A DNA stretch of 64,000 nt, from positions 1,894,001 through 1,958,000 of the forward strand of contig NZ_CP060719.1 of the NCBI RefSeq assembly GCF_014396975.1, in the 5' to 3' direction. Below, one piece after another: positions 1 to 64,000 of the stretch. The translations under genes and the position numbers were made by a program. The DNA comes from Thermomonas carbonis. GTDB lineage: Bacteria; Pseudomonadota; Gammaproteobacteria; Xanthomonadales; Xanthomonadaceae. The notes beneath the pieces were generated by a model that saw only the letters and a program-made list of their open reading frames with translations, was not told the origin of the DNA and ran no database searches. Within the stretch, counting starts at the first letter, position 1. Every line of letters starts with the position of its first letter.

Positions 1-2
1 CC

Positions 3-1889
3 TTCGAGCAACGCGGCGTGCTGCTGGCCGAGGCCGGCACCGGCACCGGCAAGACCTTCGCCTACCTCGTGCCCGCGCTGTTGTCCGGGATGAAGACGAT
101 CGTGTCCACCGGCACGCGCGCGCTGCAGGACCAGCTGTATTTCCGCGACCTCCCGCGGGTGCGCGACGCCTTGGGCACAGGCATCAAGAGCGCGTTGCTC
201 AAGGGTCGTTCGAACTACCTGTGCCTGTACCGAATGGAGCAGGCCAAGGGCGATCCGCAGCTGTTCAAGGGCGGGTTTTCCTCGCGCGAACAGGTCTCGC
301 AGTTCCAGCGCGTGGTCGCGTGGAGCGGGCGCACGAAGATGGGCGACCTGGCCGAACTGGAATCGCTGCCGGAAGATTCGCCGCTGCTGGCGCAGGTCAC
401 ATCGACCGCGGACAACTGCCTGGGCACCGACTGCCCGAGGTGGGGCGACTGCTTCGTGGTGCAGGCGCGCCAGCGCGCGCAGACTGCAGACCTGGTCGTC
501 GTCAACCACCACCTGCTGCTGGCCGATCTTGCGCTCAAGCAGGAGGGCTTCGGCGAAATCCTGCCGGGCGCGCAGGCCTTCGTGGTCGACGAGGCCCACC
601 AACTGCCGGAGCTCGCCGCGCAGTTCTTCGGCGAAGGGCTCGGCGCACGGCCTCTGGTCGAGTTGGCGCGCGATGCGCTGGGCGAATGCAAGGAGGTCGC
701 GGGCTCGCTGGCCAGCGTGCAGGAACCCGCGCGCGAGCTGGAACAGGCTGCGCGTGCCTTGCGCGCGAGCATGGACAACCTGCCGGTGCGCGGCACGGCG
801 TGGCGCGCGCTGGACGAGGTCGACATCGAGCCTGCATTCCAGACATTGGCCGCTGCGCTGCAGCGCATGCAGGACACGTTGGAACCGTTGCGCGAGGCCG
901 CGCCGGGATTCGATGCCTGCCACCTGCGTGCGCGCGACCAGCTTGGCCGCCTGCGCCGCTGGCTGGGCGAAAAAGTGGGGTCAGAGTCGCCTTTCGAAAC
1001 GAAAGGCGACTCTGACCCCACTTTTGACGACGAAGCACCACCCGACACCAGCGTGCACTGGTACGAACTCACCCCGCGCGGCTTCCGCCTGCAACGCACG
1101 CCGCTGGACGTATCCGCGCCGTTGCGCCGGCATCGCGAGGAATCGCGCGCGGCCTGGGTGTTCACGTCGGCCACGCTGGCCGTGTCCGGCGGGTTCTCGC
1201 ATATCGCCCAGCGGCTCGGGATCAACGAAGCAGTCGAATTGCTCGAGCCCAGCCCGTTCGACTGGGACCGGCAGGCGCTGTGCTTCCTGCCGCCGCGTCT
1301 GCCCGAACCGGCCTCGCGCGATTACGGCACCGCGCTGATCGCGACCTTGCTGCCGGTGCTGCAGGCGTCGGGCGGGCGCGCGTTCCTGCTGTTCGCCTCG
1401 CACCGCGCGCTGCGCGAGGCCGCCGAGTTGCTGCGCGACGCGCCGTGGCCGTTGTTCGTGCAGGGCAGCGAGCCGCGTCACGTGCTGCTGCAACGGTTCC
1501 GCGAGTCCGGCAACGGCGTGCTGCTGGGTACCGCGAGTTTCCGCGAAGGCGTGGATGTGGCCGGCGATGCGCTGTCGGTGGTCGTCATCGACAAGCTGCC
1601 GTTCGCGGCACCGGACGATCCGGTGTTCGAGGCACGGCTGGACGCGATCCGCCGCGCCGGCGGCAACCCGTTCCGCGACGAACAATTGCCGCAGGCGGTG
1701 ATCGCGCTCAAGCAGGGCGCCGGTCGCCTGATCCGCACCGAAACCGACCGCGGCGTGCTGGTCCTGTGCGATCCGCGCCTGACCCAGAAAAGCTACGGCA
1801 AGGTGTTCATGGATTCGTTGCCGCCGCTGCCGATCACCCGCGAGGTCGGCGACGTGCAGGCGTTCTTCGGGTCACAATCCGGCCCATGA
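3..1889 (+). CDS. yoaA: ATP-dependent DNA helicase, YoaA/DinG family (5' truncated)
   Basis: XPD-like superfamily 2 helicase; in E. coli YoaA acts in DNA repair with a clamp-loader subunit. The reading frame is open from the first bases of the window, so the true start lies upstream and the GTG at 18 is internal. Visible motifs are the Walker A AGTGTGKT at the left edge, the DEAH box VVDEAHQLPE near base 590, a cysteine cluster (C-x4-C-x5-C) around bases 417-450 that fits the family's iron-sulfur ligands, and C-terminal helicase motifs GTASFREGVDVAG and QGAGRLIRT. An in-frame 55-bp palindrome at 971-1025 adds about 18 residues (KVGSESPFETKGDSDPTF). The stop overlaps the tsaB start (ATGA), suggesting translational coupling. 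Confidence 0.93.
   Translation, partial: FEQRGVLLAEAGTGTGKTFAYLVPALLSGMKTIVSTGTRALQDQLYFRDLPRVRDALGTGIKSALLKGRSNYLCLYRMEQAKGDPQLFKGGFSSREQVSQFQRVVAWSGRTKMGDLAELESLPEDSPLLAQVTSTADNCLGTDCPRWGDCFVVQARQRAQTADLVVVNHHLLLADLALKQEGFGEILPGAQAFVVDEAHQLPELAAQFFGEGLGARPLVELARDALGECKEVAGSLASVQEPARELEQAARALRASMDNLPVRGTAWRALDEVDIEPAFQTLAAALQRMQDTLEPLREAAPGFDACHLRARDQLGRLRRWLGEKVGSESPFETKGDSDPTFDDEAPPDTSVHWYELTPRGFRLQRTPLDVSAPLRRHREESRAAWVFTSATLAVSGGFSHIAQRLGINEAVELLEPSPFDWDRQALCFLPPRLPEPASRDYGTALIATLLPVLQASGGRAFLLFASHRALREAAELLRDAPWPLFVQGSEPRHVLLQRFRESGNGVLLGTASFREGVDVAGDALSVVVIDKLPFAAPDDPVFEARLDAIRRAGGNPFRDEQLPQAVIALKQGAGRLIRTETDRGVLVLCDPRLTQKSYGKVFMDSLPPLPITREVGDVQAFFGSQSGP
971..1025. repeat. Perfect palindrome (26-bp arms, 3-nt loop) inside the helicase gene
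   Basis: Bases 971-996 (AAAAGTGGGGTCAGAGTCGC then CTTTCG) are exactly complementary to 1000-1025, with AAA at 997-999 between them. The GGGGTCAGAGTC core resembles repeats often found near REP-associated (RAYT/IS200-like) transposases in Proteobacteria; that link is from memory and no transposase lies in this window. The frame stays open on both strands. No target duplication is obvious. Confidence 0.9.
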
Positions 1890-2620
1890 AACTGCTCGCG
1901 TTCGAAACCGCCACCGAAGCCTGTTCCGTCGCCGTCTATATCGATGGCGAAGTGCGCGAACGCTTCGGGCTGGCGCCGCGCCGGCATGCGGAACTGGCGT
2001 TGCCGTGGGCGGAGGAGATGCTGGCCGAGGCCGGTATCGCCAAGTCGCAGCTCGACGCGATCGCGGTCGGGCGTGGTCCCGGTGCGTTCACTGGTGTGCG
2101 CTTGGCCATTGCCATCGCCCAGGGCATCGCGCTGGCGCTGGACCGGCCGGTGCTGCCGGTGTCCACGCTCGCAGCGCTGGCAATGCGCGCCGCTGTTCCC
2201 CCTCTCCCGCTGGCGGGAGAGGGTCGGGGTGAGGGTGGGCAAAACATCCTCGCCGCGATCGACGCACGCATGGGCGAGATCTACCTGGGGGCGTTCGCGC
2301 GTCGTGGCGATGACATCGTCGCCCTCGCTAGCGAAGTCGTGGTCAAGCCCGATATTGCCAATATTCCTGCAGGTGACGACTGGCGTGGCGTCGGCACCGG
2401 CTTTTCCGCTGCAGATGGTGCGTTGCCCCTGCGCCTGCAATGCAGGCTGGCCACGGTCGATGCCAGCGCCCTGCCGCATGCAGCAGACTTGGCCCGCTTG
2501 GCCGCACTCGCGTTCGCGCGCGGCGAAGCGGTCGCGGCGGAACGCATCGAGCCCGCCTACCTGCGCAACAACGTCGCCCTGACCCTTGCCGAGCAACAGG
2601 CCTTGCGCACCAAAGGTTGA
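1886..2620 (+). CDS. tsaB: tRNA t6A biosynthesis protein TsaB
   Basis: Subunit of the TsaB-TsaD-TsaE complex that makes N6-threonylcarbamoyladenosine at position 37 of ANN-decoding tRNAs; acts in the cytoplasm. The 244-residue protein begins MKLLAFETATEACSVA and carries the family signature GRGPGAFTGVRLAIAIAQG and IDARMGEIY; the C-terminus PAYLRNNVA matches E. coli TsaB. It is slightly longer than the usual 225-235 residues because a GC-rich repeat encodes PPLPLAGEGRGEGG (residues 105-118) in the loop just before the IDARMGE strand. The start overlaps the helicase stop by four bases. Confidence 0.95.
   Translation: MKLLAFETATEACSVAVYIDGEVRERFGLAPRRHAELALPWAEEMLAEAGIAKSQLDAIAVGRGPGAFTGVRLAIAIAQGIALALDRPVLPVSTLAALAMRAAVPPLPLAGEGRGEGGQNILAAIDARMGEIYLGAFARRGDDIVALASEVVVKPDIANIPAGDDWRGVGTGFSAADGALPLRLQCRLATVDASALPHAADLARLAALAFARGEAVAAERIEPAYLRNNVALTLAEQQALRTKG
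2198..2239. repeat. REP-like CCCTCTCCCGC hairpin repeat inside tsaB
   Basis: Bases 2200-2210 (CCCTCTCCCGC) pair with 2213-2223 (GCGGGAGAGGG) around a 2-nt loop, followed by a TCGGGGTGAGGGTG tail. The same CCCTCTCCCG hairpin recurs between ahpC and ahpF at 57888-57910. Elements of this form are, from memory, a dispersed intergenic family in Xanthomonadaceae. Here it is read in frame as PPLPLAGEGRGEGG. Confidence 0.85.
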
Positions 2621-2689
2621 CGGGCGTCGCTTGTCGCCCTTGGCATTCTGGTTATGCTGCAAAGCAGCAGTCCAGAAGTGGGGTGTGGC

Positions 2690-3175
2690 ATGGCAAACAG
2701 GAACTGGGTGTTGGCCGGCATGCTGGTGGCGCTGCCGGCAATCGCCGAAGACGTGGCCTTCGAGGGCCACACGCTGGAGGTGGATGCCAGCCGCGAAGCG
2801 CGTCCGATCATGGGCATGCGCGGCACCCGCTATTCCATCCCGGGATCGGCATCGCAGATCGTCGGCAGGGTCCAGTACTGCGCCGCGCAGCAGCCGGCGG
2901 CGATCACGATCGAATCGGTGGATGCCGAGGCCGGACGGTTGGTGGCGGGAAGTCGCGCCGCCTATCGGCAGAAAGGCCGGCGAAGCGTGCGCGCGCGGAT
3001 GACGGTCGAGACCGGCGAGGGCAATTTCCTGGTCGTCTTCACTGATCTGGCGACGGCATCGGCCGATACCGGCGGCTTTGCACCGCTGATCCAGCAGGAT
3101 GGCGCGGGCTGGGAAAGCGCACTGGAGGCGGTGATCGGCATCGAGCAGCCATTGCTCGACTGCATGTTCCGCTGA
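2690..3175 (+). CDS. Hypothetical exported protein
   Basis: Not recognised. The 161-residue product starts MANRNWVLAGMLVALPAIAE, which looks like a short signal peptide cleaved after the Ala-rich stretch, so a periplasmic location is inferred. The mature part has two cysteines (VQYCAAQ and LLDCMFR at the extreme C-terminus) that could form a disulfide. An upstream in-frame ATG at 2654 would add 12 residues ahead of the signal peptide and is less likely. The gene converges on the TonB-family gene, whose stop lies 20 bases away. No function is proposed. Confidence 0.7.
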   Translation: MANRNWVLAGMLVALPAIAEDVAFEGHTLEVDASREARPIMGMRGTRYSIPGSASQIVGRVQYCAAQQPAAITIESVDAEAGRLVAGSRAAYRQKGRRSVRARMTVETGEGNFLVVFTDLATASADTGGFAPLIQQDGAGWESALEAVIGIEQPLLDCMFR

Positions 3176-3194
3176 GCGGTCTTTCGCCGGGTTT

Positions 3195-4085
3195 CTAACG
3201 GTCGATCAGCTCGCCGCCGGGCAGAAACTGCCAGGTGCGTGTGACGTGCAGCACGTCGGGATCTTCCTGGGTCTTCGGCAGCGGCGAGAACGGCTGCGAC
3301 AGCCTGACGATGCGGCTGGCGGCCTCGTCCAGCATCGGCACGTGGCTGGACTGGACGATGCGGATGCTTTCCACGCTGCCATCGCGGCGCACGCCCACGC
3401 TGATCACCACCAGTCCGCCGATGCGGCGGCGGCGCGCTTCGTCCGGATAGTTGAGGTTGCCGACGCGTTCGACCCGATCCACCCAGCCGCGCAGGTAATC
3501 GGCCCAGGCGTATTCCTTGGTGCTGGCGGAAACGAACTTGCGCTTCGGCCGCTTGGCATATTCCTGCGAGCGCAGCTGGATCTCCGCGGCCAGCCGCGCC
3601 ATTTCGATGTCGCGGTCGATTTTTTCGCGGCCTTGCGGCGCCTGGTTGGCGTCGACCTGCTGCAACGGTTGCGGCATCGGCAGGCTCTGGGTGGCATTCG
3701 CTGAAGCCACCACCCGCGCATCCGGCGGCGGGCTTGGGCTGGGCGATTGCGCGTGCAGCGGACGCGGTGCCAGCCCGTCGACGGGTTGCGGCAGCGGGCC
3801 GGCCTGCGGGGCGGTGGGCCGGCTGCTCTTGTCGTGCTCGCCGCCACCCTGGTTATTGGCCTGGGCCAGGAAGTCCGCCTGCGCCGGGGTCAGCGGCGTC
3901 TGCGTGCGGCTCAGGATCACGTCCAGGGTGGGCAGCATCGGCGCCGCGTCCTCGACCGCGAAGCCGATGCCGAGGATCACCATCGCATGCACCAGCACCG
4001 ACAGCACCAAGGTCGCGCCGAGGCGCTCCGACTCGCCGATGCGGGGCGGCGCAGGCAGCGACGCGGGGGCGGCGGCCGCGCCCAT
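3195..4085 (-). CDS. TonB-family energy transducer-like protein
   Basis: Inner-membrane-anchored periplasmic protein with a C-terminal TonB fold, a class that passes proton-motive-force energy to outer-membrane receptors. An N-terminal hydrophobic segment (GATLVLSVLVHAMVILGIGF, about residues 24-46) is followed by a long Pro/Gln/Ala-rich linker and a C-terminal domain from about residue 195 with NYPDEARRRRIGG and the last strand TRTWQFLPGGELIDR. The ATG shares one base with the gshB stop (TGATG), so coupling to gshB is likely; a GTG one codon upstream is the alternative. No exbB or exbD lies nearby and the receptor partner is unknown. Confidence 0.85.
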   Translation of the reverse strand: MGAAAAPASLPAPPRIGESERLGATLVLSVLVHAMVILGIGFAVEDAAPMLPTLDVILSRTQTPLTPAQADFLAQANNQGGGEHDKSSRPTAPQAGPLPQPVDGLAPRPLHAQSPSPSPPPDARVVASANATQSLPMPQPLQQVDANQAPQGREKIDRDIEMARLAAEIQLRSQEYAKRPKRKFVSASTKEYAWADYLRGWVDRVERVGNLNYPDEARRRRIGGLVVISVGVRRDGSVESIRIVQSSHVPMLDEAASRIVRLSQPFSPLPKTQEDPDVLHVTRTWQFLPGGELIDR

Positions 4086-5047
4086 CACGCCACCGACGTG
4101 GCTTCGATGCGGTCGAACAGGGTGCCGGCGATGTTGAGGCCGAACTGCGCGTCCAGTTCGCGGATGCAGGTCGGGCTGGTGACGTTGACCTCGGTCAGGT
4201 AGTCGCCGATCACGTCCAGGCCGACGAACAGCATGCCGCGGCGTTTCATCTCCGGACCCACCTGCGCTGCGATCCAGCGGTCGCGCTCCGTCAACGGCCG
4301 GCCTTCGCCACGCCCGCCGGCGGCCAGGTTGCCGCGGAATTCATCGCCCTGCGGGATGCGTGCCAGGCAGTAATCGACCGGCTCGCCATCGACCAGCAGG
4401 ATCCGCTTGTCGCCGTCCACGATCTCCGGCAGGTAACGCTGCGCCATCGCCAGGTGCACACCGCCCTGGGTCAGGGTTTCCAGGATCACGTTGAGGTTCG
4501 CCTCGCCGGCGCGGGCGCGGAAAATCGAACGCCCGCCCATGCCGTCGAGCGGCTTCAGCACGGCCTCGCCGTGTTCGCCGACGAAGGCCTTGAGCGCCTT
4601 CGCGTCACGGCTGACCAGGATCGGCGGGCAGCACTGCGGGAACAGCAGCGCGGCCAGTTTCTCGTTGAAGTCGCGCAGGCCCTGCGGGTCGTTGACCACG
4701 CGCGCGCCCTGGCGCTGGGCCATGCCCAGCAACTGGGTGTCGTGGAGGTAGGCGGCATCCACCGGTGGATCCTTGCGCATCAGCACCACGTGGCCGGGGC
4801 CGAAGTCGAGTTCCTGCCAATCGCCCAGGCGGAAATGGCTACCCTGCATGTCCTGCACCGTGAGCGGGGCGGTCATGGCCACCGCTCGCGCGCCGCGCAA
4901 CGCCAGCCCGCCGGGGCGAACATAATGCAGCCGATGGCCGCGCCGCTGGGCCTCCAGCAGCATCGCGAAACTGGAGTCTTTCGCGGTCTTGATGGACTCG
5001 ATCGGGTCCATCACCACCACGACGTCGAGGGGTGCGGCGTCTGTCAT
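4085..5047 (-). CDS. gshB: Glutathione synthetase
   Basis: ATP-grasp ligase joining gamma-glutamylcysteine to glycine, the last step of glutathione synthesis; cytoplasmic. The 320-residue product contains DVVVVMDPIESIK at the N-terminus, KPLDGMGGRSIFR (ATP-grasp glycine loop), GNLAAGGRGEGRPL and GLDVIGDYLTEVNVTSPTC near the C-terminus, all family hallmarks. An ATG four codons upstream (5059) is an alternative start and neither has a strong Shine-Dalgarno. It is divergent from pilG, an arrangement typical of xanthomonads, and overlaps the downstream TonB-family gene. Confidence 0.96.
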   Translation of the reverse strand: MTDAAPLDVVVVMDPIESIKTAKDSSFAMLLEAQRRGHRLHYVRPGGLALRGARAVAMTAPLTVQDMQGSHFRLGDWQELDFGPGHVVLMRKDPPVDAAYLHDTQLLGMAQRQGARVVNDPQGLRDFNEKLAALLFPQCCPPILVSRDAKALKAFVGEHGEAVLKPLDGMGGRSIFRARAGEANLNVILETLTQGGVHLAMAQRYLPEIVDGDKRILLVDGEPVDYCLARIPQGDEFRGNLAAGGRGEGRPLTERDRWIAAQVGPEMKRRGMLFVGLDVIGDYLTEVNVTSPTCIRELDAQFGLNIAGTLFDRIEATSVA

Positions 5048-5122
5048 CTGCAGGTCCATGGCGGGCTGCGAAGATGGTAGCAGGCGACGCGCAGCGTCCA
5101 TCGATGTGACGCATTGCGGCGC

Positions 5123-5153
5123 TTGACAGGCCGCGTGCGGGCTGGGATATAGA
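5123..5153 (+). promoter_or_regulatory. Candidate sigma-70 promoter for the pilG operon
   Basis: TTGACA at 5123-5128 is a perfect -35 match. TATAGA at 5148-5153 is a 4/6 match to the -10, but the spacer is 19 bp, longer than optimal. It lies 53 bases upstream of the pilG ATG, which itself has AAGGGGA as ribosome-binding site. Prediction only. Confidence 0.45.
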
Positions 5154-5206
5154 CAGTCCGGCTGCAGTGCAAAAACAGCAGCGGGCAATGGCGGCAAGGG
5201 GAACGC

Positions 5207-5608
5207 ATGGCGCAGCAAGACGAGACAGGCATCAACCTCCAGGGTTTGAGGGTGATGGTCATCGACGACTCGAAGACGATCCGGCGCACGGCGGAAACGC
5301 TGCTTGCGCGGGAGGGCTGCGACGTGGTCACCGCAACCGACGGGTTCGAGGCGCTGGCGAAGATCGCCGACCACAACCCGCAGATCATTTTCGTGGACAT
5401 CATGATGCCGCGGCTCGACGGCTATCAGGCCTGCGCGCTGATCAAGAACAACCAGACATTCAAAACTGTGCCCGTGATCATGCTTTCGTCGAAGGATGGT
5501 TTGTTCGACAAGGCGCGTGGTCGTATCGTGGGCTCCGAGCAATATCTGACCAAGCCCTTCACTCGTGAAGAACTGCTTGGTGCCATTCGGAAGTACGTCA
5601 ACGCCTGA
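5207..5608 (+). CDS. pilG: Twitching-motility response regulator PilG
   Basis: Stand-alone CheY-like receiver of the Pil-Chp pathway, phosphorylated by the ChpA kinase and promoting type IV pilus extension. The 133-residue protein has the acidic pocket VIDDSKTIRR, the phospho-acceptor Asp64 in IIFVDIMMPRLDG, Ser/Thr in VIMLSSKDG and Lys in LTKPFTREE. It has the short N-terminal extension typical of PilG (MAQQDETGINLQGL). It opens a seven-gene operon, with a 19-bp gap to pilH. Confidence 0.96.
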   Translation: MAQQDETGINLQGLRVMVIDDSKTIRRTAETLLAREGCDVVTATDGFEALAKIADHNPQIIFVDIMMPRLDGYQACALIKNNQTFKTVPVIMLSSKDGLFDKARGRIVGSEQYLTKPFTREELLGAIRKYVNA

Positions 5609-5626
5609 CCGGGGGGTAGGGCATCA

Positions 5627-5992
5627 ATGGCACGCATACTGCTGATCGAGGATTCGCCGACCGAGGCCGCGGTGATGACCCAGTTGCTGGAACGCAACGG
5701 GCACCACGTGACCACGTCGGGTAGCGCGGAGGATGGCATCGCCACCTGCCGCCGCGACAAGCCGGACCTCGTGCTGATGGACGTGGTGCTGCCCGGCATG
5801 AACGGCTTCCAGGCCACCCGCGCGCTGTCGCGCGATGTCGACACCAGCCACATCCCGGTCCTCATCGTCAGCACCAAGGGCCTTGAAACCGACCGCGTCT
5901 GGGGACTGCGCCAGGGCGCCAAGGACTACATCGTCAAGCCGCCGCGCGAAAGCGATCTCATCGCGCGCATCAACGCACTGATCGGGCACTGA
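5627..5992 (+). CDS. pilH: Twitching-motility response regulator PilH
   Basis: Second single-domain receiver of the Pil-Chp system; in Pseudomonas it opposes PilG, probably as a phosphate sink favouring pilus retraction. The 121-residue sequence has LLIEDSPTEAAV, phospho-acceptor Asp52 in LVLMDVVLPGMNGFQ, VLIVSTKG and IVKPPRESDL. It lies 19 bp after pilG and 3 bp before pilI, clearly in one transcript. Confidence 0.95.
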   Translation: MARILLIEDSPTEAAVMTQLLERNGHHVTTSGSAEDGIATCRRDKPDLVLMDVVLPGMNGFQATRALSRDVDTSHIPVLIVSTKGLETDRVWGLRQGAKDYIVKPPRESDLIARINALIGH

Positions 5993-5994
5993 GC

Positions 5995-6822
5995 ATGGCC
6001 AAGCGCGGCAAGCAGAAGCAGAAAGGCAAGCCGCAGGCGGCCACCGCCGTCGAGGCCGTGTCCGCCGCGCCGGACGAGATTGCCGCGATCGAAGCTGAGT
6101 CCGTCGAGGCGCTGGTCGTCGAGTCGGAAGAGGCACCGCAGCCCGAGGTCCAGCTGGAGCCCGCCGGCGCACTCGAAATGGTCGAGGCCGTCGAGGAGGC
6201 TTCGCCGGAAATGATCGAGCCGTCCTTGCAGCAAGCGCCGCCCCCTGCGCGCTCCAAGCCTGCGCGCCGGGTGTCGTCGCGTCCGCGCGACAAGCGCTCG
6301 CCGTTCCTGGTGCTGGCCGATTACGAACAACGCAGCCTGGCCCACGTGGCCGGCCTGCCGGAACAGCTGGATGCGCCGGGCCTGTGGCGCGGCGTGGCCT
6401 ACCGGGTCGGTTCGCACCGGCTCGCGTCAGGCTTCGATGAAGTGGTGGAAATCATGCCGCTGCCGCTGGTCAGTCACGTGCCCGGCTCGCTGCCTTGGAT
6501 GCTCGGCGTGGCCAACGTCCGCGGCACCCTGCTGCCGGTGGTCGACCTCAAGCAGTTCCTCGAGGGCGAGCGCACCGTGCTGCATGAAAGCCAGCGCGTG
6601 CTGGTGGTTCGCCAGCCCGGTGGCGATGTTGCCGTCACCATCGACGAGTTGTACGGCCAGCGCAGCTTCGTCGACGGCCAAGGCATCGATGTCGAATCGG
6701 TGTCCGAAGGCCGCTATGCGTACTTCATCGATCGTGCCTACCGCATCAACGAGCAGGATTGGGGCGTGTTCAGCCTCGACCGCCTCGCCCGTACTCCCGA
6801 ATTCCGCCAAGCCGCCGCCTAA
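5995..6822 (+). CDS. pilI: CheW-like adaptor PilI with long N-terminal extension
   Basis: Couples the PilJ receptor to the ChpA kinase. The CheW fold spans roughly residues 100-265 (FDEVVEIMPLPLVSHVPG, LPWMLGVANVRGTLLPVVDL, GVFSLDRLA). About 95 residues ahead of it are basic (MAKRGKQKQKGK) then Ala/Glu/Pro-rich and probably disordered. The total of 275 residues is much longer than Pseudomonas PilI, about 178 from memory. The tail may tether the adaptor or bind another partner; that is inference. Confidence 0.92.
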   Translation: MAKRGKQKQKGKPQAATAVEAVSAAPDEIAAIEAESVEALVVESEEAPQPEVQLEPAGALEMVEAVEEASPEMIEPSLQQAPPPARSKPARRVSSRPRDKRSPFLVLADYEQRSLAHVAGLPEQLDAPGLWRGVAYRVGSHRLASGFDEVVEIMPLPLVSHVPGSLPWMLGVANVRGTLLPVVDLKQFLEGERTVLHESQRVLVVRQPGGDVAVTIDELYGQRSFVDGQGIDVESVSEGRYAYFIDRAYRINEQDWGVFSLDRLARTPEFRQAAA

Positions 6823-6855
6823 CCCGCGGACCCATACGCAACCCGAGGTCGCAAC

Positions 6856-8871
6856 ATGAGCACTCTGATGGATTCCGTCGCCGGCAAGGGCCGCAACATC
6901 AGCACCAACTTCTGGATCTGGTTGCTGATCGGTTCCCTGCTGGTCTTCGCCGGCAACACCTTGTACGCAACCACCAAGGCCTCGCGTCTCGGTGGTGCCA
7001 GTACTGCGGCCTCGCGCCTGCAGCTGAACTCGCAACGGCTGACCAACCAGGGCCGCGATGCGGTCGCGGGCGATGCGCAGGCATTCGACGCGTTCAAGGC
7101 GACCAAGAGCGAAGTCGACGAGGACATCAAGACCCTCAACGATCGCTTCGGTGACCAGGCTGGCGTCTCCGGTCCGATCCGCACGGTGAGCAACACCTGG
7201 GATCCGCTGGCAAAGCGCGCCGACGAAGTGATGGCCTCCCAGCAAGCGGTGCTGGCATTGGCCGGCCGCGCCGACAGCTTCAGCACCAAGGTGCCGCAGC
7301 TGCAGGCGCAGTTGAACGAAGTGGTGCGTGGCCTGGCGTCCGGTGGTGCCGGTTCCGGCCAGGTGTTCACTGCGCTGCAGCAGGTGGTGACGTCGGCGGC
7401 CATGGCCCGCCGCATCGCCGAATTGCGTGCCGGCGGCAGTGGTGCCCAGGTCGCCGCGGACGCCCTCGGTCGCGACTCCGCGGTGTTCGACCGCTCGATG
7501 AATGCGCTGCGCAACGGCAGCGGCGACATTGCCAAGGTCACCGCTGCTGGTGCGGTCGCCCCGCTCAACCAGGCCGCGACCCTGTGGGCCGGCATGAAGA
7601 AGGATCTCGACGGCATCGTCGGCGACTCGCGCAAGCTGATCGGCGCGCAGGCGTCGGCCACCGCCCTCGCCAGCGGTTCGGACAAGTTGCTCTCGGACAG
7701 CGAAAGCCTGTTCGCGGCATTCACCTCGTTCGGCTCGCTGAAGGACACCAGCATCGTCGGCGGTGTCTGGGTCAGCATCCTGTCCGGTCTGTTGATGCTG
7801 TTCTCGATCGGTGGCCTGGTCTGGTCGCAGGGTCGCGCCCAACGCCTGCGCTACCACACCACCAAGGAACTCAATGACCGCAACCAGGAGGCGATCATGC
7901 GCCTGCTGGACGAAATGGGTTCGCTCGCGGAAGGCGACCTGACCGTGAAGGCGACGGTGACCGAGGACATGACCGGCGCGATCGCGGACTCGATCAACTT
8001 CGCGGTGGAACAGCTGCGTACCCTGGTGGCGACGATCAACGACACCTCCGTGCAGGTGGCCTCCAGCGCACAGGAAACGCAGGCGACCGCCATGCACCTG
8101 GCCGACGCCGCCGAGCACCAAGCGCAGGAAATCAATTCCGCCACCGATCGCATCAACGAAATCGCTTCGAGCATTAACCAGGTCTCGCGCAACTCCGCCG
8201 ACTCGGCCGAGGTGGCGCGTCGCTCGGTGCAGATCGCGACCAACGGCGCTGGCGTGGTGCGGCAGACGATCGCCGGCATGGACAGCATCCGCGACCAGAT
8301 CCAGGAAACCTCGAAGCGCATCAAGCGACTGGGCGAAAGCTCGCAGGAAATCGGCTCGATCGTGGAACTGATCAACGACATCTCCGAGCAGACCAACATC
8401 CTGGCGCTGAACGCAGCCATCCAGGCGGCCTCGGCCGGTGAAGCAGGCCGCGGGTTCGCGGTGGTGGCCGACGAAGTGCAACGACTCGCGGAACGCTCCT
8501 CCGGCGCGACCAAGCGCATCGAATCGCTGGTGCAGACCATTCAGGCCGATACCAACGAAGCCGTCAGCTCGATGGAGCAGACGACCTCGGAAGTGGTCGC
8601 CGGTGCCCGACTGGCCGAGGACGCGGGTACCGCGCTGGGCGAGATCGAAAAGGTGTCGTCCGACTTGTCGGGCCTGATTGAAGGCATCTCGGTGGCGGCG
8701 CAGGAACAGTCTACCGCGGCAACCGACATCACCCAGACGATGAACACGATCCAGTCGATCACTGCGCAGACCTCGCAAGGTGCGAGCCAGACCGTGCAAT
8801 CGATCGGAAACCTTGCCCAACTCGCGTCCGACCTGCGTCGTTCGGTCGCCGACTTCAAGCTGCCGGCCTGA
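6856..8871 (+). CDS. pilJ: Twitching-motility methyl-accepting chemotaxis receptor PilJ
   Basis: Transmembrane receptor of the Pil-Chp system, which in Pseudomonas senses pilus tension and surface contact. The 671-residue protein has a first membrane segment near residues 15-38 ([20 protein letters not shown]), a helical periplasmic domain to about residue 300, a second segment ([20 protein letters not shown]), a HAMP-like region with [20 protein letters not shown], and a signalling domain whose tip reads [20 protein letters not shown]. Methylation would normally need PilK and ChpB, but no pilK is present here and the ChpB-like protein looks inactive. Confidence 0.95.
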
Positions 8872-8897
8872 GTGCAGGCAGGAAACCAGAGGTCGGG

Positions 8898-8957
8898 ATG
8901 AACAGCACCCACCAGGCAAGCCCCGCGTCGCGGGGCGATAGCGGAGCTTCGCGATGA
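8898..8957 (+). CDS. Possible 19-codon leader ORF ahead of chpA
   Basis: An ATG at 8898 with GAGG upstream opens a frame encoding [19 protein letters not shown]. It ends at a TGA overlapping the chpA ATG (ATGA). A 7-bp hairpin (GCCCCGC / GCGGGGC, 8920-8936) lies within it. This geometry would suit translational coupling or re-initiation for the very long chpA. It may equally be chance, since GC-rich spacers often stay open. Confidence 0.3.
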
Positions 8958-11900
8958 CCACGGCGTTGCGCGATGCCATCGACCATACCGCGCTCGGTTG
9001 GGTGAAGCCCGAGATCGACGAGACCCTGCGCCAGGCGCGGCTCGAGATCGAGGCCTTCGTCGAAAACCCGGCCGATGCTTCCTCCATGCGCGCCTGTGCG
9101 GGTTATCTGCACCAGGTGCAGGGCACCCTGCGCATGCTGGAGTTGCAGGCGCCGGCGATGGTCGCAGGCGAGATGGAACAACTGGCCGGTGCGCTGCTGG
9201 AAGGCGTGCCTGGCAGTCGCGACGACGCCCTTGCGGCGCTGATGCGCGGCGTGGTGCAGTTGCCGGATTATCTGGAACGCCTGCAGGGCGGTCATCGCGA
9301 TATCCCGATCGTGCTGCTTCCGTTGATCAACGACCTGCGCGTGTCGCGCGGTGTGGATGCGTTGCAGCAGGACGCGTTGCCCAGCCTGTTGGTCGAAGCG
9401 ACCGAGGCAGAACTGGAGCATGCGCGCGGCAGCCTGGCCGGACGCAATCGTGCCCTGCTGGACACCGTGTCAGCGGCGCTCAAGGAAGACCTGTTGCGGG
9501 TCAAGGACGCGCTCGACCTGCACCTGCGTGCCGGCGGCGGCAACGTCGCCGAACTGGAGCCGCAGGCGCAAGCCCTGGATCGCATCGGCGAAACCCTGGG
9601 CATGCTCGGCCTGGAAAGTGCGCGTGGCGTGATCCACGAGCAACGCAAGGTGGTGCAGGGCATCGCCGACGGCAGCCGACCGCCGAATGAAGACGACCTG
9701 ATGGAAGTCGCCGGTGCGCTGATCTACATCGAGCATTCGCTGGACGACCAGGTCACCCGCCTCGGCACCGGCGATGCCCCGGGTGATGGCGACGACCAGC
9801 TGGCGCAGGAATCGCGCAAGGTCATGGGCGTGCTGGCACGCGAGGCGGCGGCCAACTTCGCCGAAGTCCGCAATGCCTTCGTCGCCTTCGTCGAAACCGA
9901 CTGGGACCATGCGGTGCTGGACCCGGTGCCGCGCCTGCTCGCCGAAGTCGCCGGCGCGATGCGCATCCTCAACCTGCCGGAACCGGCGGGTTACCTGGAA
10001 GCGCTGCGCCGTTACAGCCATGCTGAATTGCTCGGTCGCAAGCAGGTGCCCGGCGGGCGTCAGCTGGACACCCTGGCCGATGCGCTGGCCGGCATGGAGT
10101 ACTACCTGGAGTCGCTGCGCGATCCGCATGGCCAGCGCCAGGATCTGCTCGACAAGACCCGTATCAGCCTCGAACAGCTGCAGTACTGGCCGTTGCCGGA
10201 TGACGGTGTGGCGACCCTGTCCGAAGCGGTGCCGGCTGAAGTCGCCCCGGTGCTGGAAGCGGTCGTCTTCGAGACACCGCAAGCGCCCGATGCCGCCGAA
10301 AGCTCGGCAGCCACGGTCAGCGTTCAGGCCGACGTGCCTGTGCTGAGCGCGGGCTTCGATGAAGTCGGCGATGAAATCGATGACGAGATCCGCGAAATCT
10401 TCCTCGAGGAATTCGAGGAAGAAATCAGCAACCTCGACGGCCTGTTGACGCCGTGGAAGCGCACGCCCGATGACGGCGAGCTGCTGCGCCCGATCCGCCG
10501 CGTGTTCCACACGCTCAAGGGCAGCGGGCGCCTGGTCGGTGCCAAGACCCTCGGCGAATTCAGCTGGCACGTCGAGAACATGCTCAACCGCGTTCTCGAC
10601 GGCTCGCGCCCGGCCAGCCCGGCCGTGGTCGCCTTCGTCAGCCAGACCCGCGCCGCATTGCCGCAACTGCTCGCCGCGTTGCGTGGCCAAGCCAGTGGCG
10701 TGCTCGACATCGCTTCGATGGAAGCGGTCGCCGACCGCCTGGCCGCCGGCGAAGACGTATTGCTGGATACCGCCGGCAGCGCACCGGTGGCCAAAACGCC
10801 TGGCCGCGCGGCCGAACCCGAAGCCACCGCACCCGCCGCAGACACCGTGGCCGCTCACGTCGACCCCGTGCTGCTGGAGATCCTCGGCTCGGAAGTCGGT
10901 GGGCATCTGGAAACCGTGGACGCCTGGCTGGCGCAGGCGCGTGCCGGCGATGCCAGCGTCAACGATGGCTTGGTGCGCGCGATCCACACCCTCAACGGTG
11001 CTTTCGCGATGACCGAAGTGCCGTCGGTAACTGCGTTCACCGCGCCGGCCGAGGGTTACGTCAAGCGCCTGCTGACCGCCAATGCAGCGGCAGACGCCGA
11101 AGGCGTCGCCACCCTCGGCGAAGTCGCCGACGCGGTGCGCACCACGACGGCCGCGCTGCAGGCCACACCCGCCCAGGTACCGGTGTACGCCGCCCTGGCC
11201 GCGCGCGTCGCCGCCCTGCGCGACACCTTGCCCGAAAGCAGCCTGCCGTTCATCGACGCCACCGCCGAAGCTGCACGCAAGGCAGCGGAGCAGGCCGAGG
11301 CCGCCGAGGCCGAGCGCATCGCTGCCGAACAGGCAGAAGCCGAGCGCCTTGCCGCGGAAGAAGCCGCGCTCGCCGAGGCCAAACGTCTGGAAGCCGAGCG
11401 CCTCGAGAATGAGCGCCTGGAAGCCGAACGCCTGGCCGCGGAAGAAGCCGAAGCGGCGCGCCTGGCCGCCGAACAGGCCGAAGCCGAACGCATCGCCGCC
11501 GAGGAGGCCGCGGCGCGTGCGGAGACCGAGCGCCTCGAAGCCGAACGCCTGGAAGCCGAGCGCATCGCCGCGCTGGAAGCCGAAGCCGCGCGGATTGCTG
11601 CCATCGAGTCCGAAGCCGAGCGTCTTGCCGCACAGGAAGCGGCTCGCCTCGAAGCGGAGCGCCTGGAAGCCGAACGCCTTGCCGCGCTGGAAGCGGCGCG
11701 GATGGAAGCCGAGCGCCTGGAAGCGGAACGTATCGCCGCCGCAGAGGCCGAAGAGGCCCGCCTTGCCGCAGAACGAGCGGAAGCCGAACGCCTGGCCGCG
11801 GAAGAGGCGGCCCGCCTCGAAGCCGAACGCGTGGAAGCGGAGCGGATTGCCGCAGAAGAAGCCGAGGCAGCGCGTGTCGCTGCCGAGCAGGCGGAAGCCG

Positions 11901-14614
11901 AACGCATCGCCGCGGAAGCAGCGGCTCGCGCCGAAGCCGAGCGGCTGGCCGCGGAAGAAGCGGCACGCCTCGAGAATGAGCGCGTGGAAGCCGAGCGCAT
12001 CGCCGCCGAACAGGCAGAAGCGGCCCGCGTCGAAGCGGCGCGTGCGGAAGCCGATCGCCAGGAAGCGGAACGCATCGTGGCGGCCCGCCAGGAAGCGGAT
12101 CGCCAGGAAGCGGCGCGCCTGGCCGAAGCCCGTGCCGAAGCCGCGCGTGTGGAAGCCGAACGTCGTGCCGCCGAAGTCGCTGCCGCGGCCAAGGCCCGCG
12201 AGCAGGCCGCGCTGGCGGCCCTGCTGTCGTCCGCGACCTCGGCCGAGGATCCGGACGAAGCGCTGGACATGGACGGGCTGGACGCCGAACTGGTCGACAT
12301 CTTCGTGGAAGAAGGCGGCGACCTGCTCGATCATTCCGATGGCTTGCTCGCGCAGCTGCGCGACGCGCCGGAAGACCGCGAGGCCATGGTCGGCCTGCAG
12401 CGCGACCTGCACACGCTGAAGGGTGGCGCACGCATGGCCGGCATCATGCCGATCGGCGAGCTGGGCCACGCGATGGAAACCCTGCTCGAAGCCGTGGTGG
12501 CACAGCGCGCCGAGCTCGGCCGCGATGGCGTGCCGCTGCTCGAACGCGGCTTCGACCGCCTGCACGGCATGATCACCCGCGTCGCGGCGCGTCGCGCAGT
12601 CGGCCTGCCGGCCGGCCTGATCGAAGAACTGGACACCCGCGCGGAAGCCCCCATCAAGGCGGTTGCCGAAGCGGTCGACGACGGGCTGATGTTCGTGCCC
12701 GCGCCGGCGCAGAAGATCGAACTCAAGCCGCTGTCCGCGCCGATGGTGCAGGACGGTTTTGGCGAAGACGACGACATCGGCATCCGTGCGCCGCAGGAGC
12801 AGGTCCGCATCCGCGCCGACCTGCTCGATCGTCTGGTGAACTACGCCGGCGAAGTGGCGATCTACCGTTCGCGGCTGGAACAGCAGTTGGCTGCGTTCCG
12901 CGGCACCGCGCAGGAAATGGAGCAGACCAACCTCCGTTTGCGCGACCAGTTGCGCCGCCTCGATTCGGAAACAGAAGCGCAGATCATCGCCCGCTACCAG
13001 CGCGAAGGCGCGGCCGGCAACGAGACCTTCGATCCGCTGGAACTCGACCGCTTCAGCACCCTGCAGCAGCTGTCGCGCGCCCTTGGCGAGTCCGCGGCCG
13101 ACTTGCAGGCGCTGCACGGGTCGATGGAAGACCTGACTCGCCAGTACGAAACCCTGCTGCTGCAGCAGTCGCGGGTGAGTTCGGACCTGCAGGAAGGCCT
13201 CATGCGCACGCGCATGGTGCCGTTCGAGGGCCTGGTACCGCGCCTGCGCCGCGTGATCCGCCAGGCCACCGGCGAGACCGGCAAGCAGGCGCAGTTGAAG
13301 CTGGACGGCGCGCAAGGCGAACTCGACCGCAGCGTGCTGGAGCGCATGACCGCGCCGCTGGAGCACATGCTCCGCAACGCGATTGCGCATGGTCTGGAAA
13401 CGCCGGACGCACGCCGCAAGGCAGGCAAGGGCGACGAAGGCACGATCCGCGTCGCGGTTCGCCGCGAAGGGTCGGAAGTGGTGCTGCAGGTCGGCGACGA
13501 CGGTGCCGGCCTGGATCGCGCCGCGATCCGCGCCCGCGCGATCGACCGCGGCCTGATCAAGCCCGACGCGATCCTGTCGGACGGCGACCTCGACGTCCTG
13601 ATTCTGGAACCTGGCTTCTCCACAGCCGAAACGGTCAGCCGCCTGGCTGGCCGTGGCGTGGGCATGGACGTGGTGGCCAGCGAAGTGCGCCAGCTCGGCG
13701 GCACGCTGGACATCACCTCGCGTCCGGGCGAAGGCACCACCTTCACCCTGCGCCTGCCGCAGACGCTGGCGGTCACCCAGGCGGTGTTCGTCAAGATCGG
13801 CGATACCGAATACGCGGTGCCGATCGCCTCGGTGCGCGGCGTGGGCCGGATCAGCCGCGAGGACATGGCGAAGGACGACGCGCTCTACCGCTACGGCGGC
13901 GAAGACTACGCGCTGCATGATCTCGGTGGCCTGGTCGGCACCACGTCGGTGAAGGCGGAAGGGCAGTTGCAGGTGCCGTTGTTGCTGGTTCGCTCCGGCG
14001 AGCTGCGCGCCGCGGTCGCGATCGACCAGGTGGTCGGCAATCGCGAAATCGTGGTCAAGGCCGGTGGTCCGCAGCTGGCCTCGGTGCCGGGTATCTTCGG
14101 CGCGACGATCATGGGCGACGGCCGCGTGGTGGTCATCCTCGACATCGCCCCGCTGGTCCGCCGCTTCGCCGCGATGCCGCGTGATGCCGCGCCGGTCGAA
14201 CAAGTGGTCGAACACCGTCGGGTGCCGCTGGTCATGGTGGTCGACGACTCGATCACGATGCGCAAGGTCACCGGCCGCGTGCTGGAGCGCCACAACTTCG
14301 AGGTCGCCACGGCGAAGGACGGCATCGACGCACTCGAGCGGATGGCCGACATCATCCCGGACCTGATGCTGCTCGACATCGAAATGCCGCGCATGGACGG
14401 CTACGAGCTGGCGACCGCGATGAAGGCGGATCCGCGCATGCGCGACGTGCCGATCATCATGATCACCTCGCGTACCGGCGACAAACATCGCCAGCGCGCG
14501 ATGGACCTGGGCGTGGAGCGCTACCTCGGCAAGCCGTACCAGGAAGTCGAGCTGATGCGCAACGTGTTCGAGCTGCTCAAGCTGGAGCGCGCCGGTGACG
14601 GTCAGCTGCAATGA
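8954..14614 (+). CDS. chpA: Hybrid CheA-type histidine kinase ChpA (PilL) with receiver domain
   Basis: Central kinase of the Pil-Chp twitching pathway, 1886 residues. In order: an N-terminal helical FimL/Hpt-like region with no canonical phospho-His; an Hpt domain with His519 (HTLKGSGR); a weaker Hpt-like domain with His678 (HTLNGAF); an Ala/Glu/Arg coiled-coil stretch at about residues 770-1088; a third Hpt with His1153 (HTLKGGARM); a dimerisation domain; a GHKL ATPase ([24 protein letters not shown]); a CheW domain; and a receiver with Asp1808 ([11 protein letters not shown]). Pseudomonas ChpA is about 2,470 residues with more Hpt modules, so this is a reduced set with a long flexible spacer. 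The stop overlaps the next gene. Confidence 0.96.
11262..12215 (+). repeat. Degenerate coding repeat (Ala/Glu/Arg coiled coil) in chpA
   Basis: About 950 bases of imperfect short repeats built from GCCGAAGCCGAACGCCTG-like units, encoding variations on [11 protein letters not shown] and [11 protein letters not shown]. The product is an almost uninterrupted charged helix of about 315 residues between the second and third Hpt domains. The DNA repetition should make it prone to length changes by slippage or recombination. Confidence 0.85.
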
Positions 14615-15609
14615 ACCGCAAGCGCGTGGTCGTGCTGGCGCGCGCAGGGACGGCGCGCGAGCGCACTGAGGCTGCGATCGTGCAGGCCGGCGCGGATGTC
14701 GCCGCCCTGCTCGATCCGGCGACCGCGAGCGAAGACGATGTGCGCGCCGCGGCACCGGACGTGTTGCTGGTGATCCTGGATGCAGTGGTCGAACAGGCAC
14801 TGGAGAAGTTCGACGGCGTGCTGGGCGACCCTGCGCTCGAAATCCTCTTCGACGATGCCGACGTCGCCGCCAAGCGTGATGCGTGGGAAACCGCGCGCTG
14901 GTCCCGTCACCTGCAAGCCAAGTTGCACGGTCATGACGACGTGCTGCCACCCGCTCGCGATGCTGCCGCCATGCCGACGGAGGTGGCTGCCGAGCCGCAA
15001 GGGTTCCAGGCAGAAATGGATGCCCTGAGCCTGCAGGTCGCGGCCATGCCCGACGTGCCGCAATCGCGCCCGCCGACCTCCTCGACCGCGCTCGGCGCGG
15101 TGGTGATCGCCGCCGGCGTGGGTGGTCCCGATGCAGTGCGCCAGTTGCTCGGCGGACTGCCGGTACATTTCCCGCGTCCGGTGTTGCTGCGCCAGCGTAT
15201 CGAGGGTGGGCAATACGACAAGCTGGTCCGGCAGATGCAGCGTGCTGCGCAGATGCAGGTGGTGATGGCGCAGGCCGGCGATGCGCTGCAGGCGGCTACC
15301 GTGTACGTGCTGCCGGATGGCCTGGACATCCATGCCGCCCCCGCCGGGCTGGTATTCGCGTCCACCGACGGCGAACCGGCCTACGCCGCCCTGCGCGCCG
15401 AGGACAGCGCCCTGCTCCTGCTCAGCGGTGCCGATGCGAGCCTGGTCGACCAGGCCATGGCGATGCGCCTGGCCGGTGCCCTGGTCGTCGGCCAGTCCGC
15501 CGACTACTGTTTCGATCCGGCCGCCAGCAATGCGCTGGTGGCCCGCGGGGGCGAGGCACTGAGCCTGGCCCAACTCGCCCAAAAACTGCTGCAACGCTGG
15601 CCCGCCTGA
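14611..15609 (+). CDS. CheB-like protein (ChpB position), catalytic residues missing
   Basis: The 332-residue protein occupies the ChpB slot, overlapping the chpA stop by four bases. The C-terminal half aligns with CheB methylesterase: [20 protein letters not shown] matches the CheB GASTGG segment but has Gly169 where the nucleophilic Ser belongs, and LLRQRIEG has Arg196 where the catalytic His of QHMP belongs. The HRPSVDVLF segment is absent and the Asp region is degenerate (LLSGADASL). The N-terminal half is receiver-like in shape ([14 protein letters not shown]) without a clear acidic pocket. It is probably a pseudoenzyme kept as a scaffold; functional assignment is inference. Confidence 0.82.
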
Positions 15610-15617
15610 GGTTTCCC

Positions 15618-16103
15618 ATGTCCGTTCCCATGCAGACTGTTCCCGAGCAGATCATCCGCGGCGTGCTCATCCAGGTCGCCAATGCGCGCCTGCTGCTGCC
15701 CAACGCCACCATCGCGGAAGTGCTGTCGTATTCCGATCCGGAGCCGATCGCGGACGCGCCGGACTGGTTGCTGGGGCGCACGCGCTGGCGCGGCTGGCAG
15801 GTGCCCTTGGTATCGTTCTCGCGCTTCACCGGGGTCGCCGACGAGAAGGGCGGCCTGGGCAGCAAGGTGATCGTGCTCAAGGCACTGGGCGGCGACGCCA
15901 AGCGGCCGTTCTTTGCCCTGCTGACTCAGGGCTTTCCGCGCCTGGTGACGGTGACCGAAACCACGCTCTCTGCCGAAGGCGACGAAACCGAATTGCTGGA
16001 AGGCGTGCTGGGCCGCGTCCGCCTCAATGACGACGACGCGCTGGTGCCGGACCTCGCCGCGATCGAGGAACAGATCGCCGGCGCGCTCGCTGCCGCGGCC
16101 TGA
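15618..16103 (+). CDS. chpC: CheW-like protein ChpC
   Basis: Accessory CheW-domain adaptor at the end of the Pil-Chp operon; in Pseudomonas ChpC is dispensable for twitching and may link extra receptors. The 161-residue product contains IRGVLIQVANARLLLPNATIA, LLGRTRWRGWQVPLVSFSRF and a C-terminal LVPDLAAIEEQI, fitting a compact CheW fold. It is separated from the CheB-like gene by 8 bp and converges on rsmE 14 bp away. Confidence 0.9.
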   Translation: MSVPMQTVPEQIIRGVLIQVANARLLLPNATIAEVLSYSDPEPIADAPDWLLGRTRWRGWQVPLVSFSRFTGVADEKGGLGSKVIVLKALGGDAKRPFFALLTQGFPRLVTVTETTLSAEGDETELLEGVLGRVRLNDDDALVPDLAAIEEQIAGALAAAA

Positions 16104-16110
16104 CCGCGGC
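16092..16110. terminator. Short hairpin between convergent chpC and rsmE
   Basis: GCCGCGG at 16092-16098 pairs with CCGCGGC at 16104-16110 around the chpC stop. It could serve both converging transcripts, but there is no T-tract on either side, so intrinsic termination is doubtful. Confidence 0.3.
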
Positions 16111-16117
16111 GCTGGGG

Positions 16118-16849
16118 TCAGCCCAGGTCGCCGCAGGCGGCCTGCAGGGCCGCGATCGCCGCGATGCCGGCGGTCTCGGTGCGCAGCACGCGCGGCCCGA
16201 GCTTGAGTCCTTCGTAACCGGCCGCGACCAGCTGTTCGCGGTCGCGCGGCGACCAGCCACCCTCGGGCCCGATCGCGATCGTGCAGGCTCGCAATTCCAC
16301 ATCGCGCAATGACGACAGGGACGCCTCGGCGAACGGGTCGAGGATGAAACCGCGGCCTTCGCGCATGCCCGCGGCCTGCGCCAACGGCTGCGGCGCCACG
16401 ACGTCGGGCACCATCGCACGACAACTCTGCTCACACGCAGCCACCACGACCCCGCGCCAGTGCGCCAGTCGCTTGTCCGCACGTTGCGCGTCCAGCTTCA
16501 CTTCGCTGCGATCGCTGGTCGCCGGCAGGATCCGGGCGACGCCGAGTTCGGTCGCCTTCTGCAGGATCCAGTCCATCTTCTCGCCGCGGGCGATGCCCTG
16601 CAGCAGAGTGATCCGCAACGGCGATTCGTTGCCGATGCGCCGCGCCGCCGCGATCTCCGCGCGGGCTTCGCGCTTGCCGGTGACGGTGATGCGCGCGTCG
16701 TAGTCGTGGCCGTCGCCGTTGAACAAGGTGCAGGCATCGCCCACCTGCAGGCGGAGCACGCGCAAGAGGTGTGCGGCAACGTCTTCGGGCAACGCAATCT
16801 CCTCGCCGACGTGCAAGGGCAGGTCGACGTGGCTGCGGGTCAGGCGCAT
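16118..16849 (-). CDS. rsmE: 16S rRNA m3U1498 methyltransferase RsmE
   Basis: SPOUT-class enzyme methylating N3 of U1498 in the decoding region of 16S rRNA with S-adenosylmethionine. The 243-residue protein has the PUA-like N-terminus (MRLTRSHVDLPLHVGEEIAL, HLLRVLRLQVGD), the central LLQGIARGEKMDWILQKATELG and the C-terminal knot IAIGPEGGWSPRDREQL and GPRVLRTETAGIAA. The start overlaps the 3' end of bioA by 10 bases, so the two are probably co-transcribed. Confidence 0.96.
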   Translation of the reverse strand: MRLTRSHVDLPLHVGEEIALPEDVAAHLLRVLRLQVGDACTLFNGDGHDYDARITVTGKREARAEIAAARRIGNESPLRITLLQGIARGEKMDWILQKATELGVARILPATSDRSEVKLDAQRADKRLAHWRGVVVAACEQSCRAMVPDVVAPQPLAQAAGMREGRGFILDPFAEASLSSLRDVELRACTIAIGPEGGWSPRDREQLVAAGYEGLKLGPRVLRTETAGIAAIAALQAACGDLG

Positions 16850-18213
16850 GCGGTGGCCTCCAGGATGGCATCGCGGGTCACGGAAGCCAGCAGTTCCAGC
16901 TGTTCGTCGTCGATGCAGTAGGGCGGCATCCAGTACAGGGTGTCGCCCAGCGGACGCAGCACCACACCGCGCTCAAGGGCTGCGCGATAGGCGCGCAAGC
17001 CGACGCGCATGGACGAGTCGAACGGTGTTCGCTTGTCGCCACCTTGAGTGAGTTCGAACGCCATGATCATCCCGGCCTGGCGGACATCGGCCACGTGCGG
17101 GAGTTCCACGAGCGGCGCGGCGAGTGCGGTCATGCGCGCTGCAGTCGTGCAGTTGCGCGCCAGCACGTCATCGGATTCGAAGATCGCCAGCGAGGCCAGC
17201 GCCGCCGCGCAGGCCAGCGGATTGCCGGTATAGCTGTGCGAATGCAGGAAGGCGCGCTCGCGCGAATCGTCCAGGAAGCCGTCGTAGAGTGCCTGCGTGC
17301 ACAGCACCGCGGCCAGCGGCAGGAAGCCGCCGGTCAGGCCCTTGGACAGGCACAGCAGGTCGGGCTGCACGCCCGCCTGTTCGCATGCGAACAGCGTGCC
17401 GGTGCGGCCGAAGCCCACGGCGATCTCGTCGGCGATCAGGAACACGCCGTGCGCGTCGCAGAGTTCGCGCACGCGGCGCAGGTACTGCGGGTCATGCATG
17501 CGCATGCCGCCGGCACATTGCACGCGTGGTTCCAGGATCAGCGCGCAGATCTCGCCGGCATGGCGCGCCAGCAAATCGCGCAAACCATCGGCTGCACGTT
17601 CGGCACAGTCGTGAGCGGTTTCCCCCGGCGCGGCCGCATAGCTGTCCGGCGAGGGCGCGAACAATGCCTCGGCCAGCAACGGCGCATACACGCGCCGATA
17701 CAGCGGGATGTCGCCGACCGACAACGCACCGATGGTCTCGCCGTGGTAGCCGTTCTCCAGGGCGACGAATTTCGTGCGCCGGTCTTCGCCACGGTTGCGG
17801 AACCAGTGGAAAGCCATCTTCAGCGCGACTTCCACGCCGGCCGAGCCGTTGTCGGCATAGAACACCTTGGCCAGCGGCTCGCGGTCGGCTTGTCGCGGCG
17901 CGATGGCCAGCAGTTTCTCGGCCAGTTCGACCGCGGGTTGATGCGAGAACCCGGCGAGGATCACCTGCTCCAGCGTCATCGCCTGGGTGGCGATGGCGTG
18001 CGCGATCCGTGGTTCCGCGTGGCCGAACAGGTTGGTCCACCAGCTGCTGACCGCATCCAGGTAGCGCCTGCCGTCGCGGCCGACCAACCATGCGCCTTCA
18101 CCGCGCGCGATCGGCACCAGCGGCAGCACGTCCGGGTGCTCGCGCATCTGCGTGCACGGGTGCCAGAGCACGGCGAGGTCGCGCGCCCGCCAGTGTTCCG
18201 CGGCGGCTATCAT
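16840..18213 (-). CDS. bioA: Adenosylmethionine-8-amino-7-oxononanoate aminotransferase BioA
   Basis: PLP-dependent transaminase converting KAPA to DAPA in biotin synthesis with S-adenosylmethionine as amino donor. Typical features are LWHPCTQM near the N-terminus, SSWWTNLFGHAEPRI, YHGETIGALSVGD, FLIADEIAVGFGRTGTLFACE and the PLP lysine in CLSKGLTGGFLPLAAVL. The start at 18213 (MIAAAEHWRARD) fits family N-termini; an in-frame ATG at 18237 would add eight residues. Other bio genes are not in the window. It is divergent from nudE. Confidence 0.95.
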   Translation of the reverse strand: MIAAAEHWRARDLAVLWHPCTQMREHPDVLPLVPIARGEGAWLVGRDGRRYLDAVSSWWTNLFGHAEPRIAHAIATQAMTLEQVILAGFSHQPAVELAEKLLAIAPRQADREPLAKVFYADNGSAGVEVALKMAFHWFRNRGEDRRTKFVALENGYHGETIGALSVGDIPLYRRVYAPLLAEALFAPSPDSYAAAPGETAHDCAERAADGLRDLLARHAGEICALILEPRVQCAGGMRMHDPQYLRRVRELCDAHGVFLIADEIAVGFGRTGTLFACEQAGVQPDLLCLSKGLTGGFLPLAAVLCTQALYDGFLDDSRERAFLHSHSYTGNPLACAAALASLAIFESDDVLARNCTTAARMTALAAPLVELPHVADVRQAGMIMAFELTQGGDKRTPFDSSMRVGLRAYRAALERGVVLRPLGDTLYWMPPYCIDDEQLELLASVTRDAILEATACA

Positions 18214-18266
18214 GGGGCCATCGTGAAATCCTTCCATTCGCCCATTATCGCCGCGGGAGGCGTGCC

Positions 18267-18821
18267 ATGAGCCGACCCCTGCCCATCATCCACGGCATCA
18301 CCGAGCACAACGACAGCCCCTACCGGATGGAGCGTCTGGACCTGGAGTTCAGCAACGGCGAACGCCGCCGCTACGAGCGCCTGCACGGACGCGGCCACGG
18401 CGCGGTGGCAGTGGTGCCGATGCTGGATGCCGAGACGGTCCTGCTGGTGCGCGAATACGCGGCCGGCGTGCATCGCTACGAACTTGGCCTGGTGAAGGGC
18501 CGCATCGATGCCGGCGAGAGTCCCATCGAGGCCGCCAACCGCGAACTAATGGAAGAAGCCGGCTATGGCGCCCGCGACATCCGCGTGCTGCGCAGCATCA
18601 CCCTGGCACCGGTGTACATGAGCCACCAGACCCACCTGGTGCTGGCGCGCGACCTGTATCCGCAACGCCTGCCCGGTGACGAACCGGAGGAACTTGAAGT
18701 GATTCCATGGAAGCTCGAAGACCTCGGCGAGTTGATCCTGCGCGAGGATTTTTCCGAAGGACGCACCATCGCCTCCTTGTTCATTGCACGCGAATGGCTG
18801 AAGCAACATGCCGATCGATGA
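18267..18821 (+). CDS. nudE: ADP compounds hydrolase NudE (Nudix)
   Basis: Nudix hydrolase cleaving ADP-ribose, NADH and diadenosine polyphosphates. The 184-residue protein has a canonical Nudix box, GRIDAGESPIEAANRELMEE followed by AGY. The N-terminus PYRMERLDLEFSNGERRRYERL and the substrate loop SITLAPVYMSHQTHLVLA match NudE. The ATG at 18267 follows GGGAGG. The gene overlaps cysQ by 14 bases, as in several gammaproteobacteria where nudE and cysQ are linked. Confidence 0.94.
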   Translation: MSRPLPIIHGITEHNDSPYRMERLDLEFSNGERRRYERLHGRGHGAVAVVPMLDAETVLLVREYAAGVHRYELGLVKGRIDAGESPIEAANRELMEEAGYGARDIRVLRSITLAPVYMSHQTHLVLARDLYPQRLPGDEPEELEVIPWKLEDLGELILREDFSEGRTIASLFIAREWLKQHADR

Positions 18822-19602
18822 AACCCTGCGCGACGCGGTCATCGCACTCGCACGCGCCGCCGCCGCCGAGATCCTGGCGGTTTACGAGAGTCCTTTCGCC
18901 ATCGAGCACAAGGGCGACCGCTCGCCGCTGACCGCGGCCGACCTCGCCTCGCACCGCTGCATCGTGGCCGGCCTGCAGGCGCTGACGCCGCACATCCCGG
19001 TGCTGTCGGAGGAATCGAAGGACCTCGACATTGCCGCGCGCCGCGAATGGACGACGTTCTGGCTGGTCGATCCGCTCGACGGCACCCGCGAGTTCATCAA
19101 GCGCAATGGCGAGTTCACCGTCAACATCGCCTTGGTCGAACACGGCGTGGCGACGTGGGGCGTGATCCAGCAGCCGGTGACCGGCGCGCTCTGGCACGGC
19201 GGCGAAACGGTTGGCGCGTTCATCCGCGAGGGCGATGCCGGCGACGTGGCGGTCCATGCGCGCATTCCGGCATCGAAGCCGCTCCGCATCGCCGCAAGCC
19301 GATCGCATCGCGACGAACGCACGCAGGCGGTGATCGACGCATTGCCCGGCAGCGACGTCGTCGGCTGCGGGTCGTCGCTGAAGTTCTGCCGGATCGCCGA
19401 TGGCGGCATCGACCTGTATCCGCGCTTCGGTCCCACCAGCGAGTGGGACACCGCCGCCGGCCAGGCGATCCTGGAAGGCGCGGGTGGTGCAGTCCTCGAT
19501 CCGCGCGGCCGCCCGTTCCGCTACAACCAGCGCGACACATTGCTCAATGGCGATTTCATCGCACTTGGCGATCTGTCCCTGCGCGACAGCTTGCCCGGAT
19601 GA
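18808..19602 (+). CDS. cysQ: 3'(2'),5'-bisphosphate nucleotidase CysQ
   Basis: Removes 3'-phosphoadenosine 5'-phosphate formed during sulfate assimilation and related sulfotransfer, releasing AMP. The 264-residue member of the inositol-monophosphatase fold shows the metal-binding motifs PVLSEESKDLD, WLVDPLDGTREFI and FGPTSEWDTAAGQAIL. It overlaps nudE at its start and mazG at its stop, so the three form a coupled operon of nucleotide house-cleaning enzymes. Confidence 0.95.
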   Translation: MPIDETLRDAVIALARAAAAEILAVYESPFAIEHKGDRSPLTAADLASHRCIVAGLQALTPHIPVLSEESKDLDIAARREWTTFWLVDPLDGTREFIKRNGEFTVNIALVEHGVATWGVIQQPVTGALWHGGETVGAFIREGDAGDVAVHARIPASKPLRIAASRSHRDERTQAVIDALPGSDVVGCGSSLKFCRIADGGIDLYPRFGPTSEWDTAAGQAILEGAGGAVLDPRGRPFRYNQRDTLLNGDFIALGDLSLRDSLPG

Positions 19603-20480
19603 GTGATCCACGCCAGATCGAGTCGCTGCTGGCGATCATGGCGACCCTGCGCAATCCCGATGGCGGGTGCCCGTGGGATCTGGCGCAGGATTTCTCGACG
19701 ATTGCGCCGTACACGATAGAAGAGGCTTACGAAGTCGCCGATGCGATCAACCGCGGTGACCTGGGCGACCTGAAAGACGAACTCGGCGACCTGCTGCTGC
19801 AGGTGGTCTTCCACGCGCAGATGGCGAGTGAGCAGGGCGCGTTCGAATTCGGCGACGTGGTCGCGGCGATCTGCGACAAGATGACCCGCCGGCATCCGCA
19901 TGTATTTGATGCACATGGATGTGCGAATGCCGCGGGAGGCAGGATGCCGGGAGCGGCGGCTGACGAAGCGCGCAAGGAAAACGCCGACGCGCAACTGCAG
20001 CACTGGGAAGACCTCAAGCGCGCCGAGCGCGCAGCGAAGGGCGATGCCGATGCATCGGCACTGGCCGGGATCTCGCGCGGCCTGCCGGAATGGCAGCGTG
20101 CGGTGAAGTTGCAGCACAAGGCGGCCAAGGTCGGTTTCGATTGGCCGGATGCCGAACCCGTGCTGGAAAAACTGCATGAGGAGATCGAGGAAGTCCGTGC
20201 GGAATTTGCGGCGGTGGCGGCATGCCCGGATGATGTCGCCGCGCGCGACCGACTTGAGGACGAACTCGGCGACATCCTGTTCGTCTGCGCCAACCTCGCG
20301 CGGCACGCCAAGGTGGATGTCGGCACGGCGCTGCGCAGGGCCAACCTCAAATTCGAGCGGCGTTTCCGCGCGATGGAAGCGCTTGCCGCGGCGGATGGCG
20401 GCCTTGCCGGTCAATCGCTGGAAGCGCAGGATCGCTACTGGGTTCGCGCCAAGGCGGCGGAGAAGGGAGCGGCATCATGA
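19599..20480 (+). CDS. mazG: Nucleoside triphosphate pyrophosphohydrolase MazG
   Basis: Hydrolyses (d)NTPs, including aberrant ones, to monophosphates and pyrophosphate. The 293-residue protein has the tandem MazG architecture: CPWDLAQDFSTIAPYTIEEA, EADAI-type helix VADAINRGDLGDLKDELGDLL, RRHPHVF in the first half and GFDWPDAEPVLEKLHEEIEE with EDELGDILFVCANLARH in the second. An 18-residue stretch between HPHVF and DEARKENAD (residues 104-121) is absent from family members as I recall them and coincides with an ATCCATG-type repeat. The start overlaps the cysQ stop (ATGA). Confidence 0.95.
   Translation: MSDPRQIESLLAIMATLRNPDGGCPWDLAQDFSTIAPYTIEEAYEVADAINRGDLGDLKDELGDLLLQVVFHAQMASEQGAFEFGDVVAAICDKMTRRHPHVFDAHGCANAAGGRMPGAAADEARKENADAQLQHWEDLKRAERAAKGDADASALAGISRGLPEWQRAVKLQHKAAKVGFDWPDAEPVLEKLHEEIEEVRAEFAAVAACPDDVAARDRLEDELGDILFVCANLARHAKVDVGTALRRANLKFERRFRAMEALAAADGGLAGQSLEAQDRYWVRAKAAEKGAAS
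19908..19961. repeat. ATCCATG-type repeat inserted in frame in mazG
   Basis: A 54-base stretch containing the palindrome GCACAT-GG-ATGTGC (19911-19924), then GCCGCGGGAGGCAGGATGCC. On the reverse strand its core reads ACATCCATGT, the same core as the intergenic palindrome at 20868-20889. It is translated as DAHGCANAAGGRMPGAAA, exactly 18 codons, interrupting the conserved HVF-DEAR segment. Confidence 0.8.
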
Positions 20481-20794
20481 GCAGCGGCGTGCAGCAAGAG
20501 TTCGCCAGCTTCCGCGAGTTCTATCCGTTCTATCTCGGCGAGCATCGCAACATCATCTGCCGCCGCCTGCATTTCACCGGCACAAGTTTCGCCCTGGGGT
20601 TCATCCTGCTGGCGGTGACCAGCGGCAATCCGTGGTGGTTCCTCGGCGCATTGCTGTCGGGCTATGCGTTCGCGTGGATCGGGCATTTCTTCTTCGAGAA
20701 GAACCGCCCGGCCACGTTCAAGCACCCGTTCTATTCCTTCGCCGGCGACTGGGTGATGTACAAGGACATCCTGCTCGGCAAGATCCCGTTCTGA
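20477..20794 (+). CDS. Mpo1-like (DUF962) membrane protein
   Basis: The 105-residue protein belongs to the DUF962/YGL010w family; the yeast member Mpo1 is an Fe(II)-dependent dioxygenase acting on 2-hydroxy fatty acids in sphingolipid breakdown. Visible are FYLGEHRNIICRRLHFTGTS, two membrane segments (FALGFILLAVTSG, NPWWFLGALLSGYAFAWIG), and a conserved C-terminal GHFFFEKNRPATFKHPFYS with candidate metal-binding His residues. It overlaps the mazG stop by four bases. The bacterial substrate is unknown. Confidence 0.85.
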   Translation: MSSGVQQEFASFREFYPFYLGEHRNIICRRLHFTGTSFALGFILLAVTSGNPWWFLGALLSGYAFAWIGHFFFEKNRPATFKHPFYSFAGDWVMYKDILLGKIPF

Positions 20795-20818
20795 TCCCTG
20801 CGTTACGCGTATCCACGC

Positions 20819-20912
20819 GGCTGGGACTCACTCCGGGACACGCCGTGAATACGTCCATGTAGGCTCATCGGCGACATCCATGTCGCCGAAGGTCCCGGAG
20901 CAAATCCCAGCC
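20819..20912. repeat. Composite intergenic inverted repeat with ATCCATG core
   Basis: Outer arms at 20819-20839 and 20892-20912 match at 18 of 21 positions. Inside, TCGGCGACAT-CC-ATGTCGCCGA forms a perfect 10-bp-arm hairpin at 20868-20889, preceded 23 bases earlier by a second TCCATGT unit (20854). It lies between the convergent DUF962 and DUF486 genes. It could fold into a long stem-loop and act as a bidirectional terminator, but it has no T-tract. Confidence 0.85.
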
Positions 20913-20953
20913 ACACAGACACGCTTCTGACGCCGCTGCTTCGTTGTCGAACA

Positions 20954-21295
20954 TCATTCCAGGAAGATCAACCACGCCGCCGCCGCGATCATGGCGAAGC
21001 CGGCCCAGTGGTTCCACTTCAGGGGCTGGCCCAGGTACCAGTACGAGAACCCCGCGAACACCAGCAGGGTCAGTACTTCCTGCATGCCCTTGAGTTGCGG
21101 CGCGCTGTACACCGCGCTGCCCATGCGGTTGGCCGGCACCATCAGCAGGTACTCGAAGAACGCGATCCCCCAACTCGCCAGGATCACCTTCCACAGCGCG
21201 ATGTCCTTGTGCTTGAGGTGCGCATACCAGGCGAAGGTCATAAACACGTTCGAGAACAGCAGCAGCACGGGCGGGAGCAAACGTTCGTATGGCAT
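20954..21295 (-). CDS. DMT-family (DUF486) small membrane protein
   Basis: The 113-residue protein has four predicted membrane helices and matches the DUF486 family, a half-size relative of drug/metabolite transporters: LLPPVLLLFSNVFMTFAWYA, hydrophilic HLKHKDIALWKVILASWGIA, FFEYLLMVPANRMG and FAMIAAAAWLIFLE. The conserved ANRMGSAVYSAPQLK segment is characteristic. Substrate unknown. It probably works as a dimer or oligomer, by analogy with small multidrug-resistance proteins. Confidence 0.85.
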   Translation of the reverse strand: MPYERLLPPVLLLFSNVFMTFAWYAHLKHKDIALWKVILASWGIAFFEYLLMVPANRMGSAVYSAPQLKGMQEVLTLLVFAGFSYWYLGQPLKWNHWAGFAMIAAAAWLIFLE

Positions 21296-21397
21296 GGCAG
21301 CGGTCGATGTGGGCGATGCCGTTAGCGTAGTCCTTCACGTGGCATCCACCGCGCGCCCGGCATCTTTCACAAAGCTGAAGACTTATACGGAGCATGT

Positions 21398-22108
21398 ATG
21401 CGGGCACAGGAACAGGCGGGCTTGGTTCTCATCGTCGAGGACAACCGCAACATTTCGGAAATGGTCGGCGAATACCTGGAAAGCCGCGGCTTCGAGGTCG
21501 ATTACGCCTCCGATGGTCTGGACGGTTACCGGCTTGCCGCCGAGAACACCTACGACGTCATCGTCCTCGACCTGATGCTGCCGCGGCTGGACGGAATCGA
21601 AGTATGCAAGCGCCTGCGCAACGAGGCGCGCAAGTCGACGCCGGTGCTGATGCTGACCGCACGCGATACCCTCGACGAAAAACTCACCGGGTTGTCGTCG
21701 GGCGCCGATGACTACCTGACCAAGCCGTTCGCTATCCAGGAACTGGAGGCGCGCCTGCGTGCGTTGATCCGCCGCGAGCGCCGCCAGGTGGGTTCGGAAG
21801 TGCTGAAGGTCGCCGACCTGGTGCTGGATCCGGCCTCGCTGCGCGCAACACGGGGTGGCAGCGAACTGCAGTTGTCACCGATCGGCCTGCGCCTGCTCAC
21901 CATCCTCATGCGCGAGTCGCCGCGGGTGGTGACGCGCCAGGAAATCGAGCGCGAGATCTGGGGCAACAGCCTGCCGGATTCGGACACGCTGCGCAGTCAC
22001 CTGTACAACCTGCGCAAAGTGATCGACAAGCCGTTCGACCGCCCGCTGCTGCACACGGTGCAGAGCGCGGGGTATCGCATCGCGGACATCGCCAGCCAGT
22101 TGGGCTGA
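21398..22108 (+). CDS. OmpR-family response regulator
   Basis: Two-component regulator of 236 residues. The receiver domain has LIVEDNRNISEMV, phospho-acceptor Asp58 (VIVLDLMLPRLDG), LMLTARD and YLTKPFAIQELEARL. The C-terminal winged helix carries LVLDPASLRATRGG, PRVVTRQEIEREIWG and LRSHLYNLRKVIDKPF. The ATG follows GGAGCATGT. The cognate sensor gene starts 15 bases after its stop and the MacA/MacB-like efflux genes follow, so control of that efflux system is inferred. Confidence 0.92.
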   Translation: MRAQEQAGLVLIVEDNRNISEMVGEYLESRGFEVDYASDGLDGYRLAAENTYDVIVLDLMLPRLDGIEVCKRLRNEARKSTPVLMLTARDTLDEKLTGLSSGADDYLTKPFAIQELEARLRALIRRERRQVGSEVLKVADLVLDPASLRATRGGSELQLSPIGLRLLTILMRESPRVVTRQEIEREIWGNSLPDSDTLRSHLYNLRKVIDKPFDRPLLHTVQSAGYRIADIASQLG

Positions 22109-22123
22109 GCCACGGGACGATTG

Positions 22124-23149
22124 GTGGCCAGCACCCAGCGCCACATCCGCGAGATCTTCCTGCTCCAGCTGGCGATCATTTGCCTGGTGGTGGTGCTGTG
22201 CGTGCTCGGCCTGCAGGCGATGTACGGGTCGATGGCGCTGCCCTGGTTGTCGGCAGTGGCGATCGCGATCGCGCTGGGGGCGATCGTCAGCGCGACCTGG
22301 ATGGGATATCGCGCGACCAAGCGCGTGGTCGCGCCGATGGAGTGGTTGTTACGCGAGGTCGCGCGCTGGGATCCGCATCGTCCGGATACCGTTGCACTGG
22401 CGCCGGGCAACGTGCCGGCCGAGGTGCAGGGCGATGCGCGCAAGATGGCCGAAGCCCTGCATGCGCTTGGCCAGCGGCTGGATACCTACGTCACCCGGGA
22501 GCGTGACTTCACCCGCGACGCCAGCCACGAGTTGCGCACGCCACTCACGGTGATTCGCGTGGCGACAGACTTGATCGGTCATGACGAAGCATTGTCGGCA
22601 CGTTCGCGACGTTCTTTGGGGCGCATACAGGACGCGGCGGAGTCGATGGAATCGCTGATGTCCGCACTGCTCCTGCTCGCGCGCGACAGTGAGGTGCCGC
22701 TGGAGACCGAAGACTTCGACGTGCGCGAAGTGGTGGAGCACGAAGTGGAGAAGGTGCGGCCGGTGCTCGAGGACAAGGGCGTGGCGCTGGTGCTGGACAT
22801 GCAGGCCGAACCGGTCCTGCACGCGCCGCCACGCGTGCTGCAGGTGATCGTGTGCAATCTGCTCAGCAATGCCGCGCGCTTCACCGACACCGGTACGGTC
22901 AGCGTGCGTCTGCTACACGATCGCGTGGAGATCGAGGACACCGGCATCGGCATGGATGCAGCGGCGCTCGCACGCGCATTCGAGCCGTTCTATCGCGCCA
23001 GCATCGAGCAGCCGGTGGGCCCGGGCCTCGGCTTGTCCATCGCGCAAAGGCTCGGTCGACGCTGCGGGTGGCCCTTGCAACTGGCCAGCGTGCCGGGGCA
23101 GGGCACCCGCGCCAGCATCCTGTTCGCGGCCGTCAACCGGGACCAATGA
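22124..23149 (+). CDS. Sensor histidine kinase with minimal periplasmic loop
   Basis: The 341-residue kinase has two N-terminal membrane segments (IFLLQLAIICLVVVLCVLGL and WLSAVAIAIALGAIVSATWM) joined by only about ten residues, so sensing probably occurs within the membrane. The kinase core has His135 in DASHELRTPLTVIR, the N-box VCNLLSNAARF, the D-box EDTGIGMD and the G-box GPGLGLSIAQRLG. The start is uncertain between GTG 22124 and TTG 22121. It pairs with the response regulator just upstream. Kinases of this shape often sense envelope or antibiotic stress with a neighbouring ABC transporter. Confidence 0.9.
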   Translation: MASTQRHIREIFLLQLAIICLVVVLCVLGLQAMYGSMALPWLSAVAIAIALGAIVSATWMGYRATKRVVAPMEWLLREVARWDPHRPDTVALAPGNVPAEVQGDARKMAEALHALGQRLDTYVTRERDFTRDASHELRTPLTVIRVATDLIGHDEALSARSRRSLGRIQDAAESMESLMSALLLLARDSEVPLETEDFDVREVVEHEVEKVRPVLEDKGVALVLDMQAEPVLHAPPRVLQVIVCNLLSNAARFTDTGTVSVRLLHDRVEIEDTGIGMDAAALARAFEPFYRASIEQPVGPGLGLSIAQRLGRRCGWPLQLASVPGQGTRASILFAAVNRDQ

Positions 23150-23245
23150 CCCGTTTCGGGCGCTGGCTTGCCGGGTAGCATCCGCGCGCTGTCAACCGCG
23201 CCGGCATCCGCGCGTTCCCGACCCTTTCCGGACTCCATCCCCCGC

Positions 23246-24802
23246 ATGAACCAGACTCGTCGTCGTCCTGCTTTTCCCCTGCGCAAGCTGGGCATTGCCT
23301 GCATCGTCATCGCCATCGCGGCAGGCGGCTGGTATGTCTGGAGCAAGCGCGGGCAGTCGGCCGATGGCGGCTATCGCACCGAGACCGTGCAGCGCGGCGA
23401 CGTGCGCGTGGCGATTTCCTCGACCGGCACGCTGAGCGCGATTTCCACGGTGACCGTGGGCAGCCAGGTGTCCGGCCAGATCACCGAAGTGATGGTCGAC
23501 TTCAACGACCGGGTGACCAAGGGCCAGGTGCTGGCGACGATCGATGCCTCGACCTACCGGGCGCAGATCGAGCAGGGCTCCGCGCAGATCGCCAGCGCGC
23601 AGGCGTCGTTGCGGCAGGCACAGGCCGGCCTGCGCAACGCGCAGCTGGACTACAACCGCAAGGCCGATCTTGGCCGCCAGCAACTGGTGAGCAAGAGCGA
23701 CGTCGACCTTGCGCGTTCCTCGCTGGAACAGGCGCAGGCGCAGGTGAATTCGGCCCAGGCGCAGATCCGCCAGCAGACCGCATCGACCCAGACCACCCGG
23801 GTCAACCTGTCGCGCACGGTGATCCGCTCGCCGGTGGACGGCGTGGTCCTGACCCGGACCATCGAGCCCGGCCAGACCGTGGCCGCCAGCCTGTCCGCGC
23901 CGGAACTGTTCACCATCGCCGAGGACCTGGCGAAGATGAAGATCGAGCTGGCGGTGGACGAATCCGACATCGGCCAAGTCAAGGTGGGCCAGGCGGTCAG
24001 CTTCAGCGCCGACGCCTTCCCCGATCGCCAGTTCAAGGGCGTGGTCGACCAGGTGCGGCTGTCGGCCACGACCGCGAGCAACGTGGTCACCTATCCGGTG
24101 GTGGTCACCGTGGACAACAGCGACGGCACCTTGCTGCCGGGCCTGACCGTCAATGCCGAGATCGAAGTCAGCAAGCGCAGCGATGTGCTGAAACTCGCGA
24201 ACGCAGCGCTGCGCTTCAAGCCGGCCGAGGGCTCGCCGCTGGCGGCGCTGCAGGGTGCCGGGCCGGGCCAGGGTGCGCCGCAGGGTGGCGGCCGCGGTGG
24301 CGCGGGCATGAGCGAAGACCTGCAGGCCTTGGCCGCAACGCTCGACCTGAAGCCGGAACAGCAGGCTGCGTTCGATGCCGCGCTCGAGCAGATGCAGCAG
24401 CGCCAGGCCGAGCGCATGGCGCAAGCACCGGCGGCACAAGGCCAGCAGGGCGGCAACCGCATGTTCGGTGGCGGCCCGCCGCGCACCGGTGGAAACCGCG
24501 GCGGCGGCGATGCCAGCATGCAGGCGCAGATGCGTGCGCGCATGCGCGACCGCTTCAACCAGCAGTTCGCCGCGTTCCGCGACACCCTGGACGACAGCCA
24601 GCGCGCGAAGTGGGATGGCGCCCGCGACGCCCAGCTGACGGCCAAGCGGGTGACCATCTACAAGCTGGTCGACGGCAAGCCGCAGTTGGCGATGGTACGG
24701 TTGGGCGCCAGCGATGGCAGCGCCACCGAGATCTCCGGACGCGACATTGCCGAGGGCGACCTGGTCATCGCGGGCGAGCAGTCGGCGACGGAGAGCAAGT
24801 GA
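23246..24802 (+). CDS. MacA-like periplasmic adaptor with large Gly/Gln-rich helical insert
   Basis: Membrane-fusion protein linking an ABC transporter to an outer-membrane channel. It has an N-terminal anchor (LGIACIVIAIAAGGWYVW), lipoyl halves (STVTVGSQVSGQITEV; VIRSPVDGVVLTRTIEPGQT), a hairpin near residues 120-180 and a beta-barrel domain (ADAFPDRQFKGVVDQVRL). At 518 residues it is well above the usual 370-400. About 140 residues lie between the strand NAALRFKP and the closing strand KRVTIYKLVDGKPQLAMVRL. They contain two LTxxQ-like helices, LDLKPEQQAAFDAALEQM and FRDTLDDSQRAKWDG, within Gly-rich linkers, reminiscent of Spy/CpxP. The stop overlaps the ATPase start. Confidence 0.9.
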   Translation: MNQTRRRPAFPLRKLGIACIVIAIAAGGWYVWSKRGQSADGGYRTETVQRGDVRVAISSTGTLSAISTVTVGSQVSGQITEVMVDFNDRVTKGQVLATIDASTYRAQIEQGSAQIASAQASLRQAQAGLRNAQLDYNRKADLGRQQLVSKSDVDLARSSLEQAQAQVNSAQAQIRQQTASTQTTRVNLSRTVIRSPVDGVVLTRTIEPGQTVAASLSAPELFTIAEDLAKMKIELAVDESDIGQVKVGQAVSFSADAFPDRQFKGVVDQVRLSATTASNVVTYPVVVTVDNSDGTLLPGLTVNAEIEVSKRSDVLKLANAALRFKPAEGSPLAALQGAGPGQGAPQGGGRGGAGMSEDLQALAATLDLKPEQQAAFDAALEQMQQRQAERMAQAPAAQGQQGGNRMFGGGPPRTGGNRGGGDASMQAQMRARMRDRFNQQFAAFRDTLDDSQRAKWDGARDAQLTAKRVTIYKLVDGKPQLAMVRLGASDGSATEISGRDIAEGDLVIAGEQSATESK

Positions 24803-25524
24803 TGGCCGTTGCGGTGGCCGACGCGGCGGTGCCTGTCATCCGCACGCAGGGCCTGAGCAAGATCTACTCCGCCGGCACCGAGGCGGAAGTGGCGGCGTTG
24901 CGCGGCGTGGATCTGATCATCAATCGCGGCGAATTCGTCGCGATCATGGGCCCGTCCGGTTCCGGCAAGTCGACCCTGATGAACCTGATCGGCTGCCTGG
25001 ACACACCCAGCGATGGCCAATACTTCTGCGATGGCGTGGATGTGTCAACGCTCGACAAGGAAGAACTGGCGACGCTGCGTCGCGACAAGATCGGCTTCGT
25101 GTTCCAGGGCTTCCACCTGCTGACGCGGATGGACGCCACCGACAACGTGGCGATGCCGCTGGGTTATGCACGTATTCCGTCGGCGGAACGCAGGCAATTG
25201 GCGCGCGCGGCGCTGGCATCGGTCGGCCTGGCGGAGCGCGCCGGGCATCGACCGAACGAATTGTCCGGCGGCCAGCAACAACGCGTGGCGATTGCCCGTG
25301 CGCTGGTCAACAACCCGCCGATCTTGCTGGCGGACGAACCCACCGGCGCGCTGGATAGCAAGACCGGCGAGGAAATCCTGGCCCTGTTCAAGCGCCTGCG
25401 CGACGACGGCCACACGGTCATCCTGATCACCCATGACGCCCACGTGGCCGCGCACGCGGACCGTACCTTCGTGATGCGCGATGGCGAATTGCACGCACAA
25501 ACCGACGCGGAGGCCGCGGCATGA
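24802..25524 (+). CDS. MacB-type ABC transporter ATP-binding protein
   Basis: ATPase subunit of a type VII (MacB/LolCDE-like) ABC transporter. The 240-residue protein has Walker A MGPSGSGKSTLMNLIGCLD, the Q-loop FVFQGFHLL, the signature ELSGGQQQRVAIARAL, Walker B ILLADEPTGALD and the switch His in VILITHDAHVA. It starts inside the macA stop (TGATG) and overlaps the permease gene by four bases. ATPase and permease are separate here, whereas E. coli MacB fuses them. Confidence 0.94.
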   Translation: MAVAVADAAVPVIRTQGLSKIYSAGTEAEVAALRGVDLIINRGEFVAIMGPSGSGKSTLMNLIGCLDTPSDGQYFCDGVDVSTLDKEELATLRRDKIGFVFQGFHLLTRMDATDNVAMPLGYARIPSAERRQLARAALASVGLAERAGHRPNELSGGQQQRVAIARALVNNPPILLADEPTGALDSKTGEEILALFKRLRDDGHTVILITHDAHVAAHADRTFVMRDGELHAQTDAEAAA

Positions 25525-26756
25525 CCTTCCTCGACATCCTGCGCACCGCGTTCTTCGCCCTGCGCGGCAACTGGATGCGCAGCGCGCTGACCTCGCTGGG
25601 TGTGATCATCGGGATCGCGGCGGTGATCGTGATGGTCTCGATCGGCCAGGGCACCCAGGCCGAAATCGACAAGATGGTGTCCGGCCTTGGTTCGCAGCGG
25701 CTGGACATCGGTAGTTCGGGTGGCATGGGGCCGGGCGGCGCACGCGTGGCCCAAGGCAGCCGCTGGAGCCTCAATGACGGCGACGTCGAAGCGATCCGCA
25801 ACGAAGTGCCGACGGCGCAGTACGCCTCCGGCTCGCTGCGCGGCGGCACCCAGGTGGTGTTCGCCGAAAACAATGCCTCCACCCAGTGGCAGGGCGTGCA
25901 GGCGGACTGGTTCGCGATCAACGACTGGAAGGTGGCGCTGGGCGACGGGTTCGATGCCAGCGATTATGGCGGCAGCGCCAAGCCGGTGATCCTGGGCGAA
26001 ACGGTGCGCACGACCCTGTTCGGCGAAGAAGACCCGATCGGCCAGACCGTGCGCTTGGGGCGGGTGCCGTTCACCGTGGTCGGCGTGCTCGGGGCGAAAG
26101 GTCAGGGCGGCTTCGGCCAGGATCAGGACGACATGGTGGTGGTGCCGCTGGAAACCGCGCGCCGTCGGCTGTCCAATTCGCAGTCGATGCCGCCGGGTGC
26201 AGTGCAGGCGATTTCGGTGGGCGTGGACGATGCCAGGAACCTGGCCAGCGCGCAGGCCGAGATCGAAGCCCTGCTGCGCCAGCGCCACAAGATCGAGCCG
26301 GGCGCGGAAGACGACTTCGCAGTGCGCAACATCAGCCAGATCGTGGCCACCCGCACCGCCACCACCAACCTGATGTCGAAGCTGCTCGGCGCGGTCGCCG
26401 GCATCTGCCTGATCATCGGGGGCATCGGCATCATGAACATCATGCTGGTCTCGGTGACCGAGCGGATCCGCGAGATCGGCCTGCGCATGGCGGTCGGTGC
26501 CGGTCCGGGCGACGTGCAGAAGCAGTTCCTGGCCGAAGCCATGCTGATCTCGCTGATCGGCGGGGTGATCGGGATCGCCATCGGCGTGGTCGGCGCGCTG
26601 GTGGTCGGCAAGCTGGGCGACCTGCCGGTCGAGCTGAACGCCAAGGTGGTGATGCTGGCGGCGGCGTTTTCGGTCGGGACGGGCCTGTTCTTCGGCTACT
26701 ACCCGGCGCGCAAGGCGTCCCAGCTGGATCCCATCGAGGCCCTGCGATCGCAATAG
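25521..26756 (+). CDS. MacB-type ABC transporter permease
   Basis: The 411-residue permease has the MacB layout: first membrane helix with MRSALTSLGVIIGIAAVIVM, a large periplasmic domain (about residues 45-280, including MacB_PCD features such as YASGSLRGGTQVVF and VVGVLGAKGQGGFG), then three C-terminal helices (LLGAVAGICLIIGGIGIMNI, LISLIGGVIGIAIGVVGALV, LAAAFSVGTGLFFGYYPA) ending in ASQLDPIEALR. With the adaptor and ATPase it should form an efflux or mechanotransmission pump. The outer-membrane channel is not encoded here. Confidence 0.94.
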   Translation: MTFLDILRTAFFALRGNWMRSALTSLGVIIGIAAVIVMVSIGQGTQAEIDKMVSGLGSQRLDIGSSGGMGPGGARVAQGSRWSLNDGDVEAIRNEVPTAQYASGSLRGGTQVVFAENNASTQWQGVQADWFAINDWKVALGDGFDASDYGGSAKPVILGETVRTTLFGEEDPIGQTVRLGRVPFTVVGVLGAKGQGGFGQDQDDMVVVPLETARRRLSNSQSMPPGAVQAISVGVDDARNLASAQAEIEALLRQRHKIEPGAEDDFAVRNISQIVATRTATTNLMSKLLGAVAGICLIIGGIGIMNIMLVSVTERIREIGLRMAVGAGPGDVQKQFLAEAMLISLIGGVIGIAIGVVGALVVGKLGDLPVELNAKVVMLAAAFSVGTGLFFGYYPARKASQLDPIEALRSQ

Positions 26757-26819
26757 AGGCCTCTCCGACCCGACACGCCCGGCAGAGGCGGCGATAACGG
26801 GGCTTGTGGCAAAATCCGC

Positions 26820-26838
26820 GGGTCGGCACGACCGACCC
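26820..26838. other. Small palindrome between the efflux operon and dgkA
   Basis: GGGTCGG and CCGACCC form a 7-bp stem with a 5-nt loop, 64 bases after the permease stop and about 60 before dgkA. It might be a weak terminator or an operator; no T-tract follows. Confidence 0.25.
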
Positions 26839-26899
26839 ACCGGATGCCGCACGCATATGTCCAACATCGATCAGGCCATGCCGTCCGCAACCATCGCGC

Positions 26900-27280
26900 A
26901 TGGCTGACTTTTACGGGCATTTGCCGCGTGGTCCCGCCGGGATCATGCGCGCGGCGATCTGGTCGCTGCAGGGGCTGCGCGCGGCCTGGCTGCACGAATC
27001 CTCGTTCCGGCTGGAAGTCTGCCTGTTCGTGGTGCTCGGCCCGCTGGGCTGGTTCCTGGGCGAAACCGGGGTGGAGCGCGCGCTGCTGATCGGCAGTTGC
27101 CTGCTGGTGATGGCGATGGAACTGATGAACTCCTCGATGGAGGCGGTGATCGAGCGCTACGGCGCCGAACGCCACGAGCTGGCCGGGCGCGCCAAGGACA
27201 TGGGATCCGCGGCGGTGTTCGTGCTGATGATGAACGTGCTGCTGGTGTGGGCGCTGATCCTGGCCCCGCGCTACCTGTAA
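26900..27280 (+). CDS. dgkA: Diacylglycerol kinase DgkA
   Basis: Small integral-membrane kinase recycling diacylglycerol to phosphatidic acid, for example after osmoregulated glucan or LPS modification. The 126-residue protein has three membrane helices, the conserved amphipathic start (IMRAAIWSLQGLRAAWLHE), the active-site stretch ELMNSSMEAVIERYG and the hallmark HELAGRAKDMGSAAVFVLM. ATG 26900 gives the family-like start MADFYGHLPRGPAG; longer readings upstream have no family support. Confidence 0.95.
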   Translation: MADFYGHLPRGPAGIMRAAIWSLQGLRAAWLHESSFRLEVCLFVVLGPLGWFLGETGVERALLIGSCLLVMAMELMNSSMEAVIERYGAERHELAGRAKDMGSAAVFVLMMNVLLVWALILAPRYL

Positions 27281-27313
27281 TCCACGCGCACCGCGCGTCA
27301 AGACGAGAATCGA

Positions 27314-28063
27314 ATGGACCTGAGTTTCCTGGCGTCACCCGATGCATGGCTCACCCTGGTGACCCTGAGCGCACTGGAAATCGTGCTCGGCATCGACAAC
27401 CTGGTGTTCATCTCGATCGCGGTGGCGCGCCTGCCGGAAGCGCAGCGCCCGCTGGCGCGCAAGATCGGCATCGCCGTGGCCTGCATCACCCGGATCCTGC
27501 TGCTGGTGATGCTCGCTTTCCTGGCGACGATGGAGCAGGACCTGTTCACCCTGTTCGGCATGGGCATCTCGATCCGCGACATCGTGCTGATCGTCGGCGG
27601 CGCCTTCCTGCTGGTGAAGGGCACGCTGGAAATCCGCGATCTTATCGGCGGCGGCGAGGACGAGGATCCGCGCACCACCAAGTCGTCCTCGGTGTTCTGG
27701 GTGGTGATCGCGCAGATCGCGGTGATCGACATCGTGTTCTCGCTGGATTCGGTGATCACCGCAGTCGGCATCGCCCAGCACATCCCGATCATGGTCTTCG
27801 CGATCCTGCTGGCGGTGGCGATCATGCTGCTGGCGGCCAATCCGCTGGGCAAGTTCATCGACGACAACCCAACCGTGAAGATGCTGGCGCTGGCCTTCAT
27901 CCTGCTGGTCGGCGCGGTGCTGATCCTGGATGGCCTGGGCACCCACGTGCCGAAGCCGTACATCTACTTCGCGATGGCGTTCTCGGTGATGGTCGAGTGG
28001 CTGAACCTGCTGATGCGCCGCAAGGCCGCAGCGCATCACGTGCCCGGTGCCGGCGAATGGTGA
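27314..28063 (+). CDS. TerC-family integral membrane protein
   Basis: The 249-residue multi-helix protein of the TerC/YkoY family, whose members export manganese or metallate exported metalloproteins, some with tellurite-resistance phenotypes. The family motifs are EIVLGIDNLVFISIAVARLP near the N-terminus and the repeat IDIVFSLDSVITAVGIA in the second half, each with the conserved acidic residues within helices. It follows dgkA by 33 bases. No Mn-responsive (yybP-ykoY) riboswitch is visible in that short gap. Confidence 0.93.
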   Translation: MDLSFLASPDAWLTLVTLSALEIVLGIDNLVFISIAVARLPEAQRPLARKIGIAVACITRILLLVMLAFLATMEQDLFTLFGMGISIRDIVLIVGGAFLLVKGTLEIRDLIGGGEDEDPRTTKSSSVFWVVIAQIAVIDIVFSLDSVITAVGIAQHIPIMVFAILLAVAIMLLAANPLGKFIDDNPTVKMLALAFILLVGAVLILDGLGTHVPKPYIYFAMAFSVMVEWLNLLMRRKAAAHHVPGAGEW

Positions 28064-28146
28064 GGATCGAGGTTTCCACGTCGGCTTAACCCCATTTGCC
28101 CGTCACTAGCCGTTACACCGTGTCCTCGTCGTTCCAGGAGCTTCCC

Positions 28147-28857
28147 ATGCGTGGTTTCTCGCTCGTCCGCGGCGCGCTTCTCGCGCTGGTCGTGGTCCTG
28201 CTCAGTGGTTGCGGCTACAACCAGATCCAGTCCAAGGACGAGGCGGCCAAGGCCGGCTGGTCGGAAGTGCTCAACCAGTACAAGCGCCGCGCCGACCTGA
28301 TCCCGAACCTGGTCGCCACCGTGAAGGGCTACGCCGCGCACGAAGCGCAGGTGCTGACCGCGGTGACCGAGGCGCGCGCCAAGGTCGGCCAGATCAACGT
28401 GAATGCCGATGACGCAGCATCGCTTGCGCAGTACCAGGCGGCACAGGGCGAACTCAGCCAGGCGCTCGGTCGGTTGATGATGGTGAGCGAGGCGTACCCG
28501 AACCTGAAGGCCGACCAGCAGTTCATCGGCCTGCAGACCCAGCTGGAAGGCACCGAGAACCGCGTCACCGTCGCCCGCGGCCGCTACATCCAGCTGGTGC
28601 AGGACTACAACACCTACATCCGCCAGTTCCCGGTCAACCTGACCGCGATGATCTTCGGCTACAAGCCGAAGCCGAACTTCACCGTGGAGAACGAAGCGCA
28701 GATCCAGGACGCGCCAGCGGTGGATTTCGGCGCGCCGCCGCCCCCGCCGGTCGCCCCGCCAGCAACCGAAGTGCCGCCGGGCGTCGTCAATCCGCCGCAG
28801 CCCGCATCGCCACCCGTGCAGGGTGGAAATGCCCCGCAGGAAGCACCGACGTCCTGA
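28147..28857 (+). CDS. LemA-family lipoprotein
   Basis: The 236-residue protein has a lipoprotein signal (LLALVVVLLSGCGYN) and a LemA helical-bundle domain (DEAAKAGWSEVLNQYKRRAD, LIPNLVATVKGYAAHE, LQTQLEGTENRVTVARGRYI, YIRQFPVNLTAMIFGYKPKP). The last 45 residues are Pro-rich and probably disordered. LemA genes commonly sit before TPM-domain genes, as here; the trio is thought to act at the envelope, but its biochemical role is unsettled. Confidence 0.92.
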   Translation: MRGFSLVRGALLALVVVLLSGCGYNQIQSKDEAAKAGWSEVLNQYKRRADLIPNLVATVKGYAAHEAQVLTAVTEARAKVGQINVNADDAASLAQYQAAQGELSQALGRLMMVSEAYPNLKADQQFIGLQTQLEGTENRVTVARGRYIQLVQDYNTYIRQFPVNLTAMIFGYKPKPNFTVENEAQIQDAPAVDFGAPPPPPVAPPATEVPPGVVNPPQPASPPVQGGNAPQEAPTS

Positions 28858-28873
28858 ACCCGGGACGCTGGCG

Positions 28874-29814
28874 ATGTCGCCGATGAACGCTTGGTTGTCC
28901 GACCGACGCATCGCAATGGCGGTGTCCGTGCGGTCGTGGGCCGCATCGTTGATGCTGTTGCTTGCGCTGTGCGTATTGCCGGCATGGGCGCAATCTCCAT
29001 CGAAGATCCCCGCCTTCGATTCGCCGGTGGTCGACACCACCGGCACGCTGGATGCCGCCACCCGCCGGCAGCTTGAGCAACAGGCACTGGCCCTGCAGCA
29101 ACGCAAGGGCAGCCAACTGCAGGTGCTGATGATCCCCAGCACCCAGCCCGAGGACATCGAGTCCTACGCGGTGCGCGCATTCGAGTCGTTCAAGCTTGGC
29201 CGCGAGGGCGTGGACGATGGCGTATTGCTGGTCGTCGCCAAGGACGACCGCAAGGTGCGCATCGAGGTCGGCTACGGGCTGGAAGGCGCGATCCCCGACA
29301 TCGCCGCCGGTCGGGTGATCCAGGAATACATGGTGCCGAAATTCCGCCAGAACGATTACGCCGGCGGTGTGGTGGATGCCACTGCGCAACTGGTCAGGCT
29401 GATCGATGGCGAGCCGTTGCCAGAGCCGGTGGCGGACAACCCGACTGGCGAGGAGCGTGGCGGCACCTGGGTGTTTGCGCTGTTTGTCGCTTTCGTGGTC
29501 GGTCAGTTCGCGCGGGCGTTCTTCGGGCGCCTGCCGGCGGGTATCCGTGCGCTGTTCGGTGGCGGCGCCAGTGGTGCGGGGGCTTGGCTGGTGTCGTCGG
29601 CCGTGCTGGTCGGCGGGATCGGTGCGGTGATCGGGTTTTTCCTCGGCCTGGCCTCGGGGGCGGTGGAGGCGGCGGTGGCGGTCGTTATGCCCGCCATCAC
29701 GGTTGGGGTGGATATTCGGGCGGTGGTGGTGGTTGGGGCGGTGGAAGCTCCGGCGGCGGTTGGTCGGGTGGCGGCGGCATGTCTGGAGGCGGTGGCGCCT
29801 CGGGAGGGTGGTGA
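28874..29814 (+). CDS. TPM-domain (YgcG-like) protein with apparent -1 frameshift in a G5 tract
   Basis: Exported TPM-domain protein: signal peptide (LMLLLALCVLPAWA), TPM domain (FDSPVVDTTGTLDAATRRQL, LVVAKDDRKVRIEVGYGLEG, GRVIQEYMVPKFRQNDYAGG), then two membrane segments. After GFFLGLAS the frame from the start codon loses family character. One extra G in the GGGGG run at 29656-29660 restores the expected Gly-rich tail (RYARHHGWGGYSGGGGGWGG to GGGGASGGW) and a stop at 29812-29814 that touches the next gene's ATG. Without it the frame runs on across the whole next gene into lgt. Sequencing error, slippage or real mutation cannot be told apart by eye. Alternative starts are 28883 and 28916. 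Confidence 0.8.
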
Positions 29815-30317
29815 TGGTCGGCATCCTCAAGCGACTGTTCACCCATCTGTTCACCGCCGATGCGCGAGGCCGTTTCCCGCCGGCGACGATGGAACGCATC
29901 GCCGCGGCGATCGACATCGGCGAGACCTGCCACAGCGGCGAACTCTGCTTCGCGGTGGAAACATCGCTGCACTGGCGCGATGTGTTGCGCGGCATGCCCG
30001 CCCGTGCCCGCGCCGAGGACGCCTTCGCCAGGCTGCGGGTCTGGGACACTGCGGCCAACAACGGCGTGCTGATCTACCTGTTGCTGGCAGAAAAACGCAT
30101 CGAGATCGTCGCCGATCGCGGCCTCGCGCCATTCGTGAGCGCCGAGCAATGGCGCGGCGTCTGCGTGCTGATGGAAGAGCGCCTGCGCGCCGGCGAATTC
30201 GCCGATGGCGTGGTCGCCGGGATCGAGGCTGCCGGAGACCTGCTGGCCGTGCATTTCCCGCAGGAACCCGGCATGCCGGACGAAGACGAACTGCCGGATC
30301 AGCCCGTTTTCCTCTGA
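29814..30317 (+). CDS. TPM-domain protein (second copy, cytoplasmic type)
   Basis: The 167-residue TPM-fold protein lacks a signal peptide. Recognisable segments are HLFTADARGRFPPATMERIA, ETCHSGELCFAVETSL, ARAEDAFARLRVWDTAANNG, VLIYLLLAEKRIEIVADRGL and a Glu/Asp-rich C-terminus. It starts exactly at the corrected stop of the first TPM gene (ATGA overlap), supporting a lemA-tpm-tpm operon. The paired exported plus soluble TPM arrangement is common in Proteobacteria. Function unknown. Confidence 0.88.
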   Translation: MVGILKRLFTHLFTADARGRFPPATMERIAAAIDIGETCHSGELCFAVETSLHWRDVLRGMPARARAEDAFARLRVWDTAANNGVLIYLLLAEKRIEIVADRGLAPFVSAEQWRGVCVLMEERLRAGEFADGVVAGIEAAGDLLAVHFPQEPGMPDEDELPDQPVFL

Positions 30318-30459
30318 TCCCCGCACCACATGCTTGGACAATCAATCGCGATGGCGAGACCGTCGGGCGACTCGCGCAGCGGTATTTCGAGCCGCGTAGC
30401 GAACGCCCGGCGGTAGGCGACATCGCAGCGAAAACCCGCTTCTGCGGCACAATAGGCGC

Positions 30460-31383
30460 ATGCCTTACTTACACCAGATCGACCCCATCGCCCTCGACCT
30501 CGGGACATGGAACCTGCCGCTGCTGGGCAGCGTGCACCCGCAAGTCCACTGGTACGGCGTGATGTACTTGCTGGGCTTCCTCGTGGCCTGGTGGCTGGGC
30601 CGCCGGCGCATCCGCGCCGGTCGCCTGCCGGGCGTGGACGAGAACGGCTTCGGCGACCTGATGTTCTACGCGATGCTCGGCGTGGTGCTGGGCGGACGCA
30701 TCGGCTACATCCTGTTCTACGACTTCGCCAGCTTTGCCGCCAGTCCGATGATGGTCTTCCGGGTCTGGGAAGGCGGGATGAGCTTCCACGGGGGGCTGCT
30801 GGGCGTGCTCGCCGCGGGTGCATGGTGGTCGCGCCGGCAACGCCTTCATTTCTTCGACACCGTGGATTTCGTCGCCCCGCTGGTGCCCGCCGGGCTTGGC
30901 TTTGGCCGTGTGGGCAACTGGATCGGCGGCGAGCTGTGGGGCAAGCCGACGCAGGGCACTGCGTTCGATGGCTGGGGCGTGGTGTTTCCGCGCTCGCTGC
31001 CGGAACCGTTCGCCTCGATGGATGCGGCCACGCTGAAGCAGCAGTTCGATGCCGGCATCATCGACACCTTCGCCCGCCATCCCTCGCAGCTGTACCAGGC
31101 CACGCTGGAAGGTTTGGTCATGTTCGCCGTGCTGGTCTGGTATTCGCGCAAGCCGCGTCCGCGCTATGCGGTTTCCGGCGTGTTTGCGCTGCTGTATGGA
31201 TGCTTCCGCATCCTGGTCGAATTCGTGCGTGAGCCGGATGCGCAGCTGGAATACCTGGCCTTCGGCTGGCTGACGATGGGCCAGTTGCTGAGCCTGCCGT
31301 TGATCCTGCTGGGCCTGTTCCTGTGCTGGAAGTCGCACACCTCACCCACGTTGCAACCACAACCCGTGGATGCGGCGAAGTGA
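30460..31383 (+). CDS. lgt: Prolipoprotein diacylglyceryl transferase Lgt
   Basis: Inner-membrane enzyme attaching diacylglycerol from phosphatidylglycerol to the lipobox cysteine of prolipoproteins, the first step of lipoprotein maturation. The 307-residue protein has several membrane helices, the essential His motif [13 protein letters not shown], the Lgt signature [18 protein letters not shown] and the C-terminal [13 protein letters not shown]. Several lipoproteins that would be substrates are encoded nearby. lgt is followed by thyA 11 bases downstream, a common bacterial pairing. Confidence 0.96.
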
Positions 31384-31394
31384 CGCGCTGAGCC

Positions 31395-32213
31395 ATGCGC
31401 CAATACCTCGACTTGCTCCGCCACGTGCTGGAACACGGCACCGAGAAAGCGGATCGCACCGGCACCGGCACGCGCAGCGTGTTCGGCTGGCAGATGCGCT
31501 TCGACTTGAACCAAGGCTTCCCGCTGGTCACCACCAAGAAACTGCACCTGCGCGCGATCATCCACGAGCTGCTGTGGTTCCTGCAGGGCGACACCAACAT
31601 CGCCTACCTGAAGGACAACAAGGTCTCGATCTGGGACGAGTGGGCGGACGCGAATGGCGAGCTGGGCCCGGTCTACGGCAAGCAGTGGCGCAGTTGGGAA
31701 GGCGCGGACGGCAAGACGGTCGACCAGATCGCCTGGCTGGTCGACGAGATCAAGCGCAATCCGGATTCGCGCCGCCTGATCGTCAGTGCATGGAACGTGG
31801 CTGACCTGTCGAAGATGGCGCTGATGCCCTGCCACTCCCTGTTCCAGTTCTACGTCGCCCCTTCGACAGGCTCAGGGCAGGCTCCCGGCAAGCTCAGCTG
31901 CCAGTTGTACCAGCGCAGCGGCGACATCTTCCTCGGTGTGCCGTTCAACATCGCCAGTTATGCGCTGCTCACCCACATGGTGGCGCAGGTGTGCGGGCTG
32001 GGCGTGGGAGATTTCGTCCACACCCTGGGCGACGCGCATCTGTATTCGAATCATTTCGACCAGGCGCGCGAACAGTTGTCGCGCAGCCCGCGGCCGCTGC
32101 CCACGCTGGCGCTCAATCCCGAAGTGCGCGACATCTTCGGTTTCCGCTTCGAGGACATCGCCATCGAAGGCTACGATCCTTTGCCGGCGATCAAGGCGCC
32201 GGTCGCGGTCTAG
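31395..32213 (+). CDS. thyA: Thymidylate synthase ThyA with 9-residue loop insertion
   Basis: Converts dUMP to dTMP with methylenetetrahydrofolate. The 272-residue protein has the nucleophile Cys146 ([11 protein letters not shown]), the phosphate-binding [22 protein letters not shown] and the C-terminal IKAPVAV; numbering to Cys146 equals E. coli. Where E. coli has Ala155-Asp156-Gly157 at a beta-turn, this protein reads [11 protein letters not shown], eight residues longer. The extra codons coincide with a dispersed-type repeat. With folA nearby it forms a folate/dTMP cluster. Confidence 0.96.
31860..31886. repeat. TTCGACAGGCTCAGGG repeat inserted in frame in thyA
   Basis: Twenty-seven bases starting CCTTCGACAGGCTCAGGG are read as PSTGSGQAP. 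The CCCTTCGACAGGCTCAGGG element is, from memory, a frequent intergenic repeat in several GC-rich Proteobacteria. This is the only copy noticed in the window. Boundaries are deduced from comparison with the E. coli ThyA protein and could be off by one codon. Confidence 0.75.
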
Positions 32214-32214
32214 G

Positions 32215-32928
32215 ATGGTCGTGCAGGATCGGACCACGATCCGTGCTTGCCGATTGCTATCGGCAACGCTGCTGGCCGTTTCCTTGCAGGCATGCGGGGC
32301 TTATCAAGCCTCGACGACAGAGCCGCCTCCGGCGGCCGCTGCGCAAGCCGTACCTCCTCCGGCGCAACCGCTTGTGTTCCCGCCGGGAAGACCGCCGACG
32401 CGATTCGATCCGTCGACCAGTGATGCCTGGGTGTGGAGAAAGGTGGAGGCCCGCGAAATGCGCGGCGCAGCCAGCGCACGCGCCGCCGTGGAAGGCTTCT
32501 ACCGGATGCATGTTGCTCGCAGTGCATCGGGCATTCCGGACGGCAAAGACATCGACGCCTACCGACGATGGCTGTCCGCGAGCATCGTGCAGGGCTTCGC
32601 CCTAGGCGCATTGGAGCGCGACAAGGCCATCGCTGAGAACCCCGACATGAAGCCGCCCTATATCGAGGGCGACATGTTCTCCAGCTTGTTCGAGGGCCTG
32701 ACCTCGTTCGAAGTGCTGCCGCAGGCGGAGCAATCGGGCGAACGTGCCACGTTTGCGATGCGGTTTTCCTACAAGGATCGCTCGGGGCAGTCCGACTGGA
32801 CGGACCGAGTCGTCGTCATTCGCGAAGACGGACGGTGGGTGGTCGATGATGTTCTTTACGGCGGCGACTGGGGCTTCGCGGCGCAGGGCAGCTTGTCGAC
32901 GTCGCTGCCTGCGGAGGAGGGCAAGTGA
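32215..32928 (+). CDS. Hypothetical lipoprotein
   Basis: No family recognised. The 237-residue protein has a lipoprotein-like signal ending SLQACGAYQ, with Gln at -2, which is unusual for a lipobox. A Pro-rich spacer (PPPAAAAQAVPPPAQPLVFP) follows, then a globular region with aromatic motifs (AVEGFYRMHVA, YIEGDMFSSLFEGLTSFEVL) and a C-terminal beta segment (TDRVVVIREDGRWVVDDVLY) that resembles small periplasmic NTF2-like folds, although that is a guess. It lies between thyA and folA in the same orientation. Confidence 0.75.
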   Translation: MVVQDRTTIRACRLLSATLLAVSLQACGAYQASTTEPPPAAAAQAVPPPAQPLVFPPGRPPTRFDPSTSDAWVWRKVEAREMRGAASARAAVEGFYRMHVARSASGIPDGKDIDAYRRWLSASIVQGFALGALERDKAIAENPDMKPPYIEGDMFSSLFEGLTSFEVLPQAEQSGERATFAMRFSYKDRSGQSDWTDRVVVIREDGRWVVDDVLYGGDWGFAAQGSLSTSLPAEEGK

Positions 32929-32960
32929 GGCGGTTCACCGGTACCGCAAGGAGTGCACTC

Positions 32961-33461
32961 GTGCTCAGCCTGATCGCCGCGCTGGATCGCGACTTCGCCA
33001 TCGGCAAGGGCAACGCGTTGCCTTGGCACCTGCCGGATGACCTCAAGCGCTTCAAGGCGCTGACCCTCGGCAAGCCGATCCTGATGGGCCGCAAGACCGC
33101 CGAATCGCTGGGCCGGGCGCTGCCGAAGCGACGCAACCTGGTGCTGACCCGCGCGGGCCGCGTGCCGTTCGATGGCATGCAGGCGGTGGCGTCCCTCGAT
33201 GAAGCGCTTGCCATCGCCGCACGCGATGGCGACGAACTTTGCGTGATCGGCGGCGGCGAGATTTATGCGCTGGCCCTGCCGCATGCGACGCAGCTGCATC
33301 TGACCCATGTCGATGCACGGGTGGCCGATGCGGACGCGTTCTTCCCGCGTTTTGATGCAGGCGAATGGTGCGAAGTCGCGCGGGTCGCGCATCCCGCCGA
33401 TGCGACGCATGCATTCGCGTTCGATTTCGTGGATTACCTGCGCGCAACCGCCACCGGCTGA
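32961..33461 (+). CDS. folA: Dihydrofolate reductase FolA
   Basis: NADPH-dependent reduction of dihydrofolate, needed to recycle the folate oxidised by ThyA. The 166-residue protein has LSLIAALDRDFAIGKGNALP, WHLPDDLKRFKALTLGKPIL, the NADPH-binding MGRKTAESLGRALPKRRN and VIGGGEIYALALPHA. Start GTG 32961 is chosen because AAGGAG lies 7 bases upstream and the family begins with this strand. A GTG at 32925, inside the previous gene, would add 12 residues. Confidence 0.95.
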   Translation: MLSLIAALDRDFAIGKGNALPWHLPDDLKRFKALTLGKPILMGRKTAESLGRALPKRRNLVLTRAGRVPFDGMQAVASLDEALAIAARDGDELCVIGGGEIYALALPHATQLHLTHVDARVADADAFFPRFDAGEWCEVARVAHPADATHAFAFDFVDYLRATATG

Positions 33462-33517
33462 CCTTGCAGGCACGTTTTTCGCGTTCGCTCGGGCATCCCC
33501 GACTGACCCGGATCCCC

Positions 33518-34825
33518 ATGCGCCTGTTGCCCGTCCTGCTTGTCTGCTCGATGTCCGCGGCGGTGGCCTGTTCCCGCTCGCCGGCACCGACCGCGACGCC
33601 CTCAGCCGAAGCCACCCCGGCGTTTGCAACGACGCCCGTCCCGGATGTGCAGGATCCGGCCGCGCCGCCCGTGGTGCCCAACCTGCTCTCGTTCGCCAAC
33701 GGCACGATCATGCCGCTGCCGTTCGACGGCCTGCTGGTCACCGCGCCGATCCTGATGATCGACGGCTCCTCGATCCAGAACTGGGTCGGCGATGGCAAGC
33801 CGCAATCGTTCGTGTTCGAGCTGCCCGAAACCGCCACCATCCGTCGGCTGGAATTCGATGACGACACCTCGGGCATGGGTGGTGTCGACGCCGGAGTCAA
33901 GGACCTCACGGTGGAGGTCTCGTCGACGTCCGCGAAGGACGGCTTCCAGCCGATCTTTTCGGGCAGCCTGGCCAAAGGCGTGAACGGCCAGCGCTTCGAC
34001 ATCGCAAAACCCGTCGCAGGCCGCTGGCTGCGCGCGAACTTCACTTCCAATCACGGTGGCGAGTCCTACTCGCTGACCGAGATCCGCGCTTTCGGCGATG
34101 CGCCGGCCCCGGCCCTGGTCACCAGTGCCAGCGGCAGCTACACAACGGTTTGGGGCACCTGGCACATCACCCAGGCCGGTACCCCGATCAATGGCTGCTT
34201 CCAGCCGGCCGGGCTGTCCAGCTCGCCAGCGACGTTCGCAGGCGGCATTGAGGGCAACATCGCACGCATCCGCTACATCGAAACCGACGATGCCGGCACG
34301 CCACGCGAGCCGAAGGCGATGCTGCTGGTGTTCGCCCGCGACGGCCAGCGCTTCTTCACCGCCGGCGTGGACGGCGAAAGCCTGTCCGACTATGCCGAGG
34401 TGAAGCGCATCGCCGCCGAACCCGCGGCCTGTCCCGGGCGTGCCGCCGGGACGCCGGCTACCGCGATGGCGGACACGCTGGCGAAGGACGGGCGGGTGGC
34501 GGTGTACGGCATCAACTTCGATTTCAATTCGGCGACCTTGCGTCCCGAATCGACCGCGGTGCTGGAGCAGGTCGCCGGTCTGTTGCGCGATGAACCGGCG
34601 CTGCGCATCACCATCGAAGGGCATACCGACGATGTCGGCGGCGCTGCCTACAACGACGCGCTGTCCGGCAAGCGCGCGAATGCGGTGAAGGACTGGCTGG
34701 TCGTCGCGGGCACAGACGGTGCCCGGCTGGAGGCGGTGGGCAAGGGTGCCGGCTCGCCGGTGGCGACCAATGGCAACGATGTCGGGCGGGCGCAAAACCG
34801 GCGCGTGGAGTTGGCCAAGCGCTGA
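33518..34825 (+). CDS. OmpA-like lipoprotein with discoidin-like N-terminal domain
   Basis: The 435-residue envelope protein has a lipoprotein signal (LLPVLLVCSMSAAVACSRSP) and a Thr/Pro/Ala linker. A beta-sandwich region (about residues 90-205: SIQNWVGDGKPQSFVFELPE, GRWLRANFTSNHGGESYSLT EIRAF) looks like a F5/8-type discoidin fold. A C-terminal OmpA peptidoglycan-binding domain follows (INFDFNSATLRPESTAVLEQ, EGHTDDVGGAAYNDALSGKR, AQNRRVEL). It probably tethers an envelope structure to peptidoglycan. The ligand of the N-terminal domain is unknown. Confidence 0.88.
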   Translation: MRLLPVLLVCSMSAAVACSRSPAPTATPSAEATPAFATTPVPDVQDPAAPPVVPNLLSFANGTIMPLPFDGLLVTAPILMIDGSSIQNWVGDGKPQSFVFELPETATIRRLEFDDDTSGMGGVDAGVKDLTVEVSSTSAKDGFQPIFSGSLAKGVNGQRFDIAKPVAGRWLRANFTSNHGGESYSLTEIRAFGDAPAPALVTSASGSYTTVWGTWHITQAGTPINGCFQPAGLSSSPATFAGGIEGNIARIRYIETDDAGTPREPKAMLLVFARDGQRFFTAGVDGESLSDYAEVKRIAAEPAACPGRAAGTPATAMADTLAKDGRVAVYGINFDFNSATLRPESTAVLEQVAGLLRDEPALRITIEGHTDDVGGAAYNDALSGKRANAVKDWLVVAGTDGARLEAVGKGAGSPVATNGNDVGRAQNRRVELAKR

Positions 34826-34852
34826 ACACGCCCGACTGATCGCGCGAACGAC

Positions 34853-35764
34853 TCAGGTCTGATCGCGGCGCTGCGCGCCCTGCGGCTTGTGCGGGCGATT
34901 GCCGTGCTTCGGGCGCGGCGGTCGCTGCTTGGGCGGCGGTGCGGGGACATCGCGGCCGGGCACCTGCACCACGTGCAGGGTCTCGGCATCCAGTTGCAGG
35001 GCGGTGAGCCTGCCGCCCCAGACCGCGCCGGTGTCCAGCGCGTGCACGCCCTGGCCGACGAACAGGCCCAGCGTGCTCCAGTGCCCGCTGACGATCTTCA
35101 GGTCGCGGGTGGCGCGTCCGGGCACCGAATACCACGGGTACAGACCGGGCGGCTGGGTGCCGGGTTCGCCCTTGTGCTCGAAGGCGATCCGCCCGCGCGG
35201 GCTGCAATAGCGCATGCGAGTGAAGATGTTGATGATCGCGCGATCGCGTTCTGCACCCCCCAGTCGCGGCGACCAGTCGGGGCCGTCACCGTACATGTTC
35301 TTCAGCACGCGCCGGAAGTTGTCGCCGCGCAGGCGGGACTCGACTTCGCGCGCATGTTTCTCCGCGAGCTGGGTGGTCCATTTCGGGGCCAGCCCTGCAT
35401 GCACCATCATCCAGCCGAGTTCGCGGTCGACGTGCGCCAGTTCGCGCATCCGCAGCCAGTCGAGCAGCTCGCGGGCGTCTTCGGCGAACAGCACGCCCTG
35501 CAGGTCGGGGTTGACCTTGCGCTGTTCGTCCGGCGAACGTTCGCCGATCGCCAGCAGCGACAGGTCGTGGTTGCCCAGCACCACCTGGCTGACCTCGCGC
35601 AACGAATGCACCAGGCGCAGGGTTTCGATCGATTGCCCGCCGCGATTGACCAGATCGCCGCAGAACCAGATGCGGTCGACCGCCGGGTCGAAGCGGATCT
35701 TCTCCAGCAGGCGCTGGGTGACGTCGTAGCAACCCTGCAGGTCGCCGATTGCCCAGACAGCCAT
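34853..35764 (-). CDS. apaH: Symmetrical bis(5'-nucleosyl)-tetraphosphatase ApaH
   Basis: Metallophosphatase cleaving Ap4A to two ADP and decapping NpnN-RNAs. The 303-residue protein shows WAIGDLQGCYD, WFCGDLVNRGGQS and VVLGNHDLSLLAIG. It ends in a basic, Pro-rich tail of about 25 residues (PPKQRPPRPKHGNRPHKP) absent from E. coli ApaH. It is the last gene of the lptD-surA-pdxA-rsmA-apaG-apaH operon, nine bases after apaG. Confidence 0.95.
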   Translation of the reverse strand: MAVWAIGDLQGCYDVTQRLLEKIRFDPAVDRIWFCGDLVNRGGQSIETLRLVHSLREVSQVVLGNHDLSLLAIGERSPDEQRKVNPDLQGVLFAEDARELLDWLRMRELAHVDRELGWMMVHAGLAPKWTTQLAEKHAREVESRLRGDNFRRVLKNMYGDGPDWSPRLGGAERDRAIINIFTRMRYCSPRGRIAFEHKGEPGTQPPGLYPWYSVPGRATRDLKIVSGHWSTLGLFVGQGVHALDTGAVWGGRLTALQLDAETLHVVQVPGRDVPAPPPKQRPPRPKHGNRPHKPQGAQRRDQT

Positions 35765-35772
35765 CGCGCGCC

Positions 35773-36153
35773 TCAGTGCAGCGTGCGCGGGATGGACAGG
35801 GTAAACGGCGGGATCGGCGCGGCGAAGCGGGTACCGTCGTCGGCCAGCACGTCGTAGCAGCCGCGCATGGTGCCGATGTCGGTTTCGAGTACCGCGCCGG
35901 AGGTGTATTCGAAGCCTTCGCCGGGACGCAGCCACGGTTGTTCGCCGACCACGCCTTCGCCCACGACTTCCTGCACCTTGCCGTTGCCGTCGGTGATCAG
36001 CCAGCGGCGGCCGAGCACTTGCGCGGGCACCTTGCCGTCGTTGCGGATGTGCACGGTGTAGGCGAACACGAAGCGGCCTTCCTCGGGCACGGATTGCTCG
36101 TCGAGGAAACGGGTGGCGACTTCGATGTCGAACTGGTAGTCGTTGTTGCTCAT
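35773..36153 (-). CDS. apaG: ApaG (CorD-like) protein
   Basis: Small fibronectin-III-like beta-sandwich protein of 126 residues. Segments include [60 protein letters not shown] and [17 protein letters not shown]. Its biochemical role is not settled, though it is almost always linked to apaH and rsmA, as here. Confidence 0.95.
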
Positions 36154-36199
36154 GCGCGCATTCTAGCGGCGATGCGCGCCGCGTCGCATGAAAGCAGGC

Positions 36200-37006
36200 T
36201 CAGGCGTCCGCAAGCAGGTTGGCCAGGCGCACGAAACCGGCAACCTCGATCTGTTCGGCGCGCGCATCCGCGCGCAGGCCGGCGGCCTCGATCGCGGCCA
36301 CGTCGGCTACCCCGTTCAACGCATTGCGCAAGGTCTTGCGGCGCTGGCCGAAGGCCGCGCGCACCACGTTGGCGAAAACCCGGCGATCCGCCACATGAAT
36401 CGACTCGGTGGGCATCGGCACCAGCCGCACCACCGCCGAATCCACTTTCGGTGCAGGCCGGAACGCGCCAGGCGGCACCACGAACAGCGGCGTCACCGTG
36501 CAGTAGGCCTGCAGCATCACGCTGAGGCGGCCGTACACCTTGCTGCCGGGGCCGGCGGCCATGCGCTCGACCACTTCCTTCTGCAGCATGAAATGCATGT
36601 CGCGGATCGCCGCGGCGTGGTCCAGCGCATGGAACAGGATCGGCGAGCTGAGGTTGTAGGGCAGGTTGCCGGCCAGCCGGATCTTCCCTTCGGCCGGCGC
36701 AAGCTCCGCGGTCAGCGCGCTGAAGTCCACCCCGAGGACGTCGCCCTCGATCAGGCGCAGCGCACCGTGCTCGCGCGCGGCGGCCTGCAGCGGGGCGTGC
36801 AGGTCGCGGTCGAATTCGATCGCGGTGATCACGCCGTGCCGCTTGAGCAAGGGGAAGGTCAGCGCGCCCTGGCCCGGGCCGATCTCGACCACGGCATCGC
36901 CCGGCTTCGGGTCGATCGCCTGCACGATCTTGTCGATCACGCTGCGGTCGTGCAGGAAGTTCTGGCCGAGGTGTTTTTTCGCCGGCTCGGTGAAACTGGT
37001 GCTCAT
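36200..37006 (-). CDS. rsmA: 16S rRNA m6(2)A1518/A1519 dimethyltransferase RsmA (KsgA)
   Basis: Dimethylates two adjacent adenosines in the 3' hairpin of 16S rRNA during small-subunit maturation. The 268-residue protein has KHLGQNFLHDRSVIDKIVQA, the SAM-binding VVEIGPGQGALTFPLL and the catalytic NLPYNLSSPILFH. Its ATG overlaps the pdxA stop by four bases. Confidence 0.96.
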   Translation of the reverse strand: MSTSFTEPAKKHLGQNFLHDRSVIDKIVQAIDPKPGDAVVEIGPGQGALTFPLLKRHGVITAIEFDRDLHAPLQAAAREHGALRLIEGDVLGVDFSALTAELAPAEGKIRLAGNLPYNLSSPILFHALDHAAAIRDMHFMLQKEVVERMAAGPGSKVYGRLSVMLQAYCTVTPLFVVPPGAFRPAPKVDSAVVRLVPMPTESIHVADRRVFANVVRAAFGQRRKTLRNALNGVADVAAIEAAGLRADARAEQIEVAGFVRLANLLADA

Positions 37007-37977
37007 GCGTGCATCCGGTGGCGTGCGAACTGCGTGCAGGTGCGGATCGCGGCGAACAGGCTGGAGGGGTCGGCCACGCCTTTGCCGGCCAGGTCCAGTG
37101 CAGTGCCATGGTCGACCGCCACCCGCGGATACGGCAGGCCCAGGGTGATGTTGACCGCGTTGGCGAAGTCGGCGTGCTTGAGTACCGGCAATCCCTGGTC
37201 GTGGTACATCGCCAGCACCGCATCGAAGCCGCGCAGCTTGCCGGGCAGGAACGCGGTGTCGGCAGGCAGCGGGCCGACCAGCGACAGGCCCTCGCTGCGC
37301 ATGTGCTCGAGCGCGGGTTCGATGATGTCGAGTTCCTCACGTCCCAGATGCCCGTTCTCGCCCGCATGCGGATTGAGGCCGAGCACGGCGATGACCGGGG
37401 CGGCGATGCCGAATTGGTGGCGCAGCGCGGTATCGACAATGCGCAAGGTCGAGCTCAAGGCGTCGGCGGTGATCGCGTCGGCGACCGCGCGCAGCGGGAT
37501 GTGCACGGTCTGCAGGGCGACTCGCATGCCGGGGTTGGCCAGCATCATCACCACCTGGCAGCTGGCCAGCGAGGCCAGCAGGCCGGTGGTGCCGGTGAAG
37601 GCGATGCCGCCCTGGTTGATCGCGGCCTTGTGCACCGGGCCGGTGACCAGGCCGTCGCAGGTGCCATCGAGGCACGCTTGGGCGGCACGGGTCATGGATT
37701 CGATCACCGAGGCAGCGTTCGCCGGCTCCGGTTGGCCGAACGCGGCAGCGACCGGGTGCGGGATCTCGACCAGTTCCAGGCTGCGCGACGAAGTGGGCAT
37801 TTCGCCGCTGCGATGCAATGCGATCGGCAGGCGAAGGGCGCCAGCGGCGCGATGGAGGCTGGCGGCATCACCGTGGATCACCAGTTGCGCTTCCCAGTCG
37901 TGCTGGGCAGCCCGTACGACCAGTTCCGGGCCGATGCCCGCCGGTTCGCCGGGGACGAGCGCGAGCCGGGGCCGCAT
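37003..37977 (-). CDS. pdxA: 4-hydroxythreonine-4-phosphate dehydrogenase PdxA
   Basis: NAD-dependent step of the DXP-dependent pyridoxal 5'-phosphate pathway. The 324-residue protein has LVPGEPAGIGPELVVRAA at the N-terminus, the metal-binding His residues in TGPVHKAAINQGG and MYHDQGLPVLK, and VLGLNPHAGENG. The PdxA-SurA order matches E. coli, with 10 bases between them. Confidence 0.96.
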   Translation of the reverse strand: MRPRLALVPGEPAGIGPELVVRAAQHDWEAQLVIHGDAASLHRAAGALRLPIALHRSGEMPTSSRSLELVEIPHPVAAAFGQPEPANAASVIESMTRAAQACLDGTCDGLVTGPVHKAAINQGGIAFTGTTGLLASLASCQVVMMLANPGMRVALQTVHIPLRAVADAITADALSSTLRIVDTALRHQFGIAAPVIAVLGLNPHAGENGHLGREELDIIEPALEHMRSEGLSLVGPLPADTAFLPGKLRGFDAVLAMYHDQGLPVLKHADFANAVNITLGLPYPRVAVDHGTALDLAGKGVADPSSLFAAIRTCTQFARHRMHA

Positions 37978-37987
37978 GTCGGCGCTG

Positions 37988-39415
37988 TCAGGTGCCGCTG
38001 GCGCTGCGTGCCTGCTGCTCGGGCGTCAGCGTCGTCTTTTGGGGCGTGTTTGGTGCTGCACCTTCCTGCACCGGGCTGGTCGATTTTCCTTCCGCGTTCC
38101 GCACGTCGACGAAGGCTTCGCCGCGCATCTCGCGCAGGAAACGGTTCCATTCCTCTTCCAGCTTGCGCCGGCCGATGGTTTCGCGGACCTGCGCGCGCTG
38201 GCTTTCATCAGCCGCGGCGACCTGGCGGCTGCCGATGCGTTGCACGATCACCCAACCGGCCTCGGTCTTGAACGGTGCCGAGGTCTGCCCGTCGGAAAGC
38301 GATGCAACCTGCATGCCGAAGTCGGTGCCGTAGGTGTCCGCGCCGAACCAGCCCATGTCGCCACCGCGGCGCTTGGTCGGCGCATCGTCGGAGGATTCGG
38401 CGGCCAGCTTGGCGAACTCGGCACCGCCGGTGATCCGCGCAGCCAGGGTCTCGGCCCGGGACTTGGCGGTGGCGTCGTCGGTCTTGTCGTCGACCTTGAC
38501 CACGATCTGGCGCGCGGAGAACTGGGTCACCTGCTCGCCGCTGCCGGCTCCCACCGAACGGGTTTCGACCAGTTGCAGCAGCTGGAAGCCGCTGGGCCCG
38601 CGGATCGGGCCGATCACCTGGCCGGCCTGCATCTGCTGGATGGTCTGCGCGAACGCCGGCGGGATTTCGTTCAGACCGCGCCAGCCCAAGTCTCCACCTT
38701 CCAGCGCGTTCGGGCTGTCGGAATAGCGCACGGCCGCGGCGGCGAAGGTCATCTCGCCCTTGTCGATCAGCGCCTGCACGCCCTCGATCTTCTTCTGCGC
38801 AACCGCCAATTGCTCCGGCGTAGCACCATCGGGCGCGCCCACCAGGATATGGGCCAGGCGGAACTGCTGGCTGGCGGTCGCCGACGCCGTGGCCATGGCG
38901 GCGTCGACCTCGCCTTCGCTCACGTTGATGCGGCTCTGGGCGAAGCTCTGGCGGAGCTTCTGGGTGACGATTTCGTCGCGCAGGTTGTTGCGGAATTCGG
39001 CGAAGGACATGCCGTCCTGTGCGATCCGCTGACGCAACTGGTCGACGCTCATGCTGTTCTGCTCGGCCACGCCCTGCACCGCGCGCTCCAGTTCCTCGTC
39101 GCCGGCGTTGATGCCGGAATCGGTGGCGCGGGCAATCTGCAGGCGCATCAGCACCAGTCGTTCCAGCACCTGCCGTTCGAGCACATCGGCGGGCGGCAAC
39201 TGGTTTTCCTTGCCGGCGTACTGGCCGCGGATGTTGGCGATGGCACGATCCAGCTCGCTGCGCAGGATCACGTCCTCGTTGACGACCGCGGCGATGCGGT
39301 CGAGCGGCTGGCTGCCGGCATAGGACTGCGCCTGCACGGTGCCGCCCAGCAGGAGGCTGGCAAGGGCGGCGGCAAGGAGGGTGCGCTTGGCGCGCTTGCT
39401 GAAAGCTGGGGTCAT
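37988..39415 (-). CDS. surA: Periplasmic chaperone/peptidyl-prolyl isomerase SurA
   Basis: Escorts outer-membrane proteins, including LptD, through the periplasm. The 475-residue protein has a signal peptide (LLAAALASLLLGGTVQAQS), the N-terminal chaperone domain (DRIAAVVNEDVILRSELDRA), two parvulin domains (FRLAHILVGAPDG; FSARQIVVKVDDK with GGDMGWFGADTYGTDF) and a C-terminal helix (REMRGEAFVDVRN). It ends in a Pro/Gln-rich tail beyond the E. coli end. The start overlaps the lptD stop (ATGA). Confidence 0.96.
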   Translation of the reverse strand: MTPAFSKRAKRTLLAAALASLLLGGTVQAQSYAGSQPLDRIAAVVNEDVILRSELDRAIANIRGQYAGKENQLPPADVLERQVLERLVLMRLQIARATDSGINAGDEELERAVQGVAEQNSMSVDQLRQRIAQDGMSFAEFRNNLRDEIVTQKLRQSFAQSRINVSEGEVDAAMATASATASQQFRLAHILVGAPDGATPEQLAVAQKKIEGVQALIDKGEMTFAAAAVRYSDSPNALEGGDLGWRGLNEIPPAFAQTIQQMQAGQVIGPIRGPSGFQLLQLVETRSVGAGSGEQVTQFSARQIVVKVDDKTDDATAKSRAETLAARITGGAEFAKLAAESSDDAPTKRRGGDMGWFGADTYGTDFGMQVASLSDGQTSAPFKTEAGWVIVQRIGSRQVAAADESQRAQVRETIGRRKLEEEWNRFLREMRGEAFVDVRNAEGKSTSPVQEGAAPNTPQKTTLTPEQQARSASGT

Positions 39416-41709
39416 GGAAGGGTGTCTGCAGCGGAATCGGGCGGAGTGGGCTGGCCCGTGGCGGTCTGCGGCGGCACCAGATACAGGTCGTCGCGATTGT
39501 AGCCGAGGATGGATCGGCGCAAGGCGCGACGCGTGTCCTGGCCGGCGGAGCCAAGGCCCTTCAATTCGATCTCGAACATCAATGCGTTGCTGAGATCGCC
39601 GGCCCGATTGTGCACGTAGCGCCGGCCGACAAGCCGAACGGCGACACAACAGCTGTCCCATTGCACGCCGGCCATGGTCTCCATTGCCTTGTCGTCGTAC
39701 AGCGAGTGGTAATAGCGGCCAACTACGCTCCAGCTGGCGCTGATCGGGTAGAGGAAGGCGACGTCCACCTGTTCCAGCAGCGAGCGGCGGTAGCGGTAGC
39801 CGACGTTGAACACGCCGTCGTCCGGCAGCAGGTAGCGCGCGCGCACGCTGGCCAGGTCGGTGCGGCTGAATTTCGGGTCCCACTGGTAGGACGCACCGAT
39901 GGTCCAGCGATCCGTCGGCGCGTAGTTGGCGTCCGCCACCCATGCGGAGCGGCCCTTTTCGGTGATCGGCTCGCCCGGCAGGCGCACCCGCGACTCGTCG
40001 AAATAGCGGATCTGGCCGAGGCTGGCGGAGAAGCGCTCACGGCCGTCGGATTGACGAATCATGCGGGTGCTCACCGCCAGGGTCAGCTGGTGGGCGTCGG
40101 CTTGTCGGTCGGCACCGGAATAGCGGTTGTCGCGGAACAGCTGGCCCCAGCTGAAGGTCAGCGGCTGGGTGTCGAACTGCGGCATGTCGCTCTGGTCGGC
40201 GTACGGCACGTTCAGGTAGAACAGGCGCGGCTCGATGGTCTGCAGGTAGTGCTTGCCCTTGACCGTGGTGTCGCGGTCGAAGAACAAGCCGGCGTCCAGG
40301 CTGAGGATGGATTGCCCGCGCGACGGCGAACTGCTCCCTCCCGGCGCGCGTGCTCCCTCGTCGAGCGAATAGCCGGTGTAGCGATACGCCGCGGTCGGCC
40401 GCAGGAACCAGGAATTGCCTTCCAGCGGCAGGCTGATCCACGGCTTCAGGTCGATGCGCGAACCGGCATCGAAGGATTCGTGCTGGAAACGCACGGCTTC
40501 CGCGCCGATGCCGCCCACCAGCACGCCGGCCAACCGCTGTTCCCAGTTGACGTAGGCGCGCGGCAGTCGGCTGAACGGCAGCGCCGCTTCGGTGAGGGTG
40601 AAATCGGCCAGTTGCCAATGATCGGCGGTCACGCCGGCGTTCCATCCCTGGCCGCGTCCGTACACGCCGATGGCGCTGTAGGCGCTGGTCTGCGACAGCC
40701 CATCCAGACTGTTGCTGAAATCCTCGTAATAGCGCGAGTCGCTGATCCAGTTCAGGTTCGCCCGCGCCTGCCAGTGCGGCGTCAGGTTCTGGTAGGCCTG
40801 GTAGCGGATCAGGCTGCGGTCGCGGTCGCGCAGGTCGTCGTCCGGCATGTACGTGCCTTCCAGGACACCTTGGCCGCCTTCGACCAGGTAGCGGAACTGC
40901 GCACCCATCTGCACGCCGCGCGAGGTCATCAGGCGCGGGTTGAGGGTGACATCGTAGTTAGGTGCCAGGTTGAGGTAGATCGGCTGCCGGTAATCGAAGC
41001 CATTGCGGCTGGAATTGGAGATCGACGGGAACAGCAGGCCGGTGCGGCGGCGCTCGTCGGTGGGGAACATGAACCACGGCATGTACAGCACCGGCACCTT
41101 GCCGACCCGCAGGGTCGCGCCGCGGGCGACGGCCATGCCTTCTTCGGTATCGATGTCGATCTGGCGGGCGCGCAGTTCCCACTGGCGCGCGTCCGGCGGG
41201 CAGGTCGAGTAAGTGGCACCGCGCAGGGTGCCGAGCTCGCCGGCCAGGGTCACGCTGTCCGCCCCGCCGTTGCCGCGACGCGACAGCAACTGGTAGTCGA
41301 GATCGTGGATGACGTGGGTTTCGCTGCCCTGGTTGCCCTCGGCGCGGTCCGCGACCATGCGCAGGCCGGAGCCCTGGTAGCGGATGCTGCCTTCGGCGGT
41401 GTAACGGTCGGCTTCCTTGTCGAAGGTGATCTGGTCGGCACCCATGAACTGGTCGCCGCGGCGCATGGTCACGTTGCCCTGGAACACCGGGTTGGCTTCG
41501 GTGCCAGACAGCGCATCGCCTTCGATGTCGGTGGACTGGTCGGTGTTGTCGATGTGGATGCCTTCCGGCGTGGCCTGCGCTTCCACGAACGGCTTGACCA
41601 CGTCCTGCACCGGGCACAAGCCCCAGTTCGGCGGATCGTCGGCGGCGTGGGCATGCAGGGAGAACGCGATGCACAGCGGCAGGGGCAGCAGGCGCAGGAC
41701 TGGGCGCAC
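39412..41709 (-). CDS. lptD: LPS-assembly outer-membrane protein LptD
   Basis: Beta-barrel that inserts lipopolysaccharide into the outer leaflet with LptE. The 765-residue protein has an OstA/LptA-like N-domain (VDKEADRYTAEGSIRYQG region) and a long barrel ending in DSCCVAVRLVGRRYVHNRAG. Four cysteines are placed as in E. coli (NWGLCPV, YSTCPPD and the CC pair), so the essential disulfides are probably conserved. GTG 41709 puts the signal peptide (VLRLLPLPLCIAFSLHAHA) at the N-terminus; an ATG at 41784 would add 25 non-signal-like residues. Confidence 0.95.
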   Translation of the reverse strand: MRPVLRLLPLPLCIAFSLHAHAADDPPNWGLCPVQDVVKPFVEAQATPEGIHIDNTDQSTDIEGDALSGTEANPVFQGNVTMRRGDQFMGADQITFDKEADRYTAEGSIRYQGSGLRMVADRAEGNQGSETHVIHDLDYQLLSRRGNGGADSVTLAGELGTLRGATYSTCPPDARQWELRARQIDIDTEEGMAVARGATLRVGKVPVLYMPWFMFPTDERRRTGLLFPSISNSSRNGFDYRQPIYLNLAPNYDVTLNPRLMTSRGVQMGAQFRYLVEGGQGVLEGTYMPDDDLRDRDRSLIRYQAYQNLTPHWQARANLNWISDSRYYEDFSNSLDGLSQTSAYSAIGVYGRGQGWNAGVTADHWQLADFTLTEAALPFSRLPRAYVNWEQRLAGVLVGGIGAEAVRFQHESFDAGSRIDLKPWISLPLEGNSWFLRPTAAYRYTGYSLDEGARAPGGSSSPSRGQSILSLDAGLFFDRDTTVKGKHYLQTIEPRLFYLNVPYADQSDMPQFDTQPLTFSWGQLFRDNRYSGADRQADAHQLTLAVSTRMIRQSDGRERFSASLGQIRYFDESRVRLPGEPITEKGRSAWVADANYAPTDRWTIGASYQWDPKFSRTDLASVRARYLLPDDGVFNVGYRYRRSLLEQVDVAFLYPISASWSVVGRYYHSLYDDKAMETMAGVQWDSCCVAVRLVGRRYVHNRAGDLSNALMFEIELKGLGSAGQDTRRALRRSILGYNRDDLYLVPPQTATGQPTPPDSAADTLP

Positions 41710-41795
41710 GGGTGATCCGGTTGGCGGACAAACAGACGACAAGCTTGCCGGAAGCGCCCCCCACGGGCAAACCGAGGGCTTCATTCACCTGCTGG

Positions 41796-41812
41796 CTGCG
41801 GGAAACCCGCAG
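41796..41812. other. Hairpin in the lptD/msrB divergent spacer
   Basis: CTGCGGG-AAA-CCCGCAG is a perfect 7-bp stem with a 3-nt loop. It lies between the divergent starts of lptD and msrB and would be in the 5' leader of one or both. It could be an operator or a leader structure; no evidence decides. Confidence 0.3.
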
Positions 41813-41844
41813 ACTGTTGCGAGAATTCCTTGAGGAAGCGTGCG

Positions 41845-42243
41845 ATGAACGACCTGCCGACCACCGATGCCGAATGGCGCGAGCGGCTTGACCCGCAGCA
41901 ATACGCAGTGTGTCGTTGCTCGGCCACCGAGCCCCCGTTCACCGGCAAGTACTGGGACCACAAGGGCCATGGCGTGTATGCGTGCGCTGCCTGTGCCGCG
42001 CCGCTGTTTGCCTCGGCGGACAAGTACGATTCCGGCAGCGGCTGGCCCAGCTACCTGCAGCCGGTGTCGGCCGAAGCGGTGACCGCGCATGAAGACGATA
42101 CCCACGGCATGCGCCGCACCGAAGTGCGCTGCGCGCGTTGCGATTCGCACCTGGGCCACGTGTTTCCGGATGGTCCCGCACCGACCGGTTTGCGCTATTG
42201 CATCAATTCCGCGGCACTGGCATTCACGCCCGATCCGGCCTGA
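41845..42243 (+). CDS. msrB: Peptide-methionine (R)-S-oxide reductase MsrB
   Basis: Reduces methionine-R-sulfoxide in proteins. The 132-residue protein has two zinc-binding CxxC pairs ([23 protein letters not shown]) and the catalytic Cys in [14 protein letters not shown] 41845 has GAGGA 8 bases upstream. MsrA is encoded separately at 54 kb. Confidence 0.96.
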
Positions 42244-42253
42244 TCGATCGCGC

Positions 42254-43165
42254 TCACGCGCAAAGTGCGTCGACGTGTGCCACGCACGACTCCGCGAGCG
42301 CATCCAGGTCGTAGCCCCCTTCCAGGCTGGAGACGATGCGCCCGCCGCAATGGCGATTCGCCAGTGCCACAAGTTCGCGGGTGATCCATTCGTAGTCGCC
42401 GGCCTGTAGTCGGAGCTGGGCCAGCGGGTCGCGCCAGTGCGCATCGAACCCGGCGGAGACCAGCAGCAACTGCGGGCGGAAGTCGTGCACGGCGGGCAGC
42501 AGCACGTCGTCCCAGGCGCGGCGGAACAGGACGCCTTCGGCCTCGATCGGCAACGGCATGTTGAAGATGTTGCCGATGCCGGATTCGCTGCGTGCGCCGG
42601 TTTCCGGATACAGCGGCCACTGGTGCGAACTGGCGAACAGCACGCGCGGATCGCGCTCGAAGATTGCCTGGGTGCCATTGCCGTGGTGGACGTCGAAGTC
42701 GACGATCGCCACCCGCTCCAGCCCGTGACTGTCGAGCGCATGCAGTGCGGCCACCGCGATGTTGTTGAACAGGCAGAAGCCCATCGCCGCGTCGCAGGTG
42801 GCGTGGTGGCCGGGCGGGCGCACCGCGCAGAACGCGCGCATGGTCTTGCCGGCCAGCACGGCATCCACTGCGGCCACGGCCGCGCCGGCGGCCCGCAACG
42901 CGGCCTCGGCGGAGGCCGGCGACAGCACGGTGTCCGGATCCAGCAGGATCCGCTGCGTCGGATGGGTTTCCAGCACCGCATCGAGCAGCTCGGGGGTGTG
43001 CGCGCGCAACAGCTGACCGCGTGTCGCGCGGGGCGCTTCGTGCCAGTCGAGCGCCGGCAACCCGGAGCGGAGCGCGTCGACCACAGAGGTCAATCGTGCG
43101 GGACGCTCGGCGTGGTCGGGGCCGGTGTCGTGGGCAAGGCAGGCCGGGTGGGTGTAGACGCGCAT
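42254..43165 (-). CDS. Histone-deacetylase-family amidohydrolase
   Basis: Zinc-dependent deacetylase fold of 303 residues, related to acetoin-utilisation and acetylpolyamine amidohydrolases. It shows CAVRPPGHHATCDAAMGFCL (active-site His pair), VAIVDFDVHHGNGTQAIF with zinc ligands and VSAGFDAHWRDPLAQL. The substrate in bacteria is uncertain; small acetylated amines or proteins are possible. It reads in the same direction as the following cobalamin adenosyltransferase gene, 25 bases apart. Confidence 0.93.
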   Translation of the reverse strand: MRVYTHPACLAHDTGPDHAERPARLTSVVDALRSGLPALDWHEAPRATRGQLLRAHTPELLDAVLETHPTQRILLDPDTVLSPASAEAALRAAGAAVAAVDAVLAGKTMRAFCAVRPPGHHATCDAAMGFCLFNNIAVAALHALDSHGLERVAIVDFDVHHGNGTQAIFERDPRVLFASSHQWPLYPETGARSESGIGNIFNMPLPIEAEGVLFRRAWDDVLLPAVHDFRPQLLLVSAGFDAHWRDPLAQLRLQAGDYEWITRELVALANRHCGGRIVSSLEGGYDLDALAESCVAHVDALCA

Positions 43166-43190
43166 CAGTGGATCGATTCCCGGCCGTCCG

Positions 43191-43742
43191 CTAGCCGCGG
43201 CGGGCGTGTTCCCACAAAACTTCCCCTTGCCCGTCTGCGCGCGCCAGCACCCGCGCCAGCACGAACAGCAGGTCGGACAGGCGGTTGAGGTAGCGGATCG
43301 CCTGCGGCCGCACCGCATCGTGGCGGGACAGGGTGACGGTGTCGCGCTCCGCGCGGCGCACCACGGTGCGGGCGATGTGGCAGCGCGCGGCGGCCTCGCC
43401 ACCGCCGGGCAGGATGAAGTCCTTCAGCGCCGGCAGGTCGTCGTTGTAGTGGTCGAGGCGGGCTTCCAGCGCCTCCACATCGGCATCGAAGATCGCCGCA
43501 TGGCCGGGGATGCACAGCTCGCCGCCGAGGTCGAACAACTGGTGCTGGATGCGCACCAGCAGCTCGCGCACGTCGTCGGGCATGTTGCCGGCGAGCAGCA
43601 GGCCGATGCAGGAATTGGCTTCGTCGACGGTGCCGTAGGCGATGACTCGCGCGGAGTCTTTCGCCACGCGGCTGCCGTCGCCGAGGCCGGTCGTGCCGTC
43701 GTCCCCGGTCTTCGTATAGATCTTGCTGAGGCGATTGCCCAT
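43191..43742 (-). CDS. Cob(I)alamin adenosyltransferase (PduO/MMAB type)
   Basis: Transfers adenosyl from ATP to cob(I)alamin, making adenosylcobalamin. The 183-residue protein has KIYTKTGDDGTTGLGDGSRV (P-loop-like ATP site), AYGTVDEANSCIGL and the helix ARTVVRRAERDTVTLS. It is downstream of the DUF6580 membrane protein gene, 18 bases apart, so the two are probably co-transcribed. No B12 riboswitch was recognised in the short upstream spacer. Confidence 0.93.
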   Translation of the reverse strand: MGNRLSKIYTKTGDDGTTGLGDGSRVAKDSARVIAYGTVDEANSCIGLLLAGNMPDDVRELLVRIQHQLFDLGGELCIPGHAAIFDADVEALEARLDHYNDDLPALKDFILPGGGEAAARCHIARTVVRRAERDTVTLSRHDAVRPQAIRYLNRLSDLLFVLARVLARADGQGEVLWEHARRG

Positions 43743-43760
43743 GGGCGATCGGGTACGGGA

Positions 43761-44330
43761 TCAGACCGTCTGCGGACGCAGCGCCGGCAGGCGCTGGCGC
43801 ATCAGCTCGAAGCCGCCGAACAGCAGCGCCGAATAGAACAGGGTGCCGAGCACCGTCCACTGGAAGAACGGAACGCCGGCAACGTAGGCCGACACCAGGC
43901 CCGCCGCCGTCTTCGGATACATCGAGCCGGACACCCACACGCCGAAATTGGTGATCACGAAGAACAGCATCGAGCCGGCCAGCGAATACGCCAGCACGCG
44001 GCCGGCACCGACCTTGCCGCGCAGGCCGAAGCCCAGCACGGTGGACAGGGCGATGCAGGCGTACACCAGCAGATAGCCCGCGCTGGCGAAATAGCCCCAG
44101 TAGATGCCGCCATTGAGCAGGCCCAGTACCAGGTCGGACGCGAACATCGCCAGCAGCGGCACCAGCAGCGCCCAGTGGCGCTTGGCGAAATACGCGCCAC
44201 CGAACAGGGCCACCGCCTCGATCGGCGAGAAGTTCGGCGGATGCGGGATCACCCGGGTCAGCGCGGCGACGAAGATCAGCGCGGCCAGCATCAGCGGGCC
44301 GGCGGCAGGCGTTGGGGCGTGGCTGTTCAT
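43761..44330 (-). CDS. DUF6580-family integral membrane protein (putative transporter component)
   Basis: The 189-residue protein has about six hydrophobic helices (PLMLAALIFVAALTRVIP, IEAVALFGGAYFAKRHWALL, LLVYACIALSTVLGFGL, LAYSLAGSMLFFVITNFGVW, FFQWTVLGTLFYSALLFGG) and resembles ECF-type vitamin-transporter S components in size and style. Being next to the cobalamin adenosyltransferase gene suggests cobalamin or corrinoid uptake; this is inference from context only. Confidence 0.8.
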   Translation of the reverse strand: MNSHAPTPAAGPLMLAALIFVAALTRVIPHPPNFSPIEAVALFGGAYFAKRHWALLVPLLAMFASDLVLGLLNGGIYWGYFASAGYLLVYACIALSTVLGFGLRGKVGAGRVLAYSLAGSMLFFVITNFGVWVSGSMYPKTAAGLVSAYVAGVPFFQWTVLGTLFYSALLFGGFELMRQRLPALRPQTV

Positions 44331-44374
44331 CGGTGTCTCGGGTATGCATACAACGGAGCCGTTAGCATAACGCA

Positions 44375-45607
44375 ATGCCGAACACCGACCGCGATGCCAC
44401 AACCCCGCACGACGTGCTGATCATCGGCGGCGGACTGGTCGGTGCCAGCCTGGCCATCGCGCTGGACGCATTGCAACTGGATGTCGGTCTGGTCGAATCC
44501 ACGCCCGCTGGCGCGCTGCCGGCAGTCTTCGACCAGCGCAACCTCAGCTTTGCCGAGGCCACCGTGAATGCGCTCGAAGCACTCGGCGTGCTGCCCTTGC
44601 TGCGCGCGCCGACCGGCACTATCCGTCGCATTCACGCCAGCCGCGCCGGCGACTTTGGTCGCATTCGATTGGAGGCCGGCGCGCATGGGCGCGAGGAATT
44701 CGGCCGCGTCGTCGTCGCCCGCGACTTCGGCGAAGCACTCGAAGCGCGGCTGGCAACCTTGCGGCATCTCACGCGTTATCGCCCGACGCGGTTCGTCGGC
44801 TTGGGCGATGAACGCGATGGCGTGCGCCACGTGCGCATCGCCGATGGCGATGGTGAGCGCGACATCGCCACGCGCCTGCTGGTCGCCGCCGATGGCACGC
44901 GCAGCGGCGTACGCGACGCACTCGGCATCCACGCGCGCGAACACGACTATCGGCAGACCTTGCTGGTCGCGCGGTTGCGCGCGCAGCGGCCGCCGGATGG
45001 CACCGCTTACGAGCGCTTGACGTCGAGCGGTCCGACCGCACTCTTGCCGCGTGGCGATGGTCACTACGGTCTGGTGCATGGCGTTGCCGCAGACGAAGCC
45101 GATGCGGTCGCGGCCATGGACGATGCCGCGTTTCTCGCCCGCGTGCAGGACGCATTTGGTTGGCGCGCGGGCCGCTTCCTCTCCGTCGGGCCGCGCAGCG
45201 CCTATCCCATCATCGGCTGCGTGGCCGATGCTCTGGTCGCGCCGCGCGCGGTGCTGGTCGGCAATGCCGCGCAGACCCTGCATCCGCTCGGCGCGCAAGG
45301 CTTCAATCTCGGTCTGCGCGATGCGCTGACCCTGGCCGAATGCATCGCCGCACACCCCGGCGATGCGGGGGATGACGCGGTGTTGCGGTCGCATGCCGCG
45401 CGACGCGCCGACGATCGCACGCGCACGCTGGCGTTCTCCGATGGGCTGGCGAAACTGACATCGAACGACGCGCCGTTGCTGCGGCCGTTGCGCAGCGCCG
45501 GCTTGCTGGCCGGCGATGCGATGGGCTGGTTGCAAGGCTTGTTGGTGGGTGGCGCGATGGGCTATCGCGGCGACGTGCCGGCGTTGTGCCGCAAGGTGGG
45601 CGCATGA
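44375..45607 (+). CDS. ubiH: Ubiquinone biosynthesis FAD-dependent hydroxylase UbiH
   Basis: Aromatic-ring monooxygenase of the ubiquinone pathway. The 410-residue flavoprotein shows the dinucleotide fold LIIGGGLVGASLAIALDAL, the second FAD motif LLVAADGTRSGVRDALGI and the C-terminal GNAAQTLHPLGAQGFNLGLR. It overlaps the second hydroxylase gene by four bases, and the pair probably covers two of the three ring hydroxylations. It is divergent from the DUF6580 gene with a 44-base spacer. Confidence 0.93.
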   Translation: MPNTDRDATTPHDVLIIGGGLVGASLAIALDALQLDVGLVESTPAGALPAVFDQRNLSFAEATVNALEALGVLPLLRAPTGTIRRIHASRAGDFGRIRLEAGAHGREEFGRVVVARDFGEALEARLATLRHLTRYRPTRFVGLGDERDGVRHVRIADGDGERDIATRLLVAADGTRSGVRDALGIHAREHDYRQTLLVARLRAQRPPDGTAYERLTSSGPTALLPRGDGHYGLVHGVAADEADAVAAMDDAAFLARVQDAFGWRAGRFLSVGPRSAYPIIGCVADALVAPRAVLVGNAAQTLHPLGAQGFNLGLRDALTLAECIAAHPGDAGDDAVLRSHAARRADDRTRTLAFSDGLAKLTSNDAPLLRPLRSAGLLAGDAMGWLQGLLVGGAMGYRGDVPALCRKVGA

Positions 45608-46806
45608 GCAGGCGCGGCGCGCTCGACGTGGTGGTCGCCGGCGGCGGCGTGGTCGGTGCGGCCACGGCACTGATGCTGGCGCGCGAAGGCCTGCAGGTCG
45701 CGCTGGTGGAACCACGCCAGCCGCCTGCGTGGCAGCGCGACATTCGCGACCTGCGCGTCTATGCCTTCGCGCCCGACAACGCGGCGTTGTTCGCCGAGCT
45801 TGGTGCGTGGGCGGGCGTGCTCGCCACACGCGTGCAGCCGTATCGGCGGATGCATGTGTGGGATGCCGGCGGGGGCGACGCACTCGCCTTCGATGCCGAC
45901 ACCCTCGGCCAGCCGCAGCTGGGCTGGATCATCGAGAACGATGCCCTCGTCGATGCGCTGTGGCGCCTGCTGCCAGCGGCGGGCGTGCGCCTGCATTGTC
46001 CGGCGCGGATCGAGACGCTGCAGCAGGAGGAAACGGGTGTGCGCGTCGGCCTCGATGATGGCTTGGTGCTGGAGGCCAAACTCGCGATTGCCGCGGATGG
46101 CGGCCAGTCCGCGTTGCGCACGCTGGCCGGTATCGGCACCACCCGGCATGACTACCAGCAGCAGGGCGTGGTCGCGTTCGTCGCCAGCGAACGGCCGCAT
46201 CGCGACACTTGCTGGCAGCGCTTCCTGACCACGGGCCCGGTCGCATTGCTGCCGTTCAACGACGATGGCGATGAAGAGTTGCACGGCCGCCTGGGATCGA
46301 TCGTGTGGACCTTGCCGGACGCGGAGGCGCAACACCTGCGTGATGCCGAGCCGGCGCAGTTCGAAGCGGCGTTGGCTGCCGCATTCGGTGGCGAGCTTGG
46401 GGGCTTCCGCCTGCAGTCCGCGCGCGCGGCCTTCCCGCTGCGCCGGCAATTGGCGGAGACGCATGTCGCCGGGCGCGTGTTGTTGCTCGGCGATGCCGCG
46501 CACGTGGTACACCCGCTGGCCGGGCAGGGCGTGAACCTGGGCCTGCGCGATGTCGCCGCGTTGCGGGATCACGTGCGTGCGGCGAAGGCGCGTGGCGGCG
46601 ACATCGCATCGCCGTCGCGACTGGCGCGCTGGGCGCGCGAAAGGCGCAGCGAGAACGCGGTCAATGCGCATGCATTCGAGACGATCAACCGCGTCTACAG
46701 CAACGACGCATTGCTGCCGACGTTGCTGCGTGGACATGCGCTGGGGCTTGCCGGAAAGCTGCCGCCGCTGGCGCGCGCCCTGTGGCGACACGCGGCAGGC
46801 GTGTAG
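45604..46806 (+). CDS. UbiH/UbiF/VisC-family ubiquinone hydroxylase (UbiI-like)
   Basis: The 400-residue paralogue of UbiH has VVAGGGVVGAATALMLAREG, the DG motif IAADGGQSALRTLAGI and the family signature LLGDAAHVVHPLAGQGVNLG. By order after ubiH it most resembles UbiI (C5 hydroxylase), but UbiF or UbiM specificity cannot be excluded from the sequence alone. Its stop is followed six bases later by the convergent Gfo/Idh gene. Confidence 0.88.
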   Translation: MSRRGALDVVVAGGGVVGAATALMLAREGLQVALVEPRQPPAWQRDIRDLRVYAFAPDNAALFAELGAWAGVLATRVQPYRRMHVWDAGGGDALAFDADTLGQPQLGWIIENDALVDALWRLLPAAGVRLHCPARIETLQQEETGVRVGLDDGLVLEAKLAIAADGGQSALRTLAGIGTTRHDYQQQGVVAFVASERPHRDTCWQRFLTTGPVALLPFNDDGDEELHGRLGSIVWTLPDAEAQHLRDAEPAQFEAALAAAFGGELGGFRLQSARAAFPLRRQLAETHVAGRVLLLGDAAHVVHPLAGQGVNLGLRDVAALRDHVRAAKARGGDIASPSRLARWARERRSENAVNAHAFETINRVYSNDALLPTLLRGHALGLAGKLPPLARALWRHAAGV

Positions 46807-46812
46807 ATCCCT

Positions 46813-47940
46813 TTACAGCACGATCCGCAGGCCGCCGGCGCGCGCGGAGGCATGCACCGCGTCCACCACGCGCATGTCGCGCACGCCTTCCTCGCCCGGC
46901 ACCAGCGGCGCGGTGCCGCGCAGCAATGCCAGCGCGTCGTTGTCCATCTGCAGCGCCTGCTGGTAGGGCGCAGTTCCGTTGCCCGCCAGGAGGATGCCGT
47001 CGCTGGTGCGCCCCTTCAGTCCGTCATAGGTCTGGAAGGGCGAGAGTTCGTACCAGCCGCGTTCGCAGTCGGCGCGCAACAGGTTCAGGTTCTCGCCGAA
47101 GCTGGTAGTGCATTCGGCCACCAGGCCATCGGCGAATTCCAGAGTGAAACGCATGGTTTCGTCCACACCCTGGAACAGGTGCGGGCGGCGGATTTCCTGG
47201 CGCGCGCTCACCGCGATCGGTTCGCGGCCGCTGGCGTAGCGCGCGGCATTGAGTGCGTACACGCCCATGTCGAACATCGCGCCGCCGCCGTGTTGCGGCA
47301 GCAGCCGCCACGGCTTGTTCGCAGGGTCGACGTCGTCGTAGGCGTGGAAACCGGCATCGGCCCGCAGTTTCAGCAGTGAACCGTACGGCCGCTCGCGCGC
47401 CATCGCGATCAGCCGGCGGGTGAGGGGGTCGTGCTGCAGGCGATAGCCGATGGTCAGCTGCACCTTGTTGCGGCGGCAGGCGTCGACCATGGCCTCGGCT
47501 TCCACGGCATTCATTGCCATGGGCTTCTCGCACCACACATGCTTGCCGGCAGCTGCAGCACGCAGGGTCAGCGGCTTGTGCAGGTCGTTGGGCGTGACGA
47601 TGTAGACGGCGTCGATCGCCGGGTTATCGGCGATCCTGTCGAAGTCGTCGTAGCTGTAGATGTTGCGGTCGGGGATGCCGTGCCGTTGTTGCCAAGCAGG
47701 GATCTTGCCCGGCGAACCGGTGGCGATGCCGGCGAGATGGCAATGCTTCGTTAGCTGCAATGCGGGTGCGAGTAGCTCTGTTGCGTAGTAGCCCAGTCCG
47801 ACCAGTGCCACGCCGATCGAGTCCTTGCGGCCGGGGACGTGTGGTTGGCGCGAATGCATCGGAGCGCAGCCCGGCAGGACGCTGGCGATGCCGACAGCGG
47901 ACATTGCGGAAAGCAGGTGTCGGCGGGTGAGCTTCATCAT
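46813..47940 (-). CDS. Gfo/Idh/MocA-family oxidoreductase with Tat lipoprotein signal
   Basis: NAD(P)-dependent oxidoreductase of 375 residues resembling glucose-fructose oxidoreductase. The N-terminus has a twin-arginine motif (KLTRRHLLSAM), a hydrophobic stretch and a lipobox-like LPGC, so the folded cofactor-bearing enzyme is probably exported by Tat and lipid-anchored. The Rossmann fold (GVALVGLGYYATELLAPALQ), the EKP motif (WCEKPMAMNAVEAEAMV) and the catalytic-domain DMGVYALNAARY are visible. The substrate is probably a sugar or sugar derivative. Confidence 0.9.
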   Translation of the reverse strand: MMKLTRRHLLSAMSAVGIASVLPGCAPMHSRQPHVPGRKDSIGVALVGLGYYATELLAPALQLTKHCHLAGIATGSPGKIPAWQQRHGIPDRNIYSYDDFDRIADNPAIDAVYIVTPNDLHKPLTLRAAAAGKHVWCEKPMAMNAVEAEAMVDACRRNKVQLTIGYRLQHDPLTRRLIAMARERPYGSLLKLRADAGFHAYDDVDPANKPWRLLPQHGGGAMFDMGVYALNAARYASGREPIAVSARQEIRRPHLFQGVDETMRFTLEFADGLVAECTTSFGENLNLLRADCERGWYELSPFQTYDGLKGRTSDGILLAGNGTAPYQQALQMDNDALALLRGTAPLVPGEEGVRDMRVVDAVHASARAGGLRIVL

Positions 47941-47982
47941 CGGCCTGGCGCGTCCTGATGGCGTGGGTGGCTTGTCCCGCTG

Positions 47983-49053
47983 CTACTTCGCTGGCGTGGC
48001 GAACACCGTGATCTCTTCGCGGTCGTGATACAGCTGCTTCGCGCGAATGGTGAGCGGTTTTTCCGCCTGTGCCGCGAACAATTGCAGGCACAGCTGCGTT
48101 TCCTGCCAGCGCTTCTTCATCGGCAGCTTGAGGTTGAAGATCGCGTGGCGGCACCAGCCTTCGCGGAACCACGTGGCCATGCGTTCGGCGACGCGGCGCG
48201 GCTGTTCCACCATGTCGCAGACCATCCAGTCCAGTGGTTGTTGCGGCTGCCAGTTGAAGCCGTCCGCGCGCAGGTGTTCGACCAGGCCGTTGTCCAGCAC
48301 GTTCTGCCGCAACGGGCCGTTGTCGATCGCCTGCACGCGCAGGCCTTGGCGGGTCAGCACCCAGGTCCATCCGCCCGGTGCGGCACCCAGGTCGGCGGCG
48401 CGCATGCCGTCGCGTAGCAGGCGCTTGCGTTCATCCTCGTCCAGCAGCACCAGCAAGGCTTCTTCCAGCTTCAGCGCGGAACGTGAGGGCGCATCCGCAT
48501 GCATGCGCAACCGCGGGATACCGAGCGGCCACGGTGCGCTGTCTTCCGGGTCGCCGCTGGCCAGCAGCGCATGGTCGCCATCCAGCATGCAGGCATGCAG
48601 GCGCAGCAGCCGCGGGTTGTCTTCTTTCGTGAGTGTGCCGGCCTTGCGCAGCGCCGGGCGCAGGGCATTGCCCAAGCTGCGCGCCAAGCCCGACATCGGC
48701 TTGCCGGCATCGGAATCCGGGTGCTCCATCAGCAGTTCGCCGAAGCGGATGTCCTCCGGCAACGCTGCCTGGATCGGGCTGATGCGGTCGCGCGGATCCA
48801 GCCCGGCGAGATCGGCGAACAGGCGCAGCTTCTGCCGGGCGAACACCAGCGTCGACCACGGCAAGGCGCTGGCCATGTCATCCGCCTCTTCGCAGACGAA
48901 GACCACGTAACCGCTGTTGCGCTCGGTGCGCGCGTAGCCGGCGAATCCGGCCTGCGCGGCGCGCTCGGTCAGTTCGGCGGCGAGTTCGGGCTCGAACCCG
49001 GCGCGGCAGTAGCAAAGCAAGCCGTCAATAACGCTGTCCACCCAGTTCGCCAT
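47983..49053 (-). CDS. rlmM: 23S rRNA 2'-O-ribose C2498 methyltransferase RlmM
   Basis: Methylates ribose of C2498 in 23S rRNA. The 356-residue protein has the THUMP-like N-terminal half (LLCYCRAGFEPELAAELTER), the SAM-binding MRAADLGAAPGGWTWVLTRQ, the catalytic D-K-E/K context DWMVCDMVEQPRRVAE and FNLKLPMKKRW. The start overlaps the deaminase gene by 29 bases; a GTG four codons in (49041) would shorten that overlap. Confidence 0.94.
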   Translation of the reverse strand: MANWVDSVIDGLLCYCRAGFEPELAAELTERAAQAGFAGYARTERNSGYVVFVCEEADDMASALPWSTLVFARQKLRLFADLAGLDPRDRISPIQAALPEDIRFGELLMEHPDSDAGKPMSGLARSLGNALRPALRKAGTLTKEDNPRLLRLHACMLDGDHALLASGDPEDSAPWPLGIPRLRMHADAPSRSALKLEEALLVLLDEDERKRLLRDGMRAADLGAAPGGWTWVLTRQGLRVQAIDNGPLRQNVLDNGLVEHLRADGFNWQPQQPLDWMVCDMVEQPRRVAERMATWFREGWCRHAIFNLKLPMKKRWQETQLCLQLFAAQAEKPLTIRAKQLYHDREEITVFATPAK

Positions 49054-49599
49054 ACGCCTTGAGCACCGCGCACGCGGCGTCGCGTTCGATGTCGCGCACG
49101 ACCTCGATGCCGCGAGCGTTCAATTCGCCAACCCAGTCCGCCGGCAGCGGGCCTTCATCGAATTCGGTCAGCGCCATCACGTCCTCGGCGCGCGCGCCGA
49201 TCAGCAGGCGGTCGATGCCGGCCCAGACGGTCGCGCCGTAGCACTGGCAGCACGGCTGCGAGGACGTGGCCAGGGTGATCGGGCCTATCGCGTTGTCGTC
49301 TGCGTCGCGGTTCAGGCGCAAGCGCTGGGTGCGGCCCTGCGCGAGCATGTAGGCCATCATTTCGGCGTGTGCGACCGAGCAGGCGTGCGGCACCACGCGG
49401 TTCACGCCGACCGCGATGATGCGCTCGTCCGGCCCGAACACGGCCGCACCGAACGGGCCGCCGGAAGCGGCCTCGACATTTCGCTGCGACAACGCGATCG
49501 CCAGCGCGACCTTTTCCGCATCGCTTGCGTAGGCGCGCGCGGTATCGACGTGTTCGTGCACCCACGCCGGCAAGGTCAGATGGACTTGCGCGTACAGCA

Positions 49600-49600
<1 letters not shown>
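49025..49600 (-). CDS. Nucleoside/base deaminase, CDA-like (guanine deaminase type)
   Basis: The 191-residue zinc deaminase has the HAE motif SVAHAEMMAYMLA and the PCxxC motif SSQPCCQCYGATVWAG, plus ASGGPFGAAVFGPDERII typical of GuaD/TadA-like proteins. The longer N- and C-termini favour a free-base deaminase over TadA; the substrate (guanine or other) is not certain. Its ATG overlaps the glnS stop as TGATG. Confidence 0.88.
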
Positions 49601-51360
<1,760 letters not shown>

Positions 51361-51453
51361 TTGCGGAACAGCGCGCTAGTGTAGCGGAGGCCAGCCAGAT
51401 CGGGGTTTGCGGGCATTTGGCACGGGCTTTGCATGTCCCTTCACGGGGGATCC

Positions 51454-51720
51454 ATGCGCACTGTCTACGACGCCGCGAACCTGATCGATGCCCACCTGGT
51501 CCGCCAGGCGCTGGAGGCCGAAGGCATCCCCGCCTTCGTCCGCGGCGAGGCACTGATCGGCGGTATGGGCGACCTGGGCGTGTTCGGCCTGGTCGCGGTG
51601 CTGGTACCGGATGCCGCGTGGACCGAGGCCCGGGCGCTGGTCGATGACTTGAACTTCGGCGGTATCGCGGACGACGACACGGATGCCGACGATGCGACGG
51701 GCGAGGAAACCGCCGGATGA
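51454..51720 (+). CDS. DUF2007 putative signal-transducing protein
   Basis: The 88-residue protein has a PII-like small alpha/beta fold of the DUF2007 family: MRTVYDAANLIDAHLVRQAL, EGIPAFVRGEALIGGMGDLG and VLVPDAAWTEARALVDD, followed by an Asp-rich tail. The ATG at 51454 follows GGGGGA; an ATG at 51433 would add seven residues. It overlaps the diguanylate cyclase start by four bases, so the two may be functionally linked. Ligand unknown. Confidence 0.88.
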   Translation: MRTVYDAANLIDAHLVRQALEAEGIPAFVRGEALIGGMGDLGVFGLVAVLVPDAAWTEARALVDDLNFGGIADDDTDADDATGEETAG

Positions 51721-53897
51721 CCGTGGTCAACCGGCTGCTGCCGATGCTGGCCCTGCTCGGCGCGCTGGCGGTGCTGGGACTGGCCTTGGCCTGGCTGGTC
51801 AAGGCCGACGCGCCGATGCCCGGCGAAGTGGCGGTGCGCGTCACTGCGGGTGACGGCACGACGACCGACAGCAGGATCGTCGCTGCCCCCGGCACCGGCA
51901 TCCCGCTGCAGGCGACCTTGGACTTCGACCTGCCGGCATCGAGCAATGGCCCGCGCTTGCTGTGGCTGCCGCGTGAGCCGCTGCAATCCCTGCAGTTGAG
52001 CGGCAAGGACGCGCACGGCCAGCCCTGGGCCAGCACGCCGGACGGGTTCTTCGCGCCGAAGCCGGACGACGGCTTCGCGCCTGCGGGGTATGCGGTGGTG
52101 CTGCCGGAAGGCTTGGTCGGCGCGCAGCAGTTTCAACTGGCGCTTCACTCCGCGATGCAGGCTGCGCCGACGCCGCGGGTCATGGCCATCGACGGTGCGC
52201 TGCGGCTGACCGCACGCGAGATGGTCTTCGCCAGCGCGCTGTACGCCGCCTGGGCCACGCTGTTGATCGCATCGCTGGCGCTGTACTGGGCAGTCCGCGA
52301 CGTGCTGTTCCTGGCCCACGCCGCCTACACCCTGATGGCGCTGGTGTTCATGGCCGTGTTGCAAGGTCACCTCTACGCGCTGCCCGGCATGGACGCGATG
52401 GCGGCGATGGGCATGCGCGGATTCTGGCTGGCGGTGCTGCTGTTCAACCTCTGCGGCCTGTGGCTGGTGCTGCAGTTCGTCGATGCCGGCGCGTCGCGTT
52501 CACGGCAGGTGCGGCGTCTGCCGATGCTGCTGCCGCTGGTCGCGTTACCGATCGTGCTGGCGTTCCTGCCGATGCCGTCGGCGCATGCCGCGCTGCAGGT
52601 CGCCGCGCCGCTGGCCTGGATGCTGTCCGCGCCCGCCGGCATCTGGGCGATGCTGGATGGCGCGCGTCGCGGGATTCCGATGGCATTCGCCGCGGCGATC
52701 CTGCTGGTCGCGCTGTTGCTGGCCGCGGTCGCGCACATGGCGATGAACCGCGGCGTGCTGGTGGACGGCATGCTGGTTCGCCACGGCTACCAGGTGGTGC
52801 TGGTGCTGTTTTCGCTGGTGCTGTTTGTCGGCCTGAGCAGCCGGATCGGTTCGGTGCGCCGACAACTGGACGACGAAACCAGCGCGCGCCGCGACAGCGA
52901 AACCCGCCTGCGCCACGAACAGGCCCGCACCCGGCTCACCCAGTCGCTGCAGCAGGTCATGCGCGAGGTGCCGGAGGATCGCATCGCCCATGCCGCCTTC
53001 CGCCTGCTCGGCACGCATGCCGGCGAACTGCTGGGCACCGAGGACGCGCTGGTGCTGGGCGACGACTACCTCGGCGACGGCAAGCTGTTCGTCCAGGCCA
53101 CCGCCAAGACCACGACGACGGCGCGCGCCGTGCAGGCCGCACGCGCGCTGGTCCGCGACCATGCGCGCAACCGCGAGCCGGTCGAGGTGCGCCTCACCGC
53201 TGGTCGTCGCAGCGACGACCCGGGCGAGGGCAACTATCTGATCGTGCCGCTGCGCGTGCAGGCTCCCGCCTGGGCGGCGTTGGTCTTGCCGGTTCGGCGC
53301 ATGCTGGCCGCGGAAGACAAGGACGCGCTGGTGCAGATGGCGCGGACCACGGTGGAACAGGCGGATGCGGCCCATGCCGCGTTCCTGTTGCGGCGCACGG
53401 CGGAGCGCGACGCGCTCACCGGCGGTTTCAACCGGCGCACGCTGGATCAGCTGGCCGCGCGCGAATGCAAGCTGGCCGGCAACCACAAACCGCTGGGCGT
53501 GTTGTTCATCGACCTGGACTGGTTCAAGCGGATCAACGACACCTACGGCCATCCCTGCGGCGACGAATGCCTGCGCAAGGTGGCCGCCACGCTGCGTGCG
53601 GAATTGCGGCCGCAGGACGTGTTCGGGCGCTACGGCGGCGAGGAATTTTTGGTGTTGTTGCCGGGCCAGGATGCCGCCTCCGCGCGGCTGGTCGGTGATC
53701 GCCTGCGCCAGGCGGTGGAGGACGCAGAGGTGGACTGGCAAGGCGAAACGCTGCGCTTCACCATCAGCATCGGCATGGCCGTGCTGCGCGAGGGCGACGA
53801 TCCGGAAAAGCTGCTGGCGCGCGCCGACAAGGCGCTGTACCGGGCCAAGCGCGAAGGCCGCAATCGTGTCTGTGTTGCGCCCGCTTACGTGCAATGA
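51717..53897 (+). CDS. Membrane-bound diguanylate cyclase (7TM-type sensor, GGEEF)
   Basis: The 726-residue c-di-GMP synthase. After an N-terminal helix comes a periplasmic beta-rich domain (to about residue 165) and seven or eight membrane helices (about 170-375) like 7TMR-DISM receptors. A coiled coil ([20 protein letters not shown]) and a GAF-like region follow. The GGDEF domain begins near residue 565 ([14 protein letters not shown]). The active-site loop GGEEF is at residues 640-644 and an RxxD inhibitory site (RPQD, 631-634) sits five residues before it, so product inhibition is expected. No EAL domain is present. Confidence 0.93.
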
Positions 53898-53965
53898 CCT
53901 CGCGTGGGTTGCAAAGCGGGCGATCCGCCGCCATCCAGCAACCCAATCCACGCAGGAGCAAGGCG

Positions 53966-54616
53966 ATGCTGGGCATAGGCGGTTTCAAGCAGCGGATGGT
54001 CGATCCATCACGGGCGTTGCCGGGGCGCGACACGCCGATGCCGGTGCGCAACGTCCACCACGTGAACGGAAATCCCATCGCGGGCGAGTTCGCGGGAAGG
54101 CAGTCGGTGCAGTTCGGCATGGGCTGCTTCTGGGGTGCCGAGCGCAAGTTCTGGACGCTGCCCGGGGTGTTCACCACCGCGGTGGGCTATGCAGGCGGCA
54201 TCACCCCGAATCCGACGTATCGCGAAGTGTGTTCCGGCGAGACCGGCCACGCGGAAGTGGTGCTGGTGGTGTACGACCCGGCGCAGGTGTCGTTCGATGC
54301 CTTGCTGAAGACGTTCTGGGAAAGCCACGACCCCACCCAGGGCATGCGCCAGGGCAATGATCTCGGCACTCAATATCGCTCCGCGATCTACTGCACCACG
54401 CAGGCGCAGTCCGATGCGGCCATCGCCAGCCGCGACGCCTACCAGAGTCGGCTTGTCGAGGCGTGCCTGGGCGAGATCACCACCGAGATCCTGTGCCCGG
54501 CGCCAGCGTTCTTCTACGCCGAGGACGAACACCAGCAATACCTGTCGAAGAATCCGATGGGTTATTGCGGGCTGGGTGGCACCGGCGTGAGTTGCGCGAT
54601 CGGCACGCGCGCTTGA
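53966..54616 (+). CDS. msrA: Peptide-methionine (S)-S-oxide reductase MsrA
   Basis: Repairs methionine-S-sulfoxide. The 216-residue protein has the catalytic motif [44 protein letters not shown] and the C-terminal resolving-Cys region [19 protein letters not shown] 53966 has CAGGAGCAAGG upstream. Its stop abuts the convergent hypothetical gene (TGATCA). Confidence 0.96.
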
Positions 54617-55282
54617 TCACTGGCGGGTGATCGAACAGACGTAGACCACCTCGCAGGCTCCCCCGCCGCTGTCCTCGCGGGTGAGCGAGCTGCGCCAGCG
54701 CCAGCCATCCGGTGAATTGACCTGGACCAGCCAGCCGTCGATGCGCACCCGTTCGCCGGCTTCGACATCGCCCAAGGCTGCAGCCACCCTGTCATCGGCG
54801 GGGAGCATGTGCATGTTGGCGCTGCTGCGGATGATCTCGCCCAGCGGGATCGGCGGCTCGTGTTTCCAGCTGTAGCGGTACCAACGGCCGCCTTGGCTGA
54901 TCTTCAGCTGCGCGAGCACGGCGTCCTCGGTCATCCGGCCCCAGCCCAATGCGAGGTCGGTGGGCGAGAACTCGGCTTCGCGGCCGATGCGATAGTCCTC
55001 GCGGCCGAGCACGCGCGCTTCGATGCTGAAACCGGCCAACGGCTGCAAGGTCGCGCCTTCCATCGACAGCGCCGGCATCGCCGACGGGATTTCACTTTGC
55101 AGCGGCGCAGCACCGCGCGCGACCAGTGGCGGCAACGGACATGCGCTGGTGTCCGCGCGAGTGATATCGGCGATCCTCGTGTTGTCCGGGATCGGCAAGG
55201 TCGGTGCGGGATTCGACAACCACCAGCCAAGCAGCAGGCAGCCCAGCACCGCGATCACGATCCAGCGCAGCGGCAATGCCAT
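54617..55282 (-). CDS. Hypothetical membrane-anchored periplasmic protein
   Basis: Not recognised. The 221-residue protein has one N-terminal membrane segment (LRWIVIAVLGCLLLGWWLS) and a mature domain with the pattern LAGFSIEARVLGREDYRIGR, DLALGWGRMTEDAVLAQLKI and VRIDGWLVQVNSPDGWRWRS, ending in a Cys-x5-Cys (GGGACEVVYVCSITRQ). It may be an SH3- or OB-like envelope protein. It lies 11 bases downstream of oxyR in the same direction and may share its transcript. Confidence 0.8.
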   Translation of the reverse strand: MALPLRWIVIAVLGCLLLGWWLSNPAPTLPIPDNTRIADITRADTSACPLPPLVARGAAPLQSEIPSAMPALSMEGATLQPLAGFSIEARVLGREDYRIGREAEFSPTDLALGWGRMTEDAVLAQLKISQGGRWYRYSWKHEPPIPLGEIIRSSANMHMLPADDRVAAALGDVEAGERVRIDGWLVQVNSPDGWRWRSSLTREDSGGGACEVVYVCSITRQ

Positions 55283-55293
55283 CGGCGTGACGC

Positions 55294-56199
55294 TCAGTCG
55301 ACCTGTAGCTGCGCGCGGGCCAGCGTGCCTATCGTGCCGGCCAACTGCTGCAGGAACGCTTCCATCGCCGACGACTTGCGCCACACCAGGCCAATGCGCC
55401 GGCTCGGTGCGGGCTTGTCGAATTTCACCAGGCGAATGTTGGCGGGCTGGACGATGGGCGCATGCACGGACAGCGCCGGCAACAGGGTCACGCCGACGCC
55501 GGCGGCGACCATCTGCCTCAAGGTTTCCAGGCTGGTGGCACGGAATCCGGATTTCTCCTGTGCGCCGGAGAGTCGGCACACGTCCAGCGCCTGGTCGCGC
55601 AGGCAGTGGCCATCTTCCAGCAGCAGCAGGGTTTCATCGGAGAGTTCGTCGATGCCGAGCGACGTGCGCGATGCCAGTCCATGCCCCCGCGGCGCGGCCA
55701 GCACGAAGGGTTCATCGAACAGGAATTCAGTGTGCAACTGCTCGTCATGCACGGGCAGGGCGAGCAAAGCAGCATCCAGCCGGCCTTCGCGCAGGCGCTG
55801 CAGCAGCACGTCGCTTTTTTCCTCCACCAGCAGCAGTTCCAGTTGCGGGAAACGCTCGCGCAGTTGCGGCACCACGTGCGGCAACAGATACGGTCCCAAC
55901 GTCGGGAACACGCCGAGTCGCAACGAGCCCGATTCCGGATCCTTGCTGCGGCGCGCGGCTTCGCGCATCTGATCCACGTCGGCCACGATCCGGCGCGCGC
56001 GCTGGACTACGTCCTGTCCGGTCGGGGTGAGCATGACCTTGCGCGGCGCGCGTTCGACCAGGGTCACGCCGAGTTCTTCCTCCAGCTTGCGAACCTGGGT
56101 GGACAGGGTCGGCTGGCTGACGAAGCAGGCATCCGCGGCCTTGCCGAAATGGCGCAGGTCGGCCAACGCAATCAGGTATTTCAGGTCGCGCAGGTTCAT
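55294..56199 (-). CDS. oxyR: Hydrogen-peroxide-sensing LysR-type regulator OxyR
   Basis: Peroxide sensor whose redox cysteines form a disulfide on oxidation and activate peroxide-defence genes. The 301-residue protein has the N-terminal helix-turn-helix (FGKAADACFVSQPTLSTQVR) and the sensor Cys199 and Cys208 in EDGHCLRDQALDVC, numbered exactly as in E. coli. It lies 10 bases downstream of ahpF in the same direction, suggesting an ahpC-ahpF-oxyR unit and positive feedback. Confidence 0.95.
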   Translation of the reverse strand: MNLRDLKYLIALADLRHFGKAADACFVSQPTLSTQVRKLEEELGVTLVERAPRKVMLTPTGQDVVQRARRIVADVDQMREAARRSKDPESGSLRLGVFPTLGPYLLPHVVPQLRERFPQLELLLVEEKSDVLLQRLREGRLDAALLALPVHDEQLHTEFLFDEPFVLAAPRGHGLASRTSLGIDELSDETLLLLEDGHCLRDQALDVCRLSGAQEKSGFRATSLETLRQMVAAGVGVTLLPALSVHAPIVQPANIRLVKFDKPAPSRRIGLVWRKSSAMEAFLQQLAGTIGTLARAQLQVD

Positions 56200-56209
56200 G
56201 CGCCGTCGA

Positions 56210-57796
56210 TCATGCCGCAGCGGCTTCGGAATCGGCCAGTGGCGCGGAGTGGCGGATCAGGTGATCGAACGCGGACAGCGCCGCGGTGGAACCCGCACCC
56301 ATCGCAACCACGATCTGCTTGAACGGCTCGGTGGTGGCATCGCCGGCGGCGAACACGCCCGCCAGGTTGGTGTGGCCGCGGTCGTCGATCACGATCTCGC
56401 CACGCGGGGTCAGCAGCACGGTGTCCTTCAGCCACTCGCTGTTGGGCAGCAGGCCGATCTGCACGAACACGCCGGCCACGTCGATCCGGTGCGCAACGCC
56501 GGTGCCGCGGTCGGTGTACTCCAGTGCCTGCAGCTTGCTGCCGTCGCCGGTGAAGGCGGTGGTCTGCGCGTTCACGTGCACGCTCGCGTTCGGCAGGCTG
56601 TAGAGCTTGCGCTGCAGCACGTCGTCGGCGCGCAGCTTGCCGTCGAATTCAAGCAGGGTGACGTGCTCGACCAAGCCGGCCAGGTCGATCGCCGCTTCCA
56701 CGCCGGAGTTGCCACCGCCGATCACCGCCACGCGCTTGCCCTTGAACAGCGGGCCGTCGCAATGCGGGCAATAGGTGACGCCCCTGTTGCGGTATTCGGC
56801 TTCGCCGGGCACGCCGGTCTGGCGCCAGCGTGCGCCGGGGGCGAGCACCACGGTGCGGGCACGCAGGGTCGCGCCGCTTTCGAGTTCGATCCCGACGAAG
56901 CCGCCATCTTCGGTCGCCGGATGCAGCGCCTTCGCGCGTTGCGAGGTCACCAGCTCGACACCGTAGCTGCGCACATGCGCTTCCAGCGAAGCGGCCAGTT
57001 TCGGGCCTTCGGTGTATTCGACCGACGGGAAATTCTCGATCGCCATGGTGTCCAGCACCTGCCCACCGAAGCGCTCGGTGAGGATGCCGGTGCGGATGCC
57101 CTTGCGCGCGGCGTAGATCGCCGCCGCGGCACCGGCGGGGCCGCCACCGACGACCAGCACCTCATACGGCGCGGTGTCCTTCAATGCTTCGGCCGTGCGC
57201 GCGGCGGCGCCGGTATCGAGCTTGGCGAGCACCTGTTCGATGCTCATGCGGCCGGCATCGAACGGCTGGTCGTTGAGGTAGATCGTCGGCACCGACAGGA
57301 TTTCGCGCGCTTCGACTTCGGCCTGGAACAGCCCGCCGTCGATGGCAACGTGGCGGATACGCGGATTCAGCACGCTCATCGCATTCAGCGCCTGGATCGT
57401 GTCCGGGCAGCTCTGGCAATGCAGCGACATGTAGGTCTGGAAGCTGTACTCGCCGGGTAATGCCCGCACCTGCGCAGCGAGCGCGTCGTCGATGCGCACC
57501 GGATGCCCGCCGACCTGCAGCAGGGCCAGCACCAGCGAGGTGAACTCGTGGCCCAGCGGGATCGCGGCGAAGCCGACTTCGATCGTGGTGCCGATGCGAC
57601 GGATCAGGAACGACGGCTTTCGCGCATCGTCGCCCGTGGCGCGGGAAATCTTCGGCGACAGCGCAGCGATCTCGCCAAGCAACGTGTCGAGCTCGCGCGC
57701 GGCGTCGGAATCGTCAAGCGAGGCGACCAGCTCGATCGGCTGCTGCAGCTTCTCGAGGTAGGCGGCGAGTTGGGTCTTGAGGTCGGCGTCGAGCAT
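56210..57796 (-). CDS. ahpF: Alkyl hydroperoxide reductase subunit F
   Basis: Flavoprotein disulfide reductase that recycles AhpC with NADH. The 528-residue protein has the N-terminal double-thioredoxin fold with CxxC ([18 protein letters not shown]), the FAD-binding [20 protein letters not shown], the redox CxxC ([10 protein letters not shown]) and NAD-binding [22 protein letters not shown] 57796 follows GAGGATTTCGCC. It is 154 bases downstream of ahpC, with two hairpins in the gap. Confidence 0.96.
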
Positions 57797-57887
57797 GGCG
57801 AAATCCTCGTGCGATTCGGCCGCGCGTTGCACGCGGCGGTGATACGGAAAGGGCTGCGGCCAACCGCCCGCGAGGGGCTGGCCGGAG

Positions 57888-57910
57888 CCCTCTCCCGTGA
57901 CGGGAGAGGG
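57888..57910. repeat. REP-like CCCTCTCCCG hairpin between ahpC and ahpF
   Basis: CCCTCTCCCG-TGA-CGGGAGAGGG is a perfect 10-bp stem with a 3-nt loop. It is the same family as the in-frame element in tsaB (2198-2239). In this intergenic place it could stabilise the ahpC transcript end, a role known for REP elements. Confidence 0.85.
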
Positions 57911-57915
57911 ACGGA

Positions 57916-57943
57916 CTGCGCGCGGCGACAGGACCGCGCGCAG
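57916..57943 (-). terminator. Strong hairpin just after ahpC
   Basis: CTGCGCGCGG pairs with CCGCGCGCAG (10-bp stem, 8-nt loop), starting eight bases past the ahpC stop in the transcript. No T-tract follows. It could partially terminate or protect the ahpC message so that AhpC is made in excess over AhpF, as is common; that consequence is inferred. Confidence 0.5.
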
Positions 57944-57950
57944 TGGGGGG

Positions 57951-58550
57951 TCAGATCTTGCCGACCAGATCCAGCGACGGCTTGATGGTCTTGGCACCGT
58001 CGTTCCACTTGGCCGGGCAGACCTCGTTGGGGTGCTCGGCCACGTACTTGGCGGCCTTCAGCTTGCGCACGGTCTCGGTGACGTCGCGGGCGATCGCGTT
58101 GTCGTGGATCTCGGCGGTCTTGATCACGCCGTCCGGGTTGACGATGAAGGTGCCGCGCAGGGCCAGGCCGTCTTCTTCGATGTGCACGCGGAAGGCGCGG
58201 GTCAGCTGGTGGGTCGGGTCGGCGACCAGCGGGAACTGGGCCTTGCCGACCGCCGGCGAAGTCTCGTGCCAGACCTTGTGGCTGAAATGGGTGTCGGTGG
58301 TGACGATGTAGACCTCGGCGCCCAGCGCCTGGAACTCGGCGTAATGCTCGGCGGCGTCTTCGATCTCGGTCGGGCAATTGAAGGTGAAGGCGGCCGGCAT
58401 GAAGATCAGCACGGACCACTTGCCCTTCAGGTCTTCGTCGCTGACGGTGATGAACGCGCCGTTCTTGTAGGCATTGGCCTTGAACGCCGGCACCTTGGAG
58501 TTGATCAGCGGACGCGGATGCAGGGTGACGCTGGAATCGAGCAGGGACAT
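57951..58550 (-). CDS. ahpC: Alkyl hydroperoxide reductase subunit C (peroxiredoxin)
   Basis: Two-cysteine peroxiredoxin reducing hydrogen and alkyl peroxides. The 199-residue protein has the peroxidatic Cys in [30 protein letters not shown], the resolving Cys in [17 protein letters not shown] and the C-terminal SLDLVGKI. It is about 12 residues longer at the N-terminus ([20 protein letters not shown]) than E. coli AhpC. Start 58550 has GAGG upstream; a longer reading to 58622 overlaps the promoter region. Confidence 0.96.
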
Positions 58551-58593
58551 GGGAACCTCGTTGGGGGTTGGGGTGGTGTGCTGCAACGCGACA

Positions 58594-58622
58594 AATCTAT
58601 CGAATACAGGGTTATCGATCAA
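58594..58622 (-). promoter_or_regulatory. Candidate ahpC promoter
   Basis: On the minus strand TTGATC (58622-58617) and TAGATT (58599-58594) lie 17 bp apart, each a 4/6 match to -35 and -10. It sits about 44 bases upstream of the ahpC start in an AT-rich patch that stands out from the surrounding GC-rich DNA. Confidence 0.5.
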
Positions 58623-58644
58623 TGAAATTGATTATATCGTTTCG

Positions 58645-58659
58645 ATAGTCAATCCCTAT
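58645..58659. promoter_or_regulatory. Putative OxyR binding half-site upstream of ahpC
   Basis: ATAG-TCAATCC-CTAT matches the OxyR element ATAG-N7-CTAT. A degenerate second half lies 22 bp closer to the promoter (ATAT at 58634-58637). TATCG occurs at 58613, 58635 and 58657. Spaced about 60-70 bases upstream of the expected start site, this is where OxyR normally binds to activate. Prediction only. Confidence 0.55.
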
Positions 58660-58708
58660 CGGCACGCGTCCAACCCGTCTTGAAAGTTGGCGATGCGACA
58701 CTGTGGCG

Positions 58709-59545
58709 ATGGATCCAGCCTCGATCACCCTCGCTGCGCTGCTGCGTCAGGCGGCCACCACCATTGATCGCGTCGATGCCGAATGGCTGCTGGCCCACGC
58801 CCTGCAAAAGCCGCGCAGCTGGCTATTCGCGCATGCGGACCAACCGGTGCCGGCCGATGTGGCCATGCGTTTCGCGGGCTTGTGCGCGCGCCGCCAGGCC
58901 GGCGAGCCGGTTGCCTACCTGACCGGAATGCAGGGTTTCTGGACGCTGGATCTCGCCGTTTCGCCGGCCACGCTGATCCCGCGAGCCGAGACCGAACTAC
59001 TGGTCGAACTGGCGCTGGCGCGGATCCCGGTGGATGCCGGAGCGCGCGTTGCCGATCTCGGCACCGGCAGCGGCGCGATTGCACTCGCCATCGCGAAGGA
59101 ACGATCGCGTGCAGCGGTTATCGCCACCGATGCCAGTGCCGCAGCGCTGGAGGTCGCGCGCGGCAATGCTGCGCGCAACCACATCGCCAATGTCGAATTC
59201 CGCGAAGGCGACTGGTTCGCGCCGCTTGCTGGAGAGACCTTCGACCTCATCGCCAGCAACCCGCCATATATCGCAGAAGGCGATCCGCATCTTGGCGAAG
59301 GCGATCTGCGCTTCGAGCCACCAACGGCGTTGTCGTCCGGCGCGGACGGGCTGGATGCGCTCCGCCGGATCGTCCGCGATGTGCCCTCGCACCTCGTCGC
59401 GGGCGGCTGGCTGCTGCTGGAACACGGCTGGGACCATGGCGCGGCCGTGCGCACGCTATTGGCCGAGGCTGGCTTCGTCGATGTCGAAATCGCGCAGGAT
59501 CTCGAAGGCCGAGACCGCGTGAGCCTGGGCCGGGCGGGCTGCTGA
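58709..59545 (+). CDS. prmC: Peptide chain release factor N5-glutamine methyltransferase PrmC
   Basis: Methylates the GGQ glutamine of RF1 and RF2. The 278-residue protein has the N-terminal helical domain ([20 protein letters not shown]), the SAM site [18 protein letters not shown] and the catalytic [17 protein letters not shown] 58709 (MDPASITL) fits the family; a GTG two codons earlier is the alternative. It is divergent from ahpC. prfA is not adjacent here. Confidence 0.94.
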
Positions 59546-59593
59546 ACCCCGCGCGGTAGAATGCGGGCCCGACATCGCACGGACGCCCCCACC

Positions 59594-60538
59594 ATGCGCA
59601 CGCTGTATCCCGAGATCGCCCCTTACGACACCGGCACCCTGCAGGTCGACGACCGCCACACCCTGTATTGGGAACAGTGCGGCAACCCGAATGGCAAGCC
59701 GGTGGTGATGCTGCACGGCGGTCCCGGTGCCGGCTGCAACGACAAGATGCGCCGCTTCCACGACCCGGCGAAGTACCGCATCGTCCTGTTCGACCAACGT
59801 GGCGCGGGCCGTTCGACGCCGCACGCGGACCTCACCGACAACACCACGTGGGATCTCGTTGCCGACATCGAAAAGCTGCGCGAACTGCTGGGCATCGAGC
59901 GCTGGCAGGTGTTCGGCGGCAGTTGGGGTTCCACGCTGGCGCTGGCCTATGCCGAAACCCATCCGCAGCGGGTGACCGAACTGGTCCTGCGCGGCATCTT
60001 CATGCTGCGTCGCTGGGAACTGGAATGGTTCTACCAGGAAGGCGCGAGCCGGATCTTCCCGGATGCGTGGGAGCACTATCTGGCGGCGATCCCGCCGGTC
60101 GAGCGGCACGACCTGATCTCCGCGTTCCACCGTCGCCTCACTAGCGAGGACGAAGCCAGCCGTCTGGCCGCCGCCAAGGCCTGGAGCATCTGGGAAGGCG
60201 CGACCAGCTATCTGCACATTGATCCGGACTTTGCGACGAGCCACGGTGATCCGCGGTTCGCGCTGGCGTTCGCGCGCATCGAGAACCATTACTTCGTCAA
60301 CGGCGGCTTCTTCGAGGTCGAAGACCAGTTGCTGCGCGACGTGGGTCGCATCCAGGACATCCCCGGCGTCATCGTCCATGGCCGCTACGATGTGGTCTGC
60401 CCGATCGCCAACGCCTGGGACCTGCACAAGGCCTGGCCGAAGGCGGAACTGGTGATTTCCGCCGCATCCGGCCATTCCGGCTTCGAGGCGGAGAACGTCG
60501 ACGCGCTGGTGGCGGCGACGGATGGTTTCGCGAGTTAG
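59594..60538 (+). CDS. pip: Prolyl iminopeptidase
   Basis: Alpha/beta hydrolase (family S33) removing N-terminal proline from peptides. The 314-residue protein has the oxyanion motif VVMLHGGPGAGCNDKMRRFH, the nucleophile elbow FGGSWGSTLALAYAE, the catalytic Asp in HGRYDVVCPIANAWDLH and His in ASGHSGFEAE. FDQRGAGRSTPHADLTDNTT is typical of the family. Its stop overlaps the stop of the convergent Nudix gene. Confidence 0.95.
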   Translation: MRTLYPEIAPYDTGTLQVDDRHTLYWEQCGNPNGKPVVMLHGGPGAGCNDKMRRFHDPAKYRIVLFDQRGAGRSTPHADLTDNTTWDLVADIEKLRELLGIERWQVFGGSWGSTLALAYAETHPQRVTELVLRGIFMLRRWELEWFYQEGASRIFPDAWEHYLAAIPPVERHDLISAFHRRLTSEDEASRLAAAKAWSIWEGATSYLHIDPDFATSHGDPRFALAFARIENHYFVNGGFFEVEDQLLRDVGRIQDIPGVIVHGRYDVVCPIANAWDLHKAWPKAELVISAASGHSGFEAENVDALVAATDGFAS

Positions 60539-61080
60539 TCGGCCGGCGAGCCATCCGGGTTGCGGTCGATCATCCACAACCCGGCCCACAGCTTGAGGTC
60601 GAGTTCGAAGCCTTCGGCCTGCTTGCGCATCAGCCAGGCCGGCGCTTCTTCGCGCGGCACCGCGTGCACGGTGATGTCTTCGCTGTCCACGCCGCCGCCA
60701 TCGCCGACCTTGGTCAGGTCGCGCGCACGCACGAAGGCGATGCGTTCGTTGCTCATGCCGGACGATGTCGGGCCGACCAGCAGTACGTCGACGCGACCCG
60801 GCGACCAGCCGGTTTCCTCGATGAGTTCACGCCGCGCGGCATCGACCAGGGTGTCCTGCGCGTGGTCGTCGCCGACCAGCCCGGCCGGCATCTCGATGGT
60901 GCGCGCGCCCAGCGGGATGCGGTACTGCTCGACGAACAGGACTTCATCGGCGGGTGTCACCGCGATCACGATCACCGCCATGCCCTGGCCGTGGGTGCGC
61001 TCGCAGGCTTCCCAGTGGCCGATGCGGACCAGCCGCAGCCAGTCGCCTTCGTAGAGGGTGTGTTTGAGGTTCTGGCCCAT
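60535..61080 (-). CDS. Nudix hydrolase (ADP-ribose pyrophosphatase-like)
   Basis: The 181-residue Nudix protein has RRELIEETGW in the Nudix box with Asp replacing the first Glu of the G-x5-E pattern (GDDHAQD), a conservative change. EVLFVEQYRIPLGARTIEMP before the box resembles ADP-sugar pyrophosphatases (NudF-like). It starts downstream of a structured inverted repeat and is co-directional with the exonuclease and nitroreductase genes. Substrate specificity is not settled. Confidence 0.88.
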   Translation of the reverse strand: MGQNLKHTLYEGDWLRLVRIGHWEACERTHGQGMAVIVIAVTPADEVLFVEQYRIPLGARTIEMPAGLVGDDHAQDTLVDAARRELIEETGWSPGRVDVLLVGPTSSGMSNERIAFVRARDLTKVGDGGGVDSEDITVHAVPREEAPAWLMRKQAEGFELDLKLWAGLWMIDRNPDGSPAD

Positions 61081-61150
61081 GCTCTGATGCTAACGCAGGC
61101 GAATGGCGGTGATTACCGGTGCCGCCCTCGGCTCACCGGGCACCACCACC

Positions 61151-61247
61151 GCCCCGCCGGAAAGGGTTCGCCGCTTAGGCTCCGCATCCGGCTCCGATGC
61201 GCGGGCGCGCACCGTCCTTGGTGCGCTCGAACCCTTTCCGGCGGAGC
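61151..61247. repeat. Long inverted repeat enclosing two hairpins
   Basis: The outer arms GCCCCGCCGGAAAGGGTTCG (61151-61170) and 61228-61247 match at 19 of 20 positions. Between them lie two smaller stems: CGCATC/GATGCG (61183-61201) and GCGCACC/GGTGCGC (61207-61226). The element folds as a multi-branched structure. It lies downstream of the exonuclease gene and 71 bases upstream of the Nudix gene. It could be a repeat-family member, a terminator or a small structured RNA. Confidence 0.8.
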
Positions 61248-61274
61248 GGCGGCGGTGTCCAACCCCTTCGTTTT

Positions 61275-62183
61275 TCACGCTGAGAGCCCCGCCGCGTCCA
61301 CCAACCGCTTGCGCGTCAGCGGCCCGAAGCCCATCCAGTCCGACAGCGACGCCATTTCCTCGGCATCGCCGCGACCGCGCGCGAAGCCGCCTTCCGGCAA
61401 CGGCGCATCCAGCGCGATGGTGGTCAGTTGCCGCCACAACAATGCGTGCTCGCGTTGCTCGCGCAGGCGCGTGGCCATGCCCGCCGCGCCGCGCAGGCGC
61501 AGGAACGGGACTTCGTCGATGCGCGCCAGCAGCGCGTCCAGCGATTCGAAATGCGCAAGCAGGATCGCGGCGGATTTCGCGCCGATGCCGCTGATGCCGG
61601 GAATGTTGTCGACCGCGTCGCCGGTCAAGGCGAGGTAATCGGCGATCTGGTGCGCGTGCACGCCGTGCCGTGCCTTGACGCCGTCGGCACGCCAGCGCAC
61701 GCCCTTGGCGAAGTCGTATTGCTCATCGTCTGCCTGCAGCAGCTGCGACAGGTCCTTGTCGGCGGACACGATGACGCTGCGGAAACCGTCGCTGCGACCG
61801 ACATGCACGGCGGTGCCGATCAGGTCGTCGGCTTCGTAATCGGTATGCGCCAGGGTCACCAGGCCCACTGCCTTGCACAGCGCCTTGCACCAGGCGAACT
61901 GGCGGCGCAGTTCCGGCGGCGCGGGATCGCGGTTGGCCTTGTAGGCCGGGTAGAGCGCATTGCGGAAACAGGAATCCAGCGACTCGTCGAAGGCGATCGC
62001 GATGTGCGTCGGCCGCTCGCGTTCCAGCAGCTCCAGCAGGAATCGGGCAAAACCCTGCACCGCATTGGTGGGCCAGCCGTCGGCGTCGTGGAATTCGTCC
62101 GGCATCGAGTGCCAGGCGCGGAACACGTACATCGAGGCGTCGACCAGATGGAGCGTATTCGTCGCCGGCATCGGCTGGCTCAC
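61275..62183 (-). CDS. xni: 5'-3' exonuclease / flap endonuclease (Xni-like)
   Basis: Stand-alone relative of the DNA polymerase I 5'-nuclease domain. The 302-residue protein has N-terminal LVDASMYVFRAWHSM, IAFDESLDSCFRNALYPAYK, TDYEADDLIGTAVH, VIVSADKDLSQLLQ and the helix-hairpin-helix NIPGISGIGAKSAAILLAHF. The acidic metal ligands are all present, so activity is expected. The start is a GTG overlapping the nitroreductase stop by four bases; ATG 62171 is an alternative. Confidence 0.92.
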   Translation of the reverse strand: MSQPMPATNTLHLVDASMYVFRAWHSMPDEFHDADGWPTNAVQGFARFLLELLERERPTHIAIAFDESLDSCFRNALYPAYKANRDPAPPELRRQFAWCKALCKAVGLVTLAHTDYEADDLIGTAVHVGRSDGFRSVIVSADKDLSQLLQADDEQYDFAKGVRWRADGVKARHGVHAHQIADYLALTGDAVDNIPGISGIGAKSAAILLAHFESLDALLARIDEVPFLRLRGAAGMATRLREQREHALLWRQLTTIALDAPLPEGGFARGRGDAEEMASLSDWMGFGPLTRKRLVDAAGLSA

Positions 62184-62770
62184 GCCGGCGACCAGTCCGT
62201 GAGCAGCGACGTGGGATCCGGCCGTTCACGGTCCGGCACGTCGACTTGCGGCGTGCCAATCGCAATCGTGCCGACCAGCTGTTCGTCCGGCTGCAGGCCC
62301 AGCGTGTTCTCCAGCAACGGGCGGTCGTAACAGGGCCAGCCGGTCAGCCATTGCGCGCCGTAGCCTTCGGCCTGCGCGGCCTGCAGCAATAGCAGGCAGA
62401 CGCAGGACGCGGTCGAAAACCGCTCGGAGACCGGGATCTTCTCGTCATCGCCCAGTTTCGCGATGACCGCGATGGTCAGCGGCGGCAGGGTGAAGCGGTT
62501 GCGCAGCTTCTCGATCGCGCCGTCGCCGGGGTTGGACTCGCGCTCCAGCAGGCGGGCGATGGTGGCGTCGGCCAGGGCCGTGCGGGCGTCGCTGGCGATG
62601 CGCAGGAACCGAAACGGCACTCGCTTGCCGTGGTCGGGCACGCGCGATGCGCTGCGCAGGATCCACTGCAGCTGGTTGTCGTCGGGGCCGGGCGCGGCCA
62701 GTTGCCGGGTCGGCACCGACAACCGGCTGTCGAGCGCGGCGAGGCTGAGCGTGGTCGGGGGCTTGGTCAT
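62180..62770 (-). CDS. Nitroreductase family protein (YdjA-like)
   Basis: FMN-dependent NADPH oxidoreductase of the minimal YdjA type, 196 residues. Visible are SRLSVPTRQLAAPGPDDNQL, SASRVPDHGKRVPFRFLRI and STASCVCLLLLQAAQAEGYG with WLTGWPCYDR. The physiological substrate is unknown. It leads a minus-strand set with the exonuclease gene, and is divergent from pntA with a 77-base spacer. Confidence 0.92.
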   Translation of the reverse strand: MTKPPTTLSLAALDSRLSVPTRQLAAPGPDDNQLQWILRSASRVPDHGKRVPFRFLRIASDARTALADATIARLLERESNPGDGAIEKLRNRFTLPPLTIAVIAKLGDDEKIPVSERFSTASCVCLLLLQAAQAEGYGAQWLTGWPCYDRPLLENTLGLQPDEQLVGTIAIGTPQVDVPDRERPDPTSLLTDWSPA

Positions 62771-62847
62771 GTCGTCATGGTAACGGTGCGTGACTGTATC
62801 CACCCGGCATTCGGTAGGATGCAGCCAGTGCAGCATGGGAGCGGGCG

Positions 62848-63942
62848 ATGGCGGTGAACATTGGCGTGGCACGCGAGAGCGCAGCGGGCGAACGGCGGGT
62901 CGCATTGACCCCGGAAACCTGCAAGAAGCTCGTGGCCGCGGGCGCGACGGTGCGGATCGAATCGGGTATCGGCGATGGCGCGTATTTCCCCGACCAGGCC
63001 TATGTCGATGCCGGCGCGCATGTCACTGCACACCCGCGCGAAGGCGCCGACATCGTCCTCTGCGTGCAGCCGCCGTCGGTCGCCGCGATCGCTTCGTTGA
63101 AATCTGGCGCGGTACTGGTCGGCAGCCTGCAGCCGCAGGCCGACCCCGCGCGAGCCGAGGCGATCACCTCTCGCGGCATCGTCGCCTTCCCGCTGGAAAA
63201 GCTGCCGCGCACCACCCGTGCGCAGGCGATGGACGTGCTCAGTTCGCAGGCGGGCATGGCCGGTTACAAGTCGGTATTGATCGCCGCGCAACTGGCACCG
63301 CGCTTCTTCCCGATGCTCACCACCGCCGCCGGCACGATCCGTCCGTCGAAGGTGCTGATCGTCGGCGCGGGCGTGGCCGGGTTGCAGGCGATCGCCACCG
63401 CCAAGCGCCTCGGTGCGTCGGTGGAAGGTTTCGATGTGCGCCCGGAGACCCGCGAGCAGATCGAATCGCTGGGCGGCAAGTTCCTCGACCTCGGCGTATC
63501 CGCAGCGGGCGAGGGCGGTTACGCACGCGCGCTCACCGACGAGGAACGCGCACTGCAGCAGCAGCGCCTGGCCGATCACCTGAAGGGTATCGACGTGGTC
63601 GTCTGCACCGCGGCGGTGCCGGGGCGCCCGGCGCCGAAGATCATCAGCGCGGCGATGGTGGCCGGGATGAAGCCGGGCAGCGTCGTCGTGGACCTCGCCG
63701 CGGAAACCGGCGGCAACTGCGAACTCACCCAGCCGGGCGAGACCATCGACAGCAAGGGCGTGACCATCGCCGGTCCGCTCAACCTGGCCTCGATGGGCGC
63801 GCAGCACGCCAGCGAGATGTACGCCCGCAACGTCTACAACTTCGTCAGCCTGCTGTTGAAGGACGGCGCACTGGCGTTCGACTGGGACGACGAGTTGCTG
63901 GCGAAGACGGTGTGGCCGGAGCGCGCACCGAGCGCTGTCTGA
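62848..63942 (+). CDS. pntA: NAD(P) transhydrogenase alpha subunit, part 1 (PntAA)
   Basis: NAD(H)-binding domain I of proton-translocating transhydrogenase, which makes NADPH from NADH using proton-motive force. The 364-residue protein has GVARESAAGERRVALTPETC, the alanine-dehydrogenase-like PRTTRAQAMDVLSSQAGMAG, the Rossmann motif VLIVGAGVAGLQAIATAKRL and VVVDLAAETGGNCELTQPGE. It ends without membrane helices, so partners PntAB and PntB are needed. None lies in the remaining 58 bases, where a convergent reading frame ends instead. Confidence 0.94.
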   Translation: MAVNIGVARESAAGERRVALTPETCKKLVAAGATVRIESGIGDGAYFPDQAYVDAGAHVTAHPREGADIVLCVQPPSVAAIASLKSGAVLVGSLQPQADPARAEAITSRGIVAFPLEKLPRTTRAQAMDVLSSQAGMAGYKSVLIAAQLAPRFFPMLTTAAGTIRPSKVLIVGAGVAGLQAIATAKRLGASVEGFDVRPETREQIESLGGKFLDLGVSAAGEGGYARALTDEERALQQQRLADHLKGIDVVVCTAAVPGRPAPKIISAAMVAGMKPGSVVVDLAAETGGNCELTQPGETIDSKGVTIAGPLNLASMGAQHASEMYARNVYNFVSLLLKDGALAFDWDDELLAKTVWPERAPSAV

Positions 63943-64000
63943 TCATTCGCGCTGGCGCCGCTCCGGGGCCGGATGCGCTTTCAGCCAATCGGTCTTCTGT
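63943..64000 (-). CDS. Possible C-terminus of a convergent gene (partial)
   Basis: On the minus strand a frame running in from the window edge reads QKTDWLKAHPAPERRQRE and stops with a TGA immediately after the pntA stop. The charged composition suits a protein C-terminus, and abutting convergent stops occur elsewhere in this window (54616/54617). Only 18 codons are visible, so no family can be named and chance is possible. Confidence 0.3.
   Translation of the reverse strand, partial: QKTDWLKAHPAPERRQRE

Follow-up and report, generated by a model that had tools for sequence, protein, structure and literature searches.

In-frame repeats in four conserved genes

The window, a 64,000-nucleotide stretch of Thermomonas carbonis DNA (NZ_CP060719.1, positions 1,894,001 to 1,958,000), contains four conserved genes, encoding the YoaA helicase, TsaB, MazG, and ThyA, that carry in-frame repeats of four kinds (families A to D), as the original prediction held.

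1..1889, + strand: YoaA DNA repair helicase gene, starting upstream of the window (NCBIfam NF053712 equivalog, 826.6 bits, cut-off 680)
971..1025, + strand: family A (type I) palindrome in YoaA, in frame, read EKVGSESPFETKGDSDPTF
1886..2620, + strand: tsaB (NCBIfam TIGR03725 equivalog, 186.8 bits, cut-off 69.3)
about 2195..2239, + strand: family C insert in tsaB, repeat CCCTCTCCC/GGGAGAGGG, read PPLPLAGEGRGEGG
19602..20480, + strand: mazG, alternative start 19599 (NCBIfam NF007113, 318.7 bits, cut-off 208; Pfam MazG)
about 19917..19957, + strand: family D insert in mazG, read GCANAAGGRMPGAA
31395..32213, + strand: thyA (NCBIfam NF002497, 481.8 bits, cut-off 327)
31860..31886, + strand: family B insert in thyA, 27 nt replacing one codon, net +24 nt

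The YoaA element is a 55-nt palindrome whose 26-bp arms are 100% complementary and enclose a 3-nt loop; its RNA is predicted to fold at -54 kcal/mol (z -11 against shuffles). It occupies the linker between the DEAD and Helicase_C_2 Pfam matches, where relatives have other palindrome types or none. The family C repeat gives TsaB the peptide PPLPLAGEGRGEG, placed in a helix-to-strand loop (residues 104-118, coil in an AlphaFold2 model with mean pLDDT 77) and folds better than shuffled sequence (z -2.3), whereas families B and D fold no better. In ThyA, family B is read as PSTGSGQAP, a net addition of PSTGSGQA, in a turn between two strands (residues 156-164, coil; mean pLDDT 73); pLDDT is under 50 in parts of both modeled insert regions. 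The protein searches listed the best 120 of thousands of matches, from which unreadable rows were dropped (5/120 for YoaA, 2/120 for ThyA, 28/120 for TsaB), and 115 of the 118 readable ThyA relatives have a six-residue turn. The MazG insert (residues 106-119) closely follows the first MazG domain match (29-102). That all four inserts lie in surface loops, as had been proposed, is supported, short of proof, by the modeled coil in ThyA and TsaB, the interdomain position in YoaA, and the position past the domain match in MazG. MazG is the weakest of the four cases: family D is common to four of 30 aligned genomes (G000, which is the window's genome, G012, G016, and G008) and absent from G010 and G001, and linkers of in-between length occupy its site in G013, G015, and G009.

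Copies elsewhere in the genome

G000 holds at least 12 in-frame repeat copies in 11 genes, and three of the four window inserts are not family-wide, so these are neither the only coding copies nor, as a group, ancient fixtures of their protein families. Scanned at set mismatches, the window yielded a single full copy each of A, B, C, and D. The claim that two types also occur between genes here was not borne out; the intergenic copies of A and C lie elsewhere in the genome. An Rfam gathering search of the window returned zero matches. Families A and C exceed chance, the reversed-pattern control giving 0 matches in the genome. Family B is rare, with three places in G000 (17-base pattern, at most one mismatch; control 0); a 16-base pattern at three mismatches yields mostly noise (42/51 versus 22/26). 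One family B one-mismatch place, at 1817825, was rejected as a chance match, since a TolB-like ORF (named manually) reads LSLSK there. For family D, a single additional partial copy (84% over 42 nt, E 5e-4) sits at a called ORF start. Candidate inserts also lie in FPP synthase, a DUF3106 protein, BioC, and BioH; the BioH copy, about nine codons away from the start called for that gene, was scored as non-coding by the ORF caller.

Three palindrome types at shared linkers

Across the genus, the palindromes fall into three types (I, II, and III) with a GGKGTCAG core: elements of about 46-97 nt in which two inverted GGKGTCAG terminal repeats surround a loop and which, by inspection, start (G/A)AAA..GGKGTCAG. 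They recur in linkers of YoaA, HrpA (three sites), PriA, an Lhr-like helicase, and IcmF (two sites). Type tracks genome: the two members share a type in 78 of 104 same-genome pairs, against a shuffled mean of 28.9, and 0 of 5000 shuffles reach 78. It tracks site weakly, with agreement in 20 of 58 same-site pairs (shuffled mean 13.9, fraction 0.051). Because some of the copies at shared sites are there by inheritance, both tests overstate independence. In the pair-test set, five sites are occupied in at least three genomes, and every one of them shows at least two types.

Close relatives illustrate this turnover and supply the empty sites that the original prediction had called for. At HrpA site 1, G010 carries type II, its sister G001 no palindrome, and the next relative, G000, type I. 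The Lhr-like linker likewise has type III in G002 and type II in its sister G024. Among the matches listed, the 13 YoaA proteins with 89% identity or more divide into two with type I, five with type III, and six with none, labels that come from a rough text pattern and are in some cases wrong. Several inserts substitute host linker bases instead of purely adding to them. PriA has no clean empty site, and linkers in other genera are similar in length, so its palindrome may be a replacement rather than an addition; inverted arms of at least 14 bases were found there in L125 and L120 alone among 71 readable loci (80 fetched). No target-site duplication was noticed in a non-systematic look at the sites.

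Coding placement and reading frame

The repeats are not alike in where they reside. The superfamily that includes the YoaA palindrome is linked to transposases and mostly intragenic, whereas B and C copies in the genus lie chiefly between genes: coding placement was scored for 26 of the 37 palindromic pairs and for 7 of 60 fetched B and C copies (Fisher 5e-9, same caller). The 37-pair set excludes G003 and G005, the B and C counts cover 30/44 and 30/32 listed places, and the palindrome scan missed two of the 12 G000 pairs. The ORF caller used codon log-odds trained on window genes; its two slightly different thresholds gave the same counts when both were applied to both groups, and two borderline elements (G018 C20 and G024 C3:138262) were counted as non-coding.

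Within genes, the 3' arm is read in one frame in 33/33 coding palindromes, and the 5' arm is distributed 22/11/0 across the three frames. Arm spacing, taken between fixed landmarks, falls into classes of 22/11/0 for coding and 3/6/8 for non-coding palindromes (p 4.5e-5); element length modulo 3 was discarded because the arm ends float. The frames in use read GSES..DSDP, GSGS..EPDP, and VSGT..VPDT and are hydrophilic for types I and III but not for type II, whose frames in use are no more hydrophilic than its unused open frame. Coding placement and a frame bias, both of which the original prediction had proposed to check, are real. Its view that protein-embedded repeats are a feature of this lineage, akin to the palindromic elements of Rickettsia, is supported.

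Y1/RAYT transposases

RAYT genes, another expectation at the outset, exist in the genus, and the three palindrome types match three Y1/RAYT clades in a tree that groups by flanking repeat type (no support values shown). Inverted repeats of the same type flank the gene on both sides in eight of 21 Y1 genes examined, some of which lie at contig ends: G010, G017, and G006b (type II), G002, G021, and G012b (type III), and G016 and G003a (type I). G000 has a single Y1 transposase (Pfam Y1_Tnp 58.4 bits, cut-off 23; REP_Tyr_transpos NF047646 71.3 bits, short of the cut-off of 80), with HVHLL (HUH) and YIELNPV (catalytic Tyr), motifs described for Y1 transposases in PMC3733652. A PDB sequence search with the RAYT found nothing significant (best E 0.46). 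This sole enzyme belongs to a clade other than that of the type I transposases and has a different upstream repeat, leaving G000 with no cognate type I transposase, and the very active machinery once envisaged is not supported for this genome. The RAYT tree also goes against a reading in which the YoaA palindrome of every genome corresponds to that genome's own RAYT: among 11 genomes whose YoaA palindrome was typed, a transposase from the matching clade is present in five and absent from four, the other two being unresolved.

How the linkers might be colonized

We posit, with a probability of roughly 0.64, that palindromes seeded by transposases invade tolerant linkers again and again and that selection keeps certain frames. 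RAYT/TIRYT-type Y1 (HUH) transposases would spread palindromic elements that land both inside and between genes; copies, translated and nearly neutral, would survive only where they hit a linker or turn of a protein that is otherwise conserved, and only if read in certain frames, and the same linkers would therefore be colonized repeatedly, by whichever type is spreading in a given lineage. The inserts in ThyA, TsaB, and MazG, which the Y1 transposases of types I-III do not explain, could have passed the same filter as members of other repeat families moved by other means. Mobile DNA thus seems to keep rewriting the same few loops of core proteins. Several results count against this reading: G000 has no type I transposase, no target-site duplication was noticed, several inserts replace linker bases, and the arms at IcmF site 2 point to conversion in place.

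An unlikely but substantial alternative is that each linker received one ancient insertion, the arms of which were then rewritten in place by concerted evolution, with type drifting toward the one common in the genome; the means would be gene conversion, with other copies as donors, or template switching that corrects one arm against the other. At IcmF site 2, the loops of G021/G002 and G023 are alike by eye while the arms differ symmetrically, both having changed in the same way, which indicates arm conversion in place; the Lhr-like elements of the sister species G002 (type III) and G024 (type II) sit at one position; and related RAYTs are followed, at the same downstream offset of 392 nt, by a half-site of type I in G000 and of type III in G024. 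Against this history stand the palindrome-free linkers of close relatives, the YoaA loops, which differ between types in sequence and length (3 nt in G000 type I versus about 39 nt in type III) and are inverted between sister species, and the occupation of HrpA site 2 by unrelated repeat families. More doubtful still is a scheme in which helicase and mutase linkers are the element's normal home, types change by replacement or arm conversion, loops flip, and linker-peptide diversity is slowly generated as a result, perhaps under feedback, given that several hosts are helicases that could act on the element's hairpin.

We consider it improbable that the inserts are adaptive or regulatory, with a stable hairpin sensing or tuning the helicase or a linker peptide altering its activity. 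Helicases do account for four of the seven palindrome-hit genes (the Lhr-like name being a manual reading), an excess with P from 1.7e-7 to 8e-5 under assumed helicase numbers and weights; a bias toward replication and repair genes also appears in the available text of Di Nocera 2013 (PMC3733652), and the YoaA hairpin is very stable. Yet close relatives carry the inserts patchily, the hosts include the non-helicases IcmF and FPP synthase, linkers come as a matter of course with multidomain proteins, and a functional role is conjecture. Least probable are ordinary old lineage features or chance, that is, variable linkers that look repetitive, a view that the sharing of family D by four species, the in-between MazG linkers, and the unexceptional folding of B and D favor, but that is refuted for A, B, and C (partly open for D) by perfect 26-bp arms, zero control matches, recurrence elsewhere in the genome, and the six-residue turn kept by nearly all readable ThyA relatives among the best 120 of thousands.

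Palindromic repeats of this sort are named extragenic, yet the family described here, which is linked to transposases, resides mainly within genes and in frame. Core-helicase linkers shared across a genus, with types that track the genome, amount to a natural replicated experiment in turning mobile DNA into protein, its material being many insertions of known sequence and repeat-free sites in near relatives. Whether repeat-made loops are neutral or selected, and what renders a linker permissive, can now be tested.

Comparison with known systems

REPINs consist of inverted units that form a single hairpin and are linked to a Y1 transposase. RAYT-linked REPs are similarly described, in the accessible part of Nunvar 2010 (PMC2817692), as inverted units forming one hairpin and tied to a Y1 transposase; types I-III differ from both in lacking, by inspection, a GT(A/G)G head and in being mostly intragenic. 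In Nematomorpha mitochondria, perfect inverted repeats lie inside coding genes with both arms encoding conserved residues (PMC6649704, in part), whereas the arms here encode a linker absent from relatives. Rickettsia RPEs are in-frame palindromic repeats in conserved proteins (PMC2229807, PMC3733652), one of which, Gmk, is reported in the review PMC2229807 to be translated and active. The G000 repeats resemble them in residing in frame in conserved proteins, but differ in sequence and host and in having, within the genus, a transposase family with matching repeat types; the RPE-type CGTC tag at one end was not seen on the inspected ends of types I-III.

The closest parallels are described in PMC3733652, as far as its available text goes. 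TIRYTs (TIRtrons) are Y1 transposases flanked by inverted repeats with the motif GGGGWSAS, which also occur as dimers; GGGGTCAG of types I and III matches that motif and GGTGTCAG of type II is one base off, but the intragenic elements reported there are the GTAG/CGTC repeats, and G000 has no transposase of its own type. GTAG/CGTC REPs are mostly intergenic, unlike the largely coding palindromic pairs found here (26/37), and types I-III lack a GTAG or CGTC tag; some of those REPs nonetheless lie within ORFs, many in replication and repair genes and perhaps in linkers or loops, and recB of X. campestris and X. oryzae has different REPs at about the same site. The same text does not describe type-by-genome turnover over several sites, frame phasing, or loop inversion. 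Intragenic repeats are thus already known, from Rickettsia RPEs and from Di Nocera 2013; what is new here is a family that is mainly intragenic, genome-specific at shared sites, and frame-phased, with one inverted loop.

In-frame repeats in conserved genes

The original prediction placed unrelated repeat families in frame within a helicase gene, tsaB, mazG and thyA; all four inserts were found with the reading frame kept in each, and the phenomenon stands while some parts of that idea do not. The helicase gene, yoaA, hosts a copy of family A, which is type I of a palindrome superfamily with a GGKGTCAG core and types I, II and III; thyA, tsaB and mazG carry three further repeats (families B, C and D, respectively), each unlike this palindrome.

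Window 971-1025: perfect palindrome in the YoaA helicase gene, 26-bp arms, 3-nt loop

The net 24-nt ThyA insertion is found in Thermomonas carbonis (G000) alone among 30 aligned proteins, with the DNA also compared. Among the best 120 listed relatives, 118 of them readable, 115 have a six-residue turn, two share the G000 insert with identical junctions, and one (P0140) has the repeat with other junctions, probably a second insertion. A family-C-like peptide was seen by eye, with more than one reading, in the TsaB loop of 13 of 92 readable relatives, including one 98% identical to G000. The MazG insert, common to G000, G012, G016 and G008, missing from G010 and G001, with linkers of intermediate length in G013, G015 and G009, is the oldest-looking and least certain of the four. 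The ThyA and TsaB inserts are modelled as coil flanked by regular elements, with pLDDT partly under 50.

G000 is one contig of 3,456,638 bases, of which 1,894,001-1,958,000 form the window; its top named relatives for PriA, YoaA and ThyA come mostly from Thermomonas. Family A half-sites number 31 in this genome at up to 3 mismatches (reversed control, 0); 7 stand unpaired and the rest form 12 palindromic pairs. Five pairs are intergenic and seven lie within ORFs:

ORFs with family A pairs in G000: YoaA, PriA, HrpA (two pairs), IcmF, FPP synthase and a DUF3106 protein

Pfam domains flank the HrpA, IcmF and YoaA elements; in PriA, the helicase domain match begins at the element or just after it. 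In the DUF3106 gene (L119:4463-4529), a type I palindrome lies within a second, outer pair of like half-sites, an arrangement resembling the entry of one element into another. The three family B copies are all inside called ORFs (ThyA, BioH, close to its start, and BioC) and in an identical frame; of the family C copies, the one in TsaB is coding and the ORF caller places five outside genes; family D comprises the MazG copy and a partial one, located where another ORF is called to begin and probably ahead of the real start of that ORF. In total, G000 has 12 in-frame repeat copies across 11 genes.

The window also holds an 1886-aa ORF (8954-14614) in which about 900 bases of degenerate tandem repeats (about 11300-12190), built of 15-base, 30-base and longer units, encode EAERL-like segments, and two long imperfect hairpins of other sequence (61138-61260 and 20807-20924; 33-nt arms, 88% and 76% complementary), possibly further repeat families.

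Palindrome type follows the genome more than the site

In a survey of 30 YoaA loci, 28 of them readable, G000 has type I in the linker, G010 has type II, and G002, G024, G023, G018 and G020 have type III; the element of G021 is a different variant, those of G019, G011 and G012 are decayed, and G014, G001, G013 and G016 are among the genomes with no palindrome there. The 13 listed proteins at least 89% identical to that of G000 comprise two with type I, five with type III and six with none; a rough text pattern assigns one of the palindrome types to 48 of the 115 readable relatives among the best listed. HrpA, compared in 14 genomes, has three linkers of the palindrome-hosting kind. Site 1, covered by 12 genomes, is of type I in G000 and of type II in G010, G006 and G017; G024 carries a variant of type I there, G003 has a half-element, and the linkers of G001 and G002 are short. 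At site 2, G000 and G001 have type I, G024 and G002 have type III, and G008 and G020 have decayed type III copies; G010, G012 and G006 have none, and quite unlike repeats in G017, G016 and G003 fill the linker that elsewhere holds type I or III. At site 3, G006 and G018 both carry a variant of type I. Linkers of IcmF, PriA and an Lhr-like helicase follow a similar pattern; among readable PriA linkers of named genomes, mostly of other genera, 2 of 71 have inverted arms of at least 14 bases.

The unlike site 2 inserts read PHPNPPPQAGEG (G003, L232), MDSRFRGSDGQ (G017, L225) and DARFRGNDEQ (G016, L229). At site 1, G012 (L230) and G019 (L231) share a long, near-identical insert, PARAGGQLVRR..EGAGERT, either a further repeat family or a transferred stretch. 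One PriA, 49% identical to the proteobacterial query, is on a contig titled as a Crenarchaeota MAG (L131), which is probably mis-binned.

Scanning the listed palindromic pairs together with fetched YoaA and hrpA loci gave 50 palindromes, 33 coding (in seven genes) and 17 non-coding; the genus-wide pair search had no reversed-control match in any of 25 genomes. In shuffles that ignore relatedness, types agreed in 78 of 104 same-genome pairs (shuffled mean 28.9; reached by 0 of 5000 shuffles), in 28 of 42 when only coding elements were used (10.1; reached by a fraction of 0.0002), and in 20 of 58 same-site pairs (13.9; 0.051). Genomes thus have the linker in common, and what fills it is local. 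On the protein tree, palindromes differ even between the sisters G002 and G024, as they do between G001 and G010.

These sisters also differ in the orientation of the YoaA loop:

G002:C1:952627-952723 (L047) and G024:C3:82934-83016 (L049): YoaA elements with inverted loops

The 39-nt loop of G002 matches the reverse complement of that of G024 at 35 of 39 positions, versus 23 of 41 aligned columns directly, and that of G023 at 36 of 39; the flanking gene is 89-95% identical between the sisters. Both loops are in frame, giving DGVCLASQKTLPG in one sister and GTVFCDAKPTSS in the other. The element would have been (i) inserted in both orientations or (ii) flipped in place; by either route, at the sequence level, one protein stretch is exchanged for another.

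Coding bias, frame and candidate movers

The ORF caller scores 26 of 37 listed palindromic pairs as coding, in a set that omits G003 and G005, versus 4 of 30 family B and 3 of 30 family C copies on fetched loci (Fisher p = 5e-9, orthologous copies not being independent). In each of the 33 coding palindromes the 3' arm yields DSDP, EPDP or VPDT, and none uses the other open frame (TLTP); for the 5' arm, the three frames are used 22, 11 and 0 times. Taken modulo 3, the distance from a fixed point in one arm to that in the other is distributed 22/11/0 in coding versus 3/6/8 in non-coding palindromes (p = 4.5e-5 for the third class). For types I and III, and not for type II, the peptide from the used 3'-arm frame is more hydrophilic than that from the open frame left unused.

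Y1 (RAYT) transposase genes occur in 18 of the 25 genus genomes, and in a Y1 tree drawn without support values the type I, II and III clades match the flanking repeats. The sole Y1 gene of G000 belongs to another clade. Among 11 genomes with a typed YoaA palindrome, five have a matching transposase (G010, G002, G021, G011, G012), four do not (G000, G024, G019, G020), and G018 and G023 are in neither group; elements either outlive their transposase or arrive with it and stay. At an equal offset, 392 nt past related Y1 genes, lie a type I half-site in G000 (L009) and a type III half-site in G024 (L203).

Alongside the observed anatomy, sites, type pattern, clade-level transposase match and frame bias of the elements, we posit that Y1 proteins move the palindromes and that the inserts would be translated and near neutral. 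Arm conversion in place likely occurred at least once, at IcmF site 2 (G021 and G023), and may explain part of the remainder. No mover was found for families B, C and D; family B is in 9 of 25 genomes (not found in G001, G010 and G012) and family C in 13 of 25.

Comparison with known systems

Type-by-genome turnover at shared protein linkers had no earlier report in the titles and abstract starts searched, most subscription journals lying outside that search. Protein-embedded palindromes themselves are already known. Intragenic REPs, many of them in genes for replication and repair, are described by Di Nocera et al. (2013, PMC3733652), who propose that they sit in linkers or loops, report that two Xanthomonas species carry unlike REPs at roughly one site of recB, and give GGGGWSAS as the motif of the repeats of TIRYTs (Y1 transposases flanked by inverted repeats). 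Coding palindromes are likewise known from Nematomorpha mitochondria (PMC6649704), and Rickettsia elements, according to a review (PMC2229807), lie in frame, with one insert-bearing protein, Gmk, being active.
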